64,000 nucleotides of DNA from Gemmobacter fulvus. Lineage in GTDB: Bacteria > Pseudomonadota > Alphaproteobacteria > Rhodobacterales > Rhodobacteraceae. Both the position numbers and the translations under genes were made by a program. This document shows positions 1 through 64,000 of the stretch, piece by piece; positions within the stretch are counted from its first letter, which is position 1, and each line of letters opens with the position of its first letter. The stretch lies in NCBI RefSeq assembly GCF_018798885.1, contig NZ_CP076361.1, forward strand, positions 1,951,501 to 2,015,500, in the 5' to 3' direction. The notes beneath the pieces are model-generated. The model saw only the letters and a list, made by a program, of their open reading frames with translations. It had not been told where the DNA came from and did not search any database.

Positions 1-1304
1 GTTTCAACCGTGGCGCCGAAATCCGGCCCGTCCATGGTGGCGGCGATGTTCAGGCTGCCCAGATTGCAGGAAATATCGGTGCCCAGATGATCGTAAGACA
101 GATCGTCCTGATAGGTGCTGGCCTCGTTCACCTGCAGAATTTCCGAACACAGGTTCGACATGCTGATCCGCCCGGCAATCGGGTTGGCGCGGTTCACCGT
201 GTCTTCGAACACGATATAGGGGTAGCCGGATTCAAACTGGATTTCGGCCAGAATCTGAAAGAACTCGCGCGCCTTGATCTTGCGTTTCCTGATGCGCGGA
301 TTGTCCACCATCTCGCGGTATTTTTCGGTGACCGACAGTTCCGAAAAGGCGCAGCCATAGACGCGCTGCACATCATGCGGCGAAAACAGATACATATCCT
401 CGTTCGCCTTGGCCAATTCAAAGGTGATGTCGGGGATCACCACGCCAAGGCTCAGCGTCTTGATGCGGATCTTTTCATCGGCATTTTCGCGTTTGGTATC
501 CAGAAACTTCAGAATGTCCGGGTGATGCGCGTTCAGATAGACCGCGCCCGCCCCCTGCCGCGCGCCAAGCTGGTTGGCATAGGAAAAGCTGTCTTCCAGC
601 AGCTTCATCACCGGGATCACACCCGAGGACTGGTTTTCGATCCCTTTGATCGGCGCGCCCGCCTCGCGCAGGTTGGTCAGCATCAGCGCCACGCCGCCGC
701 CCCGCTTGGACAGTTGTAGGGCCGAATTGATGGACCGCCCGATGCTTTCCATATTGTCTTCGATGCGCAGCAGGAAACACGAGATCAACTCGCCCCGTTG
801 GGCCTTTCCGGCATTCAGGAAGGTGGGCGTTGCCGGTTGAAAGCGGCCCGCGATCATTTCTTCCATGAAGCGCAGGGCCAGGCCCTCGTCCCCCTGCGCC
901 AGCGTCAGCGCGACCATCACCACCCGATCCTCGAACCGCTCCAGATAGCGCTGCCCGTCGCGGGTCTTGAGCGTGTAGGACGTGTAGTATTTCAGCGCGC
1001 CCAGAAAGCTGGGAAAGCGGAACTTCCGTGCATAGGCCGCATCGAAGATCTGGCGCAGAAAGGCGGTGGAATAGGCCTCCAGCACCGGCGCTTCGTAATA
1101 ACCTTCGCGCACGAGGTAGCCGAGCTTTTCGTCAAGGCTATGAAAAAAGACGGTATTCTGATTGACGTGTTGCAGGAAATACTGCCGGGCCGCCATCTTG
1201 TCGGCGTCAAACTGGATGCGGCCCTCCGCGTCATAAAGGTTCAGCGTGGCATTCAGGGCGTGATAATCCAGCGTCGCGGGCGGCATCATGGCACGGTCAA
1301 GCAT
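1..1304 (-). CDS. nrdE: Class Ib ribonucleoside-diphosphate reductase alpha subunit, N-terminal part
   Basis: Catalytic subunit of the aerobic, manganese/iron-dependent class Ib reductase, which reduces ribonucleotides to deoxyribonucleotides. About 434 codons are present; the 3' end lies beyond the window edge. The translation begins [18 protein letters not shown] and shows the typical NrdE fold start, the [20 protein letters not shown] segment with the active-site cysteine, [14 protein letters not shown], and [12 protein letters not shown] further on. The chosen ATG lies inside the 3' end of nrdI (19 bases overlap), so the two genes are probably translationally coupled. Gene order nrdH-nrdI-nrdE is the standard class Ib operon, and nrdF is expected just outside. 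The operon is preceded by a cobalamin riboswitch. Confidence 0.95.
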
Positions 1305-1702
1305 TGGTCTCTCCAGAAATTGTGCAGGCCCGCGCGGATGTGGGCGATGTCGGTGTCGGTTCCGGCCAGTTCAAAACGATACAGGCAGGGCACCGCGCAT
1401 TTCTGCGCGATGACAGTGGCGGCATGGGCGTAGAAGCGGCCGAAGTTGCGGTTGCCCGCGCCGATCACCCCGCGCAGCCCGCCGCACAGATCGGGATCGT
1501 TCAGAAAGCGGATCACCTGTCGGGGCACCGCCCCCCGGCCTGTGCCATCGGAATAGGTCGGGCAGATCAGCACATAGGGGGTCTGTGGCTGCGGCAGGGG
1601 GGCCGTCGCGTCGATGGGGATGCGCAGCGCGTCCAGCCCCAGCCGGGCGACCAGCCGCGCGGTATTGCCAGAGCCGGATGAAAAATAGACAAGCCGCGCC
1701 AT
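1286..1702 (-). CDS. nrdI: NrdI flavodoxin-like activator of class Ib ribonucleotide reductase
   Basis: Small flavodoxin-like protein (138 residues) that supplies oxidant for assembly of the manganese-tyrosyl radical cofactor in NrdF. The N-terminus carries the FMN phosphate-binding loop FSSGSGNT, followed by a Rossmann-like pattern with the ICPTYSDG and [11 protein letters not shown] segments typical of the family. Length is normal. It sits between nrdH and nrdE, 15 bases after nrdH, and overlaps the nrdE start. Its cytoplasmic role with NrdF is known for the family; nothing unusual was seen. Confidence 0.95.
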
Positions 1703-1717
1703 GATCCGGCCCGCCGA

Positions 1718-1939
1718 TCAGCAGAGGGCGTTGATCTTGTCGGGGCGGAAGCCCGCCCAATGATCGCCGCGCGCCTCGACCACCGGCACCTGCCGATAAC
1801 CAAGCGCGGTGATCCGGGCCAGCGCCTCGGCGTCTTCGGAAAGGTCGATCACGGTGTAATCGACGCCCAGCTTGTCCAAGGCGCGATAGGTTGCCACGCA
1901 TTGCACGCATGCCGGTTTGGAATAGACGGTGATGGTCAT
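1718..1939 (-). CDS. nrdH: NrdH glutaredoxin-like electron donor
   Basis: Glutaredoxin-like redoxin of 73 residues that passes electrons to the class Ib reductase; the family is reduced by thioredoxin reductase. The translation starts MTITVYSKPACVQC, with the CVQC redox pair at residues 11-14, and contains the cis-Pro region QVPVVE and the C-terminal GFRPDKI motif typical of NrdH. The reading frame stays open upstream, but this ATG gives the family length and aligns with the beta strand that always opens the fold. It is the first gene after the cobalamin riboswitch, with a leader of about 120 bases between them. Confidence 0.95.
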   Translation of the reverse strand: MTITVYSKPACVQCVATYRALDKLGVDYTVIDLSEDAEALARITALGYRQVPVVEARGDHWAGFRPDKINALC

Positions 1940-2059
1940 TGCCCTGTTCCTTTGCCTGTTTGCGAACGGCGGACAGGGGGCTGCAACGGGCCAAGCCACA
2001 GAGGATCTGTGCCGCACCCGTTCCACGCCACCGGGCCCACCGCCCGAGATCGTTTCTGC

Positions 2060-2230
2060 GTTCAGGCAGGTCTCCTGGCTTGCGGCGTAGGGCCTTGCCC
2101 CGCCTTCCCGATCCGCAGATCAGTGGCATATGGGGCAGGCACACCGCTTACAGTTGCGGGGGCAGCGCCGGACTATCACCGGCTTCCCTTTTCACCCCCT
2201 TGTCGCCATGGCGAGTCAGGGGCACCTGAA
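2060..2230 (-). ncRNA. Cobalamin riboswitch upstream of nrdHIE
   Basis: On the minus strand the region contains, in order, GGTGAAAAGGGAAGCCGGTG, the B12-box core CCCGCAACTGTAAGCGG (plus-strand 2144-2160), GCCACTG (2121-2127), GGGAAGGCGGGG and the closing AGCCAGGAGACCTGCC. These are the conserved elements of adenosyl/methylcobalamin aptamers. It lies between metH and nrdH and reads towards nrdH, so it should lower expression of the B12-independent reductase when cobalamin is plentiful. The expression platform between the aptamer and the nrdH start was not resolved. Confidence 0.95.
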
Positions 2231-2238
2231 CATCTGCA

Positions 2239-2267
2239 TATAGCGGCTAAGGGGTGGATGGTGTCAA
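2239..2267 (-). promoter_or_regulatory. Candidate sigma-70 promoter for the nrdHIE riboswitch RNA
   Basis: On the minus strand TTGACA (2262-2267) is followed after 17 bases by GCTATA (2239-2244), which would start transcription just before the first conserved base of the cobalamin aptamer. The -35 box is a perfect consensus; the -10 box is moderate. Read-through from metH, which lies upstream on the same strand, cannot be excluded because no hairpin terminator is visible between the two. Confidence 0.6.
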
Positions 2268-2294
2268 TATATAGATAGTGTGCTTGGGCCGATT

Positions 2295-5200
2295 CTATTC
2301 GGCGGCGGCCAGAATGGGGCGGGGCACATAGTTCAGAATCGGCCCCAGCCAGCGTTCCACCACCTCGACCGGCATGTCTTTGCGGGCGGCGTAATCCAGC
2401 ACCTGATCGAGTTCCACCTTGGCCACGCCAAAATAATAGGCCTCGGGATGGCCGATATAGAGGCCGGACACGGACGAGCCGGGCCACATCGCCATGCTTT
2501 CGGTCAGCCGCACGCCGGTTGCCGCCTCGGCATCCAGCAGGCGGAACAGCGTGGTCTTTTCGGTGTGATCCGGCTGGGCCGGATAGCCGGGGGCCGGGCG
2601 GATGCCACGATAGGGCTCGCCGATCAGGGCTTCCGGGGCAAAGCTCTCGTCGGGCGCATAGCCCCACAGCTCGCGCCGGACCATCTCGTGCATGCGTTCC
2701 GCAAAGGCCTCGGCGAAACGGTCGGCCAGCGCCTTGACGAGGATGGCGTTGAAATCGTCATTTGCCCGTTCGAACCGCTCTGCGATGGCAACTTCTTCGA
2801 TGCCTGCCGTCACCACAAAGCCGCCGACGTAATCGGCGGTGCCGACCGGGGCCACGAAATCGGCCAGTGCCACATTGGGGCGATCATCGCGTTTGCTGAC
2901 CTGTTGGCGCAGCGTGTGCAGGGTGGCCAGATCGGCGCTGCGGCTGTCATCGCGGAACAGCCGGATGTCATCCCCCACCGCATTGGCAGGCCAGAAGCCG
3001 ACGACGGCGCGGGGGCGGAACCATTTCTCGGCGATGATCTGCGCCAGCATGGCCTGCGCATCGGCAAACAGCGCGCGGGCTGCTGCCCCCTGCTTTTCAT
3101 CGTCCAGAATCCGCGGATAGACGCCTTTCAGCTCCCATGTCTGGAAGAACGGCGTCCAGTCGATATAGCGCGCCAGCTCGGCCAGATCCCAGTCCTCGAA
3201 CACCTTGGTGCCCAGAAAGCCGGGCCGGGGCACCGCGTAGCCCTGCCAGTCGATCTTCAGCGCATTTGCCCGCGCATCGGCCAGCGGCAACCGCTTTTTG
3301 GCCAGTTCGGCGCGGGCGTGGTTTTCGGCCACCTTCTCGTATTCCGCGCGGGTGGTTTCCACGTATCCTGTCTTCTGATCGGGCGACAGCAGCGCCGACA
3401 CAACCCCCACGGCACGGCTGGCATCGGTCACATAGACGGTCTGCCCCCGATCATATTTCGGGTGGATCTTCACCGCCGTATGGACGCGCGAGGTGGTGGC
3501 ACCCCCGATCAGCAGCGGAATGTCAAAGCCTTCGCGCTCCATCTCGGCGGCGACATGCACCATTTCGTCCAGCGAGGGCGTGATAAGCCCCGACAGACCG
3601 ATGATGTCCACCTGTTCACTGCGCGCCACCTCAAGGATCTTTGCCGCAGGCACCATCACGCCCAGATCAATGATCTCGTAATTGTTGCAGGCCAGAACGA
3701 CCCCGACAATGTTCTTGCCGATGTCATGCACATCGCCCTTGACCGTGGCCATCAGAACCTTGCCCGCGCTTTCGCGGCCGGTGCCGCCGGACAGGCGCTT
3801 TTCCTCTTCCATATAGGGCAGCAGCAGGGCAACCGCCTGTTTCATCACGCGCGCGGATTTGACGACCTGCGGCAGGAACATCTTGCCCGCGCCGAACAGG
3901 TCGCCCACCACATTCATGCCCGCCATCAGCGGGCCTTCGATCACATGCAGCGGGCGTTCGGCCTGCTGGCGCGCCTCTTCGGTATCGGCGTCGATGAATT
4001 CGGTGATGCCATTGACCAGCGCATGTTCCAGCCGCTTTTCCACCGACCAGTCGCGCCAGGCCAGATCGCGTTCGCGCGCTTCGCGGGCACCGGTGCTTTT
4101 GAACCGCTCGGCAATCTCCAGCATGCGTTCGGTTGCTTCGGGCGTGCGGTTCTGCACCACATCCTCGCAGGCCTCGCGCAGATCGGGGTCGATACTGTCA
4201 TAGACGGCAAGCTGCCCGGCATTGACGATGCCCATATCCATGCCCGCCTGAATGGCGTGATAGAGGAACACGGCGTGCATCGCCTCGCGCACGGGTTCAT
4301 TGCCCCGGAAACTGAACGACAGGTTGGAAACCCCGCCCGAGACATGCACATGCGGCAAAGTCTCGATGATCCGCCGGGTGGCATTGATGAAATCGAGGCC
4401 GTAGTTGTTGTGTTCCTCGATCCCGGTCGCAATGGCGAACACATTGGGGTCAAAGATGATGTCCTCGGGCGGGAAGCCCACCTGCTCGGTCAGAAGACGG
4501 TAGGCGCGGCTGCAGATCTCGACCTTGCGGTCTTCGGTATCGGCCTGCCCCGCCTCGTCAAACGCCATCACCACCACGGCGGCCCCATAGGCGCGGCACA
4601 GCCGGGCCTGATGCAGGAAGGCGGCTTCGCCCTCTTTCATGCTGATCGAATTGACGATGGGCTTGCCCTGCACACATTGCAGCCCGGCCTCGATCACCTC
4701 CCATTTGGAACTGTCGATCATCACCGGCACGCGGGCAATATCGGGTTCGGCGGCGATCAGGTTCAGAAACTCGATCATCGCCTGTTTGCTGTCGATCAGG
4801 CCCTCGTCCATGTTCACGTCGATGATCTGCGCGCCCGCCTCGACCTGCTCGCGCGCTACCTCCAGCGCCGCCGCATAATCGCGGTTGGTGATCAGCTTGC
4901 GGAACTTGGCCGAGCCGGTGACATTGGTCCTCTCGCCCACGTTCACAAAGGGAATATCCTTGGTCAGGGTGAACGGCTCCAGCCCGGACAGGCGCATCAG
5001 CGGCGTATGCGTCGGCACGGCGCGGGGCGGATATTTGGCCACGGCCTCGGCAATCGCGCGAATATGGTCGGGGGTCGAGCCGCAGCAGCCCCCCACGATA
5101 TTCACCAGCCCGTCGCGGGCAAACTCCGCAATCTGGGCGGCCATGAACTCCGGGCTTTCGTCATACTGGCCGAATTCATTGGGCAGGCCCGCATTGGGAT

Positions 5201-6056
5201 AGGCGCAGATCAGCGTCTCTGCCGCGCCCGACAGCTCTGCCAGATGCGCGCGCATCTCGGCGGCCCCCAGCGCGCAGTTCAGCCCGATGGTGGCCGGAGC
5301 GGCGTGCCGCACCGAATGCCAGAACGCCGTCGGCGTCTGCCCCGACAGGGTGCGCCCCGAACGGTCGGTGATGGTGCCGGAGATCATCACCGGCAGGCGT
5401 AACCCATTGGCAGCAAAAACTTCTTCACAGGCAAAGATTGCGGCCTTGGCGTTCAGTGTGTCAAAGATCGTCTCGATCAGGATCAGATCCGCGCCACCGT
5501 CGATCAGCCCGCGCAGCTGTTCGGCATAGGCGGCGCGCAACTGGTCAAAGGTGACGGCGCGGTAGCCGGGGTTGTTCACATCCGGCGACATCGAGGCGGT
5601 GCGGTTTGTCGGCCCCAGGGCACCTGCCACAAAACGTTCGCGCCCATCCTCGGCGGTGGCGCGGTTCAGCGCCTGCCGCACCAGACGCGCGCCGTGAAAG
5701 TTCAGCTCGTACACCAGATGTTCCAGCCCGTAATCGGCCTGCGCAATCGAGGTGGATGAAAACGTATTGGTTTCCACAATATCCGCCCCGGCCTTGGCAT
5801 AGCGGTAGTGGATATCCTCGATGGCCTGCGGCTGGGTCAGGATCAGCAGATCATTGTTGCCCTGTTGCGGATGCGGCTTTTCGCCGAACATCGGCGGATG
5901 GCAGGCGCAGCCCGCGCCATGGGCGGTAAACTCGGCCTCGCCAAAACCAAGGCTCTGGATCTGCGTGCCCATTGCGCCGTCAAGGATCAGGATGCGGTCG
6001 CGTGCCAGCGATGCCAGACGGTCAAAGACGGGGGAAAGGCGGGCAGGGGATGACAT
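2295..6056 (-). CDS. metH: Cobalamin-dependent methionine synthase
   Basis: Transfers a methyl group from methyltetrahydrofolate to homocysteine through protein-bound cobalamin in the cytoplasm. All four modules are present in 1253 residues: the homocysteine domain with zinc-ligand motifs GLNCALG (about 260) and GGCCGS (about 322), a pterin-binding domain (about 360-620), the cap plus B12-binding domain with the His-on loop DVHDIG (about 775), and the SAM-binding activation domain with RPAPGYP (about 1154). The chosen ATG has GGAG six bases upstream; a TTG 39 bases earlier would add 13 residues and lacks such a site. It lies between two cobalamin riboswitches, but its own leader shows a dyad rather than an aptamer. 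Confidence 0.97.
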
Positions 6057-6129
6057 GCAGGCTCCGGTCGGCGGCAGGGGGGCACCAAGGTGCAAAAGCG
6101 CCTTCTATCGCAAAGCGGAACGGTATCCA

Positions 6130-6159
6130 AATTCATGTTTCTCATGGAGAACATGAATT
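6130..6159. promoter_or_regulatory. 10-bp perfect inverted repeat in the metH leader
   Basis: AATTCATGTT (6130-6139) and AACATGAATT (6150-6159) form perfect 10-base arms around a 10-base centre, about 75 bases upstream of the metH ATG. The AT-rich, symmetric form and position suggest an operator for a dimeric repressor of methionine genes; an RNA hairpin is the alternative. The regulator is unknown. An ArsR-family SAM-cycle regulator of the SahR type is one inference only. Confidence 0.5.
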
Positions 6160-6260
6160 CCGCGCATGATGTTGCGCCCAGAGCGGCGCAGGGGTGTCAG
6201 ATATCCGCTGAAAATTTGGGTATTCACAAACGCGGCAGCGGGCCGTAAGCATCAGGGGCT

Positions 6261-6444
6261 TTGGTCCGGGTGGTGCGCCATCCGGTTAATAGGGAATGTG
6301 GTTCGGCGTAGCCATCAGGTGCCAAATCCACAACTGCCCCCGCAACTGTAGGCGGAGAGCGAAGCCGGGAAATGCCACTGTCGCACAAAGTGTGATGGGA
6401 AGGTCCGGCCAAGCGTTGACCCGCGAGTCAGGAGACCTGCCAAG
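6261..6444 (+). ncRNA. Cobalamin riboswitch upstream of the B12 uptake operon
   Basis: The plus strand carries CATCAGGTGCC, the core CCCCGCAACTGTAGGCGG (from about 6337), AAGCCGGGAAATGCCACTG (GCCACTG at 6374-6380), GATGGGAAGGTC and the closing GAGTCAGGAGACCTGCC. These are the standard conserved parts of cobalamin aptamers. It precedes the TonB receptor by about 145 bases, and its natural role is to switch off B12 import and salvage when cobalamin is sufficient. Exact ends are approximate. Confidence 0.95.
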
Positions 6445-6589
6445 GTGCTCACCCTGTCCGAACGCGTGGGGCGTTTCGGGCTGCGGACCTTCCGCGCGTG
6501 GTGATCTCACCGTCTGCGGGGGGCTTTTGCCCTCATCTGACATCATGTTTGACAGCGCGGTCCCTTGCGGCCGCAGATGAGGGATAGCC

Positions 6590-8467
6590 ATGTCGCGTTC
6601 CGTTTTTCCGGCCCCAGTTTTTCTGGCTTCGGTTGCCAGCCTCACCTTCAGTGCCCTTCCGGCACAGGCACAGCAGGTGGTCGAGTTTCCGCCGATCTAT
6701 CTGAATGGGGGCCTGTCGCCGATCGAGGCGGCACGCTATGGCCGCGCGGCCAGCATCGTCACGGCAGAGGATATTGCCGCGCGGGGCATCACCACGGTGC
6801 AGGACGCGCTGCGCGCCGTACCGGGCGTGGCGGTCAATGGATCGGGCAACAGCTTTACCCAGGTGCGCATCCGTGGCGGTGAGGGCAATCACACCCTGAT
6901 CCTGATCGACGGTATCGCGGCGGCGGGGGGTGATGGCGAATATATCCTCAGCGGCATCGAGACGGCGAATATCGAACGGATCGAGGTGCTGCGCGGCCCG
7001 CAATCGGTGTATTTCGGCTCCAATGCCTCGGCTGGGGTCATCAACATCATCACCCGCAAAGGCGGCGCGGGCAGCAGCGCCAGCGGCAGCATCGAGCTGG
7101 GCGCAGGCACCACCGCCAGCGCCTTCCTGTCGCACCGCACCGCGCAGGGCGGGGTGTCGCTGTCGCTGTCGCGGACCGATGACCGGGGCTTTGATCAATC
7201 CGGCGACGGCGGCGAAAAGGATGGTCTGGACCGCACCACCGCCATCCTGTCGGGTGATTATGCGCTGGGTGAAGATCTGACGCTGGGCTTCACCGCGCGG
7301 CGGTCGCAGGAAAGCTATGATTACGACAGCACTTCCTACACGGCGGTCGATGCCCCTTCGTATGTTGTTGATGACCCGACCCAGTTCGCGGACCGGGACG
7401 AGCTGACTGCCGGGGTCTTTGCCGAATACAGCATGATGAACGGTCGGCTGACGCATCGTCTGGCCGCCGAGACGACGCAGAACAAACAAAGCGCCAATGG
7501 TGCGCCGTTCACCCGGACCAGCACCGATGCGTTGAAATACCGGCTGAGCTATGGGCTCGACGGCGCGGTTGCGACCGCCGACAATCTGGTCAACCTGCTG
7601 CTGGAAAACCGGCGCGACGCCAGCAGTTCCAACCCGCAATACGGGCGCGAGGCGACCTCGGTTGCGCTGGAATACCGGGGCAGTCTGGACTCGGGGCTGG
7701 ATGTGCAGGCGGGCGCGCGGTTTGACAATAACGACGTGTTCAAGGATGCGCGCACCTGGACGCTCGGCCTGTCTTACACCTTTGCCGAAAGTGATATCCG
7801 TCTGCATGGCTCTGCCGGAACCGGCATCGTCAACCCGACCTATTTCGAGCTTTATGCCGATGCCTTCGGCTATAGCGGCAACCCCAATCTGCGGCCGGAA
7901 CGCAACCGCAGTCTGGATCTGGGCGTGGAACTGCCGGTGTTCGGGCATCGCGGCACGGTGGATGTGACCCTGTTCAAGGAAACGCTCACCGATGAAATCA
8001 CTGCGGTCAGCACCGGGCCGGGCACCTTCAGTTATGTCAACCAGACCGGCAACAGCGACCGCCGGGGGCTGGAGGTCGCGGGGCAGGTGCAGGCCACTGA
8101 CGCGCTGGCGCTGCGTCTGGGATATACCTATCTGGATGCGCAGAACCCCGATGGCAGCCGCGAGGTGCGCCGCCCCCGACATGAGGTGGCACTGGGCGCA
8201 ACGCTGGACAGCTTTGGCGGCAGGGGCAGCGTATCGGCGGATCTGCGGCATGTGTCGGGCAATTTCGACACCCAGTTCTGGGGCGCTTATCAGACGGTGG
8301 AATTGCCCGCATTCACCACGGTCAACCTGACCGCGCGCTATGATCTGACCGATCGGCTTCAGCTGACGGGCCGGGTAGAAAATGCGTTTGATGCGGATGT
8401 GACCGATGTCTGGGGCTACGCGACGCGGGGCCGGGCGGTATATGTGGGGCTCAATGCCAAATTCTGA
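6590..8467 (+). CDS. btuB: TonB-dependent outer-membrane cobalamin receptor (BtuB-like)
   Basis: Outer-membrane beta-barrel receptor of 625 residues that imports cobalamins or cobinamides with TonB energy. Residues 1-27 are a signal peptide ending near ALPAQAQ. The plug domain follows, with GVAVNGSGNSFTQVRIRGGE and RIEVLRGPQSVYFGSNASAGVINI, typical of TonB receptors, and the barrel ends with an aromatic residue (LNAKF). The cobalamin riboswitch directly upstream and the btuF-C-D genes directly downstream assign the substrate. The next gene starts inside its 3' end (14 bases), indicating one operon. Confidence 0.93.
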   Translation: MSRSVFPAPVFLASVASLTFSALPAQAQQVVEFPPIYLNGGLSPIEAARYGRAASIVTAEDIAARGITTVQDALRAVPGVAVNGSGNSFTQVRIRGGEGNHTLILIDGIAAAGGDGEYILSGIETANIERIEVLRGPQSVYFGSNASAGVINIITRKGGAGSSASGSIELGAGTTASAFLSHRTAQGGVSLSLSRTDDRGFDQSGDGGEKDGLDRTTAILSGDYALGEDLTLGFTARRSQESYDYDSTSYTAVDAPSYVVDDPTQFADRDELTAGVFAEYSMMNGRLTHRLAAETTQNKQSANGAPFTRTSTDALKYRLSYGLDGAVATADNLVNLLLENRRDASSSNPQYGREATSVALEYRGSLDSGLDVQAGARFDNNDVFKDARTWTLGLSYTFAESDIRLHGSAGTGIVNPTYFELYADAFGYSGNPNLRPERNRSLDLGVELPVFGHRGTVDVTLFKETLTDEITAVSTGPGTFSYVNQTGNSDRRGLEVAGQVQATDALALRLGYTYLDAQNPDGSREVRRPRHEVALGATLDSFGGRGSVSADLRHVSGNFDTQFWGAYQTVELPAFTTVNLTARYDLTDRLQLTGRVENAFDADVTDVWGYATRGRAVYVGLNAKF

Positions 8468-9302
8468 TGCTTTGCGACGGATCCTGCTGGCGGGGGCGCT
8501 GCTCTGCGCCCCCGCCAGTGCGCTGGCCGATGGCCCGGCGCGCGTGGTGTCGATGAACCTGTGCACCGATCAGCTTGCCATGTTGATGGCGGCTCCGGGG
8601 CAGCTTCATTCGGTCTCTTATCTCGCCGCCGATCCGCGCGGGTCGGCGATGGCAGATCAGGCACGGGCCTATCCGGTCAATCACGGGCTGGCCGAAGAGG
8701 TCTATCTGATGCAGCCCGATCTGGTGTTGGCGGGCACCTATACCTCGCGCGCGACGGTCGACATGCTGCGCCGTCTGGGCGTGCCGGTGGAAACATTCGA
8801 GCCGTCCAATTCGTTGCAAGAGGTGCGCGATGGCATGATCCGCATGGGCGCGGTGCTGGGTCAGAGCGCCCGCGCGGCAGAGATCGTTGCCGCCTATGAC
8901 GCGGATCTTGCTGCCTTTCAGGAGGCGGTGGCGCACCGCCCCCGCGCCGCCCTTTATGCCGCCAACAGCTATACCTCGGGCGACCGCACTCTGGCCGGGC
9001 AGATCCTCGCCACGGCGGGGTTGGCCAATGTGGCGGCAGAGGCGGGCTATGACAGCGGCGGCATCCTGCCGCTGGAGGTGCTGGTGATGGCGGCCCCGGA
9101 GGCGGTGATCACCGGGCGCCCCTTTCCGGGCGCGTCGCGGTCGGAAGAGGTGCTGCGCCACCCCGCCCTGCTGGCGATGCAGGACGATCACGCCTCGGGC
9201 CATGTCACCGACCGCGACTGGGTCTGCGGCACCCCCTATGTCTTGCGCGCTGTGGCCGAAATGGCCGAGCTGCGCCGCACCTTGATCGAGGTGGACCAAT
9301 GA
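8454..9302 (+). CDS. btuF: Periplasmic cobalamin-binding protein of the ABC importer (BtuF-like)
   Basis: Solute-binding protein of 282 residues. The chosen ATG overlaps the end of btuB and gives the signal peptide MPNSDALRRILLAGALLCAP, ending at ASALA; upstream ATGs in the same frame would spoil the signal. After the signal comes RVVSMNLCTDQLAMLM, the family opening, then the helical-backbone binding fold with GVPVETFEPSNSLQEVRDGM. The position between a riboswitch-controlled receptor and FecCD-type permease genes supports a B12 role; siderophore binding would be the alternative for the family as a whole. Translation of btuC is coupled by an ATGA overlap. Confidence 0.9.
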   Translation: MPNSDALRRILLAGALLCAPASALADGPARVVSMNLCTDQLAMLMAAPGQLHSVSYLAADPRGSAMADQARAYPVNHGLAEEVYLMQPDLVLAGTYTSRATVDMLRRLGVPVETFEPSNSLQEVRDGMIRMGAVLGQSARAAEIVAAYDADLAAFQEAVAHRPRAALYAANSYTSGDRTLAGQILATAGLANVAAEAGYDSGGILPLEVLVMAAPEAVITGRPFPGASRSEEVLRHPALLAMQDDHASGHVTDRDWVCGTPYVLRAVAEMAELRRTLIEVDQ

Positions 9303-10282
9303 TGCGGCTGTTCTTGGGCCTGACGGCGCTTGTTGTCCTGCTGTTCGGGGTGGCGCTGGTGGTTGGCCCCGCGCGTATCGGTCCGGTGGCCAGCCTTCAT
9401 GCACTGATCGTCGGCGATAGCAGCCCGCTGACGCTGGTGATGCGCGAAATCCGCCTGCCGCGCGCGCTGCTGGCGGTGATGATTGGCGCGGCGCTGGGGC
9501 TGGCCGGGGCGGCGATGCAGGGCTATCTGCGCAACCCGCTGGCGGATCCGGGGCTGATCGGCGTGTCAGGCTCGGCGGCGCTGGGCGCGGTGCTGGCGAT
9601 CCAGACCGGGCTTGCCACCACGGTGGCCATGGCGCTGCCGGTTGCGGCGCTGGGTGGGGCACTGATCGGCGTGCTGCTGGTTCTGGCGCTGTCGGGGACG
9701 CGCGGCGGGTCGCTGACGCTGATCCTCGCGGGCATTGCCATATCGGCACTGGCCGGGGCGCTGACCTCGCTGGTGCTGAATCTGTCGCCCAACCCCTTTG
9801 CGGCGAATGAGATCGTGTTCTGGATGATGGGGTCGCTGGCAGACCGCTCGATGACGCATGTCTGGATTGCGCTGCCGCTGATCCTTGCCGGGGCGGCCTT
9901 GCTGGCCAGCCTTGGCCGTGGGCTGGATGCGCTGACGCTGGGCGAAGATGCCGCGCAGGCGCTGAGCATTGATCTGGCGCGGCTGCGCCTTGTGCTGATC
10001 TTTGGCACGGCGGCGGTCGTGGGGGCCTCGACGGCCGTGGCGGGGACCATCGGGTTTGTCGGGCTTGTGGTGCCGCATCTTCTGCGCGGGTATGTGGGCG
10101 CGCGACCGGGGCGGCTGTTATGGGCCTCGGCGCTGGGCGGCGCGGTGATGCTGCTCGCCGCCGATATCGCGGTGCGGCTGCTGTTGCCCGCGCGCGATCT
10201 TAAGCTGGGCGTGGTGACGGCACTGGTGGGCGCGCCGCTGTTCCTGCATCTGATCTATCGCACCCGGAGGGCCGGACCATGA
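9299..10282 (+). CDS. btuC: FecCD-family permease of the B12 ABC importer
   Basis: Inner-membrane permease of 327 residues with about ten hydrophobic segments. The family pattern is clear: RLPRALLAVMIGAALGLAGA near the N-terminus, GYLRNPLADPGLIGVSGSAALGAV, and the late motif VAGTIGFVGLVVPHLLR that couples to the ATPase. It overlaps btuF and btuD by four bases each (ATGA), so the importer genes form a tightly coupled operon behind the cobalamin riboswitch. Confidence 0.93.
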   Translation: MMRLFLGLTALVVLLFGVALVVGPARIGPVASLHALIVGDSSPLTLVMREIRLPRALLAVMIGAALGLAGAAMQGYLRNPLADPGLIGVSGSAALGAVLAIQTGLATTVAMALPVAALGGALIGVLLVLALSGTRGGSLTLILAGIAISALAGALTSLVLNLSPNPFAANEIVFWMMGSLADRSMTHVWIALPLILAGAALLASLGRGLDALTLGEDAAQALSIDLARLRLVLIFGTAAVVGASTAVAGTIGFVGLVVPHLLRGYVGARPGRLLWASALGGAVMLLAADIAVRLLLPARDLKLGVVTALVGAPLFLHLIYRTRRAGP

Positions 10283-11037
10283 CCCTGCTCTCTGTCAAAG
10301 GCCTTGGGGTAGCGCGGCGCGGCAGGCCGGTCCTGCATGACATTTCGCTGAGTGTGACCGCGGGCGAGGTGATCGGGCTGATCGGCCCGAACGGGGCGGG
10401 CAAGACCACCTTGATGCGGGCCTGCCTTGGGCTGGTGCCGCATCATGGCGAGTCGTCGCTGGCGCAGATGCCGCCCCGGCAGCGGGCGCGTGCCGCCGCC
10501 TGGATGCCGCAATCGCGCGAAATTGCCTGGCCGGTTTCGGTGGAAACGCTGGTTGCGCTGGGCCGCACGCCGCATCTTGCCCCCGGTCAACGGGCATCGG
10601 AGGCCGATCTTGCCGCCGTGGATCGGGCGCTGTCGCGGATGGATCTGCAAGCGTTCCGCCACCGCAGCGCAACGCAGCTTTCGGGAGGCGAGCAGGCGCG
10701 GGTTCTGATCGCCCGTGCGCTGGCGCAAGAAGCGCCCCTGCTGATGGTCGACGAGCCGATTGCCGGGCTGGACCCCGGCCATCAGATTGCGACCATGCAG
10801 GCCTTTGCGGCGCTGGCGGAGGATGGCTGCGCCGTCATCGTCTCGTTGCACGATCTCAGTCTGGCGGTGCGGCATTGCACCCGGCTGATCGTGGTTGACG
10901 CGGGCCGGATCGTGGCCGATGGCCCGGCGCAGGCGGTGCTGACCCCGGCGCTGTTGCGCGACAGTTTCGCGATCTCGGCCTGGTTCGAGCAGACGGCGGA
11001 TGGCCCGGTGTTCCAGCCGCTGGAGGTGCTGCGATGA
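10279..11037 (+). CDS. btuD: ATPase subunit of the B12 ABC importer
   Basis: Cytoplasmic ABC ATPase of 252 residues. Walker A is GPNGAGKTT, the signature is LSGGEQARVLIARALAQ, Walker B is LLMVDEP, and the switch histidine follows in SLHDLSLA. It belongs to the FecE/BtuD group that drives FecCD permeases. Four-base overlaps with btuC before it and cbiZ after it show co-translation, and the riboswitch upstream supports cobalamin as the substrate. Confidence 0.92.
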   Translation: MTLLSVKGLGVARRGRPVLHDISLSVTAGEVIGLIGPNGAGKTTLMRACLGLVPHHGESSLAQMPPRQRARAAAWMPQSREIAWPVSVETLVALGRTPHLAPGQRASEADLAAVDRALSRMDLQAFRHRSATQLSGGEQARVLIARALAQEAPLLMVDEPIAGLDPGHQIATMQAFAALAEDGCAVIVSLHDLSLAVRHCTRLIVVDAGRIVADGPAQAVLTPALLRDSFAISAWFEQTADGPVFQPLEVLR

Positions 11038-11702
11038 TGCGTGTCACGCTGAATCGCCCCTGGCTGAGCTGCGATCTGGGGCAGGAGATGCAGGTGCTGA
11101 GCTGGGCGATCAACCGCCCCGGCTTTGCCATGGCGCGGCGCATCCTGTGGCGTGAGGTGCGCAATGCCGACCTGCCGGAAACGCTGGATGTGCGCGACTG
11201 GCTGGCGACGGAACTGGCCCGCACGGGGGCCGGGGATGCGATTGCCTTTCTCACCTCGCGCGATGTTACGCGCTATCATCAGGCGGTGCAGACGGTGGGA
11301 GACTGCCGGGCCGATTGTGTGGCGACGGTCGGCCTGTCGAACGCGGAACGGGTCGGGCAACGTGTGCTGCGCCCCCATGCCGTCTGGGGCACCATCAACA
11401 TCGCGGTGCAGCTGGACCGGGGGCTGAGCCAGACCGGACTGATCGAGGCGATCAGCATCGCCGCCGAGGCCCGCACCGCTGCGATCATGGATGCCGATCT
11501 GCGGCTGCCGGGTGGACGGGCCACCGGCACTGGCACCGATTGCCTCGCCATTGCGGCCCCGCCGGGGCGCGATGACTATGCGGGTCTGCACACCGAAATT
11601 GGCGAGGCTCTGGGCGCTGCGGTCTATCGCGCGACGCGCGCCGGGGCGGCTGACTGGCTCGGCGATCCCCCGAAATTGACAGGAGACGAGAGCGATGGCT
11701 GA
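11034..11702 (+). CDS. cbiZ: Adenosylcobinamide amidohydrolase
   Basis: CbiZ (222 residues) cleaves the aminopropanol side chain of adenosylcobinamide or pseudocobalamin to adenosylcobyric acid, letting imported corrinoids be rebuilt into cobalamin. The sequence shows the family features: LSNAERVG, AVWGTINIAV and GGRATGTGTDCLAIA, the last containing the conserved TGTGTD segment. It follows the importer ATPase with a four-base overlap, so uptake and remodelling are made together under riboswitch control. The same linkage is known from Rhodobacter sphaeroides. Confidence 0.92.
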   Translation: MMRVTLNRPWLSCDLGQEMQVLSWAINRPGFAMARRILWREVRNADLPETLDVRDWLATELARTGAGDAIAFLTSRDVTRYHQAVQTVGDCRADCVATVGLSNAERVGQRVLRPHAVWGTINIAVQLDRGLSQTGLIEAISIAAEARTAAIMDADLRLPGGRATGTGTDCLAIAAPPGRDDYAGLHTEIGEALGAAVYRATRAGAADWLGDPPKLTGDESDG

Positions 11703-12702
11703 TCTGCACATATGCCTGGAACAGGGGCTGACACAGGCCGAAACCGGCTGGAATATGGGGTCTTTTGGCGCGATTGCCGAATTTCATCATGTGGCGGGCG
11801 AGGCCCCGCCCACGCCGCTTGCCCCGCTGGCACAGGTGACCCAAAGGGGCGGGGTGCGGATCGACCGGCTGGAGGGTGTGCGCCCGGTGGCCTATGAGGC
11901 GCTCAGCCCGCGCAGCCACCGCTGGTCGCAGGCGGTGGCGCTGTGCCTGCCCGCGCCAGGGGCGGTGATGGGCCAGCGGCGGGTGCTGACGGATCTTGGC
12001 CCGGATAGCGCGGCACTGCGCCCGCAAGACCAGGACGCGATCCTGTTTGACATGGGGTTGGCCCAGTATCAGGTGGATTTCTGTATCCGCACGGCGGATG
12101 AAGAGCTGTTGGCGGTGCTGCGCGCACAGGCGGGCCGGTCTCTGTTCGAGCCGGGCAATCCGGCGATGGCGGCGATCCTGAAGGCGCACCCACATCGGGT
12201 GGCGCTGACGCGGATCGGGCGGGTTGAGGTGTTTCAGAAGATCGGCGGCCCGGATACCGGCGGCGTGTCGCCCGAAGGGCCGCATACCCATGTGCTGCCC
12301 AAATTGCTGCGCGCCAAGCGCACCCATTCAGCCAATGCGCCGATCCCCGAAGGCTGGGTGCCCTGCGCCGGCTTTCATCCGGCAAATCCGGTGATCGGCC
12401 CGATGGGCGAGGACAAGCCGTTTGATCCCGCTGCCTTTGCCGCGTTTCAGGGGCTGTTGGCCGCCTGGGGTCCGATCGAGTATACTGGGGTCAAATCCGC
12501 TGTCGCGGCGGCGCTTGCCGCAGGCCAGATGCCGGATGGGATGCCGGAGCCCGCCACCCGTCTGGGCCGCGCGGCCTTGCGCAATGCGCTGCGGCAGTGG
12601 CGGCGGCAGCACGGCGGCTCTGCCTTGCTCGATCAATGGGTCGCCCGCTTTGATGCCGCAGGCACGGCGGGCGATGAGGAGGACGACGCGCCGGGGGACT
12701 GA
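11695..12702 (+). CDS. Uncharacterised protein at the end of the B12 operon
   Basis: A 335-residue soluble protein with no signal peptide or membrane segment, which I do not recognise. It starts eight bases inside cbiZ with GGAG upstream, so it is co-translated with the B12 salvage genes. Visible features are QVDFCIRTADEELL, an EGPHTHVLPKLLRAKRTHS segment with two close histidines (a possible metal or nucleotide site), GWVPCAGFHPANPV, and an acidic tail rich in Asp and Glu. A role in corrinoid remodelling or trafficking is inferred from context only. Confidence 0.85.
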   Translation: MADLHICLEQGLTQAETGWNMGSFGAIAEFHHVAGEAPPTPLAPLAQVTQRGGVRIDRLEGVRPVAYEALSPRSHRWSQAVALCLPAPGAVMGQRRVLTDLGPDSAALRPQDQDAILFDMGLAQYQVDFCIRTADEELLAVLRAQAGRSLFEPGNPAMAAILKAHPHRVALTRIGRVEVFQKIGGPDTGGVSPEGPHTHVLPKLLRAKRTHSANAPIPEGWVPCAGFHPANPVIGPMGEDKPFDPAAFAAFQGLLAAWGPIEYTGVKSAVAAALAAGQMPDGMPEPATRLGRAALRNALRQWRRQHGGSALLDQWVARFDAAGTAGDEEDDAPGD

Positions 12703-12710
12703 GCGGGGGA

Positions 12711-13955
12711 TCAGGTCTGGCGCAGGCGGCGGGCGCTGATCCAGCTTGCCGCCGCCATCACGCCCGCCGTGGCAAGGCAGAGCGGCAGGCCGCCCAGTTG
12801 ATAGCTGATCCCCGACAGCAGCGTGCCAACCAGCCGCCCCGCCGCATTGGCCATATAGTAGAAGCCCACATCCATCGTCACCCGATCCGCATCCGAAAAG
12901 GCGAGGATCAGATATGAATGGACGGCCGAGTTGATGGCAAAGACAAAGCCGAACAGCAAAAGCCCGGCCACCAGCGTCAGGGTCAGCCACAGGGCGGGGG
13001 CTGTGACCGTCGCGGCGGCGGCGGCCAGTGCAAAGGGGATGGGCACCAGCCACCCGGCCCAGGCGATGGCCTTGGCGACAATGGCCGCTTCGGGCTTGCC
13101 CTTGGCCGCCAGCAGTTTTGGCGCGGCGGCCTGCACAGCGCCATAGGCGATGATCCACAGCGCCATGAAACCACCGATCAGGAAAAACGCGGCGCGGCGG
13201 CCATCCGGGGTGCCATCCGACAGGACCGTCTGAAAATAGACCGGAATCCCCACCACGAACCACACATCCCGCGCCCCGAACAGAAACATGCGCGCCAGCG
13301 ACAGGCGGTTGATGCGGCGGTCGGTGGACCAGATGGCCGAGAGCCTGGCACCCTTTTGCCCGGCAGGCAGGCCGGGCGGCAGGAACAGCACGACCGCGAT
13401 CAGGATTGCGGCCAATGCTGCGGCCATGCCCCAGACGGCGGCATCAAACCCGGCCAGCGCCAGCAGCGCCGCGCCGATGAAAAACCCGGCCCCCTTGACC
13501 GCATTCTTCGATCCGGTCAGCGCCGCCACCCAGCGGAACAATGTGCCATCACCTGCGGGCGCCAGATGTTTGACTGCCGATTTCGACGACATCTTGGCCA
13601 GATCCTTGGCGACGCCGCTGACCCCCTGCACCGCCATGACGAAGGCGACCGAGGCGGCAACACTCCAGGCGGGATCAAGCTGCGCCAGCGCCGCCAGTGC
13701 CCCGATCTGCAAGGCCAGCCCGGCATAGAGCGTGGAGGCCAACCCGAACCGCACGGCAATCCAGCCCGCCGCAAGATTGGTCACGATGCCCGCAACCTCA
13801 TAGAGCAGGAACAGCCAGGCGAGTTGGATGGGCGTGAAGCCCAGCCCGTTGAAATGCAGCAGCACCAGCATCCGCAGCGCGCCGTCGGACAGCATGAAGG
13901 CCCAATAGGCGGCAGTCACCGCCATATAGGCACGAAACGGGTTTGCAGCGGTCAT
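12711..13955 (-). CDS. arsJ: ArsJ-type major facilitator exporter of 1-arseno-3-phosphoglycerate
   Basis: Inner-membrane transporter of 414 residues with about 12 hydrophobic segments. The N-terminal half opens with MLSDGALRMLVLLHFNGLGF and contains GVSGVAKDLAKMSSKSAVK, a stretch I associate with ArsJ proteins. ArsJ exports 1-arseno-3-phosphoglycerate made by a partner glyceraldehyde-3-phosphate dehydrogenase, giving arsenate resistance. That partner is encoded directly upstream on the same strand, after a short gap holding an intergenic repeat, and an ArsR-ArsC fusion lies before it. This context raises confidence over a generic transporter call. It ends only eight bases from the convergent B12 operon. 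Confidence 0.88.
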   Translation of the reverse strand: MTAANPFRAYMAVTAAYWAFMLSDGALRMLVLLHFNGLGFTPIQLAWLFLLYEVAGIVTNLAAGWIAVRFGLASTLYAGLALQIGALAALAQLDPAWSVAASVAFVMAVQGVSGVAKDLAKMSSKSAVKHLAPAGDGTLFRWVAALTGSKNAVKGAGFFIGAALLALAGFDAAVWGMAAALAAILIAVVLFLPPGLPAGQKGARLSAIWSTDRRINRLSLARMFLFGARDVWFVVGIPVYFQTVLSDGTPDGRRAAFFLIGGFMALWIIAYGAVQAAAPKLLAAKGKPEAAIVAKAIAWAGWLVPIPFALAAAAATVTAPALWLTLTLVAGLLLFGFVFAINSAVHSYLILAFSDADRVTMDVGFYYMANAAGRLVGTLLSGISYQLGGLPLCLATAGVMAAASWISARRLRQT

Positions 13956-13974
13956 GGGGGGTCCTTGCCAGACG

Positions 13975-14034
13975 GGGCGCGCCGGGGGCTGTCTGCCCCC
14001 GGACCCCCGAGGATATTTGCGCCAAGATGAAAGG
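13975..14034. repeat. Rhodobacterales-type GC-rich intergenic palindromic repeat
   Basis: The gap between gap and arsJ contains CCGGGGGC (13982-13989) and GCCCCCGG (13995-14002) around TGTCT, followed by ACCCCCGAGGATATTTGCG and AAGATGAAA. I recall this string as a common dispersed intergenic element in Rhodobacter and Roseobacter genomes. It could also act as a weak hairpin between the two arsenic genes. Confidence 0.55.
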
Positions 14035-14036
14035 GG

Positions 14037-15047
14037 TCAGAAGTGCTGCGCCACCATGCGGGTGATGTCGGCCAGGCGGCAGGCATAGCCCCATTCATTG
14101 TCATACCAGGCGTAGATCTTCACCTGGGTGCCGTTGATGACCATGGTGGAGGGCGCGTCGATGATGGCCGAGCGCGGGTCATTGGTGAAATCGCAGGAGA
14201 CCAGCGGGCGCGGCTCGTAGCCGAGGATGCTTTGGAGCGGGCCTTCGGCGGCGGCCTTGAATAGGGCGTTCACCTCTTCGGCGGTTGTCGGCCTTGCCAC
14301 TTCGAACACGCAATCGGTGAGCGAGGCATTGAGCAGGGGCACGCGCACGGCATGGCCGTTGAGGCGACCCGCAAGTTCGGGGTAGATCAGGGTGATGGCG
14401 GTGGCGGAGCCGGTGGTGGTCGGGATCAGGTTCATCAGGGCCGAACGTGCGCGGCGCATGTCTTTGGCAGGGCGGTCCACGATGGTCTGGGTATTGGTCA
14501 CGTCATGGATGGTGGTGATGGCGCCATGGCGGATGCCGAGGGTTTCATGGATCACCTTCACCACCGGGGCGAGGCAATTCGTGGTGCAGCTTGCCGCCGT
14601 CACCAGATGATGCCGGGCCGGATCATAGGCGTCGTGGTTCACGCCATAGACGATGTTCAGTGCCCCGCCGTCCTTGACCGGGGCCGAGACGATCACCTTT
14701 TTCACGCCAGCCGCATAATAGGGCTGCACCTTGGCCGCTGTCTTGAAGACGCCGGTGCAATCGATTACCAGATCCACGCCCAGGTCGGCCAGCGGCAGGT
14801 CTTCGATCCGTTTGGCGGTGGTGAGGCGGATGCGGCTGCCGTTGAGGGTCAGGCTGTTGGCGTCATGGGTGATCTGTGCGCGCCAGCGGCCATGCACGGA
14901 ATCAAACTCCATCAGCAGGGCGTGCTGTTCCGGGGTGCCTTGCGGATCATTGATCAGCACGATGTCACCGCCTGCGCCAGTGTCGATCAGATCGCGCAGG
15001 GCGAGTTTGCCGATGCGGCCAAGGCCGTTGAGGGCGATACGGGGCAT
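14037..15047 (-). CDS. Glyceraldehyde-3-phosphate dehydrogenase of the arsenate-resistance locus
   Basis: Full-length enzyme (336 residues) with the NAD-binding opening [16 protein letters not shown], the catalytic SCTTNC motif near residue 154, and the C-terminal [13 protein letters not shown]. In arsenic loci this enzyme uses arsenate in place of phosphate to form 1-arseno-3-phosphoglycerate, which ArsJ exports. The operon context, 12 bases after the ArsR-ArsC fusion gene and before arsJ, suggests this role rather than central glycolysis. The sequence alone does not separate the two; the neighbours do. Confidence 0.92.
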
Positions 15048-15059
15048 GGGGCGTTCCTT

Positions 15060-15890
15060 TCAGGCCTGATCGCGACCGATATGGTCGACGCTGCGCTGTA
15101 GCGCGAGGCGGTCAAGCTGGTCGACGGGCAGGGCGGAGAAGGCCATGATGCGCCGGTTCAGTTCGGAAAAGGCCTTGCCGAAAGCCAGCGCCTTTTCGGC
15201 ATCGGTGCCGGTTGCCTTGACCGGATCGGGCACGCCCCAATGGGCGCTGATCGGCTGGCCCGGCCAGGGCGCGCATTCTTCGGCTGCGGCGGCATCGCAG
15301 ACGGTGAACACGAAATCCATCTGCGGGGCGTCGGGCGCTTCAAACTCCGAGATATGTTTGGAGCGCAGGGCCGAAGTGTCGAGCCCGGCGCGTTGCAGCA
15401 CCTCGACCGCATAGGTGTTGAGCTGCGTGCCGGGGCGGGTGCCCGCCGAAAAGGCGCGAAAGCGGTCTGGCGCGGTGGCGTTCAGGATGGCTTCGGCGAA
15501 GATCGAGCGGGCAGAATTGCCCGAGCAGATGAACAGCACGTTGAAAGGCTGTGTGGACATGACGGGACTTGCCCCCTGTTGAAGAAGTTGCGCACAAAGA
15601 TCAGGCCGCCCCCGGCAGCAATCGTTGACGAGATAGCCCAGAAGATCACCGGCCCGTTGCATGTCGACGCTATAGATCAGCGATCGCCCTTCCCGCGTGG
15701 CCCCGATCAGGCCGGCAGACTCCAGATCGGCCAGGTAATGCGACAGCGTGTTCTGTTTCAGGGCCAGCGTCTCGGCAATCTCGGTCGGGCGGGCACCCTG
15801 GGGGGCGCGCCGCACGAGAAGGCGGAACACCGACAGGCGACCGGGATGTCCGAGGGCGGTGAAGGCCTGGGTTGCGATATTTATTTCCAT
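15060..15890 (-). CDS. ArsR repressor fused to low-molecular-weight-phosphatase-type arsenate reductase
   Basis: One 276-residue chain with two domains. Residues 1-100 form an ArsR winged helix: LGHPGRLSVFRLLV, recognition helix LKQNTLSHYLADLESAGLI, and a wing. A cysteine group follows at 91, 92 and 99, resembling the C-terminal As(III) site of Acidithiobacillus ArsR. Residues 111-276 are an ArsC-like phosphatase fold with the CX5R loop at Cys122-Arg128 (FICSGNSARS) and later cysteines in FTVCDAAAAEEC. A single protein could thus sense arsenite and reduce arsenate. It heads the operon with gap and arsJ. No internal frameshift was seen; the fusion is continuous. Confidence 0.93.
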   Translation of the reverse strand: MEINIATQAFTALGHPGRLSVFRLLVRRAPQGARPTEIAETLALKQNTLSHYLADLESAGLIGATREGRSLIYSVDMQRAGDLLGYLVNDCCRGRPDLCAQLLQQGASPVMSTQPFNVLFICSGNSARSIFAEAILNATAPDRFRAFSAGTRPGTQLNTYAVEVLQRAGLDTSALRSKHISEFEAPDAPQMDFVFTVCDAAAAEECAPWPGQPISAHWGVPDPVKATGTDAEKALAFGKAFSELNRRIMAFSALPVDQLDRLALQRSVDHIGRDQA

Positions 15891-15907
15891 AAATCAGGAA
15901 TAATGGA
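15886..15907. promoter_or_regulatory. Candidate ArsR operator overlapping the ars start codon
   Basis: TCCAT (15886-15890) and ATGGA (15903-15907) flank a 12-base AT-rich centre, giving a short dyad over the start codon of the ArsR-ArsC gene. ArsR-family proteins often bind such imperfect repeats near their own promoters. The arms are short, so this is tentative. Confidence 0.3.
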
Positions 15908-16271
15908 TTTAATGGCAATCCCCAAGTGAAAGTTTCATGACCCATTCGGGGGTCGGGTTCGGCGGAGACAGGCCCATTTCCTGCTCGTTTGCTTGTAATC
16001 GACGGTCATCGTTCCCATGTGAAATCCTGTGATCTTGTATCGAGCGTCGAGGCCCTCTCCGCTCTGATCCACCTTCTTGACGTGCCGATTTGCCGCGATC
16101 CCCGCGCCCTGCGGGGCATTTGCACCCCTGTTGCGACCTGCCGGGCAAATGGCGGGCGCCTATACCTTCCGTGCCGATGGGCCCGGACCATCAAAGGATA
16201 CCGTCCATGGCACAGTGGCAGACGCACAGGACGATGGATCCCGAAACGGCGGCCCGCCCGGGAGTGATGGC
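15891..16271. other. Intergenic region between the ars operon and the glucan synthase gene
   Basis: This 381-base divergent region holds the ars dyad at its left end. An in-frame TTG at 16077 could extend the glucan synthase by 65 residues, but the added sequence has unusual composition and the ATG at 16272 has a better ribosome site. No RNA aptamer, terminator or clear sigma-70 promoter was recognised. Confidence 0.6.
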
Positions 16272-19200
16272 ATGACCGCCGTGCTGTCAGGGGCCGGGAT
16301 TGCGCCGGACGGCTTGCCTTGGGCGGATGCGGCCCCGATCCGTGCCGAGCTGTTCGGGATCGAGCGGATGGAGCAACATGCTCTGACCCTTGCCACCGCA
16401 CAGCGTGTGGCGCTGCGTCCGCGCCGCGTGCCGCCGCTGCAACATCGGCTGGATGACAATACCGCGCAGCTTCTGGCGGCCTACCGGGCCATTTCGCGCG
16501 AGCTGGCCGCCGGGCGGCAAGTGGTGCCGGCGGCGGATTGGTTGCTGGACAATTACCATCTGGTCGAGGCGCAGATCCGCGAGATCCGTACCGATCTGCC
16601 GCCCGGCTATTATCGGCTGCTGCCCAAGCTGGAGAGCGGGCCCTTTGCCGGGTATCCGCGCGTGTTTGGCATTGCCTGGGCCTTTGTGGCCCATACCGAC
16701 AGCCATTTCGACCCGGAGGTTCTGCGCCGCTTTCTGGTGGCCTATCAGACGGTGCAGCCGCTCACGATTGGCGAGCTTTGGGCGGTGGCGATCACCCTGC
16801 GCATCGTGCTGATCGAAAATCTGCGCCGCCTGTCCGATCAGATGACGATGGGGCGCTTGCGGCGGCTGGAGGCCGATACACTGGCCGACCGGATCTGCGC
16901 GCCGGGTCAGGCCCATGCCGCGCTGTTCGCCGAAATCGAGCGCCGCTCCTCCGGGCCGCTGTCAGAGGTGTTTGCCGCGCAACTGGCCAAACGCCTGCGC
17001 GACCGCGACCCACGCACGAACCCGGCCTTGGGTTGGCTGGAAGAGCGTTTGGCCGCGCAGGGCGCATCCATCGACAGCGTGGTGCGCCATGCGCAAGAGC
17101 GGCAGGGGGCCTCGAACGTCACGCTGCGCAATGTGATCACCAGCATGCGCGCGATCTCCGAAATCGACTGGGCCGACCTTTTTGAAAGCGTCAGTCTGGT
17201 CGAGGCCGGGTTACGTCAGCATGGCGACTATGGCGCGATGGATTTTCCCAGCCGCAATCTCTATCGCAGCGCGGTCGAGGCGCTGGCGCGGGGCAGTGAT
17301 CTGACCGAAGCCGAGGTGGCCGATCGCGCCGCTGCGCGTGCCGCTACGGCGCGCGATCTGCGCGGGGCGGACCCTGGTTGGCATCTGATCGGGGGGGGGC
17401 GTGCGGCGTTTGAAACGGATATCGGGTTTCGCGCGCCGCTGCCCTTGCGCATCCGCCGATGGGGGCTGGCGGCGGGGCCGCGCGGCTATTTCGGGGCGCT
17501 TTTTGCGGTGACGCTTGGGCTGGTCGGGTTGTCGGTTGCGGCGCTGCTGGCCTGGGGTGGCGGGTCACTGGTGCTGTGGCTGTGGGGTATGCTTGCCGTG
17601 CTTCCGGCCAGCGCGGTTGCAGTTGCGCTGGTCGACCGGATCGCCGCCGCCAGCGTGGGGGCGGTGCGGCTGCCGGGGCTGGAGCTGAAGGCGGGGGTGC
17701 CCTCTGCCCTGCGCACCGTGGTGGCGGTGCCGGTGCTGATCACCGACAGCGACGATCTGCGCGCCCAGATCGACGGGCTGGAAGTGCATCACCTGTCTGG
17801 CACTGGCGGCGACATGACCTTTGTGCTGCTGACAGACGGGCTGGATGCGCCGACGGAACAGATGCCGGGCGATGCCGCGTTGCTGGCGCTGGCCGGGGCT
17901 GAAATCGCGGCGCTGAATCAGCGCCATGCACCCGGCCCCGCCGGGCCGCGCTTTCTGCACCTGCACCGGGCCCGGCGCTACAACGCCGCAGAAGGGGTCT
18001 GGATGGGGTGGGAGCGCAAGCGCGGCAAGTTGCATGAATTCAACCGCCTGCTGCGCGGGGCACAGGATACCGGCTTTGTCACTGCGGACGGGCAGGTGCC
18101 TTGGGTGCCCGCCGATGTGCGTTATGTCATCACGCTGGATGCCGATACGCGGATGCCGCGCGATGCGGCGGTGCGGCTGGTCGGCAAGATCGCCCATCCG
18201 CTGAACCGCCCGGTTCTGGATACGGCGCTGGGCCGGGTCACGCAGGGCCATGGCATCCTGCAACCGCGCGTGACGCCCGCGCTGGCAAGCGGCCACAAGG
18301 CCACGCTGTTTCAACAGGCGACCTCTGGCCCCGGTGGCATGGATCCCTATGCGGCGGCTACCTCGGACATCTATCAGGATCTGTTCGGCGAAGGCTCTTT
18401 CACCGGCAAGGGCATTTACGATGTCGATGCCTTTGCGGCGGCGATGGAGGGCCGGGTGCCCGACAACACCCTGCTCAGCCATGATCTGTTGGAAGGCATC
18501 TTTGCCCGTGCCGGGCTGGTTTCGGATGTGGAGCTGGTCGAGGCTTTCCCGGATCGTCACGATGTGGCCAGCCGCCGCCAGCATCGCTGGACGCGCGGCG
18601 ACTGGCAGTTGCTGCCCTGGCTGGTGGCACCGGGTATTCCGCTGTTGGGGCGGCTGAAGATGGTCGACAACCTGCGCCGCGCGCTGGTCGCGCCGCTCAC
18701 GCTGGCGGTGCTGGCGCTGGGTTGGGTGCTGCCCGGCCCGGCGGCGCTGCTGGCAACGCTGCTGGTGCTGGCGGCGGTGGCGCTGCCGGTGCTGGTGCCG
18801 ATGCTGATGGGGGTCATTCCGCGCCGCACTGGCCTGCATGTGGAAAGCCATCTGCGGCAGTCGCTGGCGGATCTGCGCCTTGCACTGCTGCAAACCGGGC
18901 TTGGCCTGACCTTTCTGGCCGACAGTGCCTGGCGCATGGGGGATGCCATCCTGCGCACCTTCTGGCGGCTGGGGGTGTCGCGCCGCAATCTGCTGGAGTG
19001 GACGACGGCGGCACAAGCGGCGGGCGGCCCCCGGCCTGGCCTTGCCGGGGTGGCGCGCGGCATGGCGGGAGGGGTGGGTCTGGGCCTGACCGTCAGCGTT
19101 GCTGCCGGGCTGGCCGCCCCGGCGGCGCTGCCGCTGATCCTGCCTTTTGCGGCGCTGTGGCTGCTGGCTCCGGCCATTGCCTTCTGGATCAGCACCGCGC

Positions 19201-22200
19201 ATCCCGCGACACAGGACAGACCCCTGCCCGCCGAGGCCGCGCGTGATCTGCGCCGCATTGCCCGGCGGACATGGCGGTATTTCGAGGTTTTCGTGACCGA
19301 GGCCGACGGCCATCTGCCGCCGGATAATTTTCAGGAAGACCCGGTTGGCGTGACGGCCCGGCGCACTTCGCCCACCAATATGGGGCTCTATCTGCTGTCT
19401 GCCGTTGCGGCGCGCGATTTCGGCTGGTCGGGCCTTCTGCGCACCACCGAACGGCTGGAACTGACGCTGGCCGCGATGGCGGCCCTGCCAAAGTTCAAAG
19501 GGCATTTCTACAACTGGTACGGCACCGAGGACGGGCGGGTGCTGGAGCCTGTGTATGTGTCATCGGTGGATAGCGGCAATCTGGCGGGCCATCTGATTGC
19601 GGTGGCCAATGCCTGCGAGGGCTGGGCACAGGATGCCACCCCCGGCGACATCCGCACCGGGCTTTTGGATACGCTGCATCTGGCGCGCATGGCCCCCGGT
19701 GCGACGGCAGCCCCGCTTGGTGATCTGCTGGATGAGATCGAGGCGGGGCTGCTTGCGCCTGTCGCGGGCGATCCCGGCTGGCTGGCGCTGCAGCGCCTTG
19801 CCAGCAAGGCGCGGGCTGCGGTGCCTGCGGGCGATGGCATGACCGAGGCGCAGCTCTGGCTGGATGCCCTGCACCGCGAGCTGGGCCAGCATGCGCAGGA
19901 CACCGACCCCGCGCTTTCTGCGGGCCTGCCGTCGCGCCTTGCCGCCGTGGCCGCGCAGGCGCGACAACTGGCGCTTGCGATGGATTTCGCCTTTCTGCTC
20001 GATCCGGACCGCAAACTGCTGTCGATCGGCTATTCCGTTTCTGAAAACGCGCTGGATCCAAGCTGTTATGACCTTCTGGCGTCCGAGGCGCGCTTGGCCA
20101 GCCTGTTTGCCATCGCCAAGAAAGACGCCCCGGCGCGCCACTGGTTCCGGCTGGGCCGGTCGGCAACGCCGCTGAAAGGCGGGGCGGCGCTGGTGTCCTG
20201 GTCAGGCTCCATGTTCGAATATCTGATGCCGGCCCTGGTGATGCAGGAATCCGACGACAGCTTGCTGGGCCAGACCAACCGTCTGGTGGTGGCGCAGCAG
20301 CAGCGTTATGGCCAGCAGCGCAATGTGCCCTGGGGCGTATCGGAATCCGGGTTCAATGCCCGTGATGTGCAAATGAACTACCAGTATTCCACCTTCGGCA
20401 TCCCCGGACTGGGCCTGAAGCGCGGGCTTGCGGCGGATCTGGTGATTGCACCCTATGCAACCGGGCTGGCAACCATGATCGACCCGCTGGCGGCTCATCG
20501 CAATTTCGCGGCTCTGTCGGCGCGGGGTGGGCTGGGCCGCTTCGGCTTTTTCGAGGCTATGGATTTCACGCCCTCGCGCGTGCCCGAAGGGGCGACCGTC
20601 GCGGTGGTGCGCAGTTACATGGCACACCATCAGGGCATGACGCTTGTGGCCATTGCCAATGCGCTGCACGATGGCCGGATGCGCGCGCGCTTTCACGCCG
20701 AGCCGATGATCCGCGCCGCCGAGCTGCTGCTGCAAGAGCGCATCCCGCGCGACATCGTGAACGCCCATCCCCGCGCCGAAGAAACCCCGGCCGGAAATCC
20801 CGCCGTGGCGGATATGCAGCGGATGGCGCGGATCGAAGGGGTGCCGCAGGGCCCGCCCGTTACCCATCTTCTGTCCAATGGCCGGTATTCGGTGATGCTG
20901 ACGGCGCGTGGCGGCGGTTACAGCCGCTGGGGGCACATCGCCATCACGCGCTGGCAGGCGGATGCCACACGCGACAGCGGCGGCACGCAATTCTGGCTGC
21001 GCGATGTGCGCAGTGGCGCAGTGCATCATCTCAGCGGCGCCGGAGATGTGGCCGAGCACCGCGAGGTGCAGTTCTTTGAAGATCGCGCCATCGTTTCGCG
21101 AACCGATGGCACCCTGGCGACCACGCTGGATATTGTGGTGTCGGGCGAACATGATGCCGAGGTGCGACGGATCTGCGTCACCTCTACCTCGCGCCGCCCG
21201 CGCGAGATCGACGTGACCTCCTGCGCCGAGCTGGTGCTGACGACGGTTGCGGCGGATGAGGCGCATCCGGCCTTTGCCAAGATGTTCGTGCAGACCGAAT
21301 ATCTGCCGGAGTTCCACGCGCTTCTGGCCACGCGCAGGCCACGCAGCCCGGAAGAAAGCCCGGTCTGGGCGGCGCATTTTCTGGTGGTCGAGGGCGAGCC
21401 TGCGGCGGCGATGGAATATGAAACCGACCGCGCGGCATTTCTGGGCCGCGACAATGACATGGCCCATGCGCAGGCGATCAGTGGCGATGCGGCGCTGACG
21501 GGCAGCGTGGGCACGGTGCTGGATCCGGTGTTTGCCCTGCGCCAAAGGCTGCGCATTGCGCCGGGTGGCACGGTGCGGCTGGCCTTCTGGACGGTGGTTG
21601 CGGCCTCGCGGGCCGAGGTGATTGATCTGATCGACCAGCACCATGACCGTAACGCGTTTGATCGGGCCAAGACGCTGGCCTGGACGCAGGCGCAGGTGCA
21701 GCTGCGGCATCTGGGCGTGGATGCGGCGCAGGCGGCAGAGTTTCAACAGCTGGCCGCGCCGCTGCTTTATCCCGATGCGCGGTTCCGGGCGTCGGCTGGG
21801 GCCATCCTGCATGGGGCGGGTAAACAATCCGGACTGTGGCCGATGTCCATTTCCGGCGATCTGCCGATTGTGTTGCTGCGGATCGACGATCAGGCCGACA
21901 TGCCCGCAGTGCATGATGTGCTGCTGGCCCATGAATATTGGCGCATGAAACGGCTTGAGGTGGATGTCGTCATTCTGAACGAGCATCCGCCCTCGTATGT
22001 GCAAAGCCTGCAATCGGCGATCGAGGCGGCGCTGCGCAGCAGTAATACCGCCCGCGCCGGGGCGGCGGGCGGGGCGGTTCATGCGCTGCGGGCCGATCTG
22101 ATGACCGCCGAGGCGCGCGCCCTGCTGGCGGCCACCGCGCGGGTGGTGTTGTTGGCTCGGCGCGGCGCATTGGCCGATCAGATCGCGGCGGCGCTGTCCG

Positions 22201-24692
22201 AAGGTTCGGCTCTGCCCGCCGCCGCGCTGCCCGCGCGGCAGGCGCTGCGGCCAACCCCGCTGGCCGGGGTGCCTGCCACCGACGCGCCTGTCACCGAATT
22301 TTTCAATGGCCTGGGAGGGTTTGACCGGCAGGGCCGTGAATATGTGACGGTCCTCGCTACCGGCGCCACGACCCCGGCCCCCTGGGTCAACGTGATCGCC
22401 AATGACGGCTTCGGCTTCCAGGTGTCGGCCACCGGCAGCGGCAGCACCTGGGCAGAAAACAGCCGCGAAAACCGGCTGACCCCCTGGTCGAATGACCCGG
22501 TGGCCGATCCGGCGGGCGAGGCCTTCTATATCCGCGACGAGGCGACGGGCGAGCTGCTGTCGCCGACCGCCCGGCCCCTGCGCAGTGCGGGCCTTCATAC
22601 CGCGCGGCACGGCTTTGGTTATAGCCGCTTCACCCATGAGGCGGGCGGGCTGGCGCTGGATCTGCTGCAATATGTGCCGCTGGATGCCCCCGCCAAGATT
22701 TCGCGCCTGACGTTACGCAACCTGTCGGGGCGGCGCAGGCGGCTGACGGTGCTGGCCTATGCCGAGCCGGTCATGGGCCTGTCACGTGCGGCCACCGCGC
22801 CGTTCCTGACCACCGGGCGCGATGACCAGAGCGGTGCCCTGTTTGCGCGCAACCCGTGGAACATGGCCTTCCCGGATCGTGTGATGTTTGCCGATCTGGG
22901 TGGCACCCAGACCGGCTTCACCACAGACCGCACCGCCTTTCTGGGCCATGGCGGCGATCTGTCGGCCCCGCTGGCATTGATGACGGGAGTGCCGTTGGCT
23001 GCTGCCGAAGGGGCCGGGCACGACCCCTGCATGGTGCTGGCCCGCAGCGTGGATCTTGCCCCCGGAGACAGTGTGGAGGTGGCGCATTTTCTGGGGCAGA
23101 CCGCCTCGCCCGAGGCGGCGCGCGCGTTGATCGACCGGCTGCGCCATGCCGATCTGGATGCGCTGCTGACCGAGGTCGAGGCGCATTGGCAGGAGGTTCT
23201 GGGCACGGTGCAGATTGAAACACCGGACCGTGCGATGGATATTCTGGTCAATGGCTGGTTGCAGTATCAGACATTGGCGTCGCGGGTGCAGGCGCGGGCC
23301 GGGTTCTATCAGGCCAGCGGGGCCTACGGGTTCCGCGATCAATTGCAGGATGGCATGGCGCTGACGATGGCGCAGCCGGGCCGGGTGCGGGCGCATCTGC
23401 TCCGGGCGGCCGGGCGGCAATTTCCCGAAGGCGATGTGCAGCATTGGTGGCTGCCCCATTCCGGGCAGGGGGTGCGCACGCGGATTTCGGATGACTGCGT
23501 GTGGCTTGGTTATGCCGTGGCCGATTATGTCGCCACCAGCGGCGATGCTGCGGTGCTGGACGAGATGGTGCCTTTCATCGAGGGCGTTTCGCTTGCCCCC
23601 GGTCAGCATGACGCCTTCTTTCTGCCCGATCCATCGGCGCATCACGCGCCGCTCTATGAGCATTGCGCCCTTGGTCTGGATCGCTGCATCGCCCTGACGG
23701 GGCGGCTTGGTCTGCCATTGATGGGCACGGGCGACTGGAATGACGGCATGAACCGCGTCGGCGAGGGCGGGCAGGGCGAAAGCGTCTGGCTGGGCTGGCT
23801 GCTGCTGCGCACGCTGGCGATGTTTGCGCCGCTGGCCGCGCAGCGGGATCCGGCGCGGGCTGTGCGCTGGCAGGCCCATGCCGAAACCCTGCGCGCCGCT
23901 CTGGAGCGCGAGGCCTGGGACGGCGCATGGTATCGTCGCGCCACCTTTGATGATGGCAGCTGGCTGGGCTCGGCCAGCGGTGCGGCGTGCCGGATCGATT
24001 CCATCGCACAATCCTGGGCGGTGTTGTCCGGGCAGGCCGACCCTGTGCGCGCCGCGCAGGCGATGCAGGCGCTGGACCGGAACCTGATCCGCCCCGAGGC
24101 GAAGCTTGCCTTGCTGTTCACCCCGCCATTTGACAATGCGGCCCCGGAGTTTGGCCCCGACCCCGGCTATATCGCCGGATATCCGCCCGGTTTGCGCGAA
24201 AATGGCGGGCAATACAGCCATGCGGCGATATGGGCGGTTCTGGCGCGGACGCAGTTGCGCGATGGCGATGGTGCGGCGCGCTTGTTCGGCATGCTTAACC
24301 CCATCACCCATGCGCTGACACCCGAAGGGGTGCAGCGTTACAAGGTGGAACCCTATGTGGTGGCGGCCGATGTCTATTCGGTTGCGCCGCATGAGGGCCG
24401 GGGCGGGTGGACCTGGTATACCGGCTCGGCGGCCTGGATGTATCGTGCCGCAGTCGAGGGCATCCTTGGCTTGCGCCGCGAGGGCGACCATCTGCGCATC
24501 GACCCCTGCCTGCCACGCGACTGGCCGGGCTTTTCGGCAAAGCTTCGGATCGGCAGCACGCAGTTGGAGATTCGCGTGGTGCAGGGGGGGGATACCGCGA
24601 CGCCGGGCACAGAGATTGGGCCGGGCGGCCTGCGGGTGCCGTTGGACGGGGCGGCGCATGTGCTGCATCTGCGCCTGCCACCGGATGCCTGA
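16272..24692 (+). CDS. ndvB: Cyclic beta-1,2-glucan synthase
   Basis: Giant inner-membrane protein (2806 residues; Brucella Cgs and rhizobial NdvB are about 2830) that initiates, elongates and cyclises periplasmic beta-1,2-glucan. Membrane segments lie near residues 405-475, then a GT84 glycosyltransferase domain with TLDADTRMP (about 620), SHDLLEG (about 736) and RRQHRWTRGDW (about 767), more membrane segments (about 800-855 and 930-975), and a long C-terminal GH94-like region with DWNDGMNRVG (about 2487) that controls chain length. The ATG at 16272 has GGAG seven bases upstream; an upstream TTG is rejected. The product probably serves osmoadaptation of the cell envelope. Confidence 0.95.
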   Translation: MTAVLSGAGIAPDGLPWADAAPIRAELFGIERMEQHALTLATAQRVALRPRRVPPLQHRLDDNTAQLLAAYRAISRELAAGRQVVPAADWLLDNYHLVEAQIREIRTDLPPGYYRLLPKLESGPFAGYPRVFGIAWAFVAHTDSHFDPEVLRRFLVAYQTVQPLTIGELWAVAITLRIVLIENLRRLSDQMTMGRLRRLEADTLADRICAPGQAHAALFAEIERRSSGPLSEVFAAQLAKRLRDRDPRTNPALGWLEERLAAQGASIDSVVRHAQERQGASNVTLRNVITSMRAISEIDWADLFESVSLVEAGLRQHGDYGAMDFPSRNLYRSAVEALARGSDLTEAEVADRAAARAATARDLRGADPGWHLIGGGRAAFETDIGFRAPLPLRIRRWGLAAGPRGYFGALFAVTLGLVGLSVAALLAWGGGSLVLWLWGMLAVLPASAVAVALVDRIAAASVGAVRLPGLELKAGVPSALRTVVAVPVLITDSDDLRAQIDGLEVHHLSGTGGDMTFVLLTDGLDAPTEQMPGDAALLALAGAEIAALNQRHAPGPAGPRFLHLHRARRYNAAEGVWMGWERKRGKLHEFNRLLRGAQDTGFVTADGQVPWVPADVRYVITLDADTRMPRDAAVRLVGKIAHPLNRPVLDTALGRVTQGHGILQPRVTPALASGHKATLFQQATSGPGGMDPYAAATSDIYQDLFGEGSFTGKGIYDVDAFAAAMEGRVPDNTLLSHDLLEGIFARAGLVSDVELVEAFPDRHDVASRRQHRWTRGDWQLLPWLVAPGIPLLGRLKMVDNLRRALVAPLTLAVLALGWVLPGPAALLATLLVLAAVALPVLVPMLMGVIPRRTGLHVESHLRQSLADLRLALLQTGLGLTFLADSAWRMGDAILRTFWRLGVSRRNLLEWTTAAQAAGGPRPGLAGVARGMAGGVGLGLTVSVAAGLAAPAALPLILPFAALWLLAPAIAFWISTAHPATQDRPLPAEAARDLRRIARRTWRYFEVFVTEADGHLPPDNFQEDPVGVTARRTSPTNMGLYLLSAVAARDFGWSGLLRTTERLELTLAAMAALPKFKGHFYNWYGTEDGRVLEPVYVSSVDSGNLAGHLIAVANACEGWAQDATPGDIRTGLLDTLHLARMAPGATAAPLGDLLDEIEAGLLAPVAGDPGWLALQRLASKARAAVPAGDGMTEAQLWLDALHRELGQHAQDTDPALSAGLPSRLAAVAAQARQLALAMDFAFLLDPDRKLLSIGYSVSENALDPSCYDLLASEARLASLFAIAKKDAPARHWFRLGRSATPLKGGAALVSWSGSMFEYLMPALVMQESDDSLLGQTNRLVVAQQQRYGQQRNVPWGVSESGFNARDVQMNYQYSTFGIPGLGLKRGLAADLVIAPYATGLATMIDPLAAHRNFAALSARGGLGRFGFFEAMDFTPSRVPEGATVAVVRSYMAHHQGMTLVAIANALHDGRMRARFHAEPMIRAAELLLQERIPRDIVNAHPRAEETPAGNPAVADMQRMARIEGVPQGPPVTHLLSNGRYSVMLTARGGGYSRWGHIAITRWQADATRDSGGTQFWLRDVRSGAVHHLSGAGDVAEHREVQFFEDRAIVSRTDGTLATTLDIVVSGEHDAEVRRICVTSTSRRPREIDVTSCAELVLTTVAADEAHPAFAKMFVQTEYLPEFHALLATRRPRSPEESPVWAAHFLVVEGEPAAAMEYETDRAAFLGRDNDMAHAQAISGDAALTGSVGTVLDPVFALRQRLRIAPGGTVRLAFWTVVAASRAEVIDLIDQHHDRNAFDRAKTLAWTQAQVQLRHLGVDAAQAAEFQQLAAPLLYPDARFRASAGAILHGAGKQSGLWPMSISGDLPIVLLRIDDQADMPAVHDVLLAHEYWRMKRLEVDVVILNEHPPSYVQSLQSAIEAALRSSNTARAGAAGGAVHALRADLMTAEARALLAATARVVLLARRGALADQIAAALSEGSALPAAALPARQALRPTPLAGVPATDAPVTEFFNGLGGFDRQGREYVTVLATGATTPAPWVNVIANDGFGFQVSATGSGSTWAENSRENRLTPWSNDPVADPAGEAFYIRDEATGELLSPTARPLRSAGLHTARHGFGYSRFTHEAGGLALDLLQYVPLDAPAKISRLTLRNLSGRRRRLTVLAYAEPVMGLSRAATAPFLTTGRDDQSGALFARNPWNMAFPDRVMFADLGGTQTGFTTDRTAFLGHGGDLSAPLALMTGVPLAAAEGAGHDPCMVLARSVDLAPGDSVEVAHFLGQTASPEAARALIDRLRHADLDALLTEVEAHWQEVLGTVQIETPDRAMDILVNGWLQYQTLASRVQARAGFYQASGAYGFRDQLQDGMALTMAQPGRVRAHLLRAAGRQFPEGDVQHWWLPHSGQGVRTRISDDCVWLGYAVADYVATSGDAAVLDEMVPFIEGVSLAPGQHDAFFLPDPSAHHAPLYEHCALGLDRCIALTGRLGLPLMGTGDWNDGMNRVGEGGQGESVWLGWLLLRTLAMFAPLAAQRDPARAVRWQAHAETLRAALEREAWDGAWYRRATFDDGSWLGSASGAACRIDSIAQSWAVLSGQADPVRAAQAMQALDRNLIRPEAKLALLFTPPFDNAAPEFGPDPGYIAGYPPGLRENGGQYSHAAIWAVLARTQLRDGDGAARLFGMLNPITHALTPEGVQRYKVEPYVVAADVYSVAPHEGRGGWTWYTGSAAWMYRAAVEGILGLRREGDHLRIDPCLPRDWPGFSAKLRIGSTQLEIRVVQGGDTATPGTEIGPGGLRVPLDGAAHVLHLRLPPDA

Positions 24693-24697
24693 GGGTG

Positions 24698-24718
24698 GGC
24701 GCGGCGGGCAGCCGCGCC
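24698..24718 (+). terminator. Possible terminator after the glucan synthase gene
   Basis: GGCGCGGC (24698-24705) and GCCGCGCC (24711-24718) form an eight-base GC-only stem around a five-base loop, followed by GCAAAAGAC. There is no T-run, so efficiency as an intrinsic terminator is uncertain. Confidence 0.4.
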
Positions 24719-24795
24719 GCAAAAGACAAAACCCATCCCCAAGCCCCGCTGCAAGAGAACAGAACCCTTGTCTGGACCCCCAACTATAGAAACCA

Positions 24796-24820
24796 AATCA
24801 CGACAGGATTGGTAGATTTA
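24796..24820 (-). promoter_or_regulatory. Shared sulfur-island operator, copy D
   Basis: Read on the minus strand the site is TAAATCTAC, a seven-base spacer, then GTCGTGATT. It matches the half-site GTCGTGAT found upstream of three other sulfur-acquisition transcription units with the same spacing. It lies 23 bases before the ATG of the next gene. The left arm is the most diverged of the four copies. Confidence 0.6.
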
Positions 24821-24843
24821 TCTCCATGACAATGGAGGCTGCC

Positions 24844-25377
24844 ATGACTCGTATTCTGACCATCTCGGGGCCCGCCACCCAATCCGGCCTGCTGCGGCAG
24901 ACCGGATTGGGCGCGGCCACGGCAGGCGGGCAAGCCCTGGTGCTGACAGAGCGGCCCGACCCTGAAAATCCGGTTCAGCAATTTCTGGTGGGCGAGGCGA
25001 TCCTTGCCCATCCCGGGCATGCCATCGTGGCGCAGGGCGCCGTTGTGCCCTTGGTGGCGGCGGTTCTGGCGCAGTGGCCGCATCTGGCGCAGACCCGTGT
25101 CTTGCTGGTCGATCCGGTAATCGCGCCGGGGCAGAGCTGTGACCGGCTACCCCGGGCTGCCGCGGTGCAGATCGTGGTGGGCCGCAAGGCCGATGCGCCG
25201 CGCCGCGCGATGGCCCGTCATCTGGCGGCGGAGCTTGGCTGCGCGCTGCGGGATCAACGCCCGCTGGCATCCTTTGGTCAGATACAGGCCGAGCGCGCCC
25301 GAATGATCGCGGCGACCGTGATGCGCCTGTGCCGCTGGCGGGCCTATGCCCGCGCGCCGCAGGCCGGGCCGGTCTGA
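24844..25377 (+). CDS. Uncharacterised protein of the sulfur island
   Basis: A 177-residue protein I do not recognise. It has no signal peptide or membrane segment. It opens MTRILTISGPATQSGLLRQT, is alternating alpha/beta in pattern, and ends with a basic segment (RMIAATVMRLCRWRAYAR). The ATG at 24844 has GGAG six bases upstream; an earlier ATG at 24826 lies inside a CTCCAT-GACA-ATGGAG hairpin. The gene is followed after 84 bases by the FAD protein gene and preceded by copy D of the sulfur operator. A role in sulfur acquisition is inferred from these neighbours. Confidence 0.8.
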   Translation: MTRILTISGPATQSGLLRQTGLGAATAGGQALVLTERPDPENPVQQFLVGEAILAHPGHAIVAQGAVVPLVAAVLAQWPHLAQTRVLLVDPVIAPGQSCDRLPRAAAVQIVVGRKADAPRRAMARHLAAELGCALRDQRPLASFGQIQAERARMIAATVMRLCRWRAYARAPQAGPV

Positions 25378-25461
25378 TCCGTGTTTTGCCCCTCACCCTC
25401 TCTCGTCCCGTGGCCCTGTGGGCTGCGGGACTGAACCCATGATCACAATGGAAAACTCCTC

Positions 25462-26907
25462 ATGTATTTCACCAGCGTTCCAGTCACTCCGGCGGCCGTC
25501 TGTCCTGCCGGTCCTGTCATTGCCATCGTCGGTGGTGGCTATAGCGGTGCGGCGGTCGCCTGGCATCTGGCGCAGGTGCTGAAGGATCGTCCGGGCCGCA
25601 TCGTGGTGTTTGAACCGCGCGCAGAGCTGGGGCGCGGCTTGGCCTATTCGACCCCCGATCCCGATCACCGGCTGAATGTGCCCGATCACCGCATGACATT
25701 GGCGATTGAAGATCCGCTGCATTTCAAGCGCTGGCTCACCTCGGAGGCCGCGCCCTTGCTGGCACCGGGCAGTGCGACATTGGCGGGCGAGATCTTTGCC
25801 CCCCGCGCGGTGTTCGGTCAGTATGTTGCCGCGCATCTGGCACCGCTGATTGCGGCAGGTCGGGTGGTGCATCGGCAAAGCGCGGTCACGCGGATCAGCG
25901 CCACCGGGGCGCAATTCGCGGTGCAGGATGCGTCCGGGGCCATCGTCACGGCGGATCAGGTGGTGCTTGCGGTTTCGCATCCACCCCCGGCCCTGCCGTC
26001 CGAGCTGGCAGCGCTGCGCCACGATCCGGCGCTGATCGAGGATCCCTCTGCCCCCGGCGTGCTGGCGGCGGTCTCCCCGCAAGAGCGGGTGCTGATCGTC
26101 GGATCGGGCCTGACCGCGGCGGATATTCTGTGCAGTCTGATACGGCAGGGGCAGCGGGGCGGGGTGCAGATCCTGTCGCGGCATGGCTGGCGGTCGCAAC
26201 CGCATGGCCCGAAACAGGCGGAAACGACGGCAGAGTTCACCGAAGGTCCGGCACGCACGGCGCTGACGCTGCTGCGCAGGGTGCGCAAGGCGCTGGCGGC
26301 GGATGCGGCGCGCGGGCTGAGCTGGCACGCGGTGTTTGACCGGCTGCGCGCGCAGGGCCCGGCGATCTGGGCGGCGCTGCCGCTGGCAGAGCGCAGGCGC
26401 TTTCTGCGCCATCTGCGCGCCCTGTGGGACATCCACAGATTTCGCATCGCCCCGCAGACGCATGACATCGTAAGCCGGGCCGAGCGCGCCGGTCGGGTGG
26501 AGTTTCATGCGGCGCGGCTGATTGGCGTGGCGCGGACGCCGCAGGGGCTTCTGACGACGATCCGCCCGCGCGGCAGCAGCCATCTGGCGCATCTGACGGT
26601 GGATCGGGTGATCCTTGCCACCGGGCCGGCGCATGGGCAGGTGATTGCGGGCAATCCGGCGCTTGCCAGCCTGCAGGAACAGGGGCTGGTGCAGCCCGAT
26701 CCGCTTGCGCTGGGGATTGCGACGACGCCACAGGGCCGCGCCATCGGGCAGGCGGGTGCTGCCGTGCCGGGGCTGTTCGTCGCTGGTCCTCTGGCGCGCG
26801 GCACCGTGGGCGAATTGATGGGCGTGCCCGAGGTCACCGCGTGGGCAGAGCATCTGGCCCGTCAGTTGGTCGCCGACTTGCCACAGCCCGCAGCGGTTGT
26901 GGGCTGA
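25462..26907 (+). CDS. FAD/NAD(P)-binding oxidoreductase-like protein of the sulfur island
   Basis: Soluble flavoprotein-like protein of 481 residues. Residues 19-40 give the dinucleotide-binding fold VIAIVGGGYSGAAVAWHLAQ, followed by PRAELGRGLAYSTPDPDHRLN, which places it in the HI0933/NAD_binding_9-like group of FAD/NAD(P)-binding proteins. A second nucleotide-binding pattern, RVLIVGSGLTAADILCSL, lies near residue 210. The substrate is not evident. It probably shares a transcript with the preceding 177-residue gene, under copy D of the sulfur operator, and could supply reduced flavin or oxidise a sulfur compound. That function is inferred only. Confidence 0.85.
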   Translation: MYFTSVPVTPAAVCPAGPVIAIVGGGYSGAAVAWHLAQVLKDRPGRIVVFEPRAELGRGLAYSTPDPDHRLNVPDHRMTLAIEDPLHFKRWLTSEAAPLLAPGSATLAGEIFAPRAVFGQYVAAHLAPLIAAGRVVHRQSAVTRISATGAQFAVQDASGAIVTADQVVLAVSHPPPALPSELAALRHDPALIEDPSAPGVLAAVSPQERVLIVGSGLTAADILCSLIRQGQRGGVQILSRHGWRSQPHGPKQAETTAEFTEGPARTALTLLRRVRKALAADAARGLSWHAVFDRLRAQGPAIWAALPLAERRRFLRHLRALWDIHRFRIAPQTHDIVSRAERAGRVEFHAARLIGVARTPQGLLTTIRPRGSSHLAHLTVDRVILATGPAHGQVIAGNPALASLQEQGLVQPDPLALGIATTPQGRAIGQAGAAVPGLFVAGPLARGTVGELMGVPEVTAWAEHLARQLVADLPQPAAVVG

Positions 26908-27026
26908 GGCAGATCCGGTTGGCCGCGCGGCGAATTTCCTTCTCTGCGCGGGTCGGCCTTGGGAAGAAAGCCTCTTTGCAGGCGCAGCAATTTGGAATGG
27001 CCGCAGGCGGAAAGCGCCGCTAGCTT

Positions 27027-27051
27027 TATATCGACAAAGTTAGTCGTGATA
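27027..27051 (+). promoter_or_regulatory. Shared sulfur-island operator, copy A
   Basis: TATATCGAC (27027-27035), spacer AAAGTTA, then GTCGTGATA (27043-27051), a 25-base imperfect inverted repeat ending 38 bases before the metQ start. Identical half-site and spacing occur at three other sulfur units in this window. Confidence 0.7.
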
Positions 27052-27089
27052 GGCGTCGCCTGTCGCTCCAGATCAGAAGGAAACCGACC

Positions 27090-27896
27090 ATGGTATTGAA
27101 ATCACTTGGCCTTGCTGCCGCACTGGCGCTTGCCACCGCCCTGCCATCCTTTGCCGCGCCGCTGAAGATCGGGGTGGTGCCGGGGGCCTATGCCGATGCG
27201 GTGGGCGTGGCCGCCGCCGAGGCGAAAGAGCAGGGGCTGGAGGTGGAGGTGATCGAGTTCAGCGACTGGAACACACCCAACCTTGCACTGGATGCCAAGG
27301 ACATTGACCTGAACTTCTTCCAGCACCAGCCCTTCCTTGAAAATGTCGAGGCCGAAAAGGGCTTTGATTTCAGCGTGGTGGCCCCGGGTATCCTGCAAAA
27401 CTTCGGCTTCTTCTCGCTCAAGCACGCCTCGCTGCAAGACATCCCCGAAGGGGGCAGCGTGGCGATTGCGAATGATCCGGTGAATCAGGGCCGCGGCCTG
27501 TTGCTGCTGGCCAAGGCCGGGCTGATCACGCTGAAAGACGGTGTGGGGTTCAAAGGCACGGTGGATGACATCACCGCCAATCCCAAGAACCTGACATTCA
27601 CCGAGGTTGAAGGCCCGCAGCTGGTGCATGTGACGCCGGATGTGGATCTGGCGCAGGGTTATCCGCATTTCATCGTGGCGTCGGGCGCGTTCGATCCGAC
27701 ATCTGGCCTGATCTATTCCGGGGTCGAGGACAAGATCTTCAACGTGAGCTTCGTCAGCCGCGCGGGCGAAGAGAATGACCCGAAGATCCAGCAATTCGTC
27801 AATCTATTCCACAGCTCGCAGGCGGTGAAGGATCAGATTCACACCTCTTTTGCGGGCAGTGACAAGCTTTATGTCCTTGCGTGGTTGCTGCGATGA
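27090..27896 (+). CDS. metQ: NlpA/MetQ-family periplasmic substrate-binding protein
   Basis: Binding protein of 268 residues for a methionine-type ABC importer. The signal peptide is [20 protein letters not shown] ending at FAA; there is no lipobox cysteine, so it is probably free in the periplasm rather than a lipoprotein. The mature part shows [38 protein letters not shown] and [14 protein letters not shown], typical of the family. It is followed by metN with an ATGA overlap. The ligand could be methionine or another organosulfur compound, since the convergent operon encodes organosulfur monooxygenases and both units carry the same operator. Confidence 0.92.
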
Positions 27897-28996
27897 CCGG
27901 GGCGATTGCGATCGGCTTTCCGACGCAGACCGAGGCGGGGGCGCGTGCCGCCCCGGTCGCCGAGGCGCGGAAATCAGGGGGATCGGTGCGGTTCGAGGCG
28001 CTGGGCAAAACCTATGTCTCGTCGGCGGGCGAGGTGCAGGCCCTGCGGAACGTTACGCTGGAGGTGAGCGCGGGCGAGATTTTCGGGATCATCGGCCGCA
28101 GCGGCGCGGGCAAATCCAGCCTGTTGCGCAGCATCAACCGGCTGGAATCGCCGACCGAGGGCCGCGTTCTGGTGGATGGGGCCGATATTGCCGGTTTGGG
28201 CGAAGCGGGCCTGATGCAGCTGCGCCGCCGGATCGGCATGATCTTCCAGCATTTCAACCTGCTGTCCGCCAAAACCGTGCGCGAGAATGTGGCCCTGCCC
28301 CTGCGCATCGCGGGTGTGCCTAGGCACGAGGTAGACCGGCGCGTCGACGAGGTGCTGCATCTTGTCGGGCTGGAGGGCAAGGAAGACACCTATCCCTCGC
28401 GCCTGTCCGGGGGGCAGAAGCAGCGGGTCGGCATTGCCCGGGCGCTGGTGAACCGCCCCGAGATCCTGCTGTGCGACGAGGCGACCTCGGCGCTGGACCC
28501 GGAAACCACGCTGTCGATCCTGCAACTGCTGCGCGACATCAACAAACGGCTGGGCCTGACCATCATCCTGATCACGCATGAGATGAGCGTGATCCGCGAA
28601 ATCTGTCACCGGGTGCTGGTGCTGGAGCGCGGCCAGATTGCCGAAACCGGCCCGGTCTGGCAGGTGTTCGCAGCACCGCAACATGCCGCGACGCAGGCTC
28701 TGTTGCGCCCGTTGCGGCGAGATCTGCCCGCCGATCTTGCGGCGCGGCTGACGGCGCGGGCGACAAGCGCAACCGATCTTCAGGTGGTCGAGCTGAGCCT
28801 TGAGGGCGATGCCCTGCCGGATCTGGCAGCGCTGGCGCAGCAGTCCGGTGGGCCGGTGCGGCTGGTTCAGGCGCAGGTCGACCCCATTCAGGGCCATGCG
28901 GTGGGCCGGCTGGTGCTGTTGGTCGGCCCGGGGGCCGATCTGTCCAAACTTCCCTATCGCAACAGGAGCCTCGGGTATGTCGCCGCAAATGATTGA
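27893..28996 (+). CDS. metN: MetN-family ABC transporter ATPase with C-terminal NIL domain
   Basis: ATPase of 367 residues. After a roughly 30-residue N-terminal extension come Walker [10 protein letters not shown], the Q-loop segment MIFQHFNLL, the signature [15 protein letters not shown] and Walker [15 protein letters not shown]. The last 90 residues form the NIL regulatory domain, which in E. coli MetN binds methionine and inhibits uptake. The ATG at 27893 overlaps the metQ stop. The unusually long N-terminal extension before the first strand (FEALGKTY) is worth checking as a possible later start. Confidence 0.92.
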
Positions 28997-29630
28997 CCGG
29001 CTGATCAACGCCTTTTTCGACACGGTGCTGATGGTCTCGGCCTCGGCCGGAATCGCGGTTCTGGCGGGCATTCCGCTGGCGGTGTTTCTGGTGACCACCG
29101 GGCCGGGCGGCTTTTTCCTCGCACCGCGCCTGAACCGTGTTCTGGGGGCCATCGTGAACGGCTTTCGGGCGGTGCCCTTCATTGTGCTGCTGGTCGCGCT
29201 GATCCCCGTCACCCGCCTGATCACCGGCACGACAATCGGCGTCTGGGCGGCGGTGGTGCCGCTGTCCATTTCGGCCACGCCGTTCTTTGCCCGCATTGCC
29301 GAAGTGTCGCTGCGCGAGGTCGATCCCGGCCTGATCGAGGCGGCGCAGTCCATCGGGGCAAGCCGCTGGCATATCGTGCGCCATGTGCTGCTGCCCGAGG
29401 CGCTGCCGGGAATCCTGGGCGGTTTCACCATCACGGTGGTGTCGATGATCGGTGCCTCTGCCATGGCGGGCGCGGTCGGGGCCGGGGGCCTCGGCGATGT
29501 GGCCATCCGCTATGGGTATCAGCGGTTTGACACCACGGTGATGGTGGCCGTGATTGTGATCCTCGTCGCTCTGGTCAGCCTCGTGCAGGGCGCGGGGGAT
29601 ACTGCTGTCCGTCACTTGCGGGCGCGGTAG
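28977..29630 (+). CDS. metI: MetI-family ABC permease
   Basis: Inner-membrane permease of 217 residues with about five hydrophobic segments and the ATPase-coupling loop [26 protein letters not shown] typical of the family. The chosen ATG has GGAG nine bases upstream and lies 20 bases inside metN; the reading frame stays open upstream, but that part is the shadow of metN. It completes the metQ-metN-metI importer, whose transcript ends at a bidirectional hairpin shared with the convergent monooxygenase operon. Confidence 0.93.
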
Positions 29631-29660
29631 CGCGGGGGATGCAGCCCCTGTCGCAACGCA

Positions 29661-29688
29661 AAAGGGCCGGGATCACTCCCGGCCCTTT
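29661..29688. terminator. Bidirectional intrinsic terminator between metI and the monooxygenase operon
   Basis: AAAGGGCCGGGA (29661-29672) and TCCCGGCCCTTT (29677-29688) form perfect 12-base arms around TCAC. The A-run and T-run flanking a GC core fit termination in both directions between convergent genes. Confidence 0.85.
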
Positions 29689-29705
29689 CTGCCTGTCGGC
29701 GCCTG

Positions 29706-30551
29706 TCACAGATTGAGCAGACGCGCCGCCGAGTCATGCAGCACCTTAGGCAACACGCTGTCCTTCAGGCCAAGGCCTTGCAGATCGTCAATGCTCTGGC
29801 GGATTGGGCGGAACGGATAGGAGGATCCGAACAGCAGCTGATCGGCCAGAAAGCTGTTGGCGGCCTCAATGTAAAGCTGGCTGCCGGGCTGGAACAGATA
29901 CATGTCGGGGATCAGAAAGACGTTTTCATGCCGGAAGGCCACGCCGATGATGCCCGCGACCTGCGGCCAGAAGCCGTGAAAGACGCCGATCTTCAGCCGG
30001 GGAAACTGCCGCGCCACATTGGCCACCGGCGCGGGGTCGTTATAGCGCGGGTCGGGGGTGGTCGGGCCGCTCATCAGGAACAGTGGCACGTTCAGGGCCG
30101 ACAGCAGATCATAGAGCGGAAAGAACACCGGGTCATCGGCATGGCGGAAGGGCGAACCGAAGCCCGGCTCCACATCAATTCCGCGCAGGCCCAGCGTCAG
30201 GATGGCGCGCTCTGCCTCGTCCAGCGCGGTCTGGCGGCCCATGCTGACGATATCCACCGAACCGATGCCCTCAAGCAGCGGCGAGCCGCTGACAATCTGG
30301 TGGATCGTGTCATTCGGCAGATGCTGCGTTGGCGTGTGGCGCCCGACCACCACCGCCTTGGTCAGTCCGGCATCGCGCACTTCGGCCAGAAAGCCCTCGT
30401 GCGTGGCCGAGCGGGTGAAATGGTCCAGATCCCCACGGGTGCCGACGCGGCCATTCAGCCAGGTCACCACATCATAATCCGGCCCGCCCGGCGTCTTGCC
30501 GAAGAAATCGTGCAAATAGGCGGGGCGGCAGCGCATGTCGATGATATTCAT
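29706..30551 (-). CDS. Amidohydrolase-family protein of the organosulfur operon
   Basis: Metal-dependent hydrolase-like protein of 281 residues (amidohydrolase 2 group). It opens MNIIDMRCRPAYLHDFFG, where the usual DxHxH metal pair is replaced by DMRCRP, and later shows GIDVEPGFGSPFRHADDP and KIGVFHGFWPQV with a conserved histidine, then FGSSYPF. It is the last gene of a five-gene operon with two flavin monooxygenases and two SfnB-like flavoproteins, eight bases after the SsuD-like gene. It may hydrolyse a product of desulfurisation, or act as a decarboxylase, as some relatives do; the substrate is unknown. Confidence 0.85.
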   Translation of the reverse strand: MNIIDMRCRPAYLHDFFGKTPGGPDYDVVTWLNGRVGTRGDLDHFTRSATHEGFLAEVRDAGLTKAVVVGRHTPTQHLPNDTIHQIVSGSPLLEGIGSVDIVSMGRQTALDEAERAILTLGLRGIDVEPGFGSPFRHADDPVFFPLYDLLSALNVPLFLMSGPTTPDPRYNDPAPVANVARQFPRLKIGVFHGFWPQVAGIIGVAFRHENVFLIPDMYLFQPGSQLYIEAANSFLADQLLFGSSYPFRPIRQSIDDLQGLGLKDSVLPKVLHDSAARLLNL

Positions 30552-30559
30552 GGGATCTC

Positions 30560-31699
30560 TCAGCTTGCAGAGGTTTGTTTCTGAACATGGCGCACATCAA
30601 AGGCGCCGCCGGTCTGGCTGCTGTCGCGCAGCGTGACCGCGCGTTTGCCCAACAGCGGAAAGACCAGTTCGGCAAAGCGGATGCTTTCTTCCAGATGCGG
30701 ATAGCCCGACAGCACGAAGGTATCGACCCCCAGCGCCTGATAGTCGCGCAGCCGGTCCACGATCTGTTCGGGGCTGCCAACCAGCGCCGTGCCCGCCCCG
30801 CCGCGCACCAGCCCGACACCGGCCCACAGGTTCGGGCCAATTACCAGATTGTCGCGCCGCCCGCCGTGCAGGGCCGCCATGCGCGCCTGCCCGACGGAAT
30901 CCATTCTGGCGTAATTGGCCTGTGCCGCCGCAATCTCGGCATCGGTCAGACGCGAGATCAGGCGATCCGCCTCGGCCCAGGCTTCGGCCTCCGTCTCGCG
31001 GGCGATGACATGCAGCCGCACGCCGAAGCGCAGCGTGCGCCCGTGCTTGGCGGCCCGCGCCCGCACATCCGCGATCTTTTCGGCCACCTGCGCCGGGGGC
31101 TCGCCCCATGTCAGATAGGCATCGACATGCCGGGCCGCGAGATCATGCGCCGCCGAAGAAGAGCCGCCGAAATACAGCGGCGGATGGGGGCGTTGCACGG
31201 CGGGGTGAAAGTTCCGCGCGCCCTTCACCGTGACATGCTTGCCCTCGAAATCCACCGTCTCGCCCGCCATCAGCCTGCGCCAGACGGTCAGGAATTCATC
31301 GGCATTCTCATAGCGGCCATCATGGCTGAAAAACACGCCATCGGCGGCCAGTTCGGTGGCATCGCCCCCCGGCACGACGTTCAGCAGCAACCGCCCGTTC
31401 AGCGCCTGATCCAGCGTTGCCGCCTGCCGCGCCGAGGCGGTCGGCCCCATGATCGAGGTGCGCAACGCCACCAGCAACTTGATGCGCGTGGTCGCGTCGA
31501 TCAGGCTGGCCGCCGTGACCCAAGGGTCCTGGCACGAGGCCCCTGTGGGGATCAGCAGGCCGTCATAGCCCAGCCGGTCGGCCGTCACGGCAATATCGCG
31601 GATATAACCATGCGAGGGCGCGCGGCCAAAATCCGAGGTGCCAAGATAGCGGGTATCGCCCGAGGTGGGCAGGAACCAGAAGATATCGGGCGGGGTCAT
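30560..31699 (-). CDS. SsuD-like FMNH2-dependent alkanesulfonate monooxygenase
   Basis: Luciferase-like monooxygenase of 379 residues, close in pattern to Ssu[21 protein letters not shown] at the N-terminus, [30 protein letters not shown] and the C-terminal [21 protein letters not shown]. SsuD splits alkanesulfonates to sulfite and aldehyde using reduced FMN from a partner reductase. It overlaps the preceding NtaA/DszA-like gene by four bases (ATGA). No SsuE-like FMN reductase is encoded in this operon. The gene symbol is withheld because the substrate may differ. Confidence 0.9.
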
Positions 31700-33084
31700 T
31701 CGGCAGCTCCGAGCAGGGGGGCGCGGGGCCGAAACCCCTGCGCCGTATGGGTGGCGGGAAGGCGGTCGCCCTTGCCGAAAATCCGGTGGCGCAGAGATCC
31801 CTCGCCATATCCGGTCTTGTAGCTGCCGCGCGTTTGCAGTTCGGGCACCACCAGATCGGCGAAATCGGCATAGCTTTCAGGGGCGACGATGCGGGTCAGG
31901 TTGAAGCCGTCGATCTCGCCCTCGCGGATCCAGTCCTCCAGCGTGTCGGCCACCTGAACCGGCGTGCCCACGGCCAGCGGATACCGCCCGCCCAGCGCCA
32001 GCTGGTTCAGCAGCACGCGTTTGGTATAACCCCGGCTTTCGGCGATCTTCGCCGCCGACTGGATGGCATTCGATTGCCCGAAGGGGATCGGATCATCCAG
32101 CCCATAGCGCGCAAAGTCGATGTTCAGCGAGGCCGAGTAATGCGCCAGCCCGGCTTCGGGCGAGCTGACGGCGCGATATTCGGCCAGCTTGTCCTGGGCG
32201 GCCTTGGCACTGTGATCGGCGATGACCGCAATGCCTGCAAGGATGCGCACATCTGCCGGATCACGACCTGCATCGGCCACCGCCTTGCGGATCGACCGCG
32301 CCATGGCCCGTGCCGCCGCCGGATCGGGGGCCGAGATGAACACACATTCGGCATGCCGCGCCGCGAACAGCTGCCCGCGCCCGGAAGTGCCCGCCTGAAA
32401 CAGCACCGGCGTGCGTTGGCGTGACGGTTCCGACAGGTGATAGCCATCCACGCTGTAGAACGGCCCCCGATGGTGGACCGGGTGGATTTTGGCCGGGTCG
32501 GCATAGACGCGCGCGCTGCGGTCGGCGCGCACGGCATCCTCCTCCCAGGATCCCTCCCACAGCTTGTAGAGCACCTCCAGATAGTCGTCGGCCTGATCAT
32601 AGCGCAGGTCATGGCTGCCCTGCCCATCGCGTCCCACCGCACGGGCGGCGCTGTCCAGATAGCCGGTGACGATGTTCCAGCCGATCCGCCCCTCGGTCAA
32701 ATGGTCCAGCGTCGACATGCGGCGGGCAAAGGTATAGGGCGCTTCGTTGTTCACATTGACGGTGACGCCGAAGCCAAGGTGCCGCGTGACCGAAGCCATG
32801 GCCGACACCAGCATCAGCGGATCATTGACCGGCAGCTGCACGCCTTCGCGCGCGGTCACGTCGATGCCCGCGCCGTAAACGTCATAGACGCCCAGAATAT
32901 CGGCCAGAAAGATCGCGTCGAACAGCCCGCGCTCCAGCGTCTTGGCCAGTTCCGTCCAATGGTCCAGCCGCTTGTAATTCACCGAAGTGTCGCGCGGATG
33001 CACCCATTGACCATGGTTGATATGACCAACGCAGTTCATGTTGAACGCATTGACCAGAATGTGTTTTCCAAGAGGTCCGGCCAT
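31696..33084 (-). CDS. NtaA/SnaA/DszA-family FMN-dependent monooxygenase
   Basis: Luciferase-like monooxygenase of 462 residues in the group of nitrilotriacetate, dibenzothiophene-sulfone and dimethylsulfide monooxygenases. Key segments are [48 protein letters not shown] and [20 protein letters not shown], the last being the usual flavin region. The start overlaps the preceding SfnB stop by one base (TGATG), and the stop overlaps the SsuD-like start, so translation is coupled. In this sulfur-island operon it probably oxidises an organosulfur compound such as a sulfone; the compound cannot be read from sequence. Confidence 0.9.
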
Positions 33085-34295
33085 CAGATTGCCCCGTGTC
33101 TGGGAGGGTTGATGCCGTTCAGCGTATGATTGCCGACGGCATGGTATTTCCACCGCACCGGATCATGCAGCGTATGGGTGCGCACATTGCGCCAGTGCCG
33201 GTCGAGGTTGTCAGCGGCCAGCGTGGCCGATGTGCCGGTGAACTCGAACAGCTTCGATGCGGCCAGCAGTCCGGCCTTGGTGGTCAGCACCCGCGCTTCG
33301 GCCACAGCCACCGATGCGGCGGCGACCGTGCTTTCGGTCGGATCGGCAATCGCCGCATCCACCGCGCTGCCCGCCCGCTCCAGCAGGGCTTCGGCGGCGG
33401 TCAGGCGCACGGATACTTCGCCCAGACCGGCGAGAGTCAGCGGATCCTGCGCCGCCGTCTCCACCTTTGCATCGAGCCAGGGGCGGGCACGGTCGCGGAT
33501 GAAGGGCAGGGTGGCGGCGAAGGCCCCCTTGCCGATCCCGAGGTCGATCGCCGCATGGATCAGCTGTGCCACCGGGCCAATCGGCGTGGCGCGTTCAAAA
33601 CTGGTCTGGAACGGCACGACCCATTCCGGCTGCACGGTGACCTGATCGAAGGCCACAGACCCCGATCCGGTCACGCGCTGGCCAAAGCCGTCCCAATCAT
33701 CGGTGATGGTCACACCGGGCGCGCGGCGCGGCACGAATACCAGCTGCTGCACTTCGGCATCATCCACCGCCAGCGTCGGGATCCAATGCGCGTAGATCGC
33801 GCCGGTGCAATAGAATTTCTGCCCGTGCAGCACCATTCCGTCCGGCGCGCGCACCAGCCGGGTGCGGCGTTTGAAATCGCGATGACTGATTTCTGCCAGC
33901 GCATTGCCAAAGCGCAGCCCCTGCAAGGCCTTCTGGAAGAAGAACCGTTGCTGCCCGTCGCGTGCACCGCTGCGCAGCACTTCCAGCGCATAGAAATGGT
34001 TCTGCGGAATCTGGCTGAGAGAGCCATCCGCCGCCGCGATGATCGCCGTCACCTGCGCCAGGGTGACCATCGACACCGCCGCCCCGCCATAGGCGCGCGG
34101 CACGGTGATGCCCCAGAGCCCCGACGCAGAGAAGCGGTCCAGCTCCTGCCATGGCAGGATGCGGTCGCGGTCGCGCTGCAAGGCGCGGGTGGCGAAATCC
34201 GCGGCAAGGCGGTGCGCGATGTCCAGCGCCTCCTGATCCGACCGGATCACATGGGCTTCGGGTGGCGGCTTGGCGGGCGAAGGGGGTGCGGTCAT
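33084..34295 (-). CDS. SfnB-family flavoprotein, second paralogue
   Basis: Acyl-CoA-dehydrogenase-like flavoprotein of 403 residues in the SfnB/DszC group linked to sulfur acquisition. Features: LPWQELDRFSASGLWGITVP, the Q-IPQNHFYALEVLR segment, KFYCTGAIYAHWIPTLA and the family ending RNVRTHTLHDPVRWKYHAVG. The chosen ATG (MTAPPSP) lies two bases after the stop of the first paralogue (TGACCATG). It is clearly related to the neighbouring gene by tandem duplication. DszC-like relatives oxidise a sulfur atom using reduced flavin rather than dehydrogenating CoA esters; which substrate applies here is unknown. Confidence 0.9.
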   Translation of the reverse strand: MTAPPSPAKPPPEAHVIRSDQEALDIAHRLAADFATRALQRDRDRILPWQELDRFSASGLWGITVPRAYGGAAVSMVTLAQVTAIIAAADGSLSQIPQNHFYALEVLRSGARDGQQRFFFQKALQGLRFGNALAEISHRDFKRRTRLVRAPDGMVLHGQKFYCTGAIYAHWIPTLAVDDAEVQQLVFVPRRAPGVTITDDWDGFGQRVTGSGSVAFDQVTVQPEWVVPFQTSFERATPIGPVAQLIHAAIDLGIGKGAFAATLPFIRDRARPWLDAKVETAAQDPLTLAGLGEVSVRLTAAEALLERAGSAVDAAIADPTESTVAAASVAVAEARVLTTKAGLLAASKLFEFTGTSATLAADNLDRHWRNVRTHTLHDPVRWKYHAVGNHTLNGINPPRHGAI

Positions 34296-34297
34296 GG

Positions 34298-35545
34298 TCA
34301 GTTCCATTGATGGCGGGCGGGCAGGGCACCGTTCAGGTGCCAATTGCCCAGCAGGTGGAATTTCCAGCGCAGCGGATCGTGCAGCGTATGCACCCGCGCA
34401 TTGCGCCAGTAGCGGCCCAGATTGGGGCCAGCACGGGTGGTGGCGCTGCCTGCCAGCTCGAACAGCTTTTCCGAGGTTTCCAGCGCCACTTCGCTGGTCA
34501 GGATCTTGGCTTCGGCCACCGCCACCGATGCGCGGGCCGAGGCTTCGGCCGTCACTGGCGCGGCGGCGATGCTGTCGATCAGCCGGGCGGCGCGGCGCAG
34601 CACCGCCTGCGCGGCATGGATGTCGATCTGTAAGCGCCCCACTTCGGCGATGATATAGGGATCGTCCACCGCGCGGCTGACGCCGCTATCCACCCAGGGG
34701 CGCGATTTGTCGCGCAGGAAGGCCAGCGTTTCCGCCAGCGCCCCCAGCGCGATCCCGCTGTCGATGGCAGCCTGAACAAGCTGCGAGACCGGCCCGGCCA
34801 GCCCCGGCACATCGGCCCGTTGCCAGACCGGGATGATCTGTTCTTCGCTGTCAATGCGCACATCCTCGAAGATCACCGAGCCCGAGGCGGTGGTGCGTTG
34901 CCCGAAGGAGGACCAGTCGTCGACCACCCGCACCCCCGGCGCATCATGTGGCACCCAGACCTGCACCGGCCTGCCCTCTTCGTCATTGGCGCGGGTCGGG
35001 ATCCAATGCGCGAACAGTGCGCCGGTGGAATAGAAACGATGCCCGGACAGGCGCAGACCCTGATCGGTGCGGCGTAACCGGGTGGTGTTGTGCGTGACCA
35101 GATTGCGGTTCTTTTCCGGGCCGGCATTGCCGATCCGGTGGCCTGCCAGCACATCGGCAAAGAAGCGGCGCTTCTGGCTGTCGCTTCCGGCCTCGCGCAG
35201 CAGTTGCAGCACGCCGAAATGGTTCTGCGGGATCTGGCCCACCGAACTGTCGGCGGCGCAGATGATCTCGAACACCTCGACCAGCGTCACGTGATCCAGC
35301 CCCGGCCCGCCATGCTCTTTCGGGATCAGGATCGAGCCGAGGCCCGAGGCGGTATAAGCCTCCATCTCGCGCCAGGGCAGGATGCGGCCCCGGTCGCGGT
35401 CAGCGGCCAGTGGCGCGATATGGTCGGCAAAGGCCTGTGCGGCGGCACGTGCGGCGACGGCATCGCGCAGGACAGGCGGGCGGAACGGCGGCAACGGGCG
35501 CAGGCCCACTTCCGCGCCAGAAGAGGGCGTGATCTGGATCGTCAT
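34298..35545 (-). CDS. SfnB-family flavoprotein, first paralogue
   Basis: First gene of the operon, 415 residues, same architecture as the next gene: LPWREMEAYTASGLGSILIP, SVGQIPQNHFGVLQLLREAG, RFYSTGALFAHWIPTRAND and the ending RNARVHTLHDPLRWKFHLLG. Family members are acyl-CoA-dehydrogenase-like flavoproteins induced under sulfur limitation. It begins 23 bases after copy C of the sulfur operator. The two SfnB copies differ throughout, so they probably have separate substrates or form a heteromer. Confidence 0.9.
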   Translation of the reverse strand: MTIQITPSSGAEVGLRPLPPFRPPVLRDAVAARAAAQAFADHIAPLAADRDRGRILPWREMEAYTASGLGSILIPKEHGGPGLDHVTLVEVFEIICAADSSVGQIPQNHFGVLQLLREAGSDSQKRRFFADVLAGHRIGNAGPEKNRNLVTHNTTRLRRTDQGLRLSGHRFYSTGALFAHWIPTRANDEEGRPVQVWVPHDAPGVRVVDDWSSFGQRTTASGSVIFEDVRIDSEEQIIPVWQRADVPGLAGPVSQLVQAAIDSGIALGALAETLAFLRDKSRPWVDSGVSRAVDDPYIIAEVGRLQIDIHAAQAVLRRAARLIDSIAAAPVTAEASARASVAVAEAKILTSEVALETSEKLFELAGSATTRAGPNLGRYWRNARVHTLHDPLRWKFHLLGNWHLNGALPARHQWN

Positions 35546-35568
35546 GGCATTGTCCTGACAAGATTTTC

Positions 35569-35593
35569 AATAACGATTTATCTTGTCGTGATT
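35569..35593 (+). promoter_or_regulatory. Shared sulfur-island operator, copy C
   Basis: AATAACGAT (35569-35577), spacer TTATCTT, then GTCGTGATT (35585-35593), 23 bases before the first SfnB start. An alternative overlapping dyad ACAAGAT (35558-35564) with ATCTTGT (35580-35586) is also present, so the site may be compound. Confidence 0.65.
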
Positions 35594-35721
35594 ATGCGCA
35601 GCCCCGGCCCCCGAGGCGATTCCAAAGCCGGAGGCGGAAAGAGATCAATCTTTCCCCAAGGGCGGCGCTGGCGAGGGATTTCTTATCCGCCACCCCCTGC
35701 CCAACGGTATCACGGGCTGCG

Positions 35722-37110
35722 TCACTCGGCCCCGGAATAGGGGGCAAAGCGCGCCTCGCCCGGATTGACCGCCAGAGGGCGGCCCACGGTCGGGAAGGCG
35801 CGCTGCGGGCAGGCGGGGCGTTCGCAGATCTTGCAGCCGGGGCCGATGCGGGCGGCAATCGCGGGGTTCTTCAGGTCGATCCCGCGCGCATAGACCAGCT
35901 TTTCCGCATGGGCGAGATCGCAGCCAAGGGCGATGGCAAAGGTCTTGTCAGGGGCGCCAAAGCCGCCGCGCCGGTGGCGCACCATACGCGCGATCCACAG
36001 ATAGCTGCGCCCGTCCGGCATCTGTGCGACCTGACGCAGAATTTCGCCGGGGCGGGCGAAAGCCTCGTAGACATTCCACAGCGGGCAGGTGCCGCCGATG
36101 CGCGAAAAGTGGAAATCGGTCGCGGATTGCCGTTTGGAGATATTGCCCGCCCGGTCCACCCGGACGAAAAAGAACGGCACCCCGCGCGCGTCGGGCCGTT
36201 GCAGAGTGGACAGGCGGTGGCAGATCGTCTCGAACCCCACGGCAAAGCGGCGGGCGATCAGGTCGATGTCATAGGCGGTGGATTCGGCGGTTTCCAGAAA
36301 GGCGCGGTAAGGCAGGATCAGCGCGCCTGCGAAGTAATTCGCCAGCCCGATCCGCAGCAAGGCCCGCCCGTCGGGGCCGATGGCGGGATCGTCTGACAGG
36401 CGCGCGATCATGTCCTCCTGCTCAATGAAGGCCAGTTGCGTGGCGATCTGAAACGCTTGCTGGCCCGCATCCAGATGGCCCGCAAGGCGCAGGATACGGG
36501 CGGCGCGGTCAAAGCTGCGCAGCCGGGTTTCATCGGGCGCATGGGTGACGCGGATGCCATGCCGCCCCGCCAGCCGGTCGATCAGGCCGGCCAGCATCGC
36601 GCCTGCGGGCAAGGCGCCGCCAATCGCCTCGGCCGCCGCATCCAGTTCGGGCACATGGTTGCGTCGATTGTAAAACCAGTCGCGGACCGCCTCGAACGCT
36701 GTCGGCGCGGCCCGCTGCCCCGGTTCAGACAGCCGCCCGGCCAGAAGATCCGCGCGTTCGGCGGTTTCCCTGAGCGCGGATTGCATGGTGATGATGGTGC
36801 GCGCGATCTCGGGCATGTTGGTGGCCAGTTCGCGCACCTCGGCCAGCGAGGGCACCAGCCCCTGATCGGCAAGGGCGGCGCGCAGATCGGTGATGATGCG
36901 CGCGCCTTCACTGTCGGCAAAGATCTGCACATCCAGTTCGAACACCGCATTCAGTTTGAGCAGCACCGGGACCGTCAGCGGGCGCTGGTTCTGTTCGATC
37001 TGGTTCAGATAGCTGGGGCTGATTTCCAGCGTGCGGGCCAAGGCGGCCTGCGTCAGCCCCCGCTCTTCGCGCAGACGCCGCAGGCGGACGCCCATATAGA
37101 CCTTGCTCAT
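35722..37110 (-). CDS. ScfR/PccR-type short-chain fatty acyl-CoA regulator
   Basis: Regulator of 462 residues with three parts: an N-terminal XRE helix-turn-helix (RLRRLREERGLTQAALARTL, SPSYLNQIEQNQRPLT), a middle IrrE/DUF955-like domain, and a C-terminal domain with clustered cysteines (GPGCKICERPACPQRAF) as in RamB, MccR and Rhodobacter PccR. These regulators sense short-chain acyl-CoA. It is divergent from prpD-prpC-prpB, 151 bases away, so it most likely controls the methylcitrate cycle. Repeated TTCGCAA elements lie in between. Confidence 0.9.
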   Translation of the reverse strand: MSKVYMGVRLRRLREERGLTQAALARTLEISPSYLNQIEQNQRPLTVPVLLKLNAVFELDVQIFADSEGARIITDLRAALADQGLVPSLAEVRELATNMPEIARTIITMQSALRETAERADLLAGRLSEPGQRAAPTAFEAVRDWFYNRRNHVPELDAAAEAIGGALPAGAMLAGLIDRLAGRHGIRVTHAPDETRLRSFDRAARILRLAGHLDAGQQAFQIATQLAFIEQEDMIARLSDDPAIGPDGRALLRIGLANYFAGALILPYRAFLETAESTAYDIDLIARRFAVGFETICHRLSTLQRPDARGVPFFFVRVDRAGNISKRQSATDFHFSRIGGTCPLWNVYEAFARPGEILRQVAQMPDGRSYLWIARMVRHRRGGFGAPDKTFAIALGCDLAHAEKLVYARGIDLKNPAIAARIGPGCKICERPACPQRAFPTVGRPLAVNPGEARFAPYSGAE

Positions 37111-37111
37111 C

Positions 37112-37210
37112 TTCGCAACCTTCGCAAATCACAGCGCAATCCTTCGCAATATCACGCTTTTTCAGGACTTTAACGGGTGTTGGATTCACGGATAGCTGAT
37201 TTTGCAAATC
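37112..37210. promoter_or_regulatory. Candidate ScfR-type operators between the regulator and prpD
   Basis: TTCGCAA occurs at 37112-37118, 37121-37127 and 37143-37149, with a related GCGCAAT near 37134-37140, and GATTTTGCAAATC at 37198-37210. The known PccR motif of R. sphaeroides and the RamB motif contain TTTGCAAA-like halves, so these are plausible binding sites for the adjacent regulator, both for autoregulation and for prpDCB. Confidence 0.55.
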
Positions 37211-37261
37211 GACTGAAGCCAAAGATGCAGCGTCGGCCCAAGACAGCGAAGGACATTCCAA

Positions 37262-38773
37262 ATGATCACCCATGACCTGCGGAGCCATAAATCCGCGGAA
37301 CATCTGCCGCGCGCGGCGCAGCTGGCCTGGAAAATCGCAGAGGTGGCGGCTGATCCGGTCACGGTGGAGCCTGCGGTGACCGAGATGATCATCAACCGGA
37401 TCATCGACAACGCGGCGGTGGCCGCCGCCGCCGTGGCGCGCCGCCCGGTTGCCTCGGCCCGCGCGCAGTCGCTGTGCCATCCGTTCAAGAAAGGTGCCAC
37501 ACTGTTCGGCATGCCGCATGGCACGCGGGTCAGCCCGGAATGGGCGGCCTGGGCCAATGGCACGGCGGTGCGCGAGCTGGATTTCCACGATACGTTTCTG
37601 GCCGCTGATTACTCGCACCCCGGCGACAATATCCCGCCGGTTCTGGCGGTGGCGCAGCATACCGGCAAATCCGGAGCGGATCTGATCCGGGGAATTGCGA
37701 CAGGATATGAGATTCAGGTCAATCTGGTGCGGGGCATCTGCCTGCATGCGCACAAGATCGACCATATCGCGCATCTGGGGCCTTCTGCCGCTGCCGGGCT
37801 TGGCACGCTGCTGAACCTGCCTGTCGATACGATCTATCAGGCGGTGCAACAGGCGCTGCACGTCACCACCACCACCCGCCAGTCGCGCAAGGGCGAGATT
37901 TCAAGCTGGAAAGCCTTTGCCCCGGCCTTTGCGGGCAAGATGGCGATCGAGGCGGTGGATCGGGTGATGCGCGGCGAAGGTGCCCCCAGCCCGGCATGGG
38001 AGGGCGAGGACGGGTTCATCGCCTGGCTGCTGGGCGGCCCGGATGCGCGCTATCAGGTGCCGCTGCCGAGTGAGGGTGAGGCGAAGCGGGCGATCCTGGA
38101 TACCTATACCAAGGAACATTCGGCGGAATACCAATCACAGGCGCTGATCGACCTTGCCCGCAGGATGGGGCCGGAGATCGGGGATCCTGCGGGGATCGAC
38201 AGCATCGTCATCCATACCAGCCACCACACCCATCACGTCATCGGCACCGGGGCCAATGATCCGCAGAAGATGGACCCGAATGCCAGCCGCGAGACGCTGG
38301 ACCATTCGATCATGTATATCTTTGCGGTGGCGCTGGAGGATCGGGGCTGGCACCACGAAACTTCCTATACGCCCGAGCGTTCGGCGCGGCCCGAAACCGT
38401 GGCCCTGTGGCACAAGATCTCGACCGTGGAAGACCCGGAGTGGACGCGCCGCTATCACGCGCAGGATCCCAAGGAAAAGGCCTTTGGCGGGCGGGTGGTT
38501 GTCACGCTGAAGGACGGGCGCATCCTCACCGACGAACTGGCGCTGGCAGATGCCCATCCGGCGGGCGCGCGGCCGTTCCGGCGCGGGAATTACATCCGCA
38601 AGTTCCTGACCCTGTCGGACGGCATCATCGCGCCGGGCGAACAGCAGCGTTTTCTGGATGCGGCAGAAAATCTGGCCGATCTGCCTGCGGATGGGCTGGG
38701 CATTCTCAATTTCACCGTCGATCCGGGCCGGTTGGGCAGCCACCGCCCGCACGGCATCTTTGACTGGACATGA
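37262..38773 (+). CDS. prpD: 2-methylcitrate dehydratase
   Basis: MmgE/PrpD-family enzyme of 503 residues that dehydrates 2-methylcitrate in propionate breakdown. The sequence contains the family core [42 protein letters not shown] and [21 protein letters not shown]. The ATG has AAGGA about ten bases upstream. It is the first gene of prpD-prpC-prpB, divergent from the acyl-CoA regulator, in the cytoplasmic methylcitrate cycle. Confidence 0.95.
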
Positions 38774-38783
38774 GGAGAGCGGG

Positions 38784-39953
38784 ATGAGCGGTTCCATGGT
38801 GAAACCGAAGAAATCGGTGGCGCTGTCAGGGGTGGTGGCGGGCAATACCGCGCTGTGCAGCGTGGGCCAGACCGGCAATGATCTGCATTACCGGGGGTTT
38901 GACATCCTCGACATTGCCGAGGCCTGCGCCTTTGAAGAGGTGGCGCATCTGCTGCTTCATGGCAGTTTACCCACCAGCGCCGAGCTTGCGGCCTACAAGA
39001 TCAAACTTCAGGCGCTGCGCGGTCTTCCCCTGGCCGTGCGGCAGACGCTGGAGGCGATCCCGGCTGCGGCGCATCCCATGGATGTGCTGCGGTCGGGTGT
39101 GTCGTCGCTGGGCTGTGTGCTGCCCGAAGCGTCGGATCACAATACGCCTGCCGCCCGTGATATTGTCGACAGGTTGATCGCGGCGCAGGGGTCAATGCTG
39201 CTTTACTGGTATCATTTTGCCCAGCATGGCCGCCGGATCGAGGTGGAAACCGCGGATGACACCATCGCCGGGCATTTCCTGCACCTGCTGCATGGCAAGC
39301 CCGCGACGGCGGATCAGTTGCGCGCCCTGCACATCACGCTGAACCTCTATGCCGAGCACGAGTTCAACGCCTCCACCTTCACGGCGCGCACCATCGCGGG
39401 CACGGGATCGGATATGTATTCCTGCATCGCGGGGGCCATCGGCGCGCTGCGCGGGCCAAAGCACGGCGGCGCGAACGAGGCGGCGTTTGAAATCCAGAAG
39501 CGTTATGCCAGCCCGGATGAGGCTGAGGCGGATATTCGCGCCCGGGTCGCCGCCAAAGAGGTGATCATCGGCTTTGGCCATCCCGTCTACACGCTGTCGG
39601 ATCCGCGCAATGTGGTGATCAAGCGGGTGGCGCGGCACCTGTCGGTGCGGGCCGGATCGCAGAAGATGTTCGACATTGCCGAGCGGATCGAGGCGGTGAT
39701 GGCCGATGCCAAGGGCATGTTCCCCAATCTCGATTGGTATTCTGCCGTCTCGTATCATCTGCTGGGCGTGCCCACCGCCATGTTCACGCCGATCTTCGTG
39801 ATCGCGCGCAGCGCAGGCTGGGGCGCGCATGTGATCGAACAGCGGCAGGATAACAAGATCATCCGACCGTCGGCCCATTACATCGGCCCTGACAACCGCT
39901 GTTTCCTGCCGCTTGACCAGCGCGGCGGGCTGCTCAATGCCCCGGTGGAGTGA
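38784..39953 (+). CDS. prpC: 2-methylcitrate synthase
   Basis: Citrate-synthase-family enzyme of 389 residues that condenses propionyl-CoA with oxaloacetate. Features: [40 protein letters not shown] with a catalytic histidine, [17 protein letters not shown] and [14 protein letters not shown]. The ATG at 38784 has GAGGAG upstream; the frame stays open before it, but that is a shadow of prpD. PrpC rather than GltA is assigned from position between prpD and prpB. Its stop is three bases before prpB. Confidence 0.93.
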
Positions 39954-39956
39954 CCC

Positions 39957-40886
39957 ATGCCCTATCTTAAGTCTGACGCCCTGCCCGATACCCCGGCAGG
40001 GGCCCGGTTCCGTGCCGCTCTGGCCCGGCCCGGCATCCTGCACCTGCCCGGCGCACAGAATGGCATGGCTGCCTTGCAGGCCAAGGCGGCGGGGTTCGAT
40101 GCGCTGTATCTGTCCGGCGCGGCGATGACGGCCTCGATGGGGCTGCCCGATCTGGGCATCATCACGGTGGATGAGGTTGCGTTCTTCATCCGCCAGATCA
40201 CCCGCGCAACCGGCCTGCCGCTGCTGGTCGACGGGGATACCGGCTATGGCGAGGCGCTGAATGTCATGCATATGGTCAGGACATTCGAAGATGCGGGGGC
40301 CGGGGCCGTGCATCTGGAAGATCAGCTTCTGCCCAAGAAATGCGGCCATCTGAATGACAAGAAGCTGGCTGCGCCGCAGGATATGGCGACCAAGGTGGCG
40401 GCAGCGGCGCGCGCCACGCGGCATCTGGTGGTGATTGCCCGCACCGATGCGGCGGCCAGCGAAGGCATCGACGGCGCGGTTGCCCGCGCGCAACTCTATG
40501 TCGAGGCCGGGGCGGATGCGATTTTCCCCGAGGCGCTGAGCTCTGTCGAGATGTTCCGCGAGGTGCGGGCGCGGCTGCCCGGTGTGAAGCTTCTGGCGAA
40601 CATGACCGAATTTGGCCGCACTCCGATGCTGACCGCGCAGCAGTTTGAAGAGCTGGGCTATGACATGGTGATCTGGCCGGTGTCATCCTTGCGGGTGGCG
40701 AACAAGGCGCAGGAAAGGCTTTACGCGGCGCTGCGCCGGGATGGCGCGACGCAGGCAATGATCCCCGAGATGCAGACCCGCGCCGAATTGTATGACCTGA
40801 TCGGGCTGTCCGCCTTTGAGGCGCTGGATCAGTCCATCGCGCAATCGGTGGTGCCGGACTGGGAGCGCGGCACGTCTGTGGCCTGA
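39957..40886 (+). CDS. prpB: 2-methylisocitrate lyase
   Basis: Isocitrate-lyase-family enzyme of 309 residues that cleaves 2-methylisocitrate to pyruvate and succinate. It has LYLSGAAMTASMGLPDLGI, LPLLVDGDTGYGEALNVMH and the active-site loop LPKKCGHLNDKKL, with the KKCGH catalytic motif. It completes the prpDCB operon. No aconitase or methylaconitate isomerase gene lies in the operon, so a housekeeping aconitase is expected to provide the middle step. Confidence 0.95.
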   Translation: MPYLKSDALPDTPAGARFRAALARPGILHLPGAQNGMAALQAKAAGFDALYLSGAAMTASMGLPDLGIITVDEVAFFIRQITRATGLPLLVDGDTGYGEALNVMHMVRTFEDAGAGAVHLEDQLLPKKCGHLNDKKLAAPQDMATKVAAAARATRHLVVIARTDAAASEGIDGAVARAQLYVEAGADAIFPEALSSVEMFREVRARLPGVKLLANMTEFGRTPMLTAQQFEELGYDMVIWPVSSLRVANKAQERLYAALRRDGATQAMIPEMQTRAELYDLIGLSAFEALDQSIAQSVVPDWERGTSVA

Positions 40887-40934
40887 GCGAGAGGGGCGGC
40901 CCTGCGCTTGACCTCGGTGCTGCCGCGCTTTAGA

Positions 40935-40952
40935 GATATGTTATATTATATC
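40935..40952. promoter_or_regulatory. Zur-like box upstream of aztD
   Basis: GATATGTTATATTATATC is an 18-base near-palindrome (GATAT and ATATC arms) 17 bases before the aztD ATG. It resembles zinc-uptake-regulator boxes of alphaproteobacteria (GTTATA core). The position suggests repression when zinc is sufficient. Confidence 0.75.
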
Positions 40953-40968
40953 AATAGTGGACCCTATC

Positions 40969-42174
40969 ATGCAGCATATCCTTCCCGGCGCAACGGCGCT
41001 GTCGATCCTTCTGGCAGGGGCCGCCTGGGCCGATGAGGCACAGACCGTCTACCGCGTGATCGTCGCCGATCACGCCGCCCCGCGCCTGACGGTGCTGGAT
41101 CTGTCAGCCCCCGACACGCGCTGGACCTTCGATGTGGCGGGGCAGGCCAAACCCTATGCGCTTGCCGGGGGCCGCGTGGTGGCAGCGGTGCAATCGAACG
41201 ACGATCATGTGCATTTCCTGTCGACCGGGGTGACGGTGCAGGACCATGGCGATCATGCGGATATTGCGGTGGCAGATCCGGCCCTGATCGGCGCGCCGCT
41301 GACCGGGCCGCGCCCGTTCCACGTTGTCAGCCATGACGGGCACTCCGTCATCAATTTCGACAAGGGCGGTTACGCGCTGATGCTCAAGGAGGATGCGCTG
41401 GCTGCGGGCCAGATTGCGCCGGTCGAATTCCGGCAGAGCCGGGCGCATCATGGCTTTGTCACGCCCTTCGGCGGCACCATCCTCAGCACTGTTGCATCCG
41501 ACGCGCCGGTTGAGGGTGATGCCGCCTCGACACGGCTCGGGCTGCAAGCCTTTGCCGCAGATGGCAGCGCCGCAGGCGATCTGGCACCCTGCACTGCGAT
41601 CCATGGCGAGGCGTTTTCGGGGGCCTATCTGGCGGCGGGCTGCAAGGAGGGGGTGCTGACCGTGACCGGCAGTGGCGCAGAACCCACCTACCGGATGCTG
41701 CCCTATCCGGCAGAGTTCCCTGAGGCGACAACCGGCACCCTGCTCGGTTCCACCGCCATGCAGGTGTTTCTGGGCAATCACGGACCGGATGGGCTGGTGG
41801 TGATTGATCCGGTGGAGGCCCCGCATATGCGCCGCATCGCGCTGCCGTTCCGCCGCGTCGATTTTGCGCTGGACCCGGCGCAGCCCGCCCATGGCTATGT
41901 GCTGACCGAAGATGGCAGCCTGCACCGGGTTGACCTGCTAAAGGCCGAAATCGTGGCAAGCGCGCGGGTGACCGAAGCCTATTCGATGGATGGCGACTGG
42001 AACGACCCGCGCCCGCGTCTGGCCATGGCAGGCGACCGCATCGTGATGAGTGATCCGCGCGCGGGCCTGTTGCGGGTGATCTCGGCCGAGACGTTGCAAG
42101 AACTGTCGACCGTCGCGCTGGGCGGGCAGCCCTATACGCTGACCGTGGTGGGCGGCAGCGGCCTGAACCATTGA
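40969..42174 (+). CDS. aztD: AztD-like periplasmic zinc metallochaperone
   Basis: Secreted beta-propeller protein of 401 residues. The signal peptide ends at GAAWA (about residue 22). The mature sequence is rich in histidine and aspartate in short loops: VADHAAPRL, VQDHGDHADIAVADPAL, FHVVSHDGHSVINFDKGG and RAHHGFVTPF, matching the AztD pattern I recall from Paracoccus. A cysteine pair (DLAPC and AAGCKEG) probably forms a disulfide. AztD hands zinc to the binding protein AztC, but no aztABC genes are adjacent; the next gene is for polyamine synthesis. A Zur-like box lies upstream. Confidence 0.8.
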   Translation: MQHILPGATALSILLAGAAWADEAQTVYRVIVADHAAPRLTVLDLSAPDTRWTFDVAGQAKPYALAGGRVVAAVQSNDDHVHFLSTGVTVQDHGDHADIAVADPALIGAPLTGPRPFHVVSHDGHSVINFDKGGYALMLKEDALAAGQIAPVEFRQSRAHHGFVTPFGGTILSTVASDAPVEGDAASTRLGLQAFAADGSAAGDLAPCTAIHGEAFSGAYLAAGCKEGVLTVTGSGAEPTYRMLPYPAEFPEATTGTLLGSTAMQVFLGNHGPDGLVVIDPVEAPHMRRIALPFRRVDFALDPAQPAHGYVLTEDGSLHRVDLLKAEIVASARVTEAYSMDGDWNDPRPRLAMAGDRIVMSDPRAGLLRVISAETLQELSTVALGGQPYTLTVVGGSGLNH

Positions 42175-42178
42175 CCGC

Positions 42179-42216
42179 GCGGGGGGCGTCAGGCCGCACT
42201 GCCTGACGCCCCCCGC
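42179..42216 (+). terminator. Intrinsic terminator-like hairpin after aztD
   Basis: GCGGGGGGCGTCAGGC (42179-42194) and GCCTGACGCCCCCCGC (42201-42216) form perfect 16-base arms around CGCACT. The stem is very stable but is followed by TGTCAC rather than a T-run. Confidence 0.7.
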
Positions 42217-42295
42217 TGTCACATCCCTTGCACCTAAAGATCATACGCCCTATGTGAGGCCGCTCTTGTCCCTTTGGCCCCGGGGGGGAATCGTG

Positions 42296-43390
42296 ATGAT
42301 CCAGACACCATACTACCTGATCGACCGGGCGAAGCTTTCGCGCAACATGGCGATCATCGACCGGCTGCGCGCAGGCTCCGGTGCCAAAGCCTTGCTGGCA
42401 TTGAAATGTTTTGCGACCTGGCCGGTGTTTGACCAGATGCGGAACCATATGGACGGCACCACCTCCAGCAGCCTCTATGAGCTGCGGCTGGGGCGCGAGA
42501 AATTCGGCAAGGAAACCCATGCCTATTCGGTCGCCTGGTCCGATCACGAGATTGCCGAGGCGGTCGGTTATGCCGACAAGATCATTTTCAATTCCATCGG
42601 TCAGCTGGAGCGGTTCGACAATCAGTCGGCACAGATCGAGCGCGGTCTGCGGCTGAACCCGCGCTTTTCCACCAGCGGCTTTGATCTGGCCGACCCGGCC
42701 CGCCCGTTCAGCCGTCTGGGCGAATGGGATGCGGGCAAGATCGAAGCGGTGATGGACCGGATCAGCGGTTTCATGATCCATTACAATTGCGAGAATGCCG
42801 ATTTCGATCTGTTCGACCGGCAATTGACCCGGATCGAGGATGAGTTCGGCGCGCTGCTGCACCGGCTGAAATGGGTCAGCCTCGGCGGCGGCATCCACTT
42901 CACCGGCGAAGGCTATCCGGTCGACCGTCTGGCGGCGCGGCTGAAGGCGTTTTCGCAGCGCTTCGGCGTGCAGGTCTATCTGGAACCCGGCGAGGCGGCG
43001 ATCACCGGATCGGCCAGCCTTGAGGTGACGGTGCTGGATATCCTGAACAACGGCAAGGATCTGGCGATTGTGGACAGCTCTGTCGAGGCGCATATGCTCG
43101 ACCTGCTGATCTATCGCATTTCCGCCCGGATGGATGTCTCGGGCGATCATCCTTACATGATTTGCGGCAAATCCTGCCTTGCAGGCGATGTGTTCGGCGA
43201 ATTCAGCTTCCCCGCGCCGCTGAGCGTGGGTGACCGGCTGAGCATTGCCGATGCCGCTGGCTATACGATGGTCAAGAAGAACTGGTTCAACGGGGTGAAG
43301 ATGCCAGGCATCGTGATCCGCGAACTGGATGGTTCTGAAACCGTCGCGCGTGAATTCGGCTATGCCGACTATGCCTCCAGCCTCGGATGA
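42296..43390 (+). CDS. nspC: Carboxynorspermidine decarboxylase
   Basis: PLP-dependent alanine-racemase-fold decarboxylase of 364 residues that makes (nor)spermidine from its carboxy form. Features: LLALKCFATWPVF with the PLP lysine, GTTSSSLYELRLG, KIIFNSIGQLERF, LGGGIHFTGEGYPVDRL and YMICGKSCLAGDVFGEF. The ATG at 42296 follows a purine-rich GGGGGGAA; upstream codons in the frame are rejected. The next gene encodes the carboxyspermidine dehydrogenase, so the two form a spermidine-alternative pathway in the cytoplasm. Confidence 0.92.
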   Translation: MIQTPYYLIDRAKLSRNMAIIDRLRAGSGAKALLALKCFATWPVFDQMRNHMDGTTSSSLYELRLGREKFGKETHAYSVAWSDHEIAEAVGYADKIIFNSIGQLERFDNQSAQIERGLRLNPRFSTSGFDLADPARPFSRLGEWDAGKIEAVMDRISGFMIHYNCENADFDLFDRQLTRIEDEFGALLHRLKWVSLGGGIHFTGEGYPVDRLAARLKAFSQRFGVQVYLEPGEAAITGSASLEVTVLDILNNGKDLAIVDSSVEAHMLDLLIYRISARMDVSGDHPYMICGKSCLAGDVFGEFSFPAPLSVGDRLSIADAAGYTMVKKNWFNGVKMPGIVIRELDGSETVAREFGYADYASSLG

Positions 43391-43441
43391 CCCGGCGTTG
43401 AGTGAGGCCCTTCCCTCTGTCCTTAAAGGAGACGGTTCGAA

Positions 43442-44677
43442 GTGAAACGGAACGTTTTGATCATCGGTGCTGGCGGCGTGGCACAAGTGGTGGCGCATAA
43501 ATGTGCGCAGAACAATGATCGTCTGGGTGATCTGCATATTGCCAGCCGAACGCGGGCGAAATGCGAGGCGATCATCGCCAGTGTGCATGACAAGGCCGCG
43601 ATGAAGGTGCCCGGCGTCTTTGCCGCCCATGCGGTCGACGCGATGGATACGGCGGCGGTCGCGGCACTGATCCGCGAAACCGGCGCGCAGATCGTGATCA
43701 ATGTGGGGTCGTCCTTCGTCAACATGACGGTTCTGGAGGCCTGCATCGACACCGGCGCCGCCTATATGGATACCGCGATCCACGAAGACCCGAAGAAGAT
43801 CTGCGAAACCCCGCCATGGTATGGCAATTACGAATGGCAACGCCGCGACCGCTGCAAGGCGGCGGGTGTGACGGCCATTCTGGGCATCGGCTTTGACCCC
43901 GGCGTGGTGAATGCCTGGGCGCGTGTGGCCGAAGGCATGATGGACAAGATCACCTCGATCGACATCGTGGACATCAATGCCGGTTCGCATGGCAAATGGT
44001 TTGCCACCAATTTCGACCCCGAAATCAACTTCCGCGAATTCACCGGCACGGTCTATTCGTGGCAGCAGGGGGCATGGCAGGAAAACACCATGTTCGAAGT
44101 GGGCAAGGTGTGGAACCTGCCGGTGGTGGGCGATCAGAAGGCCTATCTGACCGGCCATGACGAGGTGCATTCGCTGTCCAACCGCTACAAGGACGCCGAT
44201 GTGCGCTTCTGGATGGGCTTTGGTGACCACTATATCAATGTGTTCACCGTGCTGAAAAACCTCGGTCTTTTGTCCGAAAAGCCGGTGAAAACCGCCGAGG
44301 GGCTGGAGGTTGTGCCGCTGAAGGTGGTCAAGGCCGTGTTGCCCGATCCGGCCAGCCTTGCGCCCAATTACACTGGCAAGACCTGCATCGGCGATGTGGT
44401 GAAAGGCGTGAAGGATGGCCAGCCGGTCGAGGTGCTGATCTACAACGTGGCCGACCACAAAGAGGCCTATGAGGAAGTCGGCGCGCAGGGCATCAGCTAT
44501 ACCGCAGGTGTGCCGCCGGTGGCGGCAGCGCTTCTGATCGCCGAGGGTGTCTGGGATGTCGGCACGATGGTCAATGTCGAGGATCTGGACCCGAAACCGT
44601 TCATCAATCTGTTGAACGGCATGGGCCTGCCCAGCCGGATCAAGGATGCGGCGGGCGACCGGGCGCTTTCGTTCTGA
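43442..44677 (+). CDS. Carboxynorspermidine/carboxyspermidine dehydrogenase
   Basis: Saccharopine-dehydrogenase-like enzyme of 411 residues that joins aspartate semialdehyde and a diamine with NADPH. It opens MKRNVLIIGAGGVAQVVAHK (GTG start, AGGAGA upstream), with INVGSSFVNMTVLEACIDTG, the FDPGVVNAWARV segment and GISYTAGVPPVAAALLIAEG. It follows nspC by 51 bases and supplies its substrate. A hairpin terminator lies 20 bases after the stop. Confidence 0.93.
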   Translation: MKRNVLIIGAGGVAQVVAHKCAQNNDRLGDLHIASRTRAKCEAIIASVHDKAAMKVPGVFAAHAVDAMDTAAVAALIRETGAQIVINVGSSFVNMTVLEACIDTGAAYMDTAIHEDPKKICETPPWYGNYEWQRRDRCKAAGVTAILGIGFDPGVVNAWARVAEGMMDKITSIDIVDINAGSHGKWFATNFDPEINFREFTGTVYSWQQGAWQENTMFEVGKVWNLPVVGDQKAYLTGHDEVHSLSNRYKDADVRFWMGFGDHYINVFTVLKNLGLLSEKPVKTAEGLEVVPLKVVKAVLPDPASLAPNYTGKTCIGDVVKGVKDGQPVEVLIYNVADHKEAYEEVGAQGISYTAGVPPVAAALLIAEGVWDVGTMVNVEDLDPKPFINLLNGMGLPSRIKDAAGDRALSF

Positions 44678-44696
44678 AACAATCGTTCACATTGTA

Positions 44697-44722
44697 AAAG
44701 GGCGGCCCTCGGGCCGCCCTTT
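44697..44722. terminator. Bidirectional terminator between the polyamine genes and cysA
   Basis: AAAGGGCGGCCC (44697-44708) and GGGCCGCCCTTT (44711-44722) form 12-base arms around TC, with A-run and T-run on each side. It fits termination of the convergent transcripts. Confidence 0.85.
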
Positions 44723-44728
44723 CTGGTG

Positions 44729-45448
44729 TCAGGCGGTGATGAAATCCCGCACGAACTGGCTGGCCGGGCGGGCACGGATGTCCTGCGGCTTGCCGATCTG
44801 TTCGATGCGTCCCATTGACATCACCACAACCAGATCGGCCAATTCCATCGCCTCGTCCTGATCATGGGTGACAAACACCGTGGTCAGGCCGGTTTCATCG
44901 TGAATGTCACGCAGGCCCTGCCGCAGTTCCTTGCGTACCTTGGCATCCAGAGCGCCGAAGGGTTCATCCAGCAGCAGCATCCGCGGTTCGATGGCCAAGG
45001 CACGGGCCAGCGCCACGCGCTGCCGCTGCCCGCCCGACAACTGGCTGGGAAAGCGCGCGCCGATCTGCGGCAACTGGATCAGCTCCAGCAGCTTTGTCAC
45101 CCGCCGCGCGACCTCGGCCTTGGCCGGGCGTGCGCCGCGGGGGCGGGCGTTCAGGCCATAGGCGATGTTTTCAAACACCGTCATATGGCGGAACAGGGCG
45201 TAGCTTTGGAACACGAACCCGGCCCTGCGCTCCTGCACGGTCAGGTTGGTCGCATCCTCGCCGTCAAACAGCACCCGGCCCGAAGTGGGAAATTCCAGCC
45301 CGCCCAGAATACGCAGCAGCGTGGTCTTGCCCGAGCCGGACGGCCCGAGCAACGCCACCAGCGCCCCCGACGGAATCGCGAGCGAGACAGGTTGCAGGGC
45401 GGCGGTGGCCCCGAAGAGTTTGGAGATTTCGTCGATCTCGATATGCAT
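44729..45448 (-). CDS. cysA: Sulfate/thiosulfate ABC transporter ATPase, short form
   Basis: ATPase of the sulfate importer, with Walker [31 protein letters not shown], signature [19 protein letters not shown] and Walker [21 protein letters not shown], typical of CysA. It is only 239 residues, whereas CysA proteins are usually about 340-360, so the C-terminal regulatory region is absent. The frame is intact and ends in FVRDFITA. It is the last gene of the sbp-cysT-cysW-cysA operon. Confidence 0.92.
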
Positions 45449-45503
45449 GTCGCGGTCCTTTCGGAGTGCGGGCAGGGCAGCCCCGCCGGGTGAACTGAGG
45501 ATC

Positions 45504-46361
45504 TTAATGGCGATGCGTGGCGGCCAGCGCGTCGGCGTGGCGGATTTCCAGCGCGGTTTTCAGCAGCAGGGTCAGCAGGGCCAGCGCGGTCAGCAGGGCC
45601 GACATCGAAAAGGCGGCAACCGAAAGATATTCGTTATACAGCATCTCGATGGTGATCGGCATGGTGGCGGTCTGGCCCCTGATCTTGCCCGAGACCACCG
45701 CAACCGCCCCAAACTCGCCCATGGCCCGCGCATTGCAGAGCAGCACGCCATAGAGCAGCGCCCAGCGGATATTGGGCAGGGTGACCGTCCAGAAGGTGCG
45801 CAGGCCTGAGGCCCCCAGCGTCAGCGCCGCCTCTTCCTCGGCGCGGCCCTGTTCGACCATCACCGGGATCAACTCGCGCGCCACAAAGGGGAAGGTCACG
45901 AACATCGTGGCCAGCGCGATGCCGGGCAGGGCAAAGACAATGGGAAAGCCCTGCGCCACCAGCCAGCCACCGGCAAGCGAATTGGCCCCGAACATCAGCA
46001 CGATGCACAGGCCCGCCACCACCGGGCTGACCGAAAACGGCAGGTCGATCAATGTGATCAGGAAGGCCTTGCCGCGAAAATCGAATTTGGTGATGAACCA
46101 GGCGGCGGCGATGCCGAAGGCCGCATTCAGCGGCACCGAAATTGCGGCGATCAGCAGCGTCAGCTTGATGGCTGACAGCGCATCACGGTTGCCAAGGCTG
46201 GCAACCGCAGCCCCCACCCCCTTGGCCGTGGCTTCGGCAAAGACCACCAGCAGCGGCGCAAAGACCAGCACCACGACACCCAGCACCGTCACACCGATCA
46301 GGGCAAGGCGGGCCAGCGGTGTTTCTTCGGTGGCAGGGCGGAATTGGGTTGTATCAGACAT
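45504..46361 (-). CDS. cysW: Sulfate/thiosulfate ABC transporter permease CysW
   Basis: Inner-membrane permease of 285 residues with about six hydrophobic segments and the CysW-type coupling region [24 protein letters not shown], then [22 protein letters not shown]. The chosen ATG (MSDTTQF) overlaps cysT by eight bases; the frame remains open upstream as the shadow of cysT. Known family role: transmembrane path for sulfate together with CysT. Confidence 0.93.
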
Positions 46362-47190
46362 ATCCGATCCTCCGACGGCTCCAGACCTGGATGAGGTTGA
46401 TGACCAGCAGCATCGCAAAGCTGATCAGCAGCATGGCGATGCCGATGGCGGCGGCGGCGTCATAGTTGAATTCTTCCAACTGGATCACGATAAGCAGCGG
46501 TGCGATCTCGGTCACCAGCGGGATATTACCCGCGATGAAGATGACACTGCCATATTCGCCCACTGCCCGCGCGAGGGCGAGCGCAAAGCCGGTCAGGGCC
46601 GCCGGGGCCAGCATCGGCAGGATCACCCGGCGCAGCGTGTGCAGGCGGCTTGCGCCCAGCGTGGCCGAGGCCTCTTCGACCTCGCGGTCGATTTCCTCCA
46701 CCACCGGCTGCACGGTGCGTGTGACGAAGGGCAGGCCGACGAAGATAAGCGCGATGAAGATGCCCCATTGCGTATAGGCTATCTTCCAGCCGATCTCTTT
46801 CGCCAGCCCGCCGAAAAAGCCGTTGGGGGCGTAAAGCGCGGTCAGGGCAATGCCTGCCACCGCCGTCGGCAGGGCGAAGGGCAGATCGACCGCCGCATCC
46901 AGAATGCGCCGCCCCGGAAAACGATAGCGCACCAGCACCCAGGCCAGCAGCACGCCAAACACCAGATTGAACAGCGCGGCCAGCAGCGAGAGGCGGAACG
47001 ACAGGAACAGCGCGGCCCAGACGCGCTCGCGGTTCACCGTCTCCCAGATATTGCCAATGCCAAAGCTGGCGCCCTTCAGAAGAAGGGCGCCGATGGGCAG
47101 AAGCACGACGAGGGAGAGCATCGTGAGGGTGATCCCCATGGAAAGCCCGAGTCCGGGCATGGGAGAGCGGTGGATCAAAGGTCTGCCCAT
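46354..47190 (-). CDS. cysT: Sulfate/thiosulfate ABC transporter permease CysT
   Basis: Permease of 278 residues with six predicted membrane segments. Family marks: DLPFALPTAVAGIALTALYAPNG, WGIFIALIFVGLPFVTRTVQPV, EEASATLGASRLHTLRRVILP and GEYGSVIFIAGNIP. The ATG (MGRPLIH) follows the sbp stop after seven bases with GAGG upstream. It forms the heterodimeric channel with CysW. Confidence 0.93.
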   Translation of the reverse strand: MGRPLIHRSPMPGLGLSMGITLTMLSLVVLLPIGALLLKGASFGIGNIWETVNRERVWAALFLSFRLSLLAALFNLVFGVLLAWVLVRYRFPGRRILDAAVDLPFALPTAVAGIALTALYAPNGFFGGLAKEIGWKIAYTQWGIFIALIFVGLPFVTRTVQPVVEEIDREVEEASATLGASRLHTLRRVILPMLAPAALTGFALALARAVGEYGSVIFIAGNIPLVTEIAPLLIVIQLEEFNYDAAAAIGIAMLLISFAMLLVINLIQVWSRRRIGYV

Positions 47191-47197
47191 CTGAACC

Positions 47198-48400
47198 TCA
47201 CTTCGTCGTATAGATCTGGTCGAAGATGCCGCCGTCGCCGAAATGTTCGGGCTGCACCTTGGCCCAGCCACCGAAATGGGCGATGTCGACCAGTTCAAGC
47301 TGCGGGAAGCGGGCCACATCCTCGGGCGCGGCCTTGGACGCATCCCAGGCACGGTAGAAGTGCTTGTAGGCCAGCGCCTGCCCTTCGGGGCTGTAGAGGT
47401 AGTTCAGATAGGCATCGGCCAGTTTGCGCTGCTCATCCGACTTGATGTTGCTTTCCACCAGCGCCACCGGCGGCTCGGCCAGCACCGACACACTGGGCAC
47501 AACGATGTCGAACTCGCCCTCGCCCAGTTCCTTCAGGGCCAGATAGGCCTCGTTTTCCCAGGCGAGCAGCACGTCACCGATGCCACGCTGGGCAAAGGTG
47601 GTGGTGGAGCCGCGCGCGCCGCTGTCCAGCACCGGCACATGCTTGAACAGTTCACCGACAAAGGCCTGCGGATCCTTGCCGTTCTTTTCGGCCCAGGCCC
47701 AGGCGGCCAGATAGTTCCAGCGCGCGCCGCCGCTGGTTTTCGGGTTGGGCGTGATCACCTCTACCCCATCCGCCACCAGATCGCCCCAGTCCTTGATGCC
47801 CTTCGGATTGCCTTCGCGCACCAGAAACACGATGGTCGAGGTATAGGGCGACGAGTTGTGCGGCAGTTTGGTCTGCCAGTCGGCAGGCAGTTTGCCCGCC
47901 TGGGCGATCTTGTCGATGTCAGAGGCCAGCGCCAGCGTGACGACCTGCGCCTCCAGCCCGTCGATCACCGACCGCGCCTGCGAGCCAGAGCCGCCATGCG
48001 AGGTTTCGATGGCCGGGGCGTCGTTGCCCTGCGCGGCCCAATAGGCGGTGAAGGCCTCGTTGAATTCGCGGTACAGCTCGCGCGTCGGGTCATAGCTGAC
48101 GTTCAGCAGCGCCTCGGCCCGTGCCCCCTGCGGGCTGGCGATGGTCAGCAGCGCAAGGGCGAGTGCCGAGAGCGCGCTTTTGAAGAACCGTGGCACCGGC
48201 CAGCCCGTCAGCCGTTCCCGACCGGTTTCGATGGTGACGCGGCCGTCCAGATGTTCAGCGACCTTGACGCCTTGCGCCGAGATATGAGCCCCGAGGGTGA
48301 TGGTGGTGAGCATGGAAGTCTCTTTCGATGGTTGCGGCAGCGCTGCGGCGGCACGGATGGGGCGGAACGGGGCAAGCCCGAAAATGGTATGTGCGGTCAT
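47198..48400 (-). CDS. sbp: Periplasmic sulfate-binding protein with unusual N-terminal extension
   Basis: Sulfate-binding protein. The mature part shows [58 protein letters not shown] and [20 protein letters not shown], all typical of Sbp/CysP. The hydrophobic signal ([20 protein letters not shown]) is not preceded by an ATG; the nearest starts are GTG at 48196 (332 residues, the family length), ATG at 48313 (371) and ATG at 48400 (400), the last overlapping the stop of the upstream small gene (ATGA) with GGAG before it. I give the longest as the span. The 68-residue extension is either an in-frame leader protein or a fusion. cysT follows in the operon. Confidence 0.88.
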
Positions 48401-48654
48401 TTGCGGGCCTCCGGGCCAAGGGCATCGACGCGGGCTTCCCAGACGCTGGGGTCGCGGCCATTCAGCAATTCGGCGGCGGCTTCGGTGGGATTGCGCGTGA
48501 GGATGGTCAGCGGCGTGCCGTTGATCCGATGCACGGCGCCGGTGCGGCGGTCGATCAGGCGGACGGCACAGACACGCGGCAGGCCTTGGGGCGGCATCGG
48601 CATGGCGCCGATTCGGCCCGTGGTGGGGGAACCGAAAGCAATGGCTGCGGTCAT
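48397..48654 (-). CDS. Small uncharacterised protein, first gene of the sulfate operon
   Basis: An 85-residue protein I do not recognise: [20 protein letters not shown] at the start, then [21 protein letters not shown] and [31 protein letters not shown]. There is no signal or membrane segment. The ATG at 48654 has AGGAG six bases upstream; an ATG six bases earlier sits directly on that site. Its stop overlaps the downstream ATG by ATGA. The downstream frame also starts MTAxxxFG, hinting at a duplicated leader. It starts 47 bases after operator copy B. Confidence 0.65.
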
Positions 48655-48701
48655 CTGCATCTCCTCTGTCCTGTCGGTGGCCCTGTGCCATCCGATGCTT
48701 T

Positions 48702-48726
48702 AATATCGACACAAGTAGTCGTGTAT
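48702..48726 (+). promoter_or_regulatory. Shared sulfur-island operator, copy B
   Basis: AATATCGAC (48702-48710), spacer ACAAGTA, then GTCGTGTAT (48718-48726), between the sulfate operon and the divergent Lrp/AsnC gene. Same half-sites and spacing as the copies upstream of metQ, the SfnB operon and the 24.8-kb gene pair. Confidence 0.7.
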
Positions 48727-48956
48727 TTCAAAGGAAAATTCACGTCCTTTTTGGTCGTGAAAAGAGAAGGAAATTCTCTTTCCGGGTAAGGAAAGTGGGG
48801 CTGTTCTAGTAATTATTGATCAATATCAATGGCATGAGTTTGGATTCGCTTTGTGCAGCAGGTGTGAAAAAAATCACGATGAAAGACATAGACATTTCAG
48901 AGATCCATGCCAAACTATCCGCCATGTCCCAAATCGGGCAGAAGAGGATGCTGTGG

Positions 48957-49430
48957 ATGGATGATCTGGACCTGATCGACCGCAAGATTGTGGCGGCGCT
49001 CATGCGGGATGCAACGCAACCCGTGGCGCAGATTGCCGATCAGGTCGGGCTGTCACAAACGCCGTGCTGGAAGCGCATCCAGAAGCTGGAAAGTGCCGGT
49101 GTGCTGACAGGCCGGGTGGCGCTGGCCGATCCGGGGAAGCTTGGTTTCGGCCTGACCGTGTTCATCGGAATCGAGGCACCCGACCATTCTGCCGAATGGC
49201 GCGAAACCTTTGCGAAGGCGACCGATTCCTTCCCCGAGATCATGGAAGTCTATCGCATGGCGGGGGAAATGGATTACCTGCTGCGGGTCTCGGTGCCGGA
49301 CATGACATTTTTTGACGCGCTCTACAAACGGCTGACCGATGCGGTGCCGATCCGCAACCTGACCTCCCATTTCGCGATGGAGCGGATGAAATATTCAACG
49401 GCCTATCCGGTGGATACCCGCAACCGATAA
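48957..49430 (+). CDS. Lrp/AsnC-family transcriptional regulator
   Basis: Regulator of 157 residues: N-terminal helix-turn-helix (LDLIDRKIVAALMRDATQPV, IADQVGLSQTPCWKRIQKLE) and a C-terminal ligand-binding domain (GEMDYLLRVSVPDMTFFDALY). The frame is open for 47 codons upstream, but this ATG has GAGG nine bases before it and gives normal family length; longer starts remain possible. It is divergent from the sulfate operon and next to operator copy B, so control of sulfur or amino-acid uptake is a reasonable inference. Confidence 0.88.
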   Translation: MDDLDLIDRKIVAALMRDATQPVAQIADQVGLSQTPCWKRIQKLESAGVLTGRVALADPGKLGFGLTVFIGIEAPDHSAEWRETFAKATDSFPEIMEVYRMAGEMDYLLRVSVPDMTFFDALYKRLTDAVPIRNLTSHFAMERMKYSTAYPVDTRNR

Positions 49431-49443
49431 CTGCCGGTGCGGC

Positions 49444-50208
49444 CTAATGCGGGATGACCAGCGGTGCGCCGTGCAGCGGATCTGACATCACGGCGCAGTC
49501 CAGATCGAACACCGCGCGCAGGGTTTCGGGCGTCAGCACCTGCTGCGGGCTGCCCTGTGCCACCGGGCAACCGGCCCGCATCGCCACAAGGTGATCACAA
49601 AAGCGCCCGGCCAGCGCCAGATCATGCAGCACCATGATCACGCTGCGCCCCGCGCCCAGCCGGGTGATCAGGCGCAGCAGATCAATCTGATGCGGCAGGT
49701 CCAGATAGCTGGTGGGTTCATCCAGCAGCACGACCTCGGTTTCCTGTGCCAGCACCATGGCGATCCAGACCCGCTGCCGCTGCCCGCCCGAAAGCTGGTC
49801 AACACGGCGCAGCGCCAGATCGGCAATGCCGACCGAGGCCATGGCCTGTGCCACCGCAGCGTGATCGTTGGACGACAGCGGATGCAGCGGGCGCAGATGC
49901 GGCGTGCGCCCGCGCGCCACCAGATCGGCCACGCGGATGCCCTCGGGCGCCTCGGCGGATTGCGGCAGCAGGCCGATGCGGCGGGCGCGGTTGCGGGCGG
50001 GCATTTCGGACAGCGGCTGCCCCGTCAGCAGCACCTGACCCGCGTCGGGGTGGATCAGCCCGGCAAGGCTGCGCAGCAGGGTGGTCTTGCCGCAGCCGTT
50101 CGGGCCGATCAGACCCACGACCTGCGCGGCGGGCAGGCGCAGGTTTACGCCGCGCAGCACCGGGGTGCGGGCCAGCGTCACATGCAGTCCGATGGTTTCA
50201 AATGGCAT
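49444..50208 (-). CDS. Iron-siderophore ABC transporter ATPase
   Basis: ATPase of 254 residues with Walker A GPNGCGKTT, signature [17 protein letters not shown], Walker B VVLLDEPTSYLDLPHQ and the His switch VLHDLALAGRF. The TSYLDLPHQ form is typical of FecE/FepC/FhuC-type siderophore importers. It follows two FecCD permease genes on the same strand, and a binding-protein gene plus TonB receptor lie divergently, so the unit imports a ferric siderophore. Confidence 0.9.
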   Translation of the reverse strand: MPFETIGLHVTLARTPVLRGVNLRLPAAQVVGLIGPNGCGKTTLLRSLAGLIHPDAGQVLLTGQPLSEMPARNRARRIGLLPQSAEAPEGIRVADLVARGRTPHLRPLHPLSSNDHAAVAQAMASVGIADLALRRVDQLSGGQRQRVWIAMVLAQETEVVLLDEPTSYLDLPHQIDLLRLITRLGAGRSVIMVLHDLALAGRFCDHLVAMRAGCPVAQGSPQQVLTPETLRAVFDLDCAVMSDPLHGAPLVIPH

Positions 50209-50226
50209 GGCGCGGTGTTTCCTTTG

Positions 50227-51216
50227 CTACAGCGTGCCGCGCCGGATCCGGCCCAGCAGCAATCCGATCAGCCAGGGCGCGCCGATCACGGCGGTATACA
50301 GCCCGGCAGGCAGAACGGCGGCGGGCGCGACCAGCCGCGCCGCCAGATCGGCCCCGAGCACAAGTGCGGCGCCGATCAGCGCCGCGCCGATCAGCTCTGG
50401 CCCGCCCCGTCGGTGCAGCCCGCGTGCCATCGGCCCGGCGACAAAGGCGACAAAGGCCAGTGGCCCGGTGATCGCCACCGCGCCCGAGGCCAGCAGCGCC
50501 GCTGCCACGATCAGCAGCGGGCGCAGCACCGCCACCCGGATCCCCAGCGCGCGGGCCAGATCATCGCCCAACTCCATCCGGTCCAGCGCGCGGTGGCCCA
50601 GCAGCACCGCTACGCCCAGCGGCAGTGCCGCGCCCATGGCCAGCGCCGCCTCGGGCCAGCCGACGCCGTTCAGCGATCCGGCCAGCCAGACCATCGCCTG
50701 CCCCGCCGCGCCATCGCCCGCCCGCAGAATCAGCATCTCGACCCCGGCGGCGGAGGTGACACCGCAACCGATGCCATAAAGCACCATGCGCCGCGGCTCG
50801 GTGCCACTGCGGCGGCTGGTCGACAGTGCAAAGATCAGCGCGGTGGCGGCCAACCCGCCGGCCCATGCGCCCGCCACGGTATCAAAGCGCAGACCCGCCG
50901 TGGTGCCCCCCGCCAACAGCGCAGCCACCGCCCCGAGGGCGGCCCCCTGCGTGATGCCGATCAGATCGGGCGAGGCCAGCGGATTGCGCAGCAGCGATTG
51001 GAACACCGCGCCCGACAGACCCAATGCCGCGCCTACCGCCAATGCCGTCAGCACCCGCGGCAGCCGCAGCCCCCAGATCAGCAAGCCACCGTCCGAGGGG
51101 CCCGCGCTCAGCGCCTGCCACAGCGCGGCGGGCGGCAGAAAGCTGCGGCCCGCCGCAAGCGACAGCAGTATCAGGCCGATCACCAGCGCGGATAATGCAA
51201 GATCTGTGCCCCTCAT
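50227..51216 (-). CDS. FecCD-family siderophore permease, second subunit
   Basis: Permease of 329 residues with about nine to ten hydrophobic segments; GLRLPRVLTALAVGAALGLSGAV, SLLRNPLASPDLIGITQGAALGAV and the late VAITGPLAFVAFVAGPMARGL motif mark the FecCD family. It overlaps the first permease by four bases (ATGA) and is followed by the ATPase, so the two permeases probably form a heterodimer such as FepD-FepG. Confidence 0.9.
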   Translation of the reverse strand: MRGTDLALSALVIGLILLSLAAGRSFLPPAALWQALSAGPSDGGLLIWGLRLPRVLTALAVGAALGLSGAVFQSLLRNPLASPDLIGITQGAALGAVAALLAGGTTAGLRFDTVAGAWAGGLAATALIFALSTSRRSGTEPRRMVLYGIGCGVTSAAGVEMLILRAGDGAAGQAMVWLAGSLNGVGWPEAALAMGAALPLGVAVLLGHRALDRMELGDDLARALGIRVAVLRPLLIVAAALLASGAVAITGPLAFVAFVAGPMARGLHRRGGPELIGAALIGAALVLGADLAARLVAPAAVLPAGLYTAVIGAPWLIGLLLGRIRRGTL

Positions 51217-52214
51217 CCGCGGGGTCCGATCAGGCGATGCAGCAGCAGCATGAAGGCTGGGCCGCCGATCAGCGCCAGCACGATCCCCAGCGCCAGTTCA
51301 GAGGGCCGCGCCATCACCCGGCCCAGAGTATCGCAGGCCAGCACCAGTGCCGCACCCAGCGGCACCGCACACAGAAGCGTGGCCGCCAACCCGCCGCGCC
51401 CGGCCAGGGACCGCGCCAGATGCGGTACGATCAGGCCGACAAAGCCCAGCGGCCCGGCCAGCGCCACCGCCGCACCGGCGCAGAGCGTCACACTCAGCAA
51501 GGCCCCGGTCAGCACCGGCCCGGCGCGCACGCCCAGCCCCGCCCCCAGATCGGCCCCCAGCGCCAGCACATCCAGCCCGCGCGCGACCACAAGCCCCAGC
51601 GCCAGCCCCAGCGCCATCAGCGGGGCGAGCCGCGCCAGCGTTGCCATCTCGGCCCCGGCGAGCGAGCCGACCATCCAGAAGCGATACAGATCGCGCGTCT
51701 GCGGGTTCAGCAGCACCACGGCGGCGACCAGCGACAGGCACAGGCTGCCAATCGCCGCCCCGGCCAGCGGCAGGCGCAGCGAGATCGCGCCGCCCGCCGC
51801 TGCCGAGCGGCCGCCCGCCAGATGCCAGACGGCAAAAGCCGCGCAGAACGCCCCGGCCATCGCCGCCGCCGCCAGCCAGAGCGGGTCTTGTGGCCCCCAG
51901 ATGCGGATCACCGCCACCACCGCCAGCGCCGCGCCGGCATTGACCCCGGTCAGGCCCGGATCGGCCAGCGGATTGCGCGTCAGCGCCTGCATCAGCACCC
52001 CTGCCACGGCCAGCGCGGCCCCCACCGCCACCCCGGTCAGGGTGCGTGACAGGCGCAGGCCCAGCACGATTGCGCCATCGGCGGCAGGGTTGGCCGGATC
52101 GGCATGGGTCAGCCCCTGCCAGACCTGCATCAGCGTCAGATCGCGCGCGCCAAAGGCCAGCGAGGCCGCCAGTGCCGCCGATAACAGCAGGCCCAGCAGC
52201 GCAGCGCGCAGCAT
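51213..52214 (-). CDS. FecCD-family siderophore permease, first subunit
   Basis: Permease of 333 residues: MLRAALLGLLLSAALAASLA, GLRLSRTLTGVAVGAALAVAGV, ALTRNPLADPGLTGVNAGAALAV and the ending region VALAGPLGFVGLIVPHLARSL. No strong ribosome site precedes the chosen ATG, and the frame stays open upstream, so the start is tentative (a GTG about 30 bases earlier is possible). It leads a permease-permease-ATPase operon divergent from the binding-protein gene. Confidence 0.88.
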   Translation of the reverse strand: MLRAALLGLLLSAALAASLAFGARDLTLMQVWQGLTHADPANPAADGAIVLGLRLSRTLTGVAVGAALAVAGVLMQALTRNPLADPGLTGVNAGAALAVVAVIRIWGPQDPLWLAAAAMAGAFCAAFAVWHLAGGRSAAAGGAISLRLPLAGAAIGSLCLSLVAAVVLLNPQTRDLYRFWMVGSLAGAEMATLARLAPLMALGLALGLVVARGLDVLALGADLGAGLGVRAGPVLTGALLSVTLCAGAAVALAGPLGFVGLIVPHLARSLAGRGGLAATLLCAVPLGAALVLACDTLGRVMARPSELALGIVLALIGGPAFMLLLHRLIGPRG

Positions 52215-52457
52215 CAGCGAAGGCAGGGGGAGCGAGAGCGCAGGCACGGCGGCGAAGATCCAAACAGGGACTGGCTGGCAGTTTGGCTGGCGACAGTGGC
52301 TGGCTTCGCCGCCTGTTTGGCAAGATCGCGGCGGAAGGTCAACCCGTGCCGCTGCTTGACGCCTTGCCACCGTGGCTTTAGGCCATGCGCACCCGATCCC
52401 AGCCGAAAGCGCCGCTTTCCGCCAGGCACTCTGCCCCGTTTGCCAAAGGATCGGCTC

Positions 52458-53435
52458 ATGACACGTCTGTTTGCATTGCTGGTACTGCTGATGCTGGCGG
52501 CCCCTGCCGTCGCGCAGGATTTTCCGGTGACGATCCGCCATGCTTTTGGCGAAACCGTGATTGCCGCCCCGCCGCAGCGGGTGGTGTCGGTCGGCTATCA
52601 CGAACAGGATTTCCTCTATGCGCTCGGCATCGCGCCTGTGGGGGTGCATGAATGGTTCGGCGGGCGGCCCTATGCCACCTGGCCCTGGGCCGAGGCGGCA
52701 CGGCAGGCCGTTGCCGCCACGCCCGAGGTCCAGAACGGCTATGAGATTGATCTTGAATGGGTTCTGTCGCTGGAGCCGGATCTGATCGTCGCCACCTTTG
52801 CGCCGATGGATGCGCGCAGCTATGCGCAGCTGGCGCAGATTGCCCCGGTTGTCGGCCCGCCCGCAGGCTATCCGACCTGGGGCGCACCCTGGGAAGAGGA
52901 ACTGCGGCTGATCGGACAGGCGACTGGACAAGGCACCCGTGCCGAAACGGTGATCGCCGATGTGGCGGCACAGGTGGCCGGGCTGCGCCAAACCTATCCG
53001 CAACTGGCCGGGCTGCGCGGCACCATGGCCTATTTCACCGATGGCCAGTTCATCGGTTATCGCAGCAGCGACGGGGCGAACCGCCTGCTGATGCAACTGG
53101 GGGTGACAACCCCGGCTACCTTCGATCAGATGGCCGGCCCCGGCGGCAATTTCAGCATCAGCCCGGAGCGGGCCGATCTGTTCGATCTGGATGTGGTGCT
53201 GTGGCTGGTCGAACCCCCGTCGCGCAAGGTGATCGAAGCCTTGCCCACCTATGCGGCGTTGCGCCTTGCACGCGAAGGGCGGTCGGTCTGGGCGGATGAG
53301 CTGATGATGGGCGCGACGAGCTTTCAGTCGCCCTTGTCACAGGCCTGGGCGCTGGAATCTCTGGGGGCGGCACTGGCGGCGGCGGCGGATGGCGATCCTG
53401 CAACAGTTGTGCCTTTGGAAGGTGTTGCGCGTTGA
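52458..53435 (+). CDS. Periplasmic iron-siderophore-binding protein
   Basis: Binding protein of 325 residues in the FepB/CeuE-like helical-backbone family. The signal peptide MTRLFALLVLLMLAAPAVA is followed by QDFPVTIRHAFGETVIAAPP and RVVSVGYHEQDFLYALGI. The ATG at 52458 has AAGGA eight bases upstream; the open frame before it lacks a signal. It is divergent from its permease and ATPase genes, with the ferric-siderophore receptor gene 194 bases downstream. Confidence 0.9.
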   Translation: MTRLFALLVLLMLAAPAVAQDFPVTIRHAFGETVIAAPPQRVVSVGYHEQDFLYALGIAPVGVHEWFGGRPYATWPWAEAARQAVAATPEVQNGYEIDLEWVLSLEPDLIVATFAPMDARSYAQLAQIAPVVGPPAGYPTWGAPWEEELRLIGQATGQGTRAETVIADVAAQVAGLRQTYPQLAGLRGTMAYFTDGQFIGYRSSDGANRLLMQLGVTTPATFDQMAGPGGNFSISPERADLFDLDVVLWLVEPPSRKVIEALPTYAALRLAREGRSVWADELMMGATSFQSPLSQAWALESLGAALAAAADGDPATVVPLEGVAR

Positions 53436-53477
53436 CAGTGGCGGCATCCGGGCCGAAAAGGTCCGCGTCCCAGGCAA

Positions 53478-53510
53478 GGGGAATTCCCCCACTACCACGG
53501 TATACCGTGG
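53478..53510. promoter_or_regulatory. Two perfect palindromes upstream of the siderophore receptor
   Basis: GGGGAATTCCCC (53478-53489) and CCACGGTATACCGTGG (53495-53510) are perfect palindromes of 12 and 16 bases, five bases apart, about 120 bases before the receptor start and 43 bases after the binding-protein stop. They could be operators for an iron regulator or a hairpin attenuating read-through. No Fur consensus is recognised. Confidence 0.5.
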
Positions 53511-53628
53511 CCACACCCCTTCAGGTCTGGCTGCTTTCCGCAACCCTGTGCCGGTGATCTGCGCGGACTGTCCGGGCTGATCCTGCCTCTGTGCGATACC
53601 GCCCGGCACCTGACAGACTGGACAACAG

Positions 53629-55773
53629 ATGTCATTCTTTCCAACCCTCCATTGCCGCAGGCCCCGGCTTGCGCTGGTGCTTTGTGGCACCATCCTTGGC
53701 GCGCCCGCACTGGCCCAGACCACCGAGGTCGAATTCCCGCCCATCGTGCTGAAAGGCCAGGTGGAAACCGCCGTCTCCGGCGGCACCGGCTATACCGCAG
53801 AGCTGACCGCGACCGGCATCAAATCCGGCGTGCCGCTGACCGAAGTGCCGCAATCGGTGTCGGTGGTCACGGCGCAGGAACTGGCCGACCGCGATCCGGT
53901 GCAGATCGAGGATGCGCTGGCCTATTCCGTGGGCGTCACCGCCTCGCCCTGGGGAGTCGATGACCGATATGACCAGTTTTTGATCCGTGGGTTCGATCTG
54001 GGCACCTCGGGCATTTTCCGCGACGGGCTGACCAACAAGGTGCAGAACTTTTCGGGTTACAAGATCGACCCGTTCATGGTGGAACGCATTGACGTGCTGA
54101 AAGGCCCGGCCAGTGTGCTCTATGGCGCGAATGATGCGGCGGGCATGGTCAACATCATCTCCAAACGGCCGGTGTTTGAACGCTTCACCGAGGCGCGTCT
54201 GGCCTATGGGTCGCACAACACCCGCGAGGCCGGTCTGGATACCGGCGGCGTGCTGGACGCGGCCGGAACCCTGGCCTGGCGGTTGACCGCATTGTCGCGC
54301 GAGGGCGCGAATGCGGTGAAAGGCTCGCAGGATGACCGGGATCTTCTGGCGCTGGGCCTGACCTGGGCCCCGAGCGACGCGACCAGCATCACCTTCCTCG
54401 GCCACTACCAGAAAGACAATCTGGCCCCGAACAGCTTCCTGCCCGTCGCGGGCGAGGATTATGACGCGGCGCTGGGTGATCTGCCCGAAAGCTTTGTCAA
54501 CAGCCAGTCGCCGTTCAACCGCTTTGCGACCGAACAGGTCTCGTTCGGCTGGCAGGCGGAACATGCGTTTTCGGAAAACCTCACGCTGCGGCAGAACAGC
54601 CGCTATGCCAAGCAGAGAACCGAATATCGGCATCTCTACTTCAACGGCATGATCCAGCCGGATTACACGCCCGATCCCGATACGATGAACTTTGCCGCCT
54701 TCGTGGTGCCGGAAGAGGCGACGACCATCGCCACCGACACCCAGCTTGAATATCGCTCCAGCTTTGGCGGGGCCGAAAGCACGCTGCTGATCGGGGCCGA
54801 TATCTCGCGGCAGGTGCTGGATGGAACGGCGGCGTGGAGCAACCCCTATTCGATCGACATCGGGAACCCGAATTTCGATTTCCCGGTGGCGATGCCGAGC
54901 GTTTATAGCGACCGCAAGGCAACGGTGGATCAGAAGGGCCTGTATGTGCAGGAACATCTGCGCTTCGCCAATGGTGTGACGGTGACGGGCGGGGTGCGCC
55001 GCAGCTGGAATGAAAACGAGGTGGAGGACAATCTGACCGGCACCACCAGCCGCCAGAAAGACAATGCCACCACCGCGATGCTGGGCGCGACCTGGGATCT
55101 GGGCAATGGCTTCATCCCTTATGCCAGCTATACCGAAAGCTTCACCGTCAATATCGGCACCGATTTTGCCGGGGATATGTTCGCCCCGACCGAAGGCCGC
55201 CAGTATGAACTGGGCCTGCGCTATGTGCCGGATGCGGGCGGTCTTCAGTATAGTGCCGCCCTGTTTGACACCGAGAAGTCCAACATGCTGACCGCAGACC
55301 CGGATCACACCGGCTATAGCGTGCAGACCGGCGAAGTGCGCCATCGCGGGCTGGAGCTGGAGGCGCGCGGCGCGTTCAGCGAACAGCTGTCGGGCGTGGT
55401 GAACTACACCTATCTGGATGCCGAAATCACCCGGTCCAACGATGGCGATCAGGGCAACCGCACCGCGCGCGTGCCCGAGCATCAGGCCTCGGCCTGGCTG
55501 CAATATGCCTTTGCCGGGCGGATGGAGGGGTTCAGCCTCGGGGCCGGGGTGCGCTATGTCGGCGAGACCTTCGGTGACAATGGCAATACCCGCCGCGTGG
55601 ATGACTTCCTGCTGGCAGACCTGTCGCTGCGGTATGAGAAAGACAATTACGCGGTGACGCTGGGGGCCACCAACCTGTTCGACAAGGACTACTTCTCGAC
55701 CTGCGATACCAGCGTCGGCTGTGTCCGGGGCGAAGGCCGCGAAGTGACGCTGAGCCTGTCGACCCGGTTCTGA
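53629..55773 (+). CDS. TonB-dependent ferric-siderophore receptor
   Basis: Outer-membrane receptor of 714 residues. A signal peptide ends at GAPALA (about residue 29); the plug has LTEVPQSVSVVTAQELADRD, QFLIRGFDLGTSGIFRDGL and RIDVLKGPASVLYGANDAAGMVNI, and the barrel ends in TLSLSTRF with a terminal phenylalanine. The PQSVSVVT pattern is typical of the siderophore (FhuA/FpvA-like) subfamily. Hydroxamate or mixed siderophores are likely ligands given the biosynthesis genes downstream; the exact ligand is unknown. Confidence 0.9.
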   Translation: MSFFPTLHCRRPRLALVLCGTILGAPALAQTTEVEFPPIVLKGQVETAVSGGTGYTAELTATGIKSGVPLTEVPQSVSVVTAQELADRDPVQIEDALAYSVGVTASPWGVDDRYDQFLIRGFDLGTSGIFRDGLTNKVQNFSGYKIDPFMVERIDVLKGPASVLYGANDAAGMVNIISKRPVFERFTEARLAYGSHNTREAGLDTGGVLDAAGTLAWRLTALSREGANAVKGSQDDRDLLALGLTWAPSDATSITFLGHYQKDNLAPNSFLPVAGEDYDAALGDLPESFVNSQSPFNRFATEQVSFGWQAEHAFSENLTLRQNSRYAKQRTEYRHLYFNGMIQPDYTPDPDTMNFAAFVVPEEATTIATDTQLEYRSSFGGAESTLLIGADISRQVLDGTAAWSNPYSIDIGNPNFDFPVAMPSVYSDRKATVDQKGLYVQEHLRFANGVTVTGGVRRSWNENEVEDNLTGTTSRQKDNATTAMLGATWDLGNGFIPYASYTESFTVNIGTDFAGDMFAPTEGRQYELGLRYVPDAGGLQYSAALFDTEKSNMLTADPDHTGYSVQTGEVRHRGLELEARGAFSEQLSGVVNYTYLDAEITRSNDGDQGNRTARVPEHQASAWLQYAFAGRMEGFSLGAGVRYVGETFGDNGNTRRVDDFLLADLSLRYEKDNYAVTLGATNLFDKDYFSTCDTSVGCVRGEGREVTLSLSTRF

Positions 55774-55794
55774 TCCGGGGCGCGGACCAACAGG

Positions 55795-55823
55795 AAAGGG
55801 GCCGGGATATTCCCGGCCCCTTT
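55795..55823. terminator. Bidirectional terminator between the receptor and the NRPS
   Basis: AAAGGGGCCGGGA (55795-55807) and TCCCGGCCCCTTT (55811-55823) form 13-base arms around TAT, followed by TTG. It fits the convergent ends of the receptor and NRPS genes. Confidence 0.87.
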
Positions 55824-55848
55824 TGTCTTGCGCGCTCTTCGCCGCCGC

Positions 55849-58800
55849 CTAGCTGCGGAACGCTGCGGCCAGGCGCTGCGCAAAGCGCGACTGGAACAGC
55901 CGGTCACCGATGATGTGCAGGTGATTGGTGCCGGGCACGATCTCGGCTGCGGTGGCGCGCGGCGACCATTGCCGCCAATCCACAAGGTTCAGGCCCCGGC
56001 TGAGGCTGTCGCCCGCGCTGAACGAGGCGACAGGCACATCCACCGGGCACAGCGCATGGCGGCGGAACACCAGCGCATTGTCGATCAGCACCCAGAAGGT
56101 GTGTTCCCGGCTGGAAACCTCGGGCCCGTCCGTTGGCAGCGGATCGGCCTCGTTGCCGACAAAGCGCAGGAACTGGTCATAGCAGCGCGCATCCATCGCG
56201 GCGATCAGCTGATCCCATTGCGGGCGCATCCGGGTGCGTGACAGCCAGTCCTGCATCTCGGCCTCCAGCCGGTCCCGCTCGCCGGGGGCAAAGCGCGGCA
56301 CCGCGTCCGGGGCAAAATCGGTGCCGAGGTCGCAGACATCGACCATGCCGACCAGCCGGATATCGACCTCGCCCTGCAATTGCCGCGCCGCCTCCCAGGC
56401 CAGCAGCCCGCCCCAGGACCAGCCGAGGAAGGCGCAGGGCGCGCCCCGGCTTTCGCGGCGGATATGGCTGACGTAATCGGCCACCACCTCGGTCACCGAC
56501 AGGTTCAGGCGTTTGTCCTCGTTCAGTGAATGGCACAGAAAGCCGGTGACCGGCTGATCCGGGCCAAGGTGATCGGTCAGGCGCAGATATTCGCGGGTCG
56601 ATACCAGCAGGCCGGGGAAACAATAGAGCATCGGTTGCCCGCCACTGGCGCGCAGCGCGATGGCCGACCGTCCGGTGGCATTGCCCGCCGCGATCCGTGC
56701 CGCCAGTCGGCGCACCGTCGGCGCGTCGAACAGATCGGCAATGCTGAGCGCCACGCCGGGCCAGAGCTTGCGCAACCGCGCCAGCACCTTCAGCGCGGTC
56801 AGTGATTTGCCGCCCATGGCAAAGAAGTCATCCGTCACGCCCATGTCGGCATGGCCGATCTCGCTGCGCCACACATCGAGGATTGCGGCTTCGGTCGCGC
56901 CCTCGGGCGGTTCACCTGCCGCCTTGCGCTGGCGTTTGCCGGGCAGGGGCAGGGCGGCGCGGTCCAGCTTGGCATTGGGATTGGTCGGCATCCGGTCCAG
57001 CACGACGATGGCCGAGGGCAGCATATGCGCAGGCAGCCTTGCCTCCAGCCCGCGCAACAGATCCTCTTCCGCCACATGGGCGGGGGCCACGACATAACCC
57101 ACCAGCCGCTTGTCGCCGCCATCTTCGCGCAGCAGCACCAGCGCCTCTGATACCTCCGGTTCGGCCAGCAGCGCCGCCTCGATCTCGCCCGGTTCGATCC
57201 GGTAGCCGTTGAGCTTCACCTGAAGGTCGACGCGGCCCAGAAACTCGATGGTGCCATCTTCGCGCCAGCGCCCCAGATCGCCGGAGCGATAGAGCCGCGC
57301 GCCCGGTGCGCCGCCAAGGCGCGGGCCGAACGGATCGGGGATGAAGCGGTCCGCCGTGGTGCCGGGGCGGCCGACATAGCCACGCGCCACACCCGTGCCG
57401 CCCAGATGAATCTCGCCCACCACCCCGATCGGGCAGGGCATCAGATCGGCGTCCAGCACATAGGCGCGCCGGTCGCCCACCGCCCGGCCCAGCGGCGCAT
57501 AGGCCCCGTCAAACCTTGTGCCCGCATTCACCTTCCACACCATTGGCGTCATGATCGTTTCGGTCGGGCCATAGCCGTTGATCAGGATCTTTGCCCCCAA
57601 TGCGCGGCTGAGCAGATCGAAGGTGGTCTGCGCCAGACCTTCGCCGCCAAAGGAATAGAGCCGCATCGGTGGGGCCTCGCCCGTCGCCTCGGCCCATTCG
57701 GCAAGCTGTTGCAGATAGGTGGTGGGGATCGAGGCATTGTTGCAGCCATGCCGGCGCATCGCCGCCAGCGTCTGCTCCGGGGTCCAGAGCGACCCATCGG
57801 GGATTACCACCGAACCGCCCATCATCAGTGGCACCATCCAGCGTTCATGCCCGCCATCCGATGAAAACGGCAGGAAGGGCAGCTCGCGGCTGTCCTCGGT
57901 CATCTCGTAGACGCGGGCGGTGGTCTGGTTGTGATCGGTCAGCGGCCCATGTTCCACCGCCACGCCCTTCGGCTTGCCGGTAGAGCCGGAGGTATACATG
58001 ATATAGGCAAGCTGATCGCGGTGAATGGCCACCTCGGGGTCGGTTGTGGCAAAATCGCCGGGCGGCAGATCGTCGATGCACAGCACATGCGCCGACAGGC
58101 CTGCGGGCAGGCGGTCCTGAAAGCGGCGGCGGGTCAGCACCACGCGCACCCCGGCATCGGTCAGGATATGATGGTTGCGGCTTTCGGGGTGGTCAGGCTC
58201 CACCGGGATATAGGCCCCGCCCGCCTTCATCGCGGCAAGGATTGCCACCATCGCCTCGGCCCCGCGTTCGATCATGATCGCCACCGGCACCTCGGCCCCG
58301 ACACCCAGCCCGATCAGCCGATGCGCCAGCCGGTTGGCGGCGCGGTTCAGCGCCTCATGGGTCCAGCGTTCGGTGCCGCAGATCACCGCCATCTTCTTGG
58401 GCGTGCGCCGCGCATGATCGGCGATGATCAGATGCACCACGCGCGGGTCGCAGGGGGCATCGTCGGGATAGGGGGCCGACAGATCGGCCAGTTCCGCCTC
58501 GGTCACCAGCGGGATGCGGGCCAAGGGCGCATCGGGATCGGCAAGGCCCGCCGTCAGCACCCGCTCCAGATGCTGTAGCACACGGGCGATGAGCGCCGGA
58601 TCATGCAGTCCCTCGGCGTGATCGGCGCTGAGCGTGATGGCACCATCGGGGTGCAGATCGGCCAGGATCACACATTCGCCCCGCGCGGCAGGGCGCGGTG
58701 TTTCCGCCCGGCTGACCCCGGCGGGCAATGCGGGCAGCTGGCGCAGATGCAGCGCGATGGCCCCCAGCGGATGACGGTCGGCCCCGGCGCTGCGCAGCAT

Positions 58801-59733
58801 ATCCTGCACCAGCCGCTCCGAGGGCAGCAGATCGGCCTGCATCCCGGCCAGCGCGGCTGCGGTGTCTTGGATCAAGCGGCCAAAGCCCTGCGCCGGATCG
58901 GGGGCAAGGCAGAGCGGCAGCAGATCCTCGCTGCGGCTGGCCGGGTTGCCTGCGGGCAGGCCAAGGGCAAAGCGCAGGCGGTCGTGGCCACCGTAGCGTT
59001 GCAGCAGCGCGCCAAGCGCGGCGGGCAGCACCTGTGCCGCCCCGCCTGCCGCGGCGATCCGCGCGCCCAGATCGGCCTCCAGCCGAAGCTGGCAGTGCAG
59101 ACGCGCCGCCCCTTCGCTGCCGCCATGGCGCTGCGGCAGGCGGGCAATCAGCACCTGCGCGTCATCCAGCCTGCTGCGCCAGCGGTGCAGTGTGTCGCGG
59201 TCATCGCCGGGCGCTTTGGCAGGTGGTAGGGCACGCACGGGCAAGGGCGCGCCGCGCAGGGCGGCGAGCAGGTCTGCCTCCATCGCCGCCAGCGTTGCTG
59301 CATCGCCGAAGATCGGGTGCAGCACAAAGGCCAGCGCGTGATCGCCTGCGCGGCCCGCAAACAGATGCAGCGCCGCCCCCGGCCCGTCGGGCAGGGCGAA
59401 CTGCGCGGTGCGACATGCCTGTTGTGCCGCCGACACCGGATCATCCACCGCAGCATGGGCCTGCACGTCCACGCAAGGGGCGGCCTCCTGCACCCGCTGC
59501 ATTTCGCCACCGGGCAGGCGGTGCAAACGGGCGGCAAAGGCGGGATGGGCATCCACCACCGCTTCGGCGGCCTGCATCAGGGCAGAGCGGCTCCAGCGCG
59601 GGTCGAAGGTCAACACCAGCCCCAGCACCGCAAACGGGGCCAGTTGCCCGACCTGCTCATGCGCCCAGATCTGCCGCTCTGCCGCCGAGAGCGGGTGCAG
59701 GCTGGCTGTCGGAAAAACCATATCGCTGCTCAT
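55849..59733 (-). CDS. One-module non-ribosomal peptide synthetase (C-A-T-TE)
   Basis: Siderophore-type synthetase of 1294 residues. A condensation-like domain occupies about 1-420, but its HHxxxDG motif reads L-H-P-I-F-G-D at 138-144: the second histidine is kept, the first is lost and DG is swapped. The adenylation domain (about 430-930) has YIMYTSGSTGKPKGV and INGYGPTETIMTP; near its specificity pocket is FSSDGGHERW. The carrier domain has FFAMGGKSLTALK (about 974), and the thioesterase has GWSWGG (about 1106). The amino acid activated was not assigned. It overlaps mbtH by ATGA and lies in a cluster with an exporter, esterase and acyltransferase, so it probably releases or links units of a siderophore. 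Confidence 0.92.
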   Translation of the reverse strand: MSSDMVFPTASLHPLSAAERQIWAHEQVGQLAPFAVLGLVLTFDPRWSRSALMQAAEAVVDAHPAFAARLHRLPGGEMQRVQEAAPCVDVQAHAAVDDPVSAAQQACRTAQFALPDGPGAALHLFAGRAGDHALAFVLHPIFGDAATLAAMEADLLAALRGAPLPVRALPPAKAPGDDRDTLHRWRSRLDDAQVLIARLPQRHGGSEGAARLHCQLRLEADLGARIAAAGGAAQVLPAALGALLQRYGGHDRLRFALGLPAGNPASRSEDLLPLCLAPDPAQGFGRLIQDTAAALAGMQADLLPSERLVQDMLRSAGADRHPLGAIALHLRQLPALPAGVSRAETPRPAARGECVILADLHPDGAITLSADHAEGLHDPALIARVLQHLERVLTAGLADPDAPLARIPLVTEAELADLSAPYPDDAPCDPRVVHLIIADHARRTPKKMAVICGTERWTHEALNRAANRLAHRLIGLGVGAEVPVAIMIERGAEAMVAILAAMKAGGAYIPVEPDHPESRNHHILTDAGVRVVLTRRRFQDRLPAGLSAHVLCIDDLPPGDFATTDPEVAIHRDQLAYIMYTSGSTGKPKGVAVEHGPLTDHNQTTARVYEMTEDSRELPFLPFSSDGGHERWMVPLMMGGSVVIPDGSLWTPEQTLAAMRRHGCNNASIPTTYLQQLAEWAEATGEAPPMRLYSFGGEGLAQTTFDLLSRALGAKILINGYGPTETIMTPMVWKVNAGTRFDGAYAPLGRAVGDRRAYVLDADLMPCPIGVVGEIHLGGTGVARGYVGRPGTTADRFIPDPFGPRLGGAPGARLYRSGDLGRWREDGTIEFLGRVDLQVKLNGYRIEPGEIEAALLAEPEVSEALVLLREDGGDKRLVGYVVAPAHVAEEDLLRGLEARLPAHMLPSAIVVLDRMPTNPNAKLDRAALPLPGKRQRKAAGEPPEGATEAAILDVWRSEIGHADMGVTDDFFAMGGKSLTALKVLARLRKLWPGVALSIADLFDAPTVRRLAARIAAGNATGRSAIALRASGGQPMLYCFPGLLVSTREYLRLTDHLGPDQPVTGFLCHSLNEDKRLNLSVTEVVADYVSHIRRESRGAPCAFLGWSWGGLLAWEAARQLQGEVDIRLVGMVDVCDLGTDFAPDAVPRFAPGERDRLEAEMQDWLSRTRMRPQWDQLIAAMDARCYDQFLRFVGNEADPLPTDGPEVSSREHTFWVLIDNALVFRRHALCPVDVPVASFSAGDSLSRGLNLVDWRQWSPRATAAEIVPGTNHLHIIGDRLFQSRFAQRLAAAFRS

Positions 59734-59933
59734 GCCATCACCGCGCGCAGCGCCAGCGGGCGCGGATCGGCCCAGAGCGTTTCAATCCGGGCGAGACACT
59801 CGGCACGCGGGGCGGGCGCGCCTTCGGCCTGCCAGCCTGCGGGCAACGGATAAGTGGCGGGCCAGACCGACCAGCGGCCTTCGGCATTGTGCAGAACCAG
59901 CCAGTCGGCCTCTGCGGTGATGGATTGGGTCAT
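59730..59933 (-). CDS. MbtH-like NRPS partner protein
   Basis: A 67-residue MbtH-family protein, which binds and activates adenylation domains. Matches to the family are WLVLHNAEGRWSVWPATYPL, PAGWQAEG, ECLARIETLWADPRPLALR. The ATG at 59933 has GAGGA six bases upstream; the upstream open frame is not family-like. It overlaps the NRPS start by four bases, so the two proteins are made together, and it lies 31 bases after an iron-starvation-like promoter. Confidence 0.92.
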   Translation of the reverse strand: MTQSITAEADWLVLHNAEGRWSVWPATYPLPAGWQAEGAPAPRAECLARIETLWADPRPLALRAVMA

Positions 59934-59964
59934 GGGATGTCCTCGGTCTTGGGCTGTTGATGGA

Positions 59965-59991
59965 CAGACGCGCGGCGGGCCGGGAAATTCA
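59965..59991 (-). promoter_or_regulatory. IS-box-like promoter for mbtH-NRPS
   Basis: On the minus strand TGAATTTCC, an 11-base GC-rich spacer, then GCGTCTG; equivalently TGAAT-N16-CGT. The GCGTCTG end lies 31 bases before the mbtH ATG. Two other promoters of the cluster have the same boxes and spacing. The -35 box also lies in GGAAAT-TCACCGG-ATTTCC (59983-60001), a possible 19-base operator. Confidence 0.72.
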
Positions 59992-60030
59992 CCGGATTTC
60001 CGCAGCCGGGCGGTTTTTCTGCGCAGGGGG

Positions 60031-60057
60031 TGAATTTCGCCGCCGCGCCCGCGTCTG
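60031..60057 (+). promoter_or_regulatory. IS-box-like promoter for the MATE-PLP-esterase operon
   Basis: TGAATTTCG (60031-60039), 11 bases, GCGTCTG (60051-60057), 30 bases before the MATE ATG. GTTTTTC lies 11 bases before the first box, as it also does upstream of the acyltransferase gene. The spacing TGAAT-N16-CGT resembles PvdS and OrbS promoters. Confidence 0.72.
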
Positions 60058-60087
60058 TCTGACAAAGGCAAAAGGCAGGAGACTTCG

Positions 60088-61434
60088 ATGCAGCCACTTG
60101 ATCTGGGAGATCCGGCGCTGGGGCGGCTGATCCTGCGCGCGGCCCTGCCTGCGGTGTGCGGGCTGTCGATCAATGCCGCGCATCAGGGGGTGGACGCGCT
60201 GTTCATCGGGCAATTGGGGGCCGAGGCGCTGGCCGCTGTCAGCCTTGCGCTGCCACTGGCCGGGGTGACGGCGGCGCTGGGCGTCGGGCTGGGGGTTGGC
60301 TGCGCCACCGCCATCGGGCGACGGCTGGGCGCGGGCGATCAGGCCGCAGCCGAGCGCATCGCCTCTTTGGCCATGGCGCTGTGCATGGGTTTGGCGGTGG
60401 TGCTGGCGCTGCTGCTCTGGGCAGGCCACCGGGCGCTGCCAGAGCTGCTGGGCGCGCGCGGTGGCGTGATTGCCCCGGCGCAGGCCTATCTGGCGGTCAT
60501 GGCGCTGTCAGCCGGGTTGGGCATGGTGCAGATCCTGTGTGATTTCACCGCCATCGGCGAAGGCAATGCGCGGTTCAGCATGATGACGCTGTTCCTGTGT
60601 TTCGGCTTGAACATCGTGCTGGACCCGCTGCTGATCTTTGGTCTGGTGCTGGGCGTGCCGGGGGCGGCGCTGGCAACCGTGCTGGCGCAGCTGGTGACGC
60701 TGGCGGTCTATGTTCGATATTTTGCACGCGGGGCCGGACGCTTGCGGCTGCGGCTGCATTTGCCGCTGGGCCGCGCGGCGCTGACCGAGCTGTGGCCGGT
60801 GTTACGTATCGGCCTGCCGGAAACCGGCGCGCTGCTGGTGGCAACGGCGGCAAGCCTGCTGCTGTATCGCATGGCCGCCGGGCTGGCCGGGGCCGAAGGT
60901 CTGGCGGCGCTGGGCATCGTGCTGCGGCTGCTGGTGCTGGCCACCCTGCCGATCGAGGGCTTCTGTCTGGGTGCGCAGGCGGTGCTGGCCCATGCGGCGG
61001 GGGCGGGCAACCCGGCCCGCCTTGCCCGCGCGGCGGGCATCGTCGCGGCGATTGCCTGTGGCGCGGCGGTGGCGGCCATGGCCGTCGCGCTCTGGGCGGC
61101 GCAGCCCCTGATTGCCGCCTTTTCGGCGGATCCGGTGGTGCATGCGCTGGCGGTGCCGGCGCTCTGGCTGCTGGCCCCCGCCTTCCCGGCCATCGCGCTG
61201 CGTCTTGTGGCACAGATCACCCTTCAGGCCACCGAACGCGCCCGGCTTGCCGCCGTTCTGGGCCTTGCCCCGATGGGCTGGCTGCTGCTGCCCCTGCTGG
61301 CGGTGCTGCCGGCGCATTGGGGATTTTCCGGCCTTGCCGCCAGCCTTTGCCTTGCTGCGTTTGGCGCGGGGCTGGGCGCGGCTGTCATCCTGTGGCGCCT
61401 GCTGCGCCCGCGAAATGAAGGAGTTTTCGCATGA
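60088..61434 (+). CDS. MATE-family efflux transporter, probable siderophore exporter
   Basis: Inner-membrane protein of 448 residues with about 12 hydrophobic segments. It shows the MATE opening ILRAALPAVCGLSINAAHQGVD, ALFIGQLGAEALAAVSLALP and the mid-protein GVPGAALATVLAQLVTLAVY. The ATG has AGGAGA upstream. It is divergent from mbtH-NRPS, shares the promoter type, and overlaps the PLP-enzyme gene by ATGA. Export of the siderophore made by the cluster is inferred; MATE proteins also export drugs. Confidence 0.9.
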   Translation: MQPLDLGDPALGRLILRAALPAVCGLSINAAHQGVDALFIGQLGAEALAAVSLALPLAGVTAALGVGLGVGCATAIGRRLGAGDQAAAERIASLAMALCMGLAVVLALLLWAGHRALPELLGARGGVIAPAQAYLAVMALSAGLGMVQILCDFTAIGEGNARFSMMTLFLCFGLNIVLDPLLIFGLVLGVPGAALATVLAQLVTLAVYVRYFARGAGRLRLRLHLPLGRAALTELWPVLRIGLPETGALLVATAASLLLYRMAAGLAGAEGLAALGIVLRLLVLATLPIEGFCLGAQAVLAHAAGAGNPARLARAAGIVAAIACGAAVAAMAVALWAAQPLIAAFSADPVVHALAVPALWLLAPAFPAIALRLVAQITLQATERARLAAVLGLAPMGWLLLPLLAVLPAHWGFSGLAASLCLAAFGAGLGAAVILWRLLRPRNEGVFA

Positions 61435-62597
61435 CCCATCTGCCCCCCGCACGCCCGACCCTGACCGAGGCGCTGATTGCCCCGGCCAACGCGCAGCCGC
61501 ATCACGCGACCTCGGTGCCGATCTTTCAGACCTCCTCTTTCCTGTTCGACAGATATGAGGACATGGCCGCCGTTTTTGCCGGGCACTCGGATCGCTTCAT
61601 CTATACCCGTGGCAACAACCCCACCGTGGCCGAGCTGGAGGCGCTGATCGCGCGGCTGGAAGGCTGCGAGGCGGCGCGCGGCTTTGCCTCCGGCATGGCG
61701 GCGGTGGCGGCGGCGGTGATGCCCTTCGTGCAGGCGGGCGATAGGGTGGTCGCGGTCGAGAACCTCTATTCCGACGCGTTCCGCCTGTTCGAAGTGGTGC
61801 TGAAGAAATTCGGCGTGCAGACCGATTATGTCGATGGATCGGATACCGAGGCGGTGATCCGCGCCTTGCCGGGGGCAAAGCTGGTCTATCTGGAAAGCCC
61901 GACCTCGTGGACCTTCACCCTGCAAGACCTGTCGGCGATTGGCCGGGCGGCGCGGGCTGAAGGCGTGATTTCGGTGATCGACAATTCTTGGGCGACGCCG
62001 CTGTATCAGCGCCCCGCCGAGATGGGAATTGATCTGATCATCCATGCCGCTTCGAAATACCTCGCCGGGCACAGCGACACGATTGCCGGGCTGGTGACAG
62101 GGCCAAAGGCGCTGATCGACCGGATCAACCATGAGGCCTATCATTATCTCGGCGGCAAGATGTCACCCTTCGATGCCTGGCTGGTGCTGCGCGGGATGCG
62201 CACGCTGAACCTGCGCATGGCGCGGCATATGGAAAACGGGCTAGCACTGGGCCGGGCCCTGCTGGCGCATGAGGCGGTGACGGCGCTGCGCCATCCCGGC
62301 TTTGGCCCGCATCCGGGGCTGACCGGCTTTGGCGGCCTGTTTGCCTTCGATCTGGATTGTAGCGTGGATATTGCCCGGTTCACGAATGCGCTGCGCGTGG
62401 TGAAGATCGGGGTCAGCTGGGGCGGGCCGGAAAGCCTGATCATCCCGGCGCAGGCCGCACTCGGGCTTTCGGGGGCCGCGAACTCGTTCCAGCGGTTTGG
62501 CGTGAACGCCCGCTCGTTGCGCATTGCGGCGGGGCTGGAAGAGCCGGACGCATTGGTGGAAGATGTGGTGAACGCAATCCGGGTGGCGCGCAGATGA
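61431..62597 (+). CDS. PLP-dependent Cys/Met-metabolism enzyme in the siderophore operon
   Basis: Trans-sulfuration-family enzyme of 388 residues similar to cystathionine beta/gamma-lyases and MetC/MetZ. Features: ATSVPIFQTSSFLFDRYEDM, YTRGNNPTVAELEALIARLE, GFASGMAAVAAAVMPFVQAGD, LVYLESPTSWTF and the PLP lysine in HAASKYLAGHSD. It is co-translated with the MATE gene before it and the esterase after it (ATGA overlaps). Normal family roles are cystathionine or methionine metabolism; here a role in making a siderophore building block is more likely, but unproven. Confidence 0.88.
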   Translation: MTHLPPARPTLTEALIAPANAQPHHATSVPIFQTSSFLFDRYEDMAAVFAGHSDRFIYTRGNNPTVAELEALIARLEGCEAARGFASGMAAVAAAVMPFVQAGDRVVAVENLYSDAFRLFEVVLKKFGVQTDYVDGSDTEAVIRALPGAKLVYLESPTSWTFTLQDLSAIGRAARAEGVISVIDNSWATPLYQRPAEMGIDLIIHAASKYLAGHSDTIAGLVTGPKALIDRINHEAYHYLGGKMSPFDAWLVLRGMRTLNLRMARHMENGLALGRALLAHEAVTALRHPGFGPHPGLTGFGGLFAFDLDCSVDIARFTNALRVVKIGVSWGGPESLIIPAQAALGLSGAANSFQRFGVNARSLRIAAGLEEPDALVEDVVNAIRVARR

Positions 62598-63460
62598 CCA
62601 ATGTGATGGCAGAGGGCCTTGCCAGTGCGGGCGGCACGCGCTGGTATGACCTGCGCGATGAGGCAAGCGGCGCGGTGCGGCGGGTCTTTGTCTGGCTGCC
62701 GCCGGGCGATGCCCCTCAGGCGGGCTGGCCTGCCCTGATGATGACCGACGGCAATGCGGTGATCGGCACAGCGGTCGATGCGATGCGGGCACAGGCCTTT
62801 TACCCGTCGGGCACCAATATCGGCTGGGGGGTGCTGATCGCGGTCGGCTATCCGACCGAAGACGCCTATGACCCGTTCCGCCGCAGCTGGGATCTTGGTC
62901 CGCCACCGGGCAGCAGCTATCCGCCGTTCTGGCCCGATACGCCCGAGGTGCGCACCGGCGGCGGCGCGGAAATGGCGCGCTTCCTGTTGGATCAGGTGCG
63001 GCCCTTCGTGGCGGGTCTGGCCCCGCTCGATCCGGCGCGGCAGGGGCTGTTCGGCCATTCCTTCGGCGGGCTGTTCGCGCTGTGGCTGCTGTTCACCCGG
63101 CCAGAGGCGTTCAGCCATGTGATTGCCGCCAGCTCGGCGATCACCTGGGAAGACAGCTTTCTGCTGGATCATCTGGCGGCTTTCGATCCGCAGGGGCGCA
63201 GGTTGCGGGTGCACCTGTCGGCGGGCGAATGGGAGGGCGATCACCTTGCGCCGTTTCAGGAAGGCGCAGCCGATGCCGCAACCCGGCTGGCCGACAAGGC
63301 CAAGACGCGCACCCTCGCCGCCGCGCAGGAAATGGCGGTGGCGCTGGCCAGACATCCCGGCGTGTCGGCGCAGTATGAAACCTACGCGGGCGAAACCCAT
63401 ATGTCGGTGCTGCCGGTGGCGGTAAACCGCGCCATCCAGACAGTTTTTGCGCTGCGATGA
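62594..63460 (+). CDS. Siderophore esterase (IroE/BesA-like alpha/beta hydrolase)
   Basis: Alpha/beta-hydrolase of 288 residues without a signal peptide. It has FVWLPPGDAPQAGWPALMMT, GVLIAVGYPTEDAYDPFRRSWDL, the nucleophile elbow GLFGHSFGGLFALWLLF and a late catalytic histidine in AGETHMSVLPVAV. This pattern is that of esterases that open ester-type siderophores to release iron in the cytoplasm. It is the last gene of the MATE-PLP-esterase operon. Confidence 0.88.
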   Translation: MTNVMAEGLASAGGTRWYDLRDEASGAVRRVFVWLPPGDAPQAGWPALMMTDGNAVIGTAVDAMRAQAFYPSGTNIGWGVLIAVGYPTEDAYDPFRRSWDLGPPPGSSYPPFWPDTPEVRTGGGAEMARFLLDQVRPFVAGLAPLDPARQGLFGHSFGGLFALWLLFTRPEAFSHVIAASSAITWEDSFLLDHLAAFDPQGRRLRVHLSAGEWEGDHLAPFQEGAADAATRLADKAKTRTLAAAQEMAVALARHPGVSAQYETYAGETHMSVLPVAVNRAIQTVFALR

Positions 63461-63480
63461 GGGTTTTTCACCGTCGGCGC

Positions 63481-63507
63481 TGAATTTCGGTGCCGCCGCT
63501 GCGTCTG
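63481..63507 (+). promoter_or_regulatory. IS-box-like promoter for the siderophore acyltransferase
   Basis: TGAATTTCG (63481-63489), 11 bases, GCGTCTG (63501-63507), 30 bases before the ATG. GTTTTTC lies 11 bases upstream, as at the MATE promoter. Same TGAAT-N16-CGT spacing as the other two promoters. Confidence 0.72.
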
Positions 63508-63537
63508 ACAAGAAAGACATCTTGAAAGGCGCAGCCC

Positions 63538-64000
63538 ATGTCCTTCGATCATCCCCCTTCTTTCATGTTGCAGGCCACCCGCAAGGGGGCAGAGCTGGTT
63601 CTGAACGGCACGGGCGACGTGCTGCGCGTGCAGGACGACGGGGCCGGGCGGCTGTCGCTGTCTGCGCCGCAGCACAGCGGGCTTGACGGCGCGCTGGCCG
63701 CGTTCGAGGCGCTGAGCAATCAGGGGGGTGAGCTGGTGATCCTGCTGGATCCGCAGGACTGGGCCGCGCTTGCCCCCGATCTGCTGACGCGCGGCATTGC
63801 CGTGCCATGGCAAGGGCAGCTTGCGGTGTTCCCGGCGCTGTTCTGGCAGGTGCCGGACCGCTGGCTGAAACATGCGGCCCCCGCCTATCCGACGCTGTGG
63901 CGCGCAGGCCCGCATGGCCGCCACCCCTTGCGCGCGCCGAAGCCCGACGGGCTGCTGTATCAGCGCCATATCCCCTGGCTCGATCAGGTGTTCAGCTTGC
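63538..64000 (+). CDS. Siderophore N-acyltransferase (IucB/AlcB-like), N-terminal part
   Basis: Only the first 154 codons are present; the gene runs off the window. The translation starts MSFDHPPSFMLQATRKGAEL and includes RAGPHGRHPLRAPKPDGLLY and QRHIPWLDQVFSL, the stretch that in hydroxylysine/hydroxydiamine acetyltransferases (IucB, RhbD, AlcB) precedes the GNAT domain. The family acylates N-hydroxylated diamines to form hydroxamate iron ligands. Partner monooxygenase and ligase genes would be expected just downstream. Confidence 0.75.
   Translation, partial: MSFDHPPSFMLQATRKGAELVLNGTGDVLRVQDDGAGRLSLSAPQHSGLDGALAAFEALSNQGGELVILLDPQDWAALAPDLLTRGIAVPWQGQLAVFPALFWQVPDRWLKHAAPAYPTLWRAGPHGRHPLRAPKPDGLLYQRHIPWLDQVFSL

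Follow-up and report, generated by a model that had tools for sequence, protein, structure and literature searches.

The window analysed here, a 64-kb stretch of the Gemmobacter fulvus genome, contains four units concerned or putatively concerned with sulfur acquisition, together with a gene for an Lrp/AsnC-family regulator divergent from sbp (Table 1). Gene calling relied on a simple codon-score script that had window genes as its training set, and annotation on BLASTP to window proteins, so that gene starts and the labels "intergenic" and "not a sulfur gene" are approximate. The sulfate transporter and organosulfur operons match their families above curated cut-offs. The metQNI-type genes have MetQ, MetN and MetI as top NCBIfam matches, all under the curated cut-offs. 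Profile searches returned no Pfam or NCBIfam match for the first product of unit 1 and no family match for the 85-aa protein encoded upstream of sbp. The unit 1 product aligned with the L061 hydrolase at 31% over 117 aa (BLASTP, single-pair comparison, E=1e-07).

Table 1. Genes, predicted operators and predicted promoter in the window. Operators are given as 31-bp frames, with scores in bits from the relatives-only matrix.
Feature	Position	Strand	Remarks
Operator 1	24793..24823	-	Before diverged hydrolase and FAD-protein operon; 24.4 bits; R1 E=0.02 genome-wide (in R1 training set)
Unit 1, first gene	24844..25377	+	Diverged relative of RBBP9/YdeN-type serine hydrolase; nucleophile motif GHSLG absent
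Unit 1, second gene	25462..26907	+	FAD/NAD(P)-binding protein (NAD_binding_9), PF13454 140.8 bits
Operator 2	27024..27054	+	Before metQNI; 19.6 bits; top R1 match of the genome (in R1 training set)
metQ-metN-metI type ABC transporter	27090..29630	+	PF03180 221 bits; substrate assignment tentative
Organosulfur operon sfnB-sfnB-ntaA-ssuD	30560..35545	- (leftward)	TIGR04022 (SfnB) twice, TIGR03860, TIGR03565, all above curated cut-offs
Operator 3	35566..35596	+	Before sfnB operon; 28.6 bits
Conserved 85-aa protein gene, then sbp-cysT-cysW-cysA sulfate ABC transporter	44729..48654	-	TIGR00971, TIGR02139, TIGR02140, TIGR00968 above cut-offs
Operator 4 (A1)	48699..48729	+	Before small gene and sbp-cysTWA operon; 28.2 bits
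Predicted sigma70-like promoter TTGAAA-N18-GATATT	48702..48731	-	Operator A1 fills spacer; 9/12 match
Operator A2	48735..48765	+	36 bp from A1; 28.4 bits
Operator B	48869..48899	-	Before lrp; 22.8 bits
Lrp/AsnC-family regulator gene	48948..49430	+	Divergent from sbp; PF01037, PF13404

Four 25-bp inverted-repeat cores, described in an earlier note on this DNA, are present with the architecture claimed at 24796-24820, 27027-27051, 35569-35593 and 48702-48726. When each is oriented to read GTCGTG, this half is identical in 4/4 sites, as the note had stated. The left half is ATATCGAC at 27027 and 48702 and degenerate at 24796 (AAATCTAC) and 35569 (ATAACGAT). The claimed 23–47 bases between site and first start codon were recovered as 23, 38, 23 and 47 in site order, the first value presuming a start at 24844, with ATGs at 24826 and 24832 also possible. 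Compared with the pattern ATATCGAC-N7-GTCGTGAT the sites have 2, 0, 2 and 2 mismatches in position order, and the next best place in the window, with 3 mismatches, lies within a predicted gene. The exact word GTCGTGAT taken alone was rejected as evidence because its count in the window (4 seen, 1.43 expected) is matched in 7/100 shuffles.

The 26 sites used to build a scoring matrix came from eight other genomes of the genus and none from the G. fulvus genome. Since these training sites were chosen by eye, as resembling the window motif, from the lrp-sbp and hydrolase promoters of those genomes, the matrix is blind to the window copies only, not to the motif. Six places in the window score at least 19.6 bits, and the seventh-best scores 4.4, a gap of 15 bits. 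The count of four copies must therefore be raised to six, as A2 and B had been overlooked; the statement that non-sulfur intergenic regions of the window contain no copy holds. A better consensus is AATCACGAY-N7-RTCGTGATT, a palindrome of 23–27 bp with A/T flanks to about ±13.

To the 4.68 Mb genome, model R1 assigned 10 matches at E<=10 (150/206 candidates scored), representing 8 distinct sites at seven promoters. These belong to the four reported units, lrp, msuE-sfnG and an SLC13-type permease gene. Seven of the eight sites were already in the R1 training alignment, the permease site being the new one; the relatives-only matrix gives 22.8 bits to the permease site and 22.2 to the msuE site. 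A genome scan allowing 3 mismatches or fewer found 49 matches versus 9 for the pattern read backwards. Thirty of the 49 were read as loci, and 24 of these lie within predicted genes; match L009 (C1:580436) and the other matches inside genes were treated as background. The remaining six comprise the four sites of the window, that of msuE and one that overlaps the start of a gene read as AraC-like; R1 did not return this last site genome-wide at E<=10. The regulon claim thus withstood the genome scan, in that matches are not random and R1 sites fall at sulfur or plausibly sulfur promoters. These comparisons support the repeat as the putative operator of a sulfur-acquisition regulon.

Within the genus, further genomes carry sites before the corresponding genes, as expected of an operator conserved at orthologous promoters. 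Relatives of metQ (90–91%), msuE (59–81%), sfnB (79%) and sbp (76–80%) are all preceded by sites, as are relatives of the first gene of unit 1 (28–39%), the SLC13-type permease (likeness judged by eye) and lrp, whose orthologs in seven genomes of the genus are at 77–82%. A broader set of loci comprised the best 80 of 543 confirmed Lrp relatives and was thus selected for having Lrp. Over 3471 bases, two of them (L080 and L092) match training loci L034 and L035 exactly, and both were left out of the matrix count. The other 78, with no training locus among them, gave 231 matches, 226 of them intergenic, and 50 shuffled matrices gave a mean of 3.34 and a maximum of 8. In a scan of 199 genomes of the family, 25 of 28 matches read as loci adjoin sbp, its small gene, lrp/rrf2, msuE, the hydrolase gene or a FAD gene; the 28 were read from 45 rows, the other 17 standing outside this count.

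Sites also occur in pairs. The 36-bp spacing of A1 and A2 recurs in 46 of the 56 site pairs less than 120 bp apart in the 80 loci (L080 and L092 are included here and in the 80-locus counts of sites upstream of lrp and rrf2). The sigma70-like promoter predicted at sbp was the one found where 0.6 was expected by chance, and the TTG of its -35 box is 96–100% conserved in 50 aligned sequences. Because operator A1 fills the predicted -35/-10 spacer, this arrangement suggests that the operator acts in repression at sbp. At metQ the simple promoter scan yielded no sigma70-like promoter; its sole prediction at sfnB was on the wrong strand.

An Rrf2-family regulator, not the adjacent Lrp, is the likely binder judging from gene distribution. 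The G. fulvus rrf2 copy lies outside the window (C1:1148712-1149158) and its product matches TIGR00738 at 96.4 bits; the candidate regulator P0007 exceeds the curated cut-offs for PF02082 (114.2 vs 30 bits) and TIGR00738 (97.4 vs 73.3). The cysteines C-x8-C-x2-C-x5-C are invariant in 25/25 aligned Rrf2 proteins. Among 199 family genomes, one per genus, the motif was found in 20/24 with this Rrf2 versus 2/175 without, an association whose p-values ignore shared ancestry. The Rrf2 cut-off was 180 bits, well clear of the next scores (110 and 95). In the motif scan 36 candidates were scored per genome. Were the rough E-values exact, E<=0.05 over 199 genomes would yield about ten chance positives. 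G149, motif-positive without Rrf2, has a site of 24.8 with no gene called nearby, which may be chance. In G199, without Rrf2 and Lrp, two strong palindromes of this shape (29.3 and 33.6) stand at genes to which we assign no sulfur role; they are possibly a similar operator of another regulator. In G003 (87% complete) two sites stand in tandem upstream of sbp, and close orthologs of Rrf2 and Lrp were not found. An rrf2 gene is present in 49 of the 80 loci and has a site no more than 300 bp upstream in 43 of these, usually shared with lrp. In this genus rrf2 lies away from the sulfur cluster, and its own promoter lacks a site in the loci read.

The association extends to other families. Sulfate-transporter genes occur within 1.5 kb flanks of 12/16 Rrf2 homologs (42–55% identity), these loci having been chosen for holding rrf2 and falling in 10 genera only. 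They contain 12 matrix matches of at least 16 bits, in 9/16 loci (54.7 kb), and 200 shuffled controls gave a mean of 0.35 with none reaching 12. The other 7/16 have no match of at least 16, and 15/16 of the genomes have no R1 match at E<=0.5 genome-wide. In G358 the sole R1 place (E<=0.5) in the genome sits between rrf2 and sbp. The predicted regulon operator belongs to the Rhodobacteraceae and, in looser form, to related Alphaproteobacteria.

The adjacent Lrp/AsnC protein could instead bind the operator, regulating itself and the sulfur genes. At first favoured by position, it dropped to second place once co-occurrence and distant families had been compared. In this genus lrp is divergent from sbp and its start is preceded, at about 70 bp, by a conserved site; 68/79 relatives' loci have a site within 260 bp upstream of lrp, and Lrp relatives at 53–63% adjoin cysA or a FAD gene. 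The motif is present in 18/20 Lrp-bearing family genomes by the strict scan, the other two being positive in a laxer one. The Lrp cut-off was 165 bits, with G033 (146, sulfur neighbours) added; the next score is 157 and there is no wide gap. At the cut-offs used, 20/20 Lrp-positive genomes also have Rrf2, and Lrp is never found without it among the 199. Four genomes have Rrf2 without an Lrp ortholog. Operators are nonetheless present in G082 and G106 (strict scan) and G145 (laxer scan), where they adjoin a hydrolase-FAD operon, an sbp-like gene or an ABC transporter locus, so the operator is not limited to lrp genomes; the fourth, G115, has no site in either scan. Site-like palindromes also lie beside sbp, rrf2 or cysT in distant genomes G251, G358, G490 and G503, which have no Lrp relative at E<=1e-25, and the Lrp homologs read in three other distant genomes do not adjoin sulfur genes. 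Lrp dimers usually bind 15 bp, and the conserved operator of 23–27 bp is longer. Lrp as the binder is therefore unlikely. The two regulators co-occur tightly (20 genomes with both), and the family data separate them by two or three genomes.

Less likely still, Rrf2 and Lrp could act on the same operators as repressor and antagonist or activator, or a third regulator of the same distribution, for example of LysR type, could do so. rrf2 and lrp are often divergent neighbours with one common site, and sbp has its paired sites 36 bp apart, as such sharing would allow. A LysR/CysB-type site was rejected since the consensus does not show the T-N11-A hallmark (in the aligned dyad its T position has G 0.76, T 0.21), and a widespread regulator would not account for only 2/175 motif-positive genomes without Rrf2. 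That the repeats are chance or a mobile repeat is refuted, for although the 8-bp word is only mildly enriched in the window, the few R1 sites in the genome fall at these promoters, the window scores leave a wide gap, and orthologous promoters carry sites.

Among named equivalogs, CymR and IscR are nearest to the candidate Rrf2 proteins, which fall under the cut-offs for CymR (NF047409, 62.9 and 62.6 vs 195 bits) and IscR (59.9 and 56.0 vs 207.55). CymR of Bacillus subtilis and Staphylococcus aureus shares the Rrf2 fold by profile (PDB 2y75, E=6e-13, second to the Rrf2 protein 4cic). It controls cysteine and sulfur supply genes, a job that the candidate would share, the predicted operators being at sulfur genes. 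The candidate differs in its four invariant cysteines, in its alphaproteobacterial host and in its predicted targets. IscR of E. coli and Rhodobacter sphaeroides belongs to the Rrf2 family too. Its cluster ligands are spaced C-x5-C-x5-C, an arrangement absent from the candidate. In PMC12594620 the E. coli iscRB probe reads GAC-N7-CTC; seven bases likewise separate the halves of GAC-N7-GTC here. For R. sphaeroides, PMC4618611 describes a 19-bp Iron-Rhodo-box as the operator and IscR sites that overlap or closely adjoin -35/-10, and it gives Rhodobacteraceae IscR a single cysteine. PMC9338935 gives Rrf2-type operator fragments of 23 bp for NsrR and 29 bp for hyA, with a 7-bp centre. The operator here has this shape (palindrome of about 23–29 bp, 7-bp centre), with conserved columns to about ±13 around N7. 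IscR targets are Fe-S and iron genes, unlike the predicted sulfur targets here. CysB and Cbl are LysR-type sulfur regulators of gammaproteobacteria that control sulfate, sulfonate and related uptake under sulfur starvation, the same job as proposed here, but their T-N11-A is missing at the matching positions. Methionine-cycle regulators of Proteobacteria likewise have comparative-genomic regulons of sulfur amino acid genes (PMC4239095). SahR and SamR are of this type. Their targets are in methionine/SAM metabolism and not in sulfur scavenging.

We consider it probable that the sulfur-regulon operator is bound by a dimer of the four-cysteine Rrf2-family repressor, which would be released on sulfur starvation. 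What the sequence shows is the set of sites and its conservation, the regulon content, the link with Rrf2 and an overlap between operator and predicted sbp promoter; Rrf2 binding, repression and the signal of sulfur status are what we infer. The dimer would bind AATCACGAY-N7-RTCGTGATT and, in sulfur-replete cells, would occupy the -35/-10 spacer and exclude RNA polymerase. On starvation it would leave the operator and the scavenging genes would switch on. Sulfur status might be conveyed by cysteine, a CysK-type partner or a cofactor on the cysteines. The predicted regulon has seven units: sulfate ABC import, the metQNI-type transporter, sfnB/ntaA/ssuD, msuE-sfnG, the hydrolase-like/FAD operon, the SLC13-type permease and lrp. 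More tentatively, this unnamed Rrf2 subfamily might be the master sulfur-scavenging repressor in several alphaproteobacterial families, reading sulfur through a cluster, metal or persulfide on its cysteines, so that the state of a cofactor that itself contains sulfur would serve as the gauge of supply, and having captured a partner Lrp into the regulon in Rhodobacteraceae.

Rhodobacteraceae matter for aquatic and wastewater sulfur cycling. Within the open-access literature seen, we found no description of sulfur sensing in this family or of how sulfate or organic sulfur (sulfonates, sulfones) is selected. Two more sites, an improved consensus and a named candidate regulator are new over the earlier note. 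The gain is a defined operator, a seven-unit predicted regulon and a single best candidate regulator. If the four cysteines carry a cofactor, their signature would represent a sensor type new to the Rrf2 family.

The four palindromes of the earlier note were confirmed in the window. A symmetric matrix of 31 columns was trained on 26 sites, all picked by eye from eight related genomes of the genus and none from the window or the rest of its genome. It scores six positions of the 64 kb window at 19.6 to 28.6 bits, and no other place exceeds 4.4 bits. The four reported sites therefore stand, but as a total four is too low. The intergenic region between sbp and lrp holds three conserved palindromes in other genomes of the genus.

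Coordinates of operators and other features (window positions unless a contig or locus is named; operators in common orientation)
Feature	Coordinates	Detail
Reported site	24796	AAATCTAC-CAATCCT-GTCGTGAT
Reported site	27027	ATATCGAC-AAAGTTA-GTCGTGAT
Reported site	35569	ATAACGAT-TTATCTT-GTCGTGAT
Reported site (A1)	48702	ATATCGAC-ACAAGTA-GTCGTGTA
New site, from matrix	48735-48765	36 bp from A1
New site, from matrix	48869-48899	before the Lrp/AsnC gene
Lrp/AsnC gene (lrp)	48948-49430	
Hydrolase-like gene	24844-25377	
Gene for 85-aa protein	48400-48654	
Methylcitrate cluster	35722-40886	prpD, prpC, prpB and RamB-like regulator
Very long ORF	16272-24692	~2,800 codons
Own-genome rrf2	C1:1148712-1149158	
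Palindromes of G199	L253:1498-1528; L182:1498-1528	
Tandem pairs spaced 37 bp	L333:1473-1540; L297/L305	G003; G002
Four-cysteine Rrf2 subfamily	L061:9346-9795; L150:1501-1965	
TauD-family dioxygenase gene	L077:1693-2604	

Among the genes behind the window sites, curated cut-offs were passed by two SfnB, one NtaA-type and one SsuD monooxygenase, and by Sbp-CysT-CysW-CysA. MetQ, MetN and MetI are the top NCBIfam matches of the metQNI-type genes yet fall below the cut-offs, so the substrate of this transporter is uncertain. Another unit pairs a gene without family match with one for an FAD/NAD(P)-binding protein. The former had been called unknown; it indeed matches no family, but is recognisably related, though diverged, to the RBBP9/YdeN-type serine hydrolase encoded before the FAD-protein gene in relatives. 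Because the GHSLG nucleophile motif is replaced by AQGAV, the encoded protein may be a non-catalytic version. A conserved 85-aa protein, belonging to no Pfam or NCBIfam family, is encoded before sbp here and in many related genomes. The methylcitrate cluster, which separates the sfnB operon from the sulfate transporter, holds no operator in the matrix scan of the window. The very long ORF is directly upstream of the sulfur cluster.

The window sits on a 3.38 Mb contig of the 4.68 Mb genome. A sequence model for genome-wide scans was built from 43 sites. At E≤10 it returned ten rows in this genome, representing eight sites, seven of which were among the 43. Six lie in the window, one precedes msuE-sfnG, and one, outside the training set, precedes a permease gene. 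SfnG is above its cut-off and MsuE slightly under (206.9 vs 212.5). The SLC13-type permease has CitMHS and TrkA_C domains, with Na_sulph_symp weakly above cut-off, and its sulfur role is presumed. Scanning the genome with a pattern allowing up to three mismatches gave 49 matches, against 9 for the reversed pattern; 24 of the 30 matches that became loci are inside predicted genes. Within the genus, a site in at least one other genome precedes relatives of metQ, the hydrolase-like gene, sfnB, msuE, the permease and sbp. In other genomes of the genus lrp is likewise preceded by a site.

Genome contigs were searched with a profile of aligned Lrp proteins, and the best 80 of 543 relatives were retained. 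Their titles are mostly Rhodobacteraceae genera or Rhodobacteraceae/Rhodobacterales, and include Paracoccus denitrificans DSM 413, Fuscovulum blasticum and several Gemmobacter and Tabrizicola. Two loci, from Gemmobacter aquaticus (L080) and G. caeni (L092), match two training loci of the window's genus without a difference over 3471 bases, which puts the window in a Gemmobacter-like genus. Both were left out of the matrix test; the remaining training loci have no match of ≥95% over 300 bases among the 80. In the other 78 loci (1.44 Mb, ~88% coding), 226/231 matrix matches scoring ≥14 are intergenic, while 50 column-shuffled matrices averaged 3.34 matches, with at most 8. In all 80 loci, a site precedes lrp in 68/79, sbp or the small gene ahead of it in 47/58, the RBBP9-like hydrolase gene in 28/32, msuE in 4/9 and ssuD in 2/4. 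Spacing is 36 bp in 46/56 of the site pairs less than 120 bp apart. Tandem pairs spaced 37 bp, not 36, occur in two further genomes, G003 and G002. The earlier note's reading of the motif as a sulfur-regulon operator withstood both of its refutation tests, genome-wide scatter of matches and conservation at orthologous promoters.

Two proteins were weighed as the binder. The lrp gene adjoins sbp in the window's genus. An Rrf2-family gene (rrf2) is present in 49/80 loci, between sbp and lrp in the cases read, and has a site ≤300 bp upstream in 43/49. The locus of Fuscovulum blasticum DSM 2131 (L061) is one that contains both rrf2 and lrp. The own-genome Rrf2 ortholog (78% identity) is encoded away from the sbp-lrp cluster, with no site before the gene in the locus read. 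The family was sampled with 199 genomes, one per genus and each ≥95% complete, at cut-offs of E≤0.05 for the motif, ≥180 bits for Rrf2 and ≥165 bits for Lrp, plus G033 at 146. The motif was found in 22, Rrf2 in 24 and Lrp in 20. Rrf2-positive genomes have the motif in 20/24 cases, compared with 2/175 Rrf2-negative ones. Among the 28 of 45 motif rows that became loci, 25 are at genes of the sulfur cluster. All 20 Lrp-positive genomes have Rrf2, and two of them (G116 and G232), without a match in the strict scan, show sites in a laxer one.

Four family genomes have Rrf2 without an Lrp ortholog, their top Lrp matches scoring 108-120 bits. In G082 a hydrolase-FAD operon is preceded by a site whose centre is 30 bp from the start. 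In G106 two sites spaced 36 bp lie in a stretch where no gene was recognised, and a weaker one (18.5) is 106 bp ahead of an sbp-like gene. G145 has sites of 32.8 and 19.9 between genes for an ABC ATPase and a putative solute-binding protein, and a further site near a contig end. G115 has no site, even in the laxer scan. G003 (87% complete) has sites, although searches recovered from it no Rrf2 and no close Lrp. In G199, which lacks both proteins, two strong palindromes of this shape lie at aldolase- and methyltransferase-like genes and may be the operator of another regulator. Because of G199, operator shape alone is no proof of the regulator.

Rrf2 homologs of 42-55% identity were sought in other families in a class sample of 289 genomes. 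Besides the window's own, 16 were found in 10 genera, 12 of them with sbp, cysT, cysW or cysA in the fetched flanks. These 16 loci (54.7 kb), selected for containing rrf2, hold 12 matrix matches ≥16, whereas 200 shuffled controls averaged 0.35. The matches fall in nine loci, and the other seven have none at this score. Ten precede sbp, cysT or rrf2; L154 and L270 account for the remaining two. Four of the genomes (G358, G251, G490 and G503) have no Lrp relative at E≤1e-25, and all four have a site ahead of sbp, rrf2 or cysT. In G358 this site is the only place in the genome with E≤0.5 by the genome-wide model, which found no match at that threshold in the other 15 genomes. On balance, these comparisons of sequence favor Rrf2 over Lrp as the candidate binder, and Lrp looks like a member of the regulon.

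The Rrf2 protein scores above the cut-offs of PF02082 and of the Rrf2 superfamily model. Its four cysteines (C-x8-C-x2-C-x5-C) are invariant in 25/25 aligned relatives. The four-cysteine subfamily spans several alphaproteobacterial families. The operator geometry fits the Rrf2 family, with a 7-bp centre between half-sites and A/T positions near ±10; according to a passage of PMC9338935, it is near ±10 that NsrR and IscR contact the minor groove with arginines of the wing. The system reads as an Rrf2-type sulfur regulon that would work like that of CymR, yet the protein is far under the CymR equivalog cut-off, as it is under those of IscR, RirA and NsrR.

In 50 aligned sequences (own plus 49 of the 80 loci), -35-like TTG[CA]AA and -10-like G[TA]TATT boxes flank A1, the operator before sbp. 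The TTG, two of whose bases are outside the matrix, is 96-100% conserved. A simple promoter scan, run at sbp, metQ and sfnB, found TTGAAA-N18-GATATT at sbp in the window (1 found vs 0.6 expected). At metQ it gave no sigma70-like promoter, and its one match at sfnB was on the wrong strand. Since a protein on A1, between -35 and -10, would block RNA polymerase, the regulator is probably a repressor, a model built on the one predicted promoter of sbp. By analogy with CymR, the signal could be cysteine acting with a partner of the CysK type, or else a cofactor carried by the four cysteines.

Judged from titles, abstract openings and passages, the open-access text searched yielded no account of this operator, nor of any Rrf2 protein that regulates sulfate and organosulfur uptake in Alphaproteobacteria. 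In Gemmobacter tilapiae a TauD-family dioxygenase gene (PF02668) located behind the sulfate transporter has its own site; the gene product is under the taurine dioxygenase equivalog cut-off. This site suggests that the regulon may extend to taurine-type substrates.
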